From a virus: a stretch of DNA of 25,899 nt. The position numbers and the translations under genes were made by a program. The stretch lies in IMG/VR virus record IMGVR_UViG_3300021057_000032, positions 1 through 25,899 of that record; one strand, 5' to 3'. Under the pieces are notes generated by a model. That model did not search any database. It saw only the letters and a program-made list of their open reading frames with translations, and was not told where the DNA came from. This document shows, piece after piece, positions 1 through 25,899 of the stretch. Positions within the stretch are counted from its first letter, which is position 1; each line of letters starts with the position of its first letter.

Positions 1-761
1 TCTCGTTTATAAGCTCACCAACACGATCAACGGCAAAAGCTATATCGGCATCACCAGCCGCTCCGTTTCGGCGCGCTGGAACGAGCATTGCGAAAGAGCC
101 CGCCAAGGCGTCCGCAACAGCCGCATATACGCTGCTATCCGCAAATATGGCCATCGGTCATTCAAGCGGGAAGCTCTCGCCTACGCCACTTCCGAGGACG
201 AAGTCCGGAAGCTTGAAACCCATTACATTCACAAGTTCGACACCTACGAGAACGGCTACAACAGCAATCTCGGAGGCAATGGGCACCTCAAGTTTCCAGA
301 GCACATTTGTCGGAAAATCAGCGAGGCGCAGAAGGGAAAGATCATCTCAGTTGAGACGCGGGCCAAGATGTCCCGCGCCAAGCTGGGCGACAGCAGATGC
401 GCCAAGCACTTCGGCGCCCACACCAAGAAAGGTGCGGGCAACCCGAGGGCTAGGCGGTATTTGTTTCGCTTTCCCGACGGATCAGAGCAAATCGTGATTG
501 GGCTGCGCGCCTTCTGTCGCAAGCGCAGGCTTCATCTGGCCCACATTAACATGCGAGGCCATTCGAAGGGCTATCGACTTCTGAAAAGGCTCAACGACTA
601 GAGCGAAAGCTCGTACACCCAAGCGGGTGGAAATGGTGGGGATCCGGTAGAAGGCCGGATCGTGATATAGTCTGCTCTGCAGGGTAACTTGCAGCGGGTC
701 ATTCAACGGTAATTTGTTGATTTGATCGGGCGCGGTTTAGCGAGCCGCGTTGAACATTAGG
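1..761 (+). ncRNA. Group I intron, 3' part, inside the major capsid gene
   Basis: The catalytic core is visible downstream of the intron ORF. TCAACGACTA at 591-600 is the R-type element, and GATATAGTCT at 664-673 is the S-type element. GACTA (596-600) pairs with TAGTC (668-672) to form P7. Between them lie three hairpins: GAGC-GAAA-GCTC (601-612), CACCC/GGGTG (616-629) and GATCCGG/CCGGATC (641-661). A P9 hairpin follows, CTGCAG-GGTAAC-TTGCAG (677-694), then an 8-bp stem at 730-750 with two G-U pairs. From memory, the S-to-P9 stretch and the ending TTGAACATTAG closely resemble the phage T4 td intron, a group IA2 type. The capsid reading frame is closed by TAG at 758-760 just before the exon, as expected at an intron edge. 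The 5' splice site lies left of the window. The terminal G is 760 or 761; 761 is preferred because a 5' exon ending in T would then restore a TTG Leu codon before Trp-Pro-Gly. Confidence 0.87.
2..601 (+). CDS. Intron-encoded GIY-YIG homing endonuclease (5' truncated by window)
   Basis: This is probably the endonuclease that spreads the host intron by cutting intronless capsid alleles. The frame is open from base 2 to TAG at 599-601, giving 199 visible residues; the start codon is off the left edge. The GIY-YIG nuclease domain occupies residues 1-92: LVY (1-3, the GIY position), YIG (14-16), candidate catalytic Arg25 in SARWNEH, candidate metal-binding Glu72 in KLETHYIHKF, and the usual YNSNLGGNG ending. 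Residues about 103-131 match the NUMOD3 DNA-binding repeat (ISEAQKGK..S.ETRAKMS). The C-terminal part (about 148-195), with FPDGSEQ and RAFCRKR, resembles helix-turn-helix modules at the end of phage homing endonucleases. All expected catalytic residues are present, so it is likely active. Oddity: the last codons and the stop lie inside the intron's conserved R element, so coding and ribozyme constraints overlap. Confidence 0.9.
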   Translation, partial: LVYKLTNTINGKSYIGITSRSVSARWNEHCERARQGVRNSRIYAAIRKYGHRSFKREALAYATSEDEVRKLETHYIHKFDTYENGYNSNLGGNGHLKFPEHICRKISEAQKGKIISVETRAKMSRAKLGDSRCAKHFGAHTKKGAGNPRARRYLFRFPDGSEQIVIGLRAFCRKRRLHLAHINMRGHSKGYRLLKRLND

Positions 762-1627
762 TGTGGCCAGGCGTCAAGGCCTGGTGGGGACGCGAATACG
801 CCAAGCATCCCGAGTACTGGAAGCAGTGCTTCGAGGTGGATACGTCCGACAAGTCGTATGAGGAGGATGTCGAACTCACCGGCTTCGGGCTAGTCCCGGT
901 CAAGCCGGAAGGCGACGCCATCTCCTATGATTCCGAAACGCAGGGCTACGTCAAGCGCTATACCAATGTCACCTACGGCATGGGCTATATCGTCACCGAA
1001 GAGGCCCTGGAGGACGGTCTTTATGAGAAGGTGTCGAAGCGTCGTGCTTCGGCACTCGCCTTCTCGGCGCAGACCACCAAGGAGACGGTGCACGCCAACA
1101 TCCTCAACCGCTGGTTTACCTCCGGGTACAACGGCGGCGACGGCGTGGTGGGCGGCTCGGCCTCGCATCCGACCGCCTCCGGCAACCAGTCGAACATTCT
1201 GTCGACCGCTGCCGATCTGTCGGAAGCCTCGCTCGAGGACTTGTGCGTCAACATCATGAACGCCACCAATTCGCGTGGCCTCAAGATCGCCATCACGCCC
1301 AAGAAGCTCCTGGTGCCGCCGGCCCTGCACTTCGAAGCCAAGCGCATCATCGAGTCGGAACTGCAGAACGATACGGCCAACAACGCCAAGAACGTTGTCG
1401 GCACGATGTTCAAGGGCGGCCTCATCACCTGGCCGTTCCTTACCGACACGGACGCGTGGTTCATCCTGACGGATGCCCCGCGCGGCCTGATGCACTTCAA
1501 GCGCAAGGCCGGCGTCTTCACGACGGACGCGGACTTCGATACATCAAACGCCAAAGCTAAGTTTACGGAGCGGTTCGCCTGCGGGCACACTGATTGGCGT
1601 GGTGTGTACTCGACGCCTGGCGCTTGA
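761..1627 (+). CDS. Major capsid protein, 3' exon (N-terminus in an upstream exon)
   Basis: This is the main head shell subunit, presumably of the HK97 fold. The 288 residues carry the pattern of a phage major capsid family known to me: WPGVKAWWG near the N-terminus, then YEEDVE, GFGLVPVKPEG, a GYGMGYIVTEE-like segment, ETVHANILNRWF, SHPTASGNQSN and a WFILTDAPRG-type C-terminal block. The GTG at 761 should not be taken as a genuine start. No Shine-Dalgarno sequence precedes it, a stop codon abuts it, and the group I intron ends there. Members of this family normally have some residues before the WPG motif, so exon 1 should encode a short N-terminus left of the window. The mature protein would come from spliced mRNA. 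The exon ends cleanly at TGA. An endonuclease VII-like gene follows, so the capsid exon is bracketed by two different homing-type nucleases. Confidence 0.86.
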   Translation: MWPGVKAWWGREYAKHPEYWKQCFEVDTSDKSYEEDVELTGFGLVPVKPEGDAISYDSETQGYVKRYTNVTYGMGYIVTEEALEDGLYEKVSKRRASALAFSAQTTKETVHANILNRWFTSGYNGGDGVVGGSASHPTASGNQSNILSTAADLSEASLEDLCVNIMNATNSRGLKIAITPKKLLVPPALHFEAKRIIESELQNDTANNAKNVVGTMFKGGLITWPFLTDTDAWFILTDAPRGLMHFKRKAGVFTTDADFDTSNAKAKFTERFACGHTDWRGVYSTPGA

Positions 1628-1634
1628 TGGGCGG

Positions 1635-1663
1635 TTGACCTAACGCAAGAAATTTGGCATAGT
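1635..1663 (+). promoter_or_regulatory. Possible sigma70-type promoter for the HNH gene
   Basis: TTGACC at 1635-1640 and CATAGT at 1658-1663 are separated by exactly 17 bases, fitting -35 and -10 boxes (5/6 and 4/6 to consensus). Transcription would start near 1670, inside the hairpin just upstream of the nuclease gene. It lies 8 bases after the capsid stop. One candidate with this quality can occur by chance. Confidence 0.4.
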
Positions 1664-1690
1664 TGGTGTCTCGCATTTGTGAGACACCAA
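1663..1690 (+). promoter_or_regulatory. Perfect 10-bp hairpin abutting the HNH start codon
   Basis: TTGGTGTCTC (1663-1672) and GAGACACCAA (1681-1690) form a perfect 10-bp stem with an 8-base loop. The ATG of the nuclease gene begins at 1692. The only Shine-Dalgarno-like sequence, GTGAG, overlaps the loop and the 3' arm, so the fold would hide it. No T-run follows, which argues against a simple intrinsic terminator, although it may still protect or end the capsid transcript. T4 homing endonuclease genes are known to use such sequestering hairpins. Confidence 0.65.
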
Positions 1691-1691
1691 C

Positions 1692-2387
1692 ATGCCATGT
1701 TCATCCTGCGGACGAGAAAAGGTGCTGGCGCGCGGTTTGTGCCAGCCCTGCTACCACCGCCTTCGTAGGCGCGGGACCGTTGAACGCAAGTACGTCGTGC
1801 GGCAGGACACCTGCGCTGTCGCAGGGTGTGGCGCCGAGAGTTTTGCGAAGAACCTCTGCACTTTCCATTACAACAAAGCGCAGCACCCCTTGAAGACCAC
1901 GTGGAAGCTGCTGCGCAGCCGCTACGCTGGGCAGTACCCAGAAGCATGGGATCGCTTTGAATCGTTCTGCGCCGATGTTGGCGCCCGCCCAAGCCCTGCG
2001 CATCAGTTGCGGCGCAAACGAAATAGCGAAGCGTGGAGCGCGGGTAACATTCAGTGGGTCTCTCGCATAGGCAGCACCGCCAATCGCCTCGACCCCAATT
2101 ACGCCCGCGACTGGACGCTGCAAAGCAAATACAAGCTCTCGCGCGAACAGCACGCCGCGATACTCAAGAAGCAAGGCGGCAGGTGCGCGATCTGCGGCTG
2201 TGACAAGGCGCATCCGAAAACGGATCGCCGTATCGCGCTACACGTCGATCATTGCCATGAGACCAAAGTCGTTCGCGGACTCCTGTGCGCGGGATGCAAC
2301 CGCGGCTTAGGCTATTTCAACGACGACCCGAAACTGCTGAACAAGGCTATTGCGTACCTACAGCGCGCCAAAAAGTCGGCGGCGTAA
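1692..2387 (+). CDS. Endonuclease VII/HNH-type nuclease, probably a free-standing homing endonuclease
   Basis: This is a 231-aa protein with three zinc-binding parts. Residues 3-20 form a Cys4 ribbon (C-x2-C-x10-C-x2-C). Residues 41-59 form a second finger (C41, C46, C56, H59). The C-terminal third (about 160-231) matches the phage T4 recombination endonuclease VII family: CAICG, then ALHVDHCHETKVVRGLLC, CNRGLGYFNDDP and a closing helix with LLNKAIAYLQ. The DHCHE segment holds the candidate catalytic and metal-binding His/Asp, and paired Cys residues hold structural zinc. In endonuclease VII itself the protein resolves branched DNA. Copies inserted beside capsid genes usually act as homing endonucleases, which I infer here. 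Its placement between structural genes, its own possible promoter and the hairpin over its start support a mobile gene. The middle region (about 65-150) has an 'RRKRNSEAWSAGNIQWVS' stretch, probably DNA-binding. Confidence 0.85.
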   Translation: MPCSSCGREKVLARGLCQPCYHRLRRRGTVERKYVVRQDTCAVAGCGAESFAKNLCTFHYNKAQHPLKTTWKLLRSRYAGQYPEAWDRFESFCADVGARPSPAHQLRRKRNSEAWSAGNIQWVSRIGSTANRLDPNYARDWTLQSKYKLSREQHAAILKKQGGRCAICGCDKAHPKTDRRIALHVDHCHETKVVRGLLCAGCNRGLGYFNDDPKLLNKAIAYLQRAKKSAA

Positions 2388-2635
2388 CGCCACTCCCTTG
2401 CCAAACCCGCGTGACGCACGTATCTCTGGCATTAGTCGCCGGAGTTAGCAGACCATTGTCAAAGCGAAGCTAGTGCGAAGCACGTCTTCGACACGACACT
2501 TCGCCAAGACGCGGGCACGGCGTCTCCCACCAGTCAAACTGCTCAAATCCATTCCGTCCGGAATCCTCTCGGCGGACGGAGGCGCTTGTCTTACCGGCAC
2601 GCCTTCGTGGGACAGATAGCTTCGGAGACTGACTA
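2388..2635 (+). other. Hairpin-rich intergenic spacer
   Basis: These 248 bases hold no convincing gene. They hold several potential stems. (a) A nested stem uses GCGAAG (2464-2469) with CTTCGC (2499-2504), enclosing GTGCGAAG (2473-2480) with CTTCGACAC (2486-2494, one bulge). (b) AGACGC (2507-2512) pairs with GCGTCT (2520-2525). (c) CCGTCCG (2554-2560) pairs with CGGACGG (2573-2579), in competition with ATTCC-GTCC-GGAAT (2551-2564). None is followed by a T-run. A GGAG at about 2623-2626 serves as ribosome binding site for the next ATG. No group I core elements were found. It may be a structured leader or the scar of the endonuclease insertion. Confidence 0.5.
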
Positions 2636-3577
2636 ATGCCCAACCTTTCCAACTACCCGAACGGGTTTCCCGGCGGCGTATCCATTCGCGGCATGCCCGT
2701 CCTCAACACCTATGGCGGCAACGTCTACTGGGTGAACTCCAACGGCGGCGGCGACGGCAACAAGGGCACGCGCTCCAAGCCCTTCGCCACCCTCGATTAC
2801 GCCTTTTCCAAATGCACCGCCAACAATGGCGACATCATCCTCGTCATGCCCAACCACGCCGAGACGATCACCGGTGCCGGCGGCATCGCCCATGACGTGG
2901 CCGGCGTGTCCGTCGTCGGTCTCGGCGTTGGCAACCAGCGGCCGCGCTTCCTCATGGACGGCGCCACCACGGTGACCTACGCCATCTCGGCGGCCGACGC
3001 TTATGTCGGAAACATCGTCTTTGCCTCCGGCCATGCCGACGTCGTGGCCTGCTTCGACATCACCGGCGTCTACGCCCATATCGACAACTGCATGTTTGTC
3101 GACAACACCACGAATGAGAACTTCAAGTCGGCGATCACCTGCTCGGGCGCCGACAACACGGCCGACGGTCTCAAGGTGACCCACTGCCGGTTTATGACGC
3201 CCAACGCCGCCACCCTCGGCTTCATCCTGACCACCGGCGACGTGGAATTCCTCGAGGTGACCGACAACGTCGTGATTTCGGAGGGCACCGGCCTCGCCAC
3301 CCTCATCACCAATGCCACCGGCAAGGACATGAAGCGCTGCTTCGTGTGCAACAACTACCTGTCGAGCAAGGCGACCGCCAACAATCTCTTCATCCATAAC
3401 GACACGGCGAGCCCCAACAACTCCGGCATCATCGCCCACAACCGCTGCGGCCATGCCGACGTGACGGCAGGCCACGTCCTTGGCGTGGTCGGCGGCTGTC
3501 GCATGTTCGACAACCTCTCGGTCTCGACCGACGCCCTGAGCGGTTTTGTCATTCCCGCCATCGACGTCGACCTGTAA
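2636..3577 (+). CDS. Putative right-handed beta-helix virion protein
   Basis: This 313-aa protein is not recognised by name. It opens with a Gly-rich region (GGNVYWVNSNGGGDGNKGTR, then KPFATLDYAFSKC), a pattern seen at the start of right-handed beta-helix proteins such as tail-spike and pectate-lyase-like folds. The remainder alternates short beta-strands with Asn/Asp/Gly turns (IDNCMFVDNTTNENF, VTHCRFMTPNAATLGF, VTDNVVISEGTG, IIAHNRCGHADVT), as in stacked helix rungs. There is no clear catalytic motif. The location just after the capsid and before other small late genes suggests a head-associated or decoration protein. A secreted-enzyme role is not excluded but lacks a signal peptide. ATG 2636 is preceded by GGAG at good spacing. 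Confidence 0.6.
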   Translation: MPNLSNYPNGFPGGVSIRGMPVLNTYGGNVYWVNSNGGGDGNKGTRSKPFATLDYAFSKCTANNGDIILVMPNHAETITGAGGIAHDVAGVSVVGLGVGNQRPRFLMDGATTVTYAISAADAYVGNIVFASGHADVVACFDITGVYAHIDNCMFVDNTTNENFKSAITCSGADNTADGLKVTHCRFMTPNAATLGFILTTGDVEFLEVTDNVVISEGTGLATLITNATGKDMKRCFVCNNYLSSKATANNLFIHNDTASPNNSGIIAHNRCGHADVTAGHVLGVVGGCRMFDNLSVSTDALSGFVIPAIDVDL

Positions 3578-3589
3578 AGGATCGCAGCC

Positions 3590-4066
3590 GTGGCGCGGCT
3601 CACAGACAGCGAGGTCTATCGGCAAATCAAGTCGGTGGACCTCGCCCCCACATTGTCGGTGCTCGACGCGCTGCCCTACGTCGCCGTGGGGCAGAGTTCA
3701 CCCGACAAGTACAAATGCGACGTCATTTTGCGCGGGGCCTTTCCGAAGGAAGTTCACGACCTCATCGCCGGCTTGGACCTGGGCGGGGAGACGGCGCGCG
3801 CCGTCATTCGCCGCCTCCGTCCCGGGCAGCACATCCCGCCGCACATCGACCAATGGATGCCGCAGGAGGCTGACTGGCGGCGCTTTCAAGTGCCGCTGGT
3901 CTCGCACCCCGACGTGATCATGGCGTGGCCCGACGACGACGTCGCCGTGCATCTTGAGCCCGGATTTCTTTACGAGGTGCGCTTCGACCGCAAACATCAA
4001 GTGACCCACAACGGCGACGTCGACCGCGTGCATCTGCAGATCGACCAAGTCGGGGCCACCATCTGA
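3590..4066 (+). CDS. 2-oxoglutarate/Fe(II) oxygenase, aspartyl/asparaginyl beta-hydroxylase-like
   Basis: This 158-aa protein has a cupin-like jelly-roll oxygenase pattern. The iron-binding triad is visible: H85-x-D87 in HIPPHIDQW, and H140 in KHQVTHNG. R146 in DRVHLQID is placed to bind the 2-oxoglutarate carboxylate. RRFQVPLVSHPDV and the GFLYEVRFDRKH strand also fit the aspartyl/asparaginyl hydroxylase family. Such enzymes hydroxylate protein side chains or small molecules, and the substrate here is unknown. The short length (one domain) is like bacterial and phage members. The GTG start at 3590 is chosen because AAAGGA lies 8 bases upstream, overlapping the previous gene's stop. It is embedded in the head gene block, so it is made late and might modify a virion protein. 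That role is inference. Confidence 0.78.
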   Translation: MARLTDSEVYRQIKSVDLAPTLSVLDALPYVAVGQSSPDKYKCDVILRGAFPKEVHDLIAGLDLGGETARAVIRRLRPGQHIPPHIDQWMPQEADWRRFQVPLVSHPDVIMAWPDDDVAVHLEPGFLYEVRFDRKHQVTHNGDVDRVHLQIDQVGATI

Positions 4067-4141
4067 TTGGTTTTGTCGCCTTCCGTGCGTGAGCATCGAA
4101 CACCCCAACCACCCCAACCGCTCTAGCAACAGGAGGGCCCC

Positions 4142-4693
4142 ATGGCTCGTTCAGCAGGCAAATACTTCCCCGAATCGCTCCTCGGTCAGACGTTCATCGG
4201 TTCCACCGCTGCCGCCGGCACCGCCTATCCCATCACCACCGGCACCGCCGCCACCTTCGGTCTGTGGAACACGGCCCCCGGCAAGCTCGCCGTGCTGCAC
4301 AAGCTCACCGTCGGCTTTACCTCCGGCACCATTGCCCTAGGCACCGTGGGCTTGATCCACGTGCAAGCGACGCAGGTGGCCACCGGCTCCAACATCACCG
4401 CCTTCACCGAAGGCACCCTCGGCACGACCATCCGCAACGCCTACCTCGGAGCTGGCCAGGGCTCGTCCATGCGCTTTACCCCCTCGGCGGCAACGATTGT
4501 CGCGTCCACCGCCTGCTACTGGACCGGCATCGCTCACGAAGGCGCCACCGGCGTCGGACCCTCCACGGCGCAGGTGCACGATTTCGACGGCGACCTGATC
4601 GTTCCCTATGGGCATGCGGTGTTCGTCGGCGGCTCCATTGCCCAGACGGGCCTCTTCTCCATGTCGCTCATCTGGTCGGAAATCCCCGCCTAA
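4142..4693 (+). CDS. Hypothetical virion protein, possible head decoration protein
   Basis: This 183-aa protein has no recognised family. It is rich in Ala, Thr, Gly and Ser with alternating hydrophobic strands (KLAVLHKLTVGFTSGTIAL, YGHAVFVGGSIAQTGLFS), which suggests an all-beta fold. It has no signal peptide, membrane segment or catalytic pattern. AGGAGG stands just before the ATG at 4142, the strongest ribosome binding site in this region, so high-level late expression is likely. Together with its place among head genes, this fits an abundant decoration or stabilising protein, but nothing in the sequence proves it. Confidence 0.65.
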   Translation: MARSAGKYFPESLLGQTFIGSTAAAGTAYPITTGTAATFGLWNTAPGKLAVLHKLTVGFTSGTIALGTVGLIHVQATQVATGSNITAFTEGTLGTTIRNAYLGAGQGSSMRFTPSAATIVASTACYWTGIAHEGATGVGPSTAQVHDFDGDLIVPYGHAVFVGGSIAQTGLFSMSLIWSEIPA

Positions 4694-4720
4694 GAGCGGC
4701 GCCAACAAGGAGCCGCGCGC

Positions 4721-5113
4721 ATGGCTATCGCCGCACAGATCCTCACCGTGCAAGACGGTGCGGTCAACTGCACCTTGCAGATCATCGGCATCTCCGATGG
4801 GCAGGCGGGGCAGGAGGTCAACGTCGTCAAGGTGGACGTCTCCGAACTGACCCCGCCGTGCGCCACGGTGCGGATCATGGAGGCCACCTACGATGTCGAG
4901 GGGGGCACCGTGACGATGGCGTGGGACGACGTGACGCCCGTCCCCTTTGCCTATCTGAAGGGCATGGACACCCTCGATTATTGCAAGGTCGGCGGCCTCA
5001 ACAACGCCGCCGACCCCACCTCGCGCTCGGGCGACATCCTGTTGTCGACGGTCGATTTCGAGGGCAACGGCTCGTATACGATCCTCCTCAAGATGCGCAA
5101 GAAGTTCGCCTGA
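4721..5113 (+). CDS. Hypothetical small structural protein
   Basis: This 130-aa protein of unknown function lies in the head-to-tail block. The predicted content is mostly beta-strand: QILTVQDGAVNCTLQIIGI, then VNVVKVDVSELTPPC, ATVRIMEATYDVEGGTVTMAWDD and SYTILLKMRKKFA. An early TVQDG-type strand followed by a two-sheet pattern is typical of small virion completion or decoration proteins. AAGGAG at 4707-4712 gives an ideal ribosome binding site for ATG 4721. The TGA stop shares one base with the next gene's ATG, so the two are translationally coupled. Confidence 0.65.
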   Translation: MAIAAQILTVQDGAVNCTLQIIGISDGQAGQEVNVVKVDVSELTPPCATVRIMEATYDVEGGTVTMAWDDVTPVPFAYLKGMDTLDYCKVGGLNNAADPTSRSGDILLSTVDFEGNGSYTILLKMRKKFA

Positions 5114-5442
5114 TGCGCCGGCACACGCCCAACAGCTATTTCGTCGGCGGGTTCTACCGGATCTGCGATGACTGCGGCCGCAAGCGCCGGGCGCGCGACA
5201 CGGCCAAAAAGTGGAACGGCATGATCGTCTGTGCTGACACCTGTATCGAAGAAAGAAATCCGCAAGATTTCGTGCGTGCCCACCACGACAACCAGACGGT
5301 GCCTGAGCCGCGCCCGGAGAATACCGGGTCACGGCTCAGGATCGACATCGAGAGCCTGACCATCGACAACGAGTACGTCAATATCGACCAGCAGGGCGAC
5401 CGCTTCCTCGACACCAATGAAGTTTCTGCCGACGATTTGTAG
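5113..5442 (+). CDS. Small zinc-ribbon-like phage protein of the head/tail module
   Basis: This 109-aa protein starts at the ATG that overlaps the previous stop (ATGA-type junction, one shared base). The same frame is open far upstream, but that part is a shadow of the 4142 gene. A Cys pair C-x2-C (CDDCGRK) is followed about 20 residues later by CADTC, with a KKWNGMIVC strand between. This resembles the paired Cys motifs of a small protein often found between capsid and tail adaptor genes in podovirus-like phages, usually followed by RNPQDFVR and a Pro-rich stretch, both present here. The C-terminal 35 residues are acidic. I know no defined function. A zinc-stabilised fold is the best guess. 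Confidence 0.7.
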   Translation: MRRHTPNSYFVGGFYRICDDCGRKRRARDTAKKWNGMIVCADTCIEERNPQDFVRAHHDNQTVPEPRPENTGSRLRIDIESLTIDNEYVNIDQQGDRFLDTNEVSADDL

Positions 5443-5445
5443 GGG

Positions 5446-5502
5446 TTGACGCCGTCGCTTGCGGCGCTCCGGCTATCGCTTGCGCGATGCAGGAAGAAGG
5501 GA
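5446..5502 (+). repeat. Two-hairpin element, copy 1 (upstream of the 75-aa gene)
   Basis: It starts TTGACGCC (5446-5453). Outer stem: GCC (5451-5453) with GGC (5471-5473), enclosing GTCGC/GCGGC (5454-5465, one G-U pair). Second hairpin: ATCGC-TTGC-GCGAT (5475-5488). A purine-rich ribosome binding site, AGGAAGAAGGGA, follows at 5491-5502, and ATG comes at 5510. Same layout as the copies at 8073, 15278 and 24491. Confidence 0.7.
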
Positions 5503-5509
5503 CAAACGA

Positions 5510-5737
5510 ATGGGTCGCCTCTACGACGTGTTCACATGGGCTGACGCCGGCGAGATGACCTTATCGCAGGGCCCTGCTTGGGAAGGTGGCGCTGAGCGCG
5601 GCGCTGCAGCCAGTCGCGCGCTTCAAGACAACCGCGACCAGTTCGTCGGCACCATGCTTTACAGCCATCATCAGGATGGCGCGCTGCGTCTAGAACTCTA
5701 CGCCCACAAGGCGCGCAAGATCGTCAACTTGCGGTGA
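5510..5737 (+). CDS. Hypothetical 75-aa protein
   Basis: This small soluble protein is not recognised. The frame is open further upstream to a TTG at 5459, but that region is the two-hairpin element. The ATG at 5510 follows AGGAAGAAGGGA at proper spacing and is the likely start. The sequence has an acidic/Gly/Ala middle (WEGGAERGAAASRALQDN) and a C-terminal LELYAHKARKIVNLR with net positive charge. It has no membrane segment, Cys cluster or signal peptide. It sits between the zinc-ribbon-like gene and the tail adaptor gene and may be an accessory insertion brought with the element. Confidence 0.55.
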   Translation: MGRLYDVFTWADAGEMTLSQGPAWEGGAERGAAASRALQDNRDQFVGTMLYSHHQDGALRLELYAHKARKIVNLR

Positions 5738-5748
5738 GGACACGATAG

Positions 5749-6432
5749 ATGGCAACGTCGGGAAGTTCTGACTACTCCCTCACCGCCCGCCAGGTGGTCG
5801 AATACGCCCTGCGCAAGATCAACGTCACCGCCAACGGCAACACCCCATCTTCGGAAGTGGCGGACGACGCGCTGATCGAGCTCAACGTCATGCTCAAGGA
5901 GTGGATGAAGTACGATTCCATCTGGCGGAAGACGCAGACGAGTTTGACCCCGACGGCCAACACGGCGTCGATCTCCATGTCGAGCGCCAATCCGTATCGG
6001 GTCATCGATGTGCGCTACCGCAATACGTCATCCATCGACCTGCCCATGAAGGAATTGAGTTACGAAGAATATTACGACATCCCCGAGAAGACGAGCACCG
6101 GCACCCCGACCTCCTGGATGTTCGACCCGCAGCGGGCTTCGAGCACTCTCTACTTCTGGCAGCTGTTGTCCTCGGTCACCACGGAAACCCTGCGCGTCAC
6201 CTACCAGCGCCGCTACGAGGACGTCGACGACCTGGCCAACGACCTCGACGTGCCGCAAGAGCACCTGGCGGTGGTCGGCTACAACTTGGCTTCAAGACTG
6301 GCCGACCGCTACGGCAAGTCGGGCCCCCACGTCGATCGCATCGTCGCCCGCGCCGAAAAGATGCTCGACGAAATTCTCGACGCCGACCGGCCGGAGGTGA
6401 TCCGCTTCGTGCCGGAGTCGCGCTATGGGTGA
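5749..6432 (+). CDS. P22 gp4-like tail accessory (head-to-tail adaptor) protein
   Basis: This 227-aa protein matches the pattern of the P22 gp4 tail accessory factor family. The N-terminal helical part is TARQVVEYALRKINVTANGNTPSSEVADDALIELNVMLKEWMKYDSIW, and the middle has the VIDVRYRN/ELSYEEYYDIP segment. The C-terminus is again helical and ends EVIRFVPESRYG. In P22, gp4 binds under the portal ring and starts closing the filled head; the next protein, gp10, stacks on it. That partner is encoded immediately downstream here with an 8-base overlap. Length is somewhat above P22 gp4 (about 166 aa). ATG 5749 has TGAGGA upstream. Confidence 0.8.
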   Translation: MATSGSSDYSLTARQVVEYALRKINVTANGNTPSSEVADDALIELNVMLKEWMKYDSIWRKTQTSLTPTANTASISMSSANPYRVIDVRYRNTSSIDLPMKELSYEEYYDIPEKTSTGTPTSWMFDPQRASSTLYFWQLLSSVTTETLRVTYQRRYEDVDDLANDLDVPQEHLAVVGYNLASRLADRYGKSGPHVDRIVARAEKMLDEILDADRPEVIRFVPESRYG

Positions 6433-7840
6433 GCTCATCCGTCTCGATTTCGGCGCCTCCTCCGATCCCGGGCGCTACGGTCCCGACACCGGCCCCATGC
6501 ACTGGAACTGCTTTGTCGAGCCGGTGAAGGAAGGCAAGCACCCGGCCCCCCTCTACACCAAGGACGGCTACGACCTGTTCGCCACCATCACCAACGGTGG
6601 GGCGTGTCGCGGCATGATTGAGATGGGGACGTTCGTCTATGTCGTGTCCGGCACGCTGCTGGTCAAGGTCGATGCCTCCGGCAGGGTCACCGAGATCGGC
6701 GGCATCCCCGGCACCGCGGCGGTGTCCATGGCCCACAACGACAAGCCGTCGTCGCGCCAGCTGGTCATTGCCACCGACGGCAACCGCTACGTGGTGGAAA
6801 ACGACGTCATTTCCAACATCACCGACGAGGACATCCCGCCACCGGTCTCCGTCGCCTACTTGAACCAGCGCATCGTCTATGCGGCCGCCGACGGCTCCAT
6901 CGTTCCCTCGGCCGTCGACGAGGCGACCGATGTCTCGGCCTTGGATGAGGTCAACGCCGAAGCCAAGCCCGACAACATCGTCGCCATCGTCGAGCATCTG
7001 CAGGAAATCTGGGCGCTGGGCACCGAGTCGACGCAGGTGTTCACCGACACCGGCAATTCCACCGCCCCGTTGCGGCCGAACCCCTCCATCGTCATCCCCA
7101 AGGGGTGTTTGGGGCAGGGCACCATCGCCCAGCTGGACACGGATCTGTTCTGGGTCGGGGACGACGCCGTCGTCTATCGGGCGGCCGGCGCGCAATTGCA
7201 GCGCCTCTCCCACCACGGCGTCGAAAAGGCCATCCGCGAGACGACGGACAAGGCGAGCATCGAGGCGCTCGCCTACCACTACGGCGGCCACGCCTTTTAT
7301 ACCCTGTCCGGGCCGACCTGGACCTGGGAGTTCAACCGCACCACCCAGTGCTGGGATCCGCGCTTTTCCTACGGACTGTCGCGCTGGCGCGCCTCCAAGG
7401 CGGTGGCCTTCGCCGGCAAGGTCATCATCGGCGACTATGAAGACAACACCCTCTATGAAATCTCGCGCGATGCGTACGACGAAGCGGGGAGCAACCTGAT
7501 CTGGCGGGCGCGCACCGCCCCGATGCACGCCTACCCCAACCAGATATCTTGCGACGAGCTCTATTTGGACTTTGTCATGGGCACCGGGATCGTCTCCTCC
7601 GACGCGCATGCGAATGCCCCGAAGGTTGGCCTGCGCTGGTCGGATGACGGGGGGCAATCTTGGTCCAACCAGTTGTTCCGCGATCTCGGCGCCGTCGGGG
7701 TGAAAACTGCGCGCGTCACCTACGCCGGCTTGGGCTCGACGCAGCCGACGGGGCGCATCTGGGAAGTGGAGTGCTCCTCCCCGGTTGTTCGCTGCCTGAT
7801 GTACGCCGCGGTGCGCGGCGACAAGCTCTTGGTGTCCTAA
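6425..7840 (+). CDS. P22 gp10-like packaged DNA stabilisation / tail hub protein
   Basis: At 471 aa it is almost exactly the length of P22 gp10 (472). Features include an N-terminal RLDFGASSDPGRYG, the region with KDGYDLFATITNGG, repeated beta-propeller-like strands (YVVSGTLLVKVDASGRVTEI, RQLVIATDGNRYVVEND), the ALGTESTQVFTDTGN segment and a C-terminal WSNQLFRDLGAVGVKTARV block. In P22, gp10 forms the hexameric hub that joins the gp4 ring to tailspikes and needle and keeps DNA in the head. The ATG overlaps the end of the upstream adaptor gene, with GGAG a few bases before it, consistent with coupled synthesis of the two tail-machine parts. Confidence 0.85.
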   Translation: MGELIRLDFGASSDPGRYGPDTGPMHWNCFVEPVKEGKHPAPLYTKDGYDLFATITNGGACRGMIEMGTFVYVVSGTLLVKVDASGRVTEIGGIPGTAAVSMAHNDKPSSRQLVIATDGNRYVVENDVISNITDEDIPPPVSVAYLNQRIVYAAADGSIVPSAVDEATDVSALDEVNAEAKPDNIVAIVEHLQEIWALGTESTQVFTDTGNSTAPLRPNPSIVIPKGCLGQGTIAQLDTDLFWVGDDAVVYRAAGAQLQRLSHHGVEKAIRETTDKASIEALAYHYGGHAFYTLSGPTWTWEFNRTTQCWDPRFSYGLSRWRASKAVAFAGKVIIGDYEDNTLYEISRDAYDEAGSNLIWRARTAPMHAYPNQISCDELYLDFVMGTGIVSSDAHANAPKVGLRWSDDGGQSWSNQLFRDLGAVGVKTARVTYAGLGSTQPTGRIWEVECSSPVVRCLMYAAVRGDKLLVS

Positions 7841-7841
7841 C

Positions 7842-8066
7842 ATGGCCCGCCCGTCCCTCACCGCCCCGAAGCAGACCGACATCCTCATAGATCAGGATGG
7901 CAAGCCGACGGACGTGTTCCGCCGCTTCCTAGAGTTGGTTGCCTACCGGCTGACGGCGGTCGAGCAGGGCGCTTTCGACTACACCGCATTGGACACCGGC
8001 ACGGCGACCGCGGCGCAGATCGCTGCCGCCTTGAACACCTTCATGGATACGGCGACCGAGACCTAA
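7842..8066 (+). CDS. Small tail-associated hypothetical protein
   Basis: This 74-aa soluble protein begins one base after the gp10-like stop. The N-terminus PSLTAPKQTDILIDQDGKPTDVFRRFLE is a pattern often found in small podovirus tail-region proteins and at the base of fibres. The rest is Ala/Thr-rich helix (GTATAAQIAAALNTFMDTA). In P22 this slot holds the tail needle gp26, but this protein is far too short to be a full needle. It may be an adaptor or needle base. It is followed directly by the second copy of the two-hairpin element. Confidence 0.6.
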   Translation: MARPSLTAPKQTDILIDQDGKPTDVFRRFLELVAYRLTAVEQGAFDYTALDTGTATAAQIAAALNTFMDTATET

Positions 8067-8072
8067 TCAGGG

Positions 8073-8126
8073 TTGACGCCTCAGGCCACGGGCCTTTCGG
8101 CTATCGCCTACGGCGATAAAGGGGAA
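8073..8126 (+). repeat. Two-hairpin element, copy 2 (upstream of the GNAT gene)
   Basis: TTGACGCC (8073-8080). Outer stem GCC (8078-8080) with GGC (8099-8101), enclosing AGGCC-ACG-GGCCT (8083-8095). Second hairpin: perfect 7-bp TATCGCC-TAC-GGCGATA (8102-8118). AAAGGGGAA (8118-8126) is the ribosome binding site for ATG 8130. This is the cleanest copy. Confidence 0.75.
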
Positions 8127-8129
8127 CGC

Positions 8130-8546
8130 ATGATCCGCAGAGCCGCACTGTCCGATCTCACCCAATTGGCGGTGCTCGCCGAGGACTACTGCCGGCGCCG
8201 CAAGGAAGTCGCCTCCCGGGCGCGCATCCTGGCGACCCTGTCGGAACAGATCACGGACCTGCCGTTCTTTGTCGTTGAGAAGCAGGGCAAAGTGCTCGGA
8301 GGGCTTTCCCTGCACGTGATCGACCACCCCTTCTCGGGTCGTCCGATTGCAGGGAAAGCCCTTTGGTACACCAGCGAAGAGGGCAGGGGCTACGGCCTGT
8401 CGCTCCTCAGACATGCGGAAAAGTACGCCCGCTCCCTCGGGGCCCGGGAGATGTGGGTGGGGGTGGAAGACGAGCGGGCTTCGGCCCTGTTGCAGGCGCG
8501 GGGCTACGGCCTCGCCGAGCGCAAATTCAGAAAGGCTCTCAGCTAA
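8130..8546 (+). CDS. GNAT-family N-acetyltransferase
   Basis: This 138-aa protein has the GNAT order: IRRAALSDLTQLAVLAEDY at the N-terminus, strands FFVVEKQGKVLGGLSL, the beta4-alpha3 acetyl-CoA loop EEGRGYGLSLLRHAEKYARSLGA (R/G-x-G-x-G type, residues 84-106), and a C-terminal ASALLQARGYGLAERKF, a common GNAT ending. It would transfer an acetyl group from acetyl-CoA to an unknown amine. GNATs often occur as accessory genes in podovirus tail modules. I chose ATG 8130 rather than the longer frame from 8073, because 8073-8126 is the hairpin element and AAAGGGGAA stands at proper spacing. The stop abuts the next ATG. Confidence 0.82.
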   Translation: MIRRAALSDLTQLAVLAEDYCRRRKEVASRARILATLSEQITDLPFFVVEKQGKVLGGLSLHVIDHPFSGRPIAGKALWYTSEEGRGYGLSLLRHAEKYARSLGAREMWVGVEDERASALLQARGYGLAERKFRKALS

Positions 8547-9242
8547 ATGTGCGATCCCTTTGGCACCAAGAAAGCCGCCTCGCGGGCAGCCGAGGTCGCC
8601 GCCACTGGCGCGCGCCAGGCGGCCGACGCGCAATACGGGCTGACCCAAGAAGGGCTCAACTACCTGAAGCCCTTTGCGTCTGCGGGAACGGACGCCAACA
8701 ACCTGCTCGCCGACATCATCGGCACCAACGGCCCCGAGGCGCAGCAAAAGGCCTTGGGCATGTACAAGACCTCCCCCTCGGCCAACCTGTTGCAGCAAGT
8801 TAGAGATGAAATGGTGCGCGGCACGGTCGGCAAGTACGCGTCCGGTGGATTGTCCCGCTCGGGGGCGATCACCGAGGACCTGACGCGGCGCACCGCCGAT
8901 CTTGACCTCGGCAACTACGGCAACTGGGAAAATCTCATCAAGGGGCAGGGGCAGCAGGGCCTCAGTGCTGCTGGCTCGATGAGCACGGGCTACGGCCACC
9001 TCGGCGCCATCAAGGGCTCGGGGATTGCCGGCGAAGCCAATGCAAGGTCCGCAGGCATCACCAACAAGGCCAACGCCAACGCCAATCTGTGGGGCGGCGG
9101 GCTCAATCTCTTAGCCAACGTTGCCGGGTTCGGCATGGGCAACGACTGGTTCGGCAATAATGGAAGTGCGGCGCGCGGTACGCTGAACACGGCCAATGGC
9201 CCCAGCGGCGCGGCATCGTCGTGGATGCCTAACTCATGGTGA
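8547..9242 (+). CDS. Internal virion / DNA ejection-type protein (P22 gp7 position)
   Basis: This 231-aa protein starts directly after the GNAT stop. The N-terminus is Ala-rich and helical (KKAASRAAEVAATGARQAADAQYGLTQEGLNYLKPFASAGTDANNLL), the familiar opening of small podovirus internal virion or DNA-transfer proteins. A central Gly/Ser region (GGLSRSGAITEDLTRRTAD, GSMSTGYGHLGAI) is followed by NKANANANLWGGGLNLLANVAGFGMG, a hydrophobic Gly-rich segment that could insert into a membrane. In P22 three such proteins (gp7, gp20, gp16) leave the head with the DNA to build the transfer channel, and the next two genes are good partners. Family placement rests on composition and order, not on a catalytic motif. 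Confidence 0.68.
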   Translation: MCDPFGTKKAASRAAEVAATGARQAADAQYGLTQEGLNYLKPFASAGTDANNLLADIIGTNGPEAQQKALGMYKTSPSANLLQQVRDEMVRGTVGKYASGGLSRSGAITEDLTRRTADLDLGNYGNWENLIKGQGQQGLSAAGSMSTGYGHLGAIKGSGIAGEANARSAGITNKANANANLWGGGLNLLANVAGFGMGNDWFGNNGSAARGTLNTANGPSGAASSWMPNSW

Positions 9243-9253
9243 GGGTCTAACGC

Positions 9254-10861
9254 ATGCCGCTGCTCCCCGCGCTCTCCATCGATATGCCGCGCGAGCCGCG
9301 CTCGCCGCTCGACGTCCCGCAGTTGGAGCGCTCGTTCGCCTTTGGCAACCAGCTGGGCGAGCAGACGCGTGAGCGCAACCTGTTGAAAGACGTGGGTGCC
9401 TCGGCCGCTGGGGGGAACTACCTCGAGGCGGCGCAAAAGGCGATGCGCGGCGGCGATCTCAATACGGGATTGCAACTCAAGAAGCACGCCGCCAGTTTCG
9501 GCGAGGCCGACACCGAAAAGAAGCTCAAGCTGCTCGACTTCTTCACCCGCGGGGCGCAGGGCGCCGATACGCCGGAGAAATGGTCGGCGCTGCTCAACAT
9601 GGCGCAGGGCGTCTATGGGCCGAGCTACGACATCGGCCCGTTCTCCGACTTCGGCATGCGCGAGCAGGTCATCTCCTTCCTGTCGGATTCCAAGTCGACG
9701 TTGGAGCGCGAGAAGATCGCGGCCGAGACGCAAAAATTGCGCGCTGAGACCGCCCGCCTCGGGCAAAAAAACGCCATCGAGGAATCGATTGCGCGGCTTC
9801 TTTCGGGGGGCGATCCATCCGCGTCGGCCGTGCAGCCCCCCGCAACGTTCCAGCCGCAGTCCTACGAGGGGCCGACGCCGAACCCGATGGGCGTACAGCA
9901 GTCGGCACAGCAGGGGGTGCCGACCCTGGCACCGCAAGCGGCCCCCATGCAGATGCCGATCCAACCCGCTATGCAGCCACCATCCGTGCTCGCCCCCGGC
10001 ATCCAACTCGCCGCCGATGACAACGGCCAATCGATCGATACGCAGGCGCAAACGGAACTGACCCCGCCGGCCGAGTCGGCCCCGACAGGAGCCCCGAGCC
10101 CCGGCGCCGTCTATGACCTGCCTGGCGAAGAGGTGATCAATACGCCCTTCGGGCAGATGACGCGCGACCGCGCCCGCAAGCTGGGCATGGGCCTTGCCGC
10201 CTCGGGCAAGGGCGAGGCGGGAAGAATGATGATCGACGCCGCCTCTGGCGGTCCCGACCGCCTGGGCAAGGCGGGGCAGAACAAGATCGATTTGAAGCAG
10301 ATCGACGCCATCAATCACATCTCGCGCCTCAACGAAGTCAGCGCCACGATGAAGCCGGAATACCTGCAGATCCCGACCCGGGTCGGGATGGAGTGGAAAA
10401 GCCTCAAGGCCAAATTCGGCAAGCTGCCCGCCAATGAGCAGGCCGAGTTGAGCGGCTATGCCACCGCCCGCCGTGCCGCCGTCGACAACATGAGCCGTCT
10501 GCTCAACGAGCTGTCGGGTGCCGCCGTCTCCCCGCAGGAATATAAGCGCATCATCAAGACGCAGCCCGACGCCGGCATCGGCATGCTGGATGGCGACGAC
10601 CCGGTCACCTTCGAGGCCAAGCTGCAAGGCGCGCGCCGCCAGCAACTGCGTGCCATCGCCCGCTACAACTACATCCGCGGCCGTGGCTTCAAGGCGCGCC
10701 CGTGGGAGGCGATGGAGTTGGAAGACGTCGACGCCATCATCGACAAGCGCGGGGCCGAGCTTGAGCGCCAGATCCGCGATCAGAACCCTGGCGTCAACAC
10801 GCAAGGCATCCAGCAGGAATTGAAGCGGCGGCTGTCCAAGGAGTTCGGGATTCCGATCTGA
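9254..10861 (+). CDS. Large internal virion / DNA ejection protein (P22 gp20 position)
   Basis: This 535-aa protein has GAGGG 8 bases before ATG 9254. Its N-terminal 140 residues are mostly helical (LERSFAFGNQLGEQTRERNLLKDV, YLEAAQKAMRGGDLNTGLQLKKHA). A coiled coil follows at about 148-176 (TLEREKIAAETQKLRAETARL). Residues about 195-260 form a Pro/Gln/Ala-rich flexible linker. The C-terminal half is helical again, with NEVSATMKPEYLQIP and RRAAVDNMSRLLNELSG. A long helical protein with a flexible linker fits unfolding and passage through the tail during DNA ejection. The stop codon shares one base with the next ATG, coupling it to the following ejection protein. Confidence 0.66.
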   Translation: MPLLPALSIDMPREPRSPLDVPQLERSFAFGNQLGEQTRERNLLKDVGASAAGGNYLEAAQKAMRGGDLNTGLQLKKHAASFGEADTEKKLKLLDFFTRGAQGADTPEKWSALLNMAQGVYGPSYDIGPFSDFGMREQVISFLSDSKSTLEREKIAAETQKLRAETARLGQKNAIEESIARLLSGGDPSASAVQPPATFQPQSYEGPTPNPMGVQQSAQQGVPTLAPQAAPMQMPIQPAMQPPSVLAPGIQLAADDNGQSIDTQAQTELTPPAESAPTGAPSPGAVYDLPGEEVINTPFGQMTRDRARKLGMGLAASGKGEAGRMMIDAASGGPDRLGKAGQNKIDLKQIDAINHISRLNEVSATMKPEYLQIPTRVGMEWKSLKAKFGKLPANEQAELSGYATARRAAVDNMSRLLNELSGAAVSPQEYKRIIKTQPDAGIGMLDGDDPVTFEAKLQGARRQQLRAIARYNYIRGRGFKARPWEAMELEDVDAIIDKRGAELERQIRDQNPGVNTQGIQQELKRRLSKEFGIPI

Positions 10862-13119
10862 TGGGGCAATATTCCGATCTGCTGCTTAAGACTCAAGCGC
10901 CGGCGCCCAGCACCCCGAAGACGTACTCGGATTTGCTGTTCGGCGGCGCGGCGCCGGCCGATCCGGCGCAACCAAGCGCTGAGGCCGATGCCGACACATG
11001 GCTGCATCGCCGCGGCCAGGACATCATGGGCAAGCACGACCCGCGCTTTAAGGGGCTGCCGGCTTTGACCGATGAGTTGGTGGCAGAGAAGTCGTTCGAT
11101 GTCACCCGTCCCATGGCCCTGTCGTCGCTGCTCAACTCCTCCGATGAGCAATTGCGGGACATCGCCAAGAGCCATTTGGGCGACCGTTTTATCAGCATGC
11201 AGACGGACGCCAACGGCTATACGGTGATGCGGTATAAGGGAAAGGACGGGACCGAAAAGGACGCCTACCTCAACCAACCCGGCCTGGACGTCAATGATCT
11301 GGGGCGTATCGGTACGGCGGCGGTTCCGTATGTGCTCAGCTCCACCGGCATTGGCAAGGCTACCAAGGGATTGGGATGGGGCCTGCAAGCCCTCGCGCAG
11401 TTCACGGGTGCGGGCGGGCAATCCATTCTCCAGGATCTGCTGCAGGCGCCGCTCGGCAGCGAGCAGGGGGTCGAGCTTCCCAAAGCCAGCACCGTTGCCG
11501 TTGCGGCGGGCGCCGTGCCACCCCTGCAAACAGCCATGGCCGCCCTGGCGCGGAAGTTCATCACGGTTCCCGCGTTGTTCGACGAGACCACCGGGACGCT
11601 GACGCCCAAGGGCGAAGCCGCCGCCAAGTCCGCCGGCGTCGATCCGGCTGAACTGAGCCGCGAAGCCCAGAAGGTGTTCGCCAAGACTTACGCCATGGAC
11701 CCCGACGCGGCACAAGCGGCGACGCGCGCCACCGTCGAGCCCTTCGGCATTCCCACATCAAAGGGGCAACTTTCCAAAGACCCTTATCTGCTGACGCAGG
11801 AGGAGGGCATGCGCCGCCGCCTCTATGGCGAGAACGCGCAGGACATTATGCGCGCCTTCGACGTTGAGCAGAGCCAGGCGGTGCGCGAAGCCGCACTAGG
11901 GTCAAAGCCGCAATCGGTGACGACCGCCATCGCCCCGCAGCGCCGCCCCGCCAGCGCCCCGCAGGACGCCAACCCCATGGTTCTGGGCCAATCGGTGCGC
12001 GATGGCACCAACGCCGCCCGCGAGGCGGCACGCGCCGCCGAAAACGAGGCCTGGGACAAGGTTGGGCCGCTGACCGCCACCAAGGACGCCCTCGACACGC
12101 TGCCGGCGTCCCTGGAAACGCGGCTGGGCGTCGACGTCATCGTCGATGCCGAGACGACTCCCGCTGCCGCCAAGATGGCGCAGGAAATGGACCGCTTCGT
12201 CTCCGGTGAGGCGCCGCAGCGCGTCGCCAATGTTTTAAGAAGCAACCCGGTGCAATCGGTCGATCTGATGCGCCGGCGCCTGCTGTCGATGTCCCGCGGG
12301 GCGCAAACGCCCTCCGACAAGCGGGCCGCCACTGCCCTCTATGACGGGTTCAACGATTGGATCGACGACGCGGCCAACAAGAACCTGCTGGCCGGCGATC
12401 CGGGCGCGGCGGCGCAATTGAAGGTGGCGCGCGGCTTCACCAAGGAGGTGCGCGCGTTGTTCGAGCCGTCCGTGGCCGGGCGCGCGTCTCCCGCCGGCCG
12501 CCGTCTGGCCGCCGTCATGGAGACGGCCGACAGCCCGGAAGGGGTGATCAATCAGTTGCTCGGCTCCACCGGTAGCCGCGGGGTCGACCAGGGGACGACC
12601 CAGGCGCTGACCAACTTGAAGCAAGCCTTGGAGCGCTTTGCGCCCGCCGACATCGCCAAATCCACATGGGACGACGTGCGCCTCGCCTACTGGGTGCGCC
12701 AGGTGCAGGGGCGCAACGGCGAAATGCTCGGGCCCACGGCGATCATGAATAATGTCAAGGCCGCGCTCGCCAATCAGCAGTCGGTGGTGCGCGCCCTCTA
12801 TGCGCCCGAGGAGGTCCGGCTGATCCGCCAGTTCGTGCAGGCCATGGAGACGATCTCCTTCAAGCCGCCGAATGCGTCGGGCAGTGGCTACACGACCGCG
12901 TCTTTCTTCAAGGACTGGGTCGGCAAATTCTTCGAAGCCTTCGGCCTCAAGTCCAAGCTGGCACAAACAGCGGTTGAACTCTCAGGACTGCCGAAGGCGC
13001 ACGGCACGGCGGCGGCGCGGGCCGCGGTTGATCAATCTGTCAAGCCTCGTCCACCCAACCTCGTGCCGGCGGTAACACCTCTTGGCGCGGCTTACGGAAA
13101 AGACGGTAACGCCCGCTGA
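10861..13119 (+). CDS. Large internal virion / DNA ejection protein (P22 gp16 position)
   Basis: This 752-aa protein is the largest in the ejection block. Its N-terminus carries two copies of a YSDLL motif (residues 4-8 and 22-26). Next come a domain with DVTRPMALSSLLNSSDEQLRDIAKSHLGD, a QTDANGYTVMRYKGKDG strand pair, and a Gly/Ala-rich hydrophobic segment (IGTAAVPYVLSSTGIGK to ALAQFTGAGGQS) that may touch membranes. A long helical, Ala/Arg-rich C-terminal region follows. No lysozyme or transglycosylase catalytic motif was found. Position and size match the third ejection protein of P22-like phages. Its last 80 bases overlap the 3' end of an opposite-strand membrane-protein gene. The stop is TGA at 13117-13119. 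Confidence 0.68.
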   Translation: MGQYSDLLLKTQAPAPSTPKTYSDLLFGGAAPADPAQPSAEADADTWLHRRGQDIMGKHDPRFKGLPALTDELVAEKSFDVTRPMALSSLLNSSDEQLRDIAKSHLGDRFISMQTDANGYTVMRYKGKDGTEKDAYLNQPGLDVNDLGRIGTAAVPYVLSSTGIGKATKGLGWGLQALAQFTGAGGQSILQDLLQAPLGSEQGVELPKASTVAVAAGAVPPLQTAMAALARKFITVPALFDETTGTLTPKGEAAAKSAGVDPAELSREAQKVFAKTYAMDPDAAQAATRATVEPFGIPTSKGQLSKDPYLLTQEEGMRRRLYGENAQDIMRAFDVEQSQAVREAALGSKPQSVTTAIAPQRRPASAPQDANPMVLGQSVRDGTNAAREAARAAENEAWDKVGPLTATKDALDTLPASLETRLGVDVIVDAETTPAAAKMAQEMDRFVSGEAPQRVANVLRSNPVQSVDLMRRRLLSMSRGAQTPSDKRAATALYDGFNDWIDDAANKNLLAGDPGAAAQLKVARGFTKEVRALFEPSVAGRASPAGRRLAAVMETADSPEGVINQLLGSTGSRGVDQGTTQALTNLKQALERFAPADIAKSTWDDVRLAYWVRQVQGRNGEMLGPTAIMNNVKAALANQQSVVRALYAPEEVRLIRQFVQAMETISFKPPNASGSGYTTASFFKDWVGKFFEAFGLKSKLAQTAVELSGLPKAHGTAAARAAVDQSVKPRPPNLVPAVTPLGAAYGKDGNAR

Positions 13120-13336
13120 AAAAGTCCATCGCGAAACTGACGCCCAGCACGGCGACCGTGATAACGGCCACCCAAAGCCATTGGCCACGGCTGGCCTTGT
13201 CGTGGACGAAGCTGGCGAGTGCGTAGAGGAAGACGAGAGGCGCGATGGTCAATGCCATCGCCCAGAAGCCCCGCTTCAGGTTGCGGCGGAGCGAAATCCA
13301 CGAATACCAGGGCAATTCCCACGTCGGCCGTATCAA
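13040..13336 (-). CDS. Small two-helix membrane protein on the opposite strand (A)
   Basis: This is 98 aa from TTG at 13336-13334. AGAGGT lies 6 bases upstream of that TTG on the minus strand (13348-13343). An internal ATG at about 13260 has no such site. Two hydrophobic helices are clear: residues 24-44 (FWAMALTIAPLVFLYALASFV) and 52-73 (QWLWVAVITVAVLGVSFAMDFF). A short HDKASRG turn separates them, and a basic stretch RYRLFRKPR follows. The positive-inside rule suggests both ends are cytoplasmic. It runs against the late operon, overlapping the ejection gene's 3' end by 80 bases, and its start is only 26 bases from the next plus gene's ATG. Function unknown; superinfection exclusion or a holin-like role are possible. 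A similar gene lies at 14680-14889. Confidence 0.65.
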   Translation of the reverse strand: MIRPTWELPWYSWISLRRNLKRGFWAMALTIAPLVFLYALASFVHDKASRGQWLWVAVITVAVLGVSFAMDFFSGRYRLFRKPRQEVLPPARGWVDEA

Positions 13337-13362
13337 TGGACTACCTCTTATAGGTCCCCCGC

Positions 13363-14751
13363 ATGGCCCAATCCGTAGCACGCCGCCAGCCGAATTTCCT
13401 CGAAATTCTGGCGCGAAATCCCCATGGCTGGGGGCCGGAAGGCCTCGCGTCGCCGGAGGAGGGGTTCCCCGACCCCAACGCCACGGAGCGGGGGCAGAAC
13501 GCCCTTGCCATGTTCGGGCCGATGGCGGAAGCGGCCACACCCAATCTTCTGCAGGCGGCCGCCGATCCACGGGGCGCCGCACGGGCCGAAGGGGTGGCCA
13601 TGGCCGAGGAAGTCCCTTACCTCATGGCCGGACCTGTGTTGGGCACAGCGGGACGGGTAGCGCGCGCCACCCCCCGCTTGACCGCCGCGCTCGGTGGCCT
13701 TGGGTTGACCGCCATTCCTTCCAAGGCGGGGTCGAAAGACAAAGGCAAGGCGACGGAAGGCGGCAGCGCCGAGGTCAAGAAGCTGCAGGAGAAGATGCGC
13801 GCCGCCGGTCTCTATTCTGGCCCCATCGACGGGCGACTCGATCCGGACGGCCCGACGATGAAGGCCAAAAAAGAGTACGACAAGCTCGAGGCTGACCGCG
13901 AGAAGCGCGAGACCGAGCGCAAAAAGATCGAGGCGGGCGAAAAGGAAACGCAGCGCCTGGCGGAAGAGTCTGCCCGCAAGTCCAAAGAGCGCGCCGAAGG
14001 GACGAAGCGCCTCAAGGAAATGGACGAGAACGAGACTTGGTACGGAAAGGCGGCGAGGGAGTACGGTCCGTGGGCTGGCGGGGCTGCCGGCCTTCTGCTC
14101 GGTTACAAAATGCGCTCTGGAGCAGCGCGCAAATTTGCCGCTGAGAGCCAGGAAGCCGCGAACAAGGCGAACAGCTTCATTGTAGGTCGCGGGCCCGTCC
14201 CACCTCGCGCTGGTGGCGTCAACCGCTTCTGGCAGGAAGGCGGCGGCGCCGCCGTACCGTTCACGGCGGCGCCGAAAGCCAAGCACGCCATCAAGAGCAA
14301 CAAGGCGGCCGCTTCCGCCACCACGCTGTACCCACCGCTGTCAACGCGCGGGAAGTATTTGCAGTTGGGCGACGCGACGAAGATGGCTGGCATTGGCGCC
14401 GAGATGGGGGCGAGCCAAATTGCCGCGAATGCAGCGCATGATGAACTGCGGTCGGCCCAGAAGGCCGTAGCCGACGACCCGAGCGAAGCCAACATCCAGC
14501 GGCTTGAAACAGCACGCAATATCTATGCGGCGGCGGAAGGGGCGGCAATGCTGGGCCGCGGCGCGCTTCTCGGTTACGGTGCCGTAGGAATCCCGACAAA
14601 GACCTATAAGAGAACGCGCCCTGACGTTAACCGCGCCGACGCTGAGCGCACTCGGGTTGATGCGATCATCAATCAAACATCACGTACGCCGCCGAATGGT
14701 GTAGCGATCAAAAAACCACAACGCCAGCGCGGCAAGAATAAGAAGCCCTGA
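13363..14751 (+). CDS. Internal virion protein with a peptidoglycan-binding-like repeat
   Basis: This 462-aa protein is in the ejection block. Residues about 136-172 resemble a PG_binding_1 domain: EVKKLQEKMRAAGLYSGPIDG, RLDPDGPTMKAKKEY, with the hallmark LQ..L...GLY.GPIDG..D..T..A. A strongly charged Glu/Lys coiled coil follows (about 168-222), then a Gly-rich hydrophobic stretch (PWAGGAAGLLLGYKM) and an Ala-rich helical C-terminus with a very basic end (KKPQRQRGKNKKP). A wall-binding domain would suit a protein that enters the periplasm during DNA injection. No hydrolase motif was seen. ATG 13363 has only a weak AGGT upstream. Its 3' end overlaps an opposite-strand gene by 72 bases. Confidence 0.68.
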   Translation: MAQSVARRQPNFLEILARNPHGWGPEGLASPEEGFPDPNATERGQNALAMFGPMAEAATPNLLQAAADPRGAARAEGVAMAEEVPYLMAGPVLGTAGRVARATPRLTAALGGLGLTAIPSKAGSKDKGKATEGGSAEVKKLQEKMRAAGLYSGPIDGRLDPDGPTMKAKKEYDKLEADREKRETERKKIEAGEKETQRLAEESARKSKERAEGTKRLKEMDENETWYGKAAREYGPWAGGAAGLLLGYKMRSGAARKFAAESQEAANKANSFIVGRGPVPPRAGGVNRFWQEGGGAAVPFTAAPKAKHAIKSNKAAASATTLYPPLSTRGKYLQLGDATKMAGIGAEMGASQIAANAAHDELRSAQKAVADDPSEANIQRLETARNIYAAAEGAAMLGRGALLGYGAVGIPTKTYKRTRPDVNRADAERTRVDAIINQTSRTPPNGVAIKKPQRQRGKNKKP

Positions 14752-14889
14752 GGCGACAAACACCCAGGAAGTCCCAAATAAGGTGTCGAGGATCATGTTG
14801 GGACCGATGAAGGCGATCCCGACAACCAGCAGAACAATGAAATAGGCGGCGTCGCCGATCCAATCGCCCCACGTGCGCTTTTCGTCCAT
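14680..14889 (-). CDS. Small two-helix membrane protein on the opposite strand (B)
   Basis: This is 69 aa from ATG 14889-14887, with a perfect AAGGAG (14901-14896) 6 bases upstream on the minus strand. The frame extends to an earlier Met, but this site fixes the start. Helix 1 is residues 14-34 (AAYFIVLLVVGIAFIGP) and helix 2 is 41-60 (SWVFVASGLLILAALALWFF), followed by the basic end DRYTIRRRT. Layout, FF-x(1-3)-RY ending and antisense position match the gene at 13040-13336, so they may be distant relatives. It overlaps the 3' end of the PG-binding protein gene by 72 bases. Role unknown; candidates are exclusion of competing phages or lysis control. Confidence 0.72.
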   Translation of the reverse strand: MDEKRTWGDWIGDAAYFIVLLVVGIAFIGPNMILDTLFGTSWVFVASGLLILAALALWFFDRYTIRRRT

Positions 14890-14943
14890 GGCGCTCTCCT
14901 TCACAGCCCCTGCAACCTAGCACGCCCTAAAAGCGGAGCCAAT

Positions 14944-15237
14944 ATGGCCATCGACAACTATCTGGCGTCCATTCGCCCAAGACGCGGGCAGGGCGAGGAA
15001 AACTATTTGCGCTTGGCGATGAGCGCGCCGTCCCGGCCAGCGCCAAGCCCGCGCGAGCGACTCTACCCAGTGCCGCCCTATACCCAAGAGCACGTCCCCT
15101 TCGATCAGGGCATCTTTAGACGCCCTGTGGCGCCCGGCACGCGCGGCCTCAACTTCGATAACAATGGCTATACTGAGGACGAGTGGTATCGCTACGTCTA
15201 CCCCGCGCTCATCGGGCGGCAGCGGTTGGACATCTAG
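14944..15237 (+). CDS. Hypothetical 97-aa protein
   Basis: This soluble protein is unrecognised. It is rich in Pro, Arg and Tyr (IRPRRGQGEENYLRL, SAPSRPAPSPRERLYPVPPY), with a C-terminal block NFDNNGYTEDEWYRYVYPALIGRQRLDI that is mostly aromatic and acidic. GCGGAG 6 bases before ATG 14944 is a fair ribosome binding site. It lies between the ejection proteins and the fibre gene and may be a minor virion or fibre-attachment protein. A minus-strand ORF over the same bases looks like its shadow. Confidence 0.6.
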   Translation: MAIDNYLASIRPRRGQGEENYLRLAMSAPSRPAPSPRERLYPVPPYTQEHVPFDQGIFRRPVAPGTRGLNFDNNGYTEDEWYRYVYPALIGRQRLDI

Positions 15238-15277
15238 CCACGCTCCCGAATAACACGCCACCCTCCGCGCAAGCCTA

Positions 15278-15328
15278 CCCCTTACATCGCGAAGCGATAG
15301 GCGAAAGCGCCCGGCGCTGAGCCGTCAA
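15278..15328 (-). repeat. Two-hairpin element, copy on the minus strand, no gene behind it
   Basis: On the minus strand it begins TTGACGGC (15328-15321). The outer stem is GGC (15323-15321) with GCC (15302-15300), the mirror of GCC/GGC in the other copies. It encloses AGCGC-CGG-GCGCT (15318-15306). The second hairpin ATCGC-TTC-GCGAT (15298-15286) is followed by TAAGGGG (15284-15278). No convincing minus-strand gene follows. The rest of the 155-base gap (15238-15392) holds only a possible GAGG ribosome site for the fibre gene. Confidence 0.72.
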
Positions 15329-15392
15329 TACCTGATCCACCCCCAAGACCCCGCTCCTAACCCATTCTCTGTCCAAGAGGATCTGATCCCCC

Positions 15393-18300
15393 GTGCCCAT
15401 CCAGAACCTCGACTTCGGCACCAGTGCCAAGAACGACGGCGACACGCTCGAAGACGCCTTCGACAAGATCCAGGACAATTTCGTCGCCCTCTATGCCGCC
15501 GACGGCACGGTGACGCACGCCATCACCGATGTGGCGAGTGCCGCGACCTGCGACATCGGCGCGGCGGCGACCGACCGAGTACGCATCACCGGCACGACGA
15601 CCATCACCTCGCTGGGCACCTCGGCCTCAAAGCTTCGCTTCGTGCACTTCGCGGCGGCGCTGACCCTCACCCACAACGCCACGAGCCTCATCTGCATCGG
15701 CGGGGCGAGCATCGTCACGGTCGCCGGCGACGTGTGCATCCTCTCCTCGGATGCCTCCGGCAACTGGCGCATGCTGTCGTTCAACCGCGGCGCCTCGCTG
15801 GCGACGGGTGACTTTTCCGGTCCCGCCTCGTCGACCGACAACGCCATCGTGCGGTTCGATTCGACCACGGGCAAGATCGGGCAGAACTCCGGCGTCATCA
15901 TCTCCGACACCAACGACATCACCGGGTACGATGCGACCAACGACGGCAACCCGGAATGGCGCATCGGCGCGGCGGACGCCGAAGAGCTGCACGTGCAGAC
16001 GGTCTATGACTCAGGCGCCCAGACCCTCAACTACGTCCTCTTCACCACTGATGTCGCCAGCGCCACGGCCGACAAGGGGCTCTACCGGTTCAACGTCGAC
16101 GGCACCGACATCCTCGACATCGACGACGGGGGGATCAACTTCGCGGCGTCGAAGGGGATTTCCATTGCCGGCACCGACATCATTACCGATGCCGCCGGGA
16201 CCGCCACCCTCTCCAACATCGACGCGCTCGACGCCACCACCGAGGCGACGATCGAGGCGGCGATCGATACCCTAGCGAACCTCACCTCGGTGCAGGGGCA
16301 GACGCTGACGCTGGCCGGTGCCTTCATCACCTCGGGCGCCAACTCGCTCACCCTGACGACGACGGGCGCCACCAACGTCACCCTGCCGACCACCGGCACG
16401 CTGGCCACTTTGGCGGGCACGGAGACCTTGTCCAACAAGGTGCTGACGCTGCCGCAGATCAACGACACGAGCAGCGACCACCAGTATATTTTCGCCGTCT
16501 CGGAACTGGCCGCCGACCGCACCGTCACGTTGCCCCTGCTCGCCGGCAACGACACGTTTGTGTTCGAGGCCTTCACGCAGACGCTGACCAACAAGACGCT
16601 GGCTCTGGGCTCCAACACGGTCTCTGGCACCATCGCCCAGTTCAACACCGCAGTGACGGACGCCGACTTTGCCACCTTGGCGGGCTCGGAGACGCTGACC
16701 AACAAGGTCCTCACCTCGCCGGTCCTCACCACCCCACAGATCAACGACACCTCGGCCGACCATCAGTACGTGTTCGCCGTGTCGGAACTGGCGGCGGATC
16801 GCACTGTCACCCTGCCGTTGCTCGCCGCCGCCGACACCTTCGTATTTGAAGCCCACACCGCGACCCTCACCAACAAGACGGTCGACCTTACCTCCAACAC
16901 CTTGGTCGGCTCGGTGACCGAGTTCAACACCGCGCTCGAGAGCGCCGACTTCGGCACCTGGGCGGCGGGGGCGACCGACAACGCCGCGGTGCGTTCGGAC
17001 GGGACGGGGGGTCTGCTGCAGACCTCGGCGCTGATCATCGGCGACACCGCCGACCTGACGGCCTACGACGCCACCAACGACGGCAACCCCATCTTCGCCT
17101 TCGGCGCTTCTGCGGCGGAACGGCTAACGATTACCCCGACCTATGACACGGGGGCACAGACCCTCAGTCATGTGATCTTTGCCACCGACGTGGCGAGTGC
17201 GACCGCCGACAAGGGCCTGTTCCGCTTCTCGCCCGACGGCGTGTCGATCCTGGACATCGACGACGGCGGCATCAACTTCGCCGCCAGTAAGGGCATCTCG
17301 ATTGCCGGCACCGACATTCTCACCGACAGTGCCGGCACGGCCACCCTCTCCAACATCGATGCCTTGGACGCGACGACCGAAGCCACCATCGAAGCCGCCA
17401 TTGATACGCTGGCCAACCTCACGAGCATTCAGGGCCTGACGGTCACCTACGCCGACGCTGGCTTCGACGTGCTGCGCGGCTGGGACGACAGCGCCGCCGC
17501 CAATAAAAACCTGCTCCTCGCCGATATCCTGACCGAGGCGGCGCCGGCGGCGGGCGACTTTGTCATCATCTACGGCGCCGAAGGCGATGTCCGCAAAGCC
17601 AACTGGTCGAGCCTCCCCGGTGCCGGCGCCGGCATTTCCAACGTGGTGGAGGATACCAGCCCCGAGCTCGGCGGCGATCTGGAGTCGAACAACTTCGACA
17701 TCAAGATGGAGCAGTTCTCGGCCGATGCGGTGGCGCCCGACATTTACTTCCAGAAATCCCGCAACGCCGCCATCGGCTCACACACGATTGTGCAGGATGG
17801 TGACGATCTCGGCAAAATCATCTTCCAGGGGTCGAACGGCACCGGCTTTGATAGTGCCGCACAAATCCGCGGCGAGGTCGACGGCACGCCAGGCGCCGCC
17901 ACCGATATGCCGGGGCGGCTGGTGTTTTCGACGACAGCGGATGGGTCCGCCACACTCACTGATCGCGTGATCCTCGACAGCGCCGGCGCCTTCAAGCCGG
18001 TGACCACCGACGCCGTGTCGCTCGGCACCAGCGCCTTGAATTTCTCCGATCTGTTCCTCGACAGCGGCGCCGTCATCAACTTCGATAGCGGCGACGTGAC
18101 CATCACCCATTCGGCCAACGCCCTGGCCATTGCCGGCGGCGTCACCGCGCTGGATGCCGCCTCCACCGTGGGCGGCGCCGTCATTAAAGCGGCCGGCGTC
18201 GAGACCATCTGGATTCCAGCCGGGGCGATGAAGCCCAAGGTGACCAACGGCGCCGGGCAGAGCACCTATGACTCCGGCACCAACGACGTGACCATCGCCA

Positions 18301-18707
18301 CGATAGACTTCGACACCACCACCCAGGAGTACGCCCACACCCTGCCCATGGGCATGCCCAAGTCGTGGAACGAGTCGACGGTGACGGCGGTGTTCTACTG
18401 GACCAACACCGGGGGCGCCTCGACCGAAACCGTGCGCTGGTCGATTGCCGGTGCGGCGATCTCCGACGACGACACCTTGAACGCCACCATGGGGACAGCC
18501 GTCACCGTCGATGACACGTGGCTGGCGCAAAACGATTTGCACATCTCTGCCGCCACCTCGGCAGTGACCATCGGCGGCACCCCGGCCGAAAACGATCTGG
18601 TGATTTTTGAGATTTCCCGCGTCACCGGCTCCGACAACATGGCGGGCGACGCAAGATTGATCGGCGTCAAGATCCTGATGACGACGAACGCCAGCAACGA
18701 CGCCTAA
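15393..18707 (+). CDS. Large tail fibre protein with internal repeats
   Basis: This 1104-aa protein is probably a receptor-binding fibre. The N-terminus NLDFGTSAKNDGDTLEDAFDKIQDNFVAL is the usual opening of many phage fibres (FGT..NDG..L.DAFDKIN.NF), which attaches to the tail. The body is Thr/Ala/Asp/Gly-rich beta structure with long internal duplications, including two near-identical 150-residue blocks and tandem LAG.ETL.NK.L repeats, typical of a long fibrous shaft. The C-terminal 200 residues (from about 900) are non-repetitive (WIPAGAMKPKVTNGAG, then STETVRWSIAGAAIS) and would form the tip. GTG 15393 has GAGG about 12 bases upstream; that spacing is long, so the start is less certain. 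No chaperone or peptidase domain was seen. Confidence 0.82.
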   Translation: MPIQNLDFGTSAKNDGDTLEDAFDKIQDNFVALYAADGTVTHAITDVASAATCDIGAAATDRVRITGTTTITSLGTSASKLRFVHFAAALTLTHNATSLICIGGASIVTVAGDVCILSSDASGNWRMLSFNRGASLATGDFSGPASSTDNAIVRFDSTTGKIGQNSGVIISDTNDITGYDATNDGNPEWRIGAADAEELHVQTVYDSGAQTLNYVLFTTDVASATADKGLYRFNVDGTDILDIDDGGINFAASKGISIAGTDIITDAAGTATLSNIDALDATTEATIEAAIDTLANLTSVQGQTLTLAGAFITSGANSLTLTTTGATNVTLPTTGTLATLAGTETLSNKVLTLPQINDTSSDHQYIFAVSELAADRTVTLPLLAGNDTFVFEAFTQTLTNKTLALGSNTVSGTIAQFNTAVTDADFATLAGSETLTNKVLTSPVLTTPQINDTSADHQYVFAVSELAADRTVTLPLLAAADTFVFEAHTATLTNKTVDLTSNTLVGSVTEFNTALESADFGTWAAGATDNAAVRSDGTGGLLQTSALIIGDTADLTAYDATNDGNPIFAFGASAAERLTITPTYDTGAQTLSHVIFATDVASATADKGLFRFSPDGVSILDIDDGGINFAASKGISIAGTDILTDSAGTATLSNIDALDATTEATIEAAIDTLANLTSIQGLTVTYADAGFDVLRGWDDSAAANKNLLLADILTEAAPAAGDFVIIYGAEGDVRKANWSSLPGAGAGISNVVEDTSPELGGDLESNNFDIKMEQFSADAVAPDIYFQKSRNAAIGSHTIVQDGDDLGKIIFQGSNGTGFDSAAQIRGEVDGTPGAATDMPGRLVFSTTADGSATLTDRVILDSAGAFKPVTTDAVSLGTSALNFSDLFLDSGAVINFDSGDVTITHSANALAIAGGVTALDAASTVGGAVIKAAGVETIWIPAGAMKPKVTNGAGQSTYDSGTNDVTIATIDFDTTTQEYAHTLPMGMPKSWNESTVTAVFYWTNTGGASTETVRWSIAGAAISDDDTLNATMGTAVTVDDTWLAQNDLHISAATSAVTIGGTPAENDLVIFEISRVTGSDNMAGDARLIGVKILMTTNASNDA
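15834..16298 (+). repeat. Fibre long repeat, copy A (155 codons)
   Basis: It matches copy B (16974-17435) 1,140 bases downstream, with one codon difference in length. Both run from TDNA-VR through YDATNDGNP, ADKGL-RF and GINFAASKGISIAGTDI to IEAAIDTLANLTS-QG. The last third is almost identical at the protein level, while many third codon positions differ (for example GCGTCG versus GCCAGT for Ala-Ser). Confidence 0.85.
16410..16676 (+). repeat. Fibre short tandem repeat, unit 1 (89 codons)
   Basis: It begins at LAGTETLSNKVL and contains PQINDTSSDHQYIFAVSEL, AADRTVTLPLLAGNDTFVFEA and TLTNKTLALGSNT. Unit 2 follows directly at 16677-16958 with the same order of motifs. Confidence 0.8.
16677..16958 (+). 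repeat. Fibre short tandem repeat, unit 2 (94 codons)
   Basis: LAGSETLTNKVL, PQINDTSADHQYVFAVSEL and TLTNKTVDLTSNT repeat unit 1. A five-residue insertion (a second VLT-type turn before PQIND) accounts for the extra 15 bases. These units fill the space between the two long repeats. Confidence 0.8.
16974..17435 (+). repeat. Fibre long repeat, copy B (154 codons)
   Basis: Partner of 15834-16298. The protein sequence is best kept from DILDIDDGGINFAASKG to the LANLTS-QG end. The first half is more diverged (for example AVRSDGTGGLLQTS versus IVRFDSTTGKIGQNS). Confidence 0.85.
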
Positions 18708-18724
18708 CGAGGGACGCACCGCCA

Positions 18725-19183
18725 ATGCCGCGCTATGCCCTCGTTGACCCCCAGGATGCGGTCAACCGCCTCTCGACCGTCTATGCCGGGTTCGATGTCA
18801 ATAAGGCCGGGGTGGACGCGGGATGGCGGTGGCTGCCTTGCGATCCGGTTGCCCCGCCCAGCTATGATCCGAAGACGGAAAAGGTGACCGGACCGACCTA
18901 CACCGTGGGGGAAACCGCGGTGGTGGAATCCTGGGCGGTCGTTGCTCTTACCGCCCAGGAGATTTCCGACGCCAAAGACTTAGCGGTCAACGGCCTCAAT
19001 GGCTCGACCTATTCGACGTTGCTGCAAGTCATCCTCTCTCTGGAAAACGACAACCGAGTCATCAAAGCGAAGGTCAACGCCATCATTGACGCCACCGCCA
19101 TCGCCACCGCCAAGTTTACAGCCGGGCAGGCGGGGTCGATCACCATGAATCAGTTGAAAACCGCGATCAAGGCGCTGCTCTGA
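18725..19183 (+). CDS. Fibre-associated hypothetical protein
   Basis: This 152-aa protein follows the fibre. It opens PRYALVDPQDAVNRLSTVYAG and continues with WLPCDPVAPPSYDPKTEKVTGPTYTVGETAVVESWAVVALTAQEISDAK. Such Y.L.D...V-type openings followed by PSYDP..EK and a VVALT..E helix occur in small phage tail-fibre partner or assembly proteins. The C-terminal half is helical and ends with NQLKTAIKALL. It may assist fibre folding or be a fibre component; no catalytic motif is present. GAGGGA lies before ATG 18725. The TGA stop shares one base with the next ATG. Confidence 0.62.
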   Translation: MPRYALVDPQDAVNRLSTVYAGFDVNKAGVDAGWRWLPCDPVAPPSYDPKTEKVTGPTYTVGETAVVESWAVVALTAQEISDAKDLAVNGLNGSTYSTLLQVILSLENDNRVIKAKVNAIIDATAIATAKFTAGQAGSITMNQLKTAIKALL

Positions 19184-19893
19184 TGGGATTTATACTCACA
19201 CACCTTGCGGGGTTCGGGGCGGGCGGCGCGGGGTTTGACGGCAACGACAGCTTCACCAAACTGCTGCTGCACATGGACGGGGCCGACGCCTCGACGACGT
19301 TCACGGATTCATCGTCAGGCAACAAAACCGGCACCGTCACCGGCAACGCCCAGATCGACACGGCGCAATCGAAGTTTGGTGGGGCGGCGGGGCTGTTCGA
19401 CGGGGCCGGGGATTACGTCAGTTTTGCCGACCACGTCGATTTTGAGTTCGGCACCGAGTCGTTCACCATCGACTTCTGGATCAGACCTGCCGATACCGCG
19501 GCCGGGCTGCGCGCTGTTCTCATCAAGCGGGAGGGGGCGCTCACCGCCCCCTTCGCCGTCTACCAGGACGGCACGACGCTCAGGGCCTACGCCTCGTCGG
19601 CGGGGGCCAGCTTCGACATCCTCAATGCGGTCTCCATGGGGACCGTCGCCGCGGGCACCTGGAGCCACCATGCCTATGTGCGCAACGGCAACGATTTTAT
19701 GCTGTTCAAGGACGGGACGCAGGTCGGCGCCACCGTCACCTCCTCGTCCACCATCTGGGACAACACCGAGGCCCTGCGCGTCGGCTCCGATGGCTCTTTC
19801 CACTACAACGGCCACCTGGACGAATTGCGCATCTCCAAGGGCGCCGCCCGGTGGACGGCGAACTTCACGCCGCCCGGCGCGCCTTACAGTTAA
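19183..19893 (+). CDS. LamG/concanavalin-A-like lectin domain virion protein
   Basis: At 236 aa, residues about 24-230 form one LamG-like jelly-roll: KLLLHMDGADASTTFTDSSSG, AQIDTAQSKFGGAAGLFDGAGDYVSF, ESFTIDFWIRP, GTWSHHAYVRNGNDFMLFKDGTQVG and the closing HLDELRISKGAARWTANFTPP. This closing motif is typical of phage LamG proteins. The domain binds glycans in many proteins, so a role in reading host surface sugar is likely. The N-terminus is Gly/Phe-rich (LAGFGAGGAGFDG), possibly for attachment to another tail part. ATG overlaps the previous stop by one base. Confidence 0.85.
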   Translation: MGFILTHLAGFGAGGAGFDGNDSFTKLLLHMDGADASTTFTDSSSGNKTGTVTGNAQIDTAQSKFGGAAGLFDGAGDYVSFADHVDFEFGTESFTIDFWIRPADTAAGLRAVLIKREGALTAPFAVYQDGTTLRAYASSAGASFDILNAVSMGTVAAGTWSHHAYVRNGNDFMLFKDGTQVGATVTSSSTIWDNTEALRVGSDGSFHYNGHLDELRISKGAARWTANFTPPGAPYS

Positions 19894-19903
19894 GGCGGCG
19901 GCA

Positions 19904-20033
19904 CATGACCCAGCACGGCACCCGCGCGGTGCGGCGCATCGTTGATTTGCCGACCGTTGCCACGGGTAGGGGCGTCCAGTCCGCGACAAGCAACAAACGC
20001 TTTATCTATGGGGTGATCTCTTATGGCGGATAA
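19904..20033 (+). CDS. Micro-ORF, 42 aa, between the LamG protein and the second fibre
   Basis: ATG 19904 opens MTQHGTRAVRRIVDLPTVAT and the ORF ends FIYGVISYGG with TAA at 20031-20033, overlapping the next gene's ATG (20023) by 11 bases. AAGGCGG upstream is a weak ribosome site. The basic N-terminus and aromatic end look like a real small protein, and the tight fit between neighbours supports it, but I know no homologue. The frame extends upstream to 19851, probably as a shadow. It could instead be a spacer. Confidence 0.45.
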
Positions 20034-21582
20034 TGCTCTGGTCCGTTACGCCGGCGATTGGATCTTCTATCAGGGCGCCGCCGCCGCCGGGGCGCTGCTC
20101 TACGTCTACGACGCCGGGACCACGAACCTTGCCAGCATCTTCACCGACAAGGACCTTCTGGTCGCTTCCGCCAACCCGGTGACGGCGGATTCGGGCGGCT
20201 TGATGCCCTTCGCCTACCGGGGAACATCCGCCTACAAGGTGGTGCTCAAAACCTCTTCCGGCACGACCATCGACACCGAGGACAACCTCCCCGGGGCTCT
20301 CAACACCTCCACCTTTACCGCCGCCACCTTTGCCAAGTCGGATGCCGACGTTGCCGCCAAGACCTCCGATTACACGATGGTCTCGGGCGACCTCGGCACC
20401 ATCCTCAATGTCAACCCAACCTCGGCTTCGGTCACCATCACTTTGATGAGTGCGGTCACCGCCACCAACGGGCGCGGCATCGAGATCCGCCACACCGGGA
20501 CCGCCAATCAGGTGAATATTTCCACCGTCTCGGGGCAGACCATCGACGGGTTCTCGTCCAAATCACTGCTCGGGCAGCACGAAAGCCTCGAGCTGGTGTC
20601 CGATGGCGCCAACTGGCACGTCAAGAGCGACGCCAACCGCACCATTTATGCCGGCACCGTCACGCCACAAGGCTATCTGACACTCACCAGCGGCACGCCC
20701 ATCATCACTTCCAACGTCCTCTCGGCTACCGCCGTCTATTACACCCCGTTTACCGGCAACCTGGTCCCGCTCTATGACGGCACGCGGTTCGTCAATTACG
20801 AGTTCGCCGAACTCACTCTGAGCCTCGCCTCGCAACACGCCACCAACACGATCTACGACGTGTTCGCCTGGCTGGAGAGCGGCGTGGTGACCATCGGCAC
20901 CGGGCCGGCATGGACAACATCGACGGCCGGCGCTGGCGCCCGGGGGACCGGGGCGGGCACGACGCAATTGACCCGCACCAAGGGCCTGCATCTCAACACC
21001 GTGGCGATGACGGCGCGCAACTCCTCGACGACCTATTCGGTGGGAGCGCTGCGGGCGACGTACCTCGGCTCCATCTTCATCGACGGCACAGCCGGACAGG
21101 TGACCTGCCACGTGGCCTATGGGCAGTCGCGCAAGTGGGGCGTGTGGAACGCCTACAACCGGCGTCCGATTGAGCTTCTGGCCGGCGATGCCACGGCAAG
21201 CTGGACCTACAACGGCGGCACCATCCGCCAGTCGCGCGCCGACGCCACCAACAAGCTGACGACGTTCTGCGGTCTGAGTGATGCGCCGATCACCGCCCGC
21301 TTCCGGCAGCGCATCGCGCCGCAGTCCGCTAACACCGGAACCGGCGAAATTGGCATCGGCTGGAACTCAACCTCGGCCTTCAGCGGCTCGACCAGCTACG
21401 CCGCCCAGGACGTGTCAGGAGGGGTCGTGGTGAAAATTTTTATCGCGCCGACAGCCGAGTACCTCGTCCGCGACGGCATCGGCATCAATGACGTTAACGC
21501 CCTCGAGAACGGCAACACTAGCTCGGTCGTTTTCACCGGCACCGAGGCCAGCATGCGCCTCACTGCCAAGTGGGACGGGTAG
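20023..21582 (+). CDS. Second tail fibre / receptor-binding protein
   Basis: At 519 aa, the N-terminal 90 residues carry a common fibre and spike head module: GAAAAGALLYVYDAGTTNLASIFTDKDLL, then NPVTADSGGLMPFAYRGTSAYKVVLK, which docks fibres to the tail. A Gly/Thr-rich central part (about 110-215) precedes a C-terminal domain that begins around YLTLTSGTPI and contains NTIYDVFAWLESGVVTIGTGPAW and KWGVWNAYNRRPIELLAGD. That C-terminal block looks like a conserved phage fibre tip domain and is the likely host-recognition part. No enzyme motif (depolymerase, hydrolase) was recognised. No clear Shine-Dalgarno sequence precedes ATG 20023 within the micro-ORF, so coupling to it is possible. Confidence 0.78.
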   Translation: MADNALVRYAGDWIFYQGAAAAGALLYVYDAGTTNLASIFTDKDLLVASANPVTADSGGLMPFAYRGTSAYKVVLKTSSGTTIDTEDNLPGALNTSTFTAATFAKSDADVAAKTSDYTMVSGDLGTILNVNPTSASVTITLMSAVTATNGRGIEIRHTGTANQVNISTVSGQTIDGFSSKSLLGQHESLELVSDGANWHVKSDANRTIYAGTVTPQGYLTLTSGTPIITSNVLSATAVYYTPFTGNLVPLYDGTRFVNYEFAELTLSLASQHATNTIYDVFAWLESGVVTIGTGPAWTTSTAGAGARGTGAGTTQLTRTKGLHLNTVAMTARNSSTTYSVGALRATYLGSIFIDGTAGQVTCHVAYGQSRKWGVWNAYNRRPIELLAGDATASWTYNGGTIRQSRADATNKLTTFCGLSDAPITARFRQRIAPQSANTGTGEIGIGWNSTSAFSGSTSYAAQDVSGGVVVKIFIAPTAEYLVRDGIGINDVNALENGNTSSVVFTGTEASMRLTAKWDG

Positions 21583-21705
21583 GGTAAACGCAGTCCGGGG
21601 CCAGCCTTGCCTCCCAAGCCGGTGGGGCCATTTCCATCACGGCGACGCGCTCCGCGGGCGTGTCCGATCCCATCGACGCGGATGTAGCTAGAAACAGGAA
21701 GCAAT

Positions 21706-22689
21706 ATGGCCTTGAAAATCGAGGGCGACCGCCTCAAGGGCGTGCCGTTCGTGCCGGCGCACGCCTCGGGCAAGAGCATGCCGAAGCCGACGCTCATCGT
21801 CTTGCACGACACCGCGGATCGCGAAAAACCGCAGGACACGGTCAACTGGTTCAAGTCGTCGGCCTGCACGACATCGGCACATTTCGTGGTCGAACGCGAC
21901 GGGTCGATCACCCAGATGGTCGAATGCGATCAGATCGCCTTCCACGCCGGCAAGTCGTCATTCAAAGGCCGCTCTGGGTGCAACACGTTTTCCATCGGCA
22001 TCGAGATCGATAACCCGGGCGGCCTCGACAAAAACGGCCGCGCCTACTTCCACAAGGACAAGAAGGGCCGCCCCGTCGCGCCCGGCTTCGACCTCGACCG
22101 GCTGAAGCACGTCAAGACCAAAGAGCACGGCGACGCCCTGTGGTTGCCCTACACGGACGCGCAGGTAAAGACAGTCATCAACCTGTGCCGGGCGCTCGTC
22201 GCCGCCTATCCCTCGATCACCGATATTGCCACCCACTGGCTCATTTCCCCGGGGCGCAAGGTCGACACCAATCCGCTGTTTCCGCTGGATGGGGTGCGCG
22301 CCGCCGTGTTCGAGCCGGCCAAGCGCAAGCCATCGGTGCCAGCGGAGCCCGTTGCGCCGGTCGAGGCACCGCCACCCATTGCCGCGGTCGCGGAGCCACC
22401 CGTCGCGGCCGCCTTGGTCACCACCTCGCGCAAGGCGAAGACGCTCAGCCGGCTCACCAAAGCAATGCACGCCATTTGGATCGGGCTCACGCTGGAGTCG
22501 ATCCTTGAGTACCTCGGCTTCGCCAAATCGACGATCGATCAGATTTCCCAGTTCGTCGAAAGCAACGCGAAGGTGTTGGCGATCACCGCCGCCATCCTCG
22601 GCCTCCTGGTGGTGAAATACATCTACGGCCTGATGCAGGAAGACGCCGAGGAAGGCCGCTACGTGCCGAGCGGCGAAAAAACCGCCTAA
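21706..22689 (+). CDS. Endolysin: N-acetylmuramoyl-L-alanine amidase (Amidase_2) with C-terminal membrane segment
   Basis: At 327 aa, this enzyme cleaves the bond between N-acetylmuramic acid and L-alanine in peptidoglycan. Zinc ligands of the Amidase_2 fold are visible: H34 in IVLHDTAD, H177 and D187 in THWLISPGRKVDTNP. E100 (IGIEID) and K185 occupy catalytic positions, and AFHAG (79-82) is a family signature. After the domain (about residue 200) comes a Pro/Ala linker (KRKPSVPAEPVAPVEAPPP), then a helical region (258-283) and a hydrophobic segment 288-309 (KVLAITAAILGLLVVKYIYG) that could cross the membrane, with a charged tail. Free endolysins usually lack a C-terminal anchor. AGGAAG precedes ATG 21706. 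The 123-base gap before it holds only this site. Confidence 0.88.
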   Translation: MALKIEGDRLKGVPFVPAHASGKSMPKPTLIVLHDTADREKPQDTVNWFKSSACTTSAHFVVERDGSITQMVECDQIAFHAGKSSFKGRSGCNTFSIGIEIDNPGGLDKNGRAYFHKDKKGRPVAPGFDLDRLKHVKTKEHGDALWLPYTDAQVKTVINLCRALVAAYPSITDIATHWLISPGRKVDTNPLFPLDGVRAAVFEPAKRKPSVPAEPVAPVEAPPPIAAVAEPPVAAALVTTSRKAKTLSRLTKAMHAIWIGLTLESILEYLGFAKSTIDQISQFVESNAKVLAITAAILGLLVVKYIYGLMQEDAEEGRYVPSGEKTA

Positions 22690-22700
22690 GGAGAACCGAC

Positions 22701-23075
22701 ATGAACGACAACGCTGAGCCTGGCGTTCTGCGCCGGGGGTGGAACACCCTTGTCCGCACCGCCAACACCATCGTCGATCCACCGCCGGCGACCATCAAGT
22801 GGTACGTCCTCGCCGTGCTCGTCGCCGCAGTCGGTGGCACGCTTGTGCTGGGGCCGTTGTTCTACGGCCAACCGGCAAGCAAGCCATACGCGCTGATCTC
22901 ACCGCATGACGTCATCGTCTCGGTGCCACCGCCGCCGGCGCCCGTCTCTGCTTCACCCAAGGACGACCTGGCGCCGCTCAAGCTGCTGAAGGGCAAAGAG
23001 CCCGTGGCGAAGAAGAAGGGCGCCCACAAGCGCAAGGCCAAGGCCTCGGCGTCCCGCGACGACATGAGGTTCTGA
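22701..23075 (+). CDS. Single-TM, Lys-rich membrane protein of the lysis cassette
   Basis: This 124-aa protein has AGGAG 6 bases before its ATG, directly after the endolysin. A basic/polar N-terminus (about 30 residues) leads into one helix at about 34-56 (WYVLAVLVAAVGGTLVLGPLF). A Pro-rich stretch (VSVPPPPAPVSASPK) and a strongly Lys-rich C-terminus (KKKGAHKRKAKAS) follow. No family is recognised. Gene order suggests a role in lysis, such as a holin-like or regulatory membrane protein. The Pro-rich, basic tail would be periplasmic if the N-terminus stays inside, which is unusual, so orientation is uncertain. Confidence 0.6.
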   Translation: MNDNAEPGVLRRGWNTLVRTANTIVDPPPATIKWYVLAVLVAAVGGTLVLGPLFYGQPASKPYALISPHDVIVSVPPPPAPVSASPKDDLAPLKLLKGKEPVAKKKGAHKRKAKASASRDDMRF

Positions 23076-23076
23076 C

Positions 23077-23370
23077 ATGCTTCCCTGGTGGGGCTATTGG
23101 GTCGCCGGCGGGCTGTTGGTGACCGGCATCTTCTGGGCGGGCGATCAGTATGGCTGGAGCGCCCGCCAGTACGCCAAATGCAAGACGGTGACCGCCCGCC
23201 GCAACGCCGCCATTGCTTCCGTCAACCGCTCGGAAGAGGTCAAGCACGCCGAGGAGGCGGAGAAGCGCGCCGCGGCCCGCATCGCTTTCAGCAAGTGTCC
23301 GGGGGTGCAGTCCTGCGTGCTCACCGCCGACACCGCGGCGTGCCTCAACACTCTGCGGGTGACGCCATGA
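23077..23370 (+). CDS. Probable inner-membrane spanin (i-spanin, Rz-like)
   Basis: This 97-aa protein has an N-terminal membrane helix, residues 4-21 (WWGYWVAGGLLVTGIFWA). Its outside part is charged and helical (RRNAAIASVNRSEEVKHAEEAEKRAAARIAF), typical of Rz coiled coils. C-terminal Cys residues (KCPGVQSCVLTADTAACL) are less usual. The stop overlaps a second small ORF with a candidate lipobox by four bases, as in i-spanin/o-spanin pairs, which fuse inner and outer membranes at the end of lysis in Gram-negative hosts. Order within the cassette (endolysin, membrane protein, Rz/Rz1) supports it. Confidence 0.65.
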   Translation: MLPWWGYWVAGGLLVTGIFWAGDQYGWSARQYAKCKTVTARRNAAIASVNRSEEVKHAEEAEKRAAARIAFSKCPGVQSCVLTADTAACLNTLRVTP

Positions 23371-23597
23371 GGGCATTATTCATTTTTTCGATAGTGCTCC
23401 CCGGCGGCTGCGCCACGCTGGGGGAACTCGACCCGCCGCCGCGCTGGTGCCTCGAGGCCGGGAGTATGGGCGACGCGCTCAAGGCCGGCGACGACCTCGT
23501 GCAAAAGGCCGCCGACAGCCAACAGAAGCTCGAGGCGGAATTCGCCAAGAACCGGTGCCTGCGCCGCTGGGTGAAAGCGGCCTCCGGAAAGAACTGA
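23367..23597 (+). CDS. Probable outer-membrane lipoprotein spanin (o-spanin, Rz1-like)
   Basis: This 76-aa protein starts at ATG 23367, within the end of the Rz-like gene. The N-terminus RALFIFSIVLPGGC is short, basic and hydrophobic, and Cys15 sits where a lipidated Cys would be. The box is weak because Pro occupies position -3 rather than Leu/Val/Ala. The mature part has a Pro pair (ELDPPPRWC), a helical region (GDALKAGDDLVQKAADSQQKLEAEF) and two further Cys residues. Its position and overlap with the upstream gene are the best evidence for the spanin role. If the box is not used, it would be a secreted protein. Confidence 0.55.
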   Translation: MRALFIFSIVLPGGCATLGELDPPPRWCLEAGSMGDALKAGDDLVQKAADSQQKLEAEFAKNRCLRRWVKAASGKN

Positions 23598-23653
23598 AGC
23601 CACCGCGCTAGTGCCTGCGTCCCACATTTCTCTCATGCGCAAAGGACGCAACA

Positions 23654-23851
23654 ATGCTGGAACTCGTCGCCACCGTCTGCCTCGCCATCGGCGCTTGCAA
23701 GGACGTTTCGTTGAACGTGTCCGACGCGATGACCCCAATGCAGTGCCTGTTGAGCGCGCAGATCGAAGCCGCCAAGTGGCACATCGAGCACCCCGGCTGG
23801 CGCATCGCCAAGCTCACCTGTGGACGCGTCGGTCGTTACGCCCGTGCATGA
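23654..23851 (+). CDS. Small exported Cys-containing protein of the lysis region
   Basis: This 65-aa protein has AAAGGA before ATG 23654. The N-terminus MLELVATVCLAIGACKDVSL is hydrophobic and probably a signal peptide or membrane segment. The rest contains TPMQCLLSAQIEAAKWHIEHPGWRIAKLTC. It resembles a family of short phage and alphaproteobacterial hypothetical proteins that I recall with an opening like MLELVATVC, a MQC motif and a W..KHP.W..K...C ending, so the pattern is real although unnamed. Four Cys residues suggest disulphides in the periplasm. No function is known. Confidence 0.62.
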   Translation: MLELVATVCLAIGACKDVSLNVSDAMTPMQCLLSAQIEAAKWHIEHPGWRIAKLTCGRVGRYARA

Positions 23852-23868
23852 GGTGAGGGACATGTTGA

Positions 23869-24147
23869 ATGGGCGAACTCCACATGTTTCCGCCGCATGG
23901 AAGTCAGCACCCCGAGGCGAAGATCGCCCGACTGGAGGCACACGTCTTTCATCTGGCGCAGAAACAAAAAGACCTGGACGCGGAGCACCGCGAGCTCAAG
24001 AAGGACCGCGAAGCGCTGCTGCGCTACATTCTGTGGCGATTGGTTATCTTCTTGGGGTTGCTGATTGGTGCTCTTGCATCCAACGCCTCGACCGAAGGCT
24101 CTCTGAAAAAGGCTCTCTCAAGCGCTTTGATCGGGTTGTTTGGGTGA
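23869..24147 (+). CDS. Coiled-coil plus single-TM protein, possible holin (XhlA-like layout)
   Basis: This 92-aa protein has a helical, heptad-like region at residues 15-50 (KIARLEAHVFHLAQKQKDLDAEHRELKKDREAL). A membrane helix follows at about 53-70 (YILWRLVIFLGLLIGALA), then a short amphipathic end (EGSLKKALSSALIGLFG). This order recalls XhlA-type holin partners and other class III-like holins. The GAGG at 23855-23858 is well placed for ATG 23869, and an internal Met at residue 6 is less likely. It is the last plus-strand gene of the cassette. A 14-codon hydrophobic ORF in another frame over its end is not supported. Confidence 0.58.
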   Translation: MGELHMFPPHGSQHPEAKIARLEAHVFHLAQKQKDLDAEHRELKKDREALLRYILWRLVIFLGLLIGALASNASTEGSLKKALSSALIGLFG

Positions 24148-24194
24148 TGATGTTTGTCGCCGTGGTGCTGATCGCGCTGCGGCACTGATTTGGG

Positions 24195-24214
24195 TTGACG
24201 CGGTTCGGCTATCG
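24195..24214 (+). repeat. Degenerate copy of the two-hairpin element
   Basis: TTGACG (24195-24200) is followed after 3 bases by TTCGGCTATCG, so the first hairpin is missing and the second is broken (the downstream bases do not repair it). It lies in the + orientation on the far side of the minus-strand Cys-rich gene from the complete minus-strand copy at 24491-24544, forming an inverted pair. Confidence 0.6.
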
Positions 24215-24239
24215 AGCCTCACCGCTGCGCTGCGCGCGC

Positions 24240-24485
24240 TCAGAACGGAATTCTGTCTCTGGTTTCCGGTCCCTCTTCACCGCAGCAGAAGCATTCCCCG
24301 CCAAGGACATCACGGTAGTCCGCTCGCTCCCGACACCGGCTGCACCAAGTCCAGTGGTCTTCAGGGAAGGTGGAAACGACAGACCAGTCGTGCCCCTTCA
24401 GTCGGCAAATAGTTGCCCGCTTGAACAGGTCAAAGAGAGAGCGCCGCTGAATAGCGCCGTGCTCGTAGTCTGCTGAGATGCGCAT
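24240..24485 (-). CDS. Cys-rich (zinc-ribbon-like) 81-aa accessory protein
   Basis: It starts at ATG 24485-24483, 7 bases after AAGGGA supplied by the two-hairpin element. A GTG two codons earlier is too close to that site. It is soluble and basic at the N-terminus (RRSLFDLFKRATICRLKGHDW). The Cys pattern CSRC then CFCC, with two more nearby, resembles a small zinc-binding fold, with the WSVVSTFPEDHWTWC segment between. This could be a DNA- or RNA-binding regulator or anti-host protein. It runs opposite to the late genes and is bracketed by copies of the hairpin element. Confidence 0.62.
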   Translation of the reverse strand: MRISADYEHGAIQRRSLFDLFKRATICRLKGHDWSVVSTFPEDHWTWCSRCRERADYRDVLGGECFCCGEEGPETRDRIPF

Positions 24486-24490
24486 CTCCA

Positions 24491-24544
24491 CTTCCCTTCA
24501 TTCGCGTAGCGAATAGCCGAAGCAGCCGTGCTGCGAGGCGTCAA
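24491..24544 (-). repeat. Two-hairpin element, minus-strand copy (upstream of the Cys-rich gene)
   Basis: TTGACGCC (24544-24537). Outer stem GCC/GGC (24539-24537 with 24518-24516), enclosing GCAGC-ACG-GCTGC (24534-24522). Second hairpin ATTCGC-TAC-GCGAAT (24514-24500, with TATTCGC extending it by a T-G pair). GAAGGGAAG (24499-24491) is the ribosome site. Upstream, TATGAT (24550-24545) with a TGG before it could be a -10 box, placing the transcript start at the element. Confidence 0.75.
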
Positions 24545-24621
24545 CATCATACCAGATCTTGCCTCAGGCCTGGGCCTTGCCCCCGCGTTTGCCCTACCTA
24601 AGTGCCTGAAGGCAAGTGAAG

Positions 24622-24674
24622 CCCGCCGTGGTTCCGTGGATCATCTTCCATGGGATCGCGGCGGGTGATTTTTG
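24622..24674 (+). terminator. Probable intrinsic terminator of the late operon
   Basis: CCCGCCG (24622-24628) pairs with CGGCGGG (24659-24665), enclosing a second possible stem CGTGG/CCATG. T-rich GATTTTTGC follows directly. A 7-bp GC stem plus T5 is a good Rho-independent signal on the plus strand, after the lysis genes and before the opposite-strand block. Confidence 0.6.
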
Positions 24675-24736
24675 CTTAGGGTCGCCCGCCTGTGGCCCTG
24701 CTGCACTAGCCCCCAATCCCCATTCGGACGGAAATA

Positions 24737-24755
24737 CCCCCGCCAGAATCGGGGG
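24737..24755 (-). terminator. GC hairpin between the C2H2 ORF and the terminator, possible minus-strand stop signal
   Basis: CCCCCG (24737-24742) pairs with CGGGGG (24750-24755) around a 7-base loop. On the minus strand it is followed by TATTTCC, a weak terminator tail for the epimerase operon. On the plus strand the same G-rich arm overlaps the ribosome binding site of the C2H2 ORF at 24764 and could limit its translation. Confidence 0.4.
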
Positions 24756-24763
24756 AGGGGACC

Positions 24764-24928
24764 ATGCGCCATACATACGAATGCCCGTGCTGCGGCTTAT
24801 TTTTCACCAGCGAAGCTGAGCGCACCGCGCACTTCCTTGGTCACGCGGTCGAGCTTCCGGGCGCACCCCCAGAACGCCATCGGCTCCCAATCGGGATACG
24901 GGTAGCGCCCGAGGTTGAGATCGATTGA
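24764..24928 (+). CDS. 54-aa C2H2 zinc-finger micro-protein, antisense to the epimerase gene
   Basis: ATG 24764 follows GGAGGGG (24754-24760). The first half is a complete classic finger, Y5-x-C7-x2-C10-x3-F14 ... H23-x3-H27, with 12 residues between C10 and H23 (YECPCCGLFFTSEAERTAH then FLGH). Arg takes the usual Leu position 20. The remainder (AVELPGAPPERHRLPIG) is basic and Pro-rich. It may bind DNA or protein, perhaps as a regulator. It overlaps the 3' end of the minus-strand epimerase by 132 bases, so coding shadow is a concern. The exact C2H2 spacing together with the strong ribosome site is the case for it. Confidence 0.55.
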   Translation: MRHTYECPCCGLFFTSEAERTAHFLGHAVELPGAPPERHRLPIGIRVAPEVEID

Positions 24929-25675
24929 TTTGCCGCTTTCGGCAATCCAGCGCTCGACGAGCGCCCGCACGGAAATCGGACGCCCCGCGCAGACATTGAC
25001 CGCCCCGACCTCGCCACGGGCGAGGGCCAGCCGCGCGATGTGGCCCGCCATCACCTCGACGGGCAAAAAGTCGCGCAACTGTTCACCCCCGGACATATCG
25101 AAGCGGTTGTCGCCGCGCTTGAGTGCGGCCATCAGTTGCGGCCACAGCGAGGTCGGCGCCTGACCCTCCCCATAGGTGTAGAACAGCCGCGCCCACGTCA
25201 GATTGAAGGGCTTTTGCGCCTTGAGAAACGTCAACTGCCGGTGCAGCGCGTGCTTGGCGAAGGCGTAGGGGTTGTCGGGCCGGCACTCGGTGGTCTCCGG
25301 CAAGGGGCCGGACTGCATGCCGTACTCCATGCACGTGCCCGTCACCAGCAGGGCCGGCAAGCCATCGGTCACGAGCCCGCGCAGGAAACGATACTGACGG
25401 GGAAGCTCCTCCTCGAAGTGATGCAGCGACCGGTAGTTCGGCAGCCCGTCCCAGGCCAGATGCACGACGACATCGGGGCGGCCCAACGCTTCAAAGGCCT
25501 GTGCCGGCTGGTCGATGTCCAGGGGGACGGTGCGCAGATCACGAGAGAGGTTGCAAAGCTTGGCGGGGTCGCGCACACCGGCCGTCACGGCGGCGCCGGC
25601 GTTCAGCAGGGCCGTCACCACGTGCCGACCGATGAACCCGGTCGCGCCCGTGACCCCTACCTTGATTTGCGACAT
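24797..25675 (-). CDS. NAD-dependent sugar-nucleotide epimerase/dehydratase (extended SDR)
   Basis: This is 292 aa from ATG 25675-25673, with GAGG a few bases upstream on the minus strand. The frame is open to 25804, but the Rossmann start VGVTGATGFIG (GxxGxxG, residues 10-16) fits this Met. The active-site Tyr-x3-Lys is Y137-AFA-K141, preceded by VTGTCMEYG (Thr112/114), as in extended SDR enzymes. HLAWDGLPNY, LFYTYGEGQ, MSGGEQLRDFLPVE and PDWEPMAFWG look like the O-antigen or deoxysugar reductase/epimerase subgroup (for example dTDP-6-deoxy-L-talose-forming enzymes). The product would be a nucleotide sugar, probably for host surface polysaccharide. In a phage it could alter the receptor. It is the last gene of a minus-strand operon. 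Confidence 0.85.
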   Translation of the reverse strand: MSQIKVGVTGATGFIGRHVVTALLNAGAAVTAGVRDPAKLCNLSRDLRTVPLDIDQPAQAFEALGRPDVVVHLAWDGLPNYRSLHHFEEELPRQYRFLRGLVTDGLPALLVTGTCMEYGMQSGPLPETTECRPDNPYAFAKHALHRQLTFLKAQKPFNLTWARLFYTYGEGQAPTSLWPQLMAALKRGDNRFDMSGGEQLRDFLPVEVMAGHIARLALARGEVGAVNVCAGRPISVRALVERWIAESGKSIDLNLGRYPYPDWEPMAFWGCARKLDRVTKEVRGALSFAGEK

Positions 25676-25691
25676 GGAGCCTCGCGCTGTG

Positions 25692-25847
25692 TCATTCTGC
25701 AGCAGCCCATGCAACGGGCCGCGTAATGATCCAATCTCTGCCATACTTCTTAGCCGCCACGGCCTTTTGCAGCGTGGCGTAGTCGGTCGGCCTCCAGCCT
25801 TCACGGCCGTAGTCGATCCAAACTGTGAACGGTCCTTCGACCTTCAT
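25692..25847 (-). CDS. Small hypothetical protein upstream of the epimerase
   Basis: This 51-aa protein runs from ATG 25847-25845, with GAAAGG 8 bases upstream on the minus strand. The sequence KVEGPFTVWIDYGREGWRPT, then DYATLQKAVAAKKYGRDWIITRPVAW, gives a compact alpha/beta protein with aromatic residues; no family is named. Similar short proteins (a YTDYG or VDYG start and WIITRP-like end) are frequent in phage accessory regions. The stop lies 16 bases before the epimerase ATG, consistent with one transcript. Confidence 0.6.
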   Translation of the reverse strand: MKVEGPFTVWIDYGREGWRPTDYATLQKAVAAKKYGRDWIITRPVAWAAAE

Positions 25848-25859
25848 GGCTCGGGCCTT

Positions 25860-25899
25860 TCATAGAATTTTGCGGAGCGGGGCCAAGTCGTAGTCGTCC
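25860..25899 (-). CDS. C-terminal end of a minus-strand gene, cut by the window
   Basis: A minus-strand frame ends DDYDLAPLRKIL with TGA at 25862-25860, twelve bases before the next gene's ATG. The tight spacing suggests an operon with the 51-aa protein and epimerase genes. Only 12 residues are visible, so the identity is unknown. Confidence 0.4.
   Translation of the reverse strand, partial: DDYDLAPLRKIL

Follow-up and report, generated by a model that had tools for sequence, protein, structure and literature searches.

Two-hairpin elements in the window

The window, a 25,899-nucleotide stretch of viral DNA (IMG/VR record IMGVR_UViG_3300021057_000032, positions 1 to 25,899), carries copies of an element that lies at gene junctions and consists of TTGAC, a first hairpin and a second hairpin, in that order. 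Hairpin 1 is built from a 3-bp outer stem, an internal loop, an inner stem of ~5 bp and a small loop. Hairpin 2 reads TATCGC..GCGATG in the A type and CTGCGCTGCGCGCGC in the R type, and the B type has a third hairpin. Across the family the elements measure 45–75 nt. The copies in the window and the genes beside them are as follows.

5446..5488, + strand: W1, A type (TTGAC 5446–5450, hairpin 1 5451–5473, hairpin 2 5474–5488), then a ribosome site and ATG 5510
5510..5737, + strand: 75-aa accessory gene after W1, without a Pfam or PHROGs match
8073..8118, + strand: W2, A type (TTGAC, hairpin 1 8078–8101, hairpin 2 8102–8118), then AGGGG and ATG 8130
8130..8546, + strand: GNAT acetyltransferase gene after W2 (PF00583, 2.7e-9)
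14944..15237, + strand: 97-aa gene ahead of W3, without a family match
15286..15328, − strand: W3, A type with the outer stem swapped to GGC/GCC, antisense, behind the 97-aa gene
24195..24239, + strand: R type element facing W4 (TTGAC 24195–24199, hairpin 1 24200–24225, T, hairpin 2 GCGCTGCGCGC 24227–24237)
24240..24491, − strand: 83-aa Cys-rich gene between W4 and the R end, its stop codon abutting the R end
24500..24544, − strand: W4, A type, one end of the facing pair, then a ribosome site and the start of the Cys-rich gene

The four A type copies had been described in a first-pass annotation of the sequence, and re-reading confirmed TTGAC, outer stem, inner hairpin and TATCGC-type second hairpin in each, as well as an outer stem of GCC/GGC in three copies and GGC/GCC in W3. 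Its placement of W1, W2 and W4 in front of genes (the 75-aa, GNAT and Cys-rich genes) also holds. The copy at 24195–24214, which it had called degenerate, proved to be a complete element of the second subtype that extends to 24239 and is inverted relative to W4. It reads TTGAC, GCGG-TTC-(GGCT ATCG AGCC)-TCA-CCGC, T and GCGC-TGC-GCGC, is 93.9% identical over 49 nt to positions 38652–38700 of contig G002, and has close copies in other phages. No partner element was found 5′ of the 97-aa gene. The recurrent two-hairpin observation is real, and it is larger than first noted.

Recurrence and placement across viral contigs

A strict Watson-Crick descriptor (TTGAC, hairpin 1, T/TA, hairpin 2) matched exactly the four A type copies in the window. 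The reversed window gave no match, and 20 dinucleotide shuffles averaged 0.00. On 11 contigs it gave 37 matches, one of which (G008, position 715) looks like chance, vs 0–1 for five other anchor pentamers. The copy list, partly curated by eye and set against crude gene calls, holds ~56 copies on these 11 viral contigs, most of which have few genes in common; the recurrence in unrelated phages and before small accessory genes proposed as a check at first pass was borne out. Elements make up ~1.1% of bases yet account for 36 of the 103 nucleotide matches obtained when contigs regarded as unrelated are compared. Between contigs, the strongest element matches reach 82–95% DNA identity, compared with 58–77% for the genes that those contigs share. 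The proposed Rfam search matched no known family, with no score above the gathering threshold. Among cultivated phages, blastn matches in Aurantimonas, Caulobacter, Gordonia, Mycobacterium and other phages had 16–56% query coverage and E values of at least 0.01; three were opened and rejected as copies, all lying in or across annotated genes. Among 94 candidate stretches on bacterial genome contigs, only those on a phage contig of a Myxococcales MAG were real, and a search of 385 alphaproteobacterial genomes with strict filters and no positive control returned no copies. The recurrence between genes of otherwise unrelated bacterial viruses, often as a facing pair around a single small gene, suggests a family of mobile elements at gene borders that is specific to viruses and previously undescribed.

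Elements occur singly or as facing pairs that enclose one to three small genes. Neighbouring copies within 1.2 kb were mostly facing and inverted (15 of 20; P = 3.8e-6 for random orientation), and three facing pairs are empty or nearly so (105, 110 and 163 bp). Many single copies are positioned exactly like leaders, ahead of ribosome sites, and others lie behind genes, inverted or antisense. The gene before an element often ends on the TGA within its TTGAC, and the gene after it often takes its ribosome site from the element.

A search for relatives of the window phage yielded just two, one close and one distant. Between the window and the relative G003, element presence or absence differs at three junctions; W1 is missing from the same gene junction in G003, and the insert 5443–5748, comprising W1 and the 75-aa gene, is wholly absent there. 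The TGA of TTGAC is the upstream stop codon at both G003 insertions and in four descriptor copies. Similarly, G009 carries a facing-pair module where its relative G008 (90–98% identical) has a different gene. G002 and G006 have orthologous left and right ends with different gene cargo between them; the left-end stems are completely changed, and an extra gene in G002 is flanked on either side by an exact copy of a 27-nt element piece. Since the relatives that could inform on this are either too diverged or set apart by a gene swap, movement was not seen at nucleotide resolution, and neither a clean empty site nor a target duplication was found.

Proposed folded strand and competing readings

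The first-pass annotation had read some stem differences as compensating, and we assessed covariation by pair counts with controls. The evidence is strong: in 13 aligned hairpins all 104 of 104 cells are Watson-Crick, with 33 double changes and 0 single-side changes. A pattern scan with the inner stem left free was bimodal, with 5/5 Watson-Crick pairs at 11 sites and 0–2/5 at 11 others. G-U pairs are scarce on either strand (9 of 404, 2.2%, on the top and 3 of 400, 0.75%, on the bottom). The strand antisense to the genes that the elements precede is the one with the stable features, a tandem G-A internal loop and the GNA/GNNA loops of hairpin 2; bottom-strand internal loops read GAA/GA, GA/GAA or GA/GA in 23 of 48 cases. 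The exclusively Watson-Crick pairing, with double changes but no single-side ones, points to a constraint at the DNA level, and the few G-U pairs together with the antisense loop features favour folded DNA over mRNA.

We therefore favour, with a probability of about 0.52, a phage-restricted, non-autonomous REP/REPIN-like folded-DNA repeat that is moved in trans, lies at the borders of accessory genes and brings along a stop codon and a ribosome site. The bottom strand (5′-hairpin 2, hairpin 1, GTCAA-3′) would fold when single-stranded, and a trans-acting enzyme, probably a transposase or recombinase of single-strand DNA, would recognise it. The element could then spread alone, as an empty pair of ~105–165 bp or as a pair carrying accessory genes, and insertion at gene borders would be tolerated because the element ends, then restarts, translation. 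The Y1/HUH transposase family PF01797 was absent from the eight viral contigs searched; the enzyme may be one of a host. Endonuclease VII (PF02945) was rejected as a common mobiliser; among element contigs it occurs only in the window, and it was also present on 1 of 42 controls. An HNH-like family different from PF02945 was seen on six of the element contigs.

More tentatively, and on balance doubtfully, the elements may form a phage-to-phage gene cassette system, in which one to three small accessory genes between inverted folded-strand ends, recognised by shape by a putative single-strand DNA recombinase, move among unrelated phages and land at stop/start junctions. It is an old open question how morons, small accessory genes, get into tightly packed phage genomes while leaving neighbouring genes intact. 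Elements equipped with recognisable folded ends, a ribosome site and a stop codon would offer a concrete, testable entry route.

The main rival, with a real if minority share of the likelihood, is an RNA-level intercistronic element. Its hairpins, placed after the stop codon and ahead of the ribosome site, would protect mRNA, be cut by an RNase, or insulate and restart translation of small genes, and the element would be shared because small genes carry it along. The usual order of stop codon, hairpin 1, hairpin 2, ribosome site and ATG, with ~10–37 nt separating hairpin 2 from the start codon, agrees with this, as does a G002 junction copy that has no TTGAC but retains both hairpins, its loop being formed by the upstream stop codon. 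Hairpins also form on both strands, so that copies 3′ of genes could protect mRNA too. An RNA element nevertheless fits poorly with the two orientations and antisense copies, the facing-pair bias, the rarity of G-U pairs, the purine-rich loop features antisense to the leader genes, and a conserved TTGAC that is outermost at both ends of pairs. Of the "leader or portable module" offered at first pass, the portable module is well supported, and the RNA leader less so, on the same placement and pairing grounds.

Less likely is a protein-binding regulatory repeat of the mycobacteriophage SAS/ESAS or stoperator kind, recognised by a shared protein of host or phage. In the part of PMC3203893 drawn on here, the SAS of cluster K mycobacteriophages is a 13-bp fixed sequence, in nearly all cases in one orientation and within one phage cluster, and ESAS repeats are 17 bp with a subcluster-specific consensus; both lie just before start codons, and about half have an inverted repeat. 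The elements share the gene-start placement and inverted-repeat content, and their constant TTGAC and R-type hairpin 2 would suit a binding site. However, their stems change sequence freely and stay paired, a combination that a duplex-binding site would not need, and they are spread over unrelated phages and set in facing pairs, an arrangement around genes that this part of PMC3203893 does not describe. The SAS/ESAS sequence GGGATAGGAGCCC just before start codons was absent from the element copies read.

We consider attC-like gene cassettes, with folded single-strand sites, a tyrosine recombinase and one small gene per cassette, quite improbable. Integron attC cassettes have folded-strand sites with variable stems that bound single genes in direct order. 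The elements likewise keep structure while stem sequence varies, hold one to three small genes between their ends and have variable cargo at one site (G002/G006), but their ends are inverted rather than direct; integron R boxes were not seen by eye, and neither an integron integrase nor another conserved integrase was noticed in an unsystematic look at the contigs.

Promoters or intrinsic terminators are very improbable. Although TTGAC resembles a −35 box and hairpins lie at gene ends, promoter-like sites are not in excess, and no listed promoter-like or terminator-like site is an element. The TTGAC-to-TAT distance (14–27 nt) follows hairpin 1 length, which excludes a sigma70 promoter, already judged unsuitable at first pass. 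Chance similarity of GC-rich hairpins, conceivable at a GC content of 60–64%, is contradicted by the descriptor counts, the near-zero shuffles and held-out contigs that score 49–51 bits in a hairpin 1 model.

Comparison with known repeat families

REP, REPIN and BIME sequences are GTAG-tagged, RAYT-associated extragenic repeats (PMC3116915, PMC6006769). Like them, the elements are short extragenic imperfect palindromes in the 20–65 nt class that carry an unpaired tag at one end and lie between and behind genes; some copies run into crude gene calls. Inverted doublets, which are the common REP unit (in SBW25 spaced by 71 and 110 bp), are over-represented here as well. In contrast, the element tag is TTGAC or GTGAC on the top strand and GTCAA on the bottom rather than GTAG (or GTGG), the hairpins number two or three and include a tandem G-A loop, and the elements reside in phages rather than chromosomes; a high copy number in a bacterial chromosome was not seen in searches of limited sensitivity. 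They also enclose accessory genes, have no Y1 transposase on their contigs, and differ in stem sequence among copies of one phage, unlike freshly copied REPs.

For TIR transposons and MITEs, the defining signs would be a target-site duplication and an empty site; related phages showed presence and absence of elements, at a resolution that stopped short of base-exact ends. Organelle double-hairpin and repetitive hairpin elements, in the portions of PMC5910586 and PMC2800124 consulted, are short and hairpin-forming, and are presented as mobile or invading repeats of compact genomes; they are mitochondrial, and the likeness is one of description only.

With the CGTC-tagged REPs (PMC3733652) the elements share a CGTC-like tag at the hairpin foot, inverted dimers and the lack of a known dedicated transposase. 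Those REPs are single hairpins with 8–9 bp stems starting with A/T pairs, 4–5 nt loops and CCA tails, located in chromosomes, mostly of Alphaproteobacteria, and the text does not mention phages (PMC3733652). The element foot reads GSC-GTCAA, the bottom strand ending in ..GSCGTCAA, so its C is paired and its stem starts with G-C, which differs from an unpaired CGTC beside a single A/T-starting stem. If the elements are a phage-restricted REP-like family, they would extend a class that has been described for bacterial chromosomes and in which the CGTC branch lacks a known enzyme.

Copies in the window and in other contigs

The element is a short DNA repeat in which TTGAC precedes hairpin 1 (outer stem, internal loop, inner stem) and hairpin 2; hairpin 2 distinguishes subtypes A, R and B, the last with a third hairpin. 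The four copies claimed by the first-pass annotation were read as it had them, and its degenerate fifth proved to be a complete R-type copy:

5446, plus strand: A type (W1)
8073, plus strand: A type (W2)
15328, minus strand: A type (W3)
24544, minus strand: A type (W4)
24195-24239: R type, facing W4, with an 83-aa Cys-rich gene between both

A descriptor ([TG]TGAC, a 3-bp Watson-Crick outer stem, a Watson-Crick inner stem, T, then another stem of 4 bp or more) retrieved exactly the four A-type copies from the window; reversing the window left 0, and 20 shuffles averaged 0.00. Across 11 contigs it found 37 sites, and five other anchors gave 1, 1, 0, 0 and 0; one of the 37, at position 715 of G008, looks like a chance match. 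In the Rfam check that the annotation had named, no family was matched by the window or by a copy. Repeated occurrence in other phages, which it had named as support, was seen in IMG/VR pattern scans, which gave further copies.

Other element-bearing viral contigs, read whole or nearly whole
G001: 80 kb
G002: 40 kb
G003: 4.9 kb
G004: 27 kb, 15 copies
G005: 53 kb
G006: 44 kb
G007: 57 kb
G008: 110 kb
G009: 24 kb
G010: 5.9 kb

About 56 copies are known in total, on a partly hand-curated list compiled with the descriptor, a covariance model and reading by eye. The contigs are nearly all metagenomic fragments with crude gene calls, and most of these phages have few genes in common; the related pairs are the window and G003, G002 and G006, and G008 and G009. 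R1, a covariance model of hairpin 1, gave 33-51 bits for most clear copies in which hairpin 1 has its full length, and less for shorter or divergent variants (down to about 13 bits); contigs outside model building reached 51.5, 50.3, 49.6 and 49.4 bits. Its maximum without a real copy was 27.3 bits at preselected viral loci and 18.4 bits at bacterial loci. Scanned with a strict pattern, 84,980 species genomes yielded 94 stretches, of which the only real ones lie on QZKR01000092.1 (52.7 kb), a record listed as a virus in IMG/VR too; R1 matched no other contig of its MAG. No copies were found in 385 alphaproteobacterial genomes (stricter filters, no positive control), and blastn revealed no recognisable copy in cultivated phages.

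Hairpin structure and covariation

The covariation proposed for the stems was confirmed in 13 sequences with a hairpin 1 of near-equal length, where all 104 cells were paired, with 33 double-side and 0 single-side changes; slid controls gave 29-60%. Because this set was picked by length, we added a free test with the inner stem left open (TTGACGSCTCN{13,14}TTCGSCTR). Of its 22 sites, 11 had every inner pair Watson-Crick (5/5), the outer position paired as well and no G-U pair, and the other 11 had 0-2/5 inner pairs; no site was intermediate.

Among 48 curated copies, G-U pairs made up 9/404 on the top strand and 3/400 on the bottom strand, and mean folding energy with RNA parameters was -12.0 kcal/mol for the top versus -13.2 kcal/mol for the bottom strand. 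Bottom-strand internal loops were GAA/GA (13), GA/GAA (6) and GA/GA (4) in these copies, and hairpin 2 loops on that strand were often GTA, GAA, GCA, GGA or GCAA, closed by C-G. These are loops of the cGNAg and cGNNAg kinds, which are stable in DNA. Folded singly with DNA parameters, the window copies gave z of -0.6 to -2.9, the 5446 copy being weakest; for the 15328 copy, the top-strand minimum divides hairpin 1 in another way.

Position around genes and differences between contigs

Copies in sense orientation usually lie between a stop codon and a ribosome site with its start codon, hairpin 1 coming before hairpin 2. The preceding gene takes its stop codon from the TGA within TTGAC in four copies, a use seen in detail at two junctions of G003. 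R-type ends often lie 3' of genes, inverted, and some lie 5' of genes. Neighbouring copies no more than 1.2 kb apart face each other, with TTGAC outermost, in 15/20 cases (P = 3.8e-6 under random orientation), and three facing pairs, of 105, 110 and 163 bp, enclose little or nothing. The genes inside pairs are small, and most have no family assignment; a GNAT acetyltransferase gene and a Cys-rich protein gene adjoin window copies. Downstream of the 75-aa gene, window 5725-5750 carries GCGGTGAGGACACGATAG, which is similar to the R-type core GCGGTGAGGCTCGATAG and may be the decayed right end of the W1 insert. At L192 10983-11250 (G004), a mosaic element like those of BIMEs fuses an R-type half to a B-type third hairpin and precedes a 66-aa gene. 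The window also encodes a 1104-aa tail-fibre-like protein with long diverged internal repeats (15881-17440; 300 nt at 74%, 245 nt at 71%).

At the level of sequence, contig comparisons show presence or absence and exchange of elements. Between the window and G003, which are 58-62% identical, three junctions differ: G003 lacks W1 and its 75-aa gene, has a single element separating two genes whose window counterparts overlap, and carries an empty facing pair 3' of the next gene. Where G009 has a facing pair around a gene, G008, whose main aligned blocks match it at 90-98% nucleotide identity, has another gene and no elements. In G002 and G006 both the left and the right ends are orthologous, the right ends nearly identical, the left-end stems wholly different in sequence with pairing retained; the extra gene of G002 is flanked by two exact copies of CTTCGGCTATTCGCTTCGCGAATGAAG. 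Elements occupy ~1.1% of bases, yet account for 36/103 of the nucleotide matches that link contigs taken to be unrelated; their best inter-contig matches are mostly 82-95% identical, versus 58-77% for the strongest gene matches. Neither base-exact element ends nor a target duplication was found in the three pairwise or the inter-contig comparisons.

A proposed folded-DNA unit and comparable known systems

We infer that the element would be a REP/REPIN-like unit of folded DNA, mobile or serving in recombination, which fits better than an mRNA leader, because stem sequence is free under strict Watson-Crick pairing, copies face each other, one strand has structural features regardless of transcription, and exchange links unrelated phages. 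The annotation had favoured a leader or portable module; its portable part accords with the facing pairs and exchange, and a leader fits less well on all four points. The leader-like position of copies does favour a leader, but could reflect tolerated insertion, with the element bringing a ribosome site and stopping the upstream frame. The element may have an RNA role alongside the folded-DNA one.

Regarding enzymes, PF01797 was not found on eight contigs, and PF02945 was confined to the window and one control. The window's Endonuclease VII-type HNH gene (1692-2387; PF02945, 5.5e-22) and, not far from it, a GIY-YIG-like ORF recognised by eye (2-601) are probably free-standing homing-type endonucleases in the structural region. 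A second phage protein family (motif CxCG..SCGC, YGGRGI.VC.RW), with only a weak, below-cut-off Pfam match to PVL_ORF50, occurs on six element-bearing contigs; in G009 it forms an extra insert of ~700 bp relative to G008.

Genes of the CxCG..SCGC family
G001: 19490-20242 and 21702-22361
G004: 17681-18619 and 20593-21327
G005: 4792-5448
G007: 34519-35205
G008: 16478-17323
G009: 15200-16378

No description of the element was found in the literature covered, which excluded subscription papers and preprints. REP/REPIN sequences carry a GTAG tag and form inverted doublets, for which spacings of 71 and 110 bp are described (PMC3116915, PMC6006769). CGTC-tagged REPs, which have no known transposase, differ from the element in stem and loop rules (PMC3733652). 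SAS/ESAS of cluster K mycobacteriophages share its start-codon position but differ in having a fixed 13-bp sequence and mostly one orientation (PMC3203893). Since the element lacks several defining features of these three groups, it would be REP/REPIN-like in its working rather than a member.
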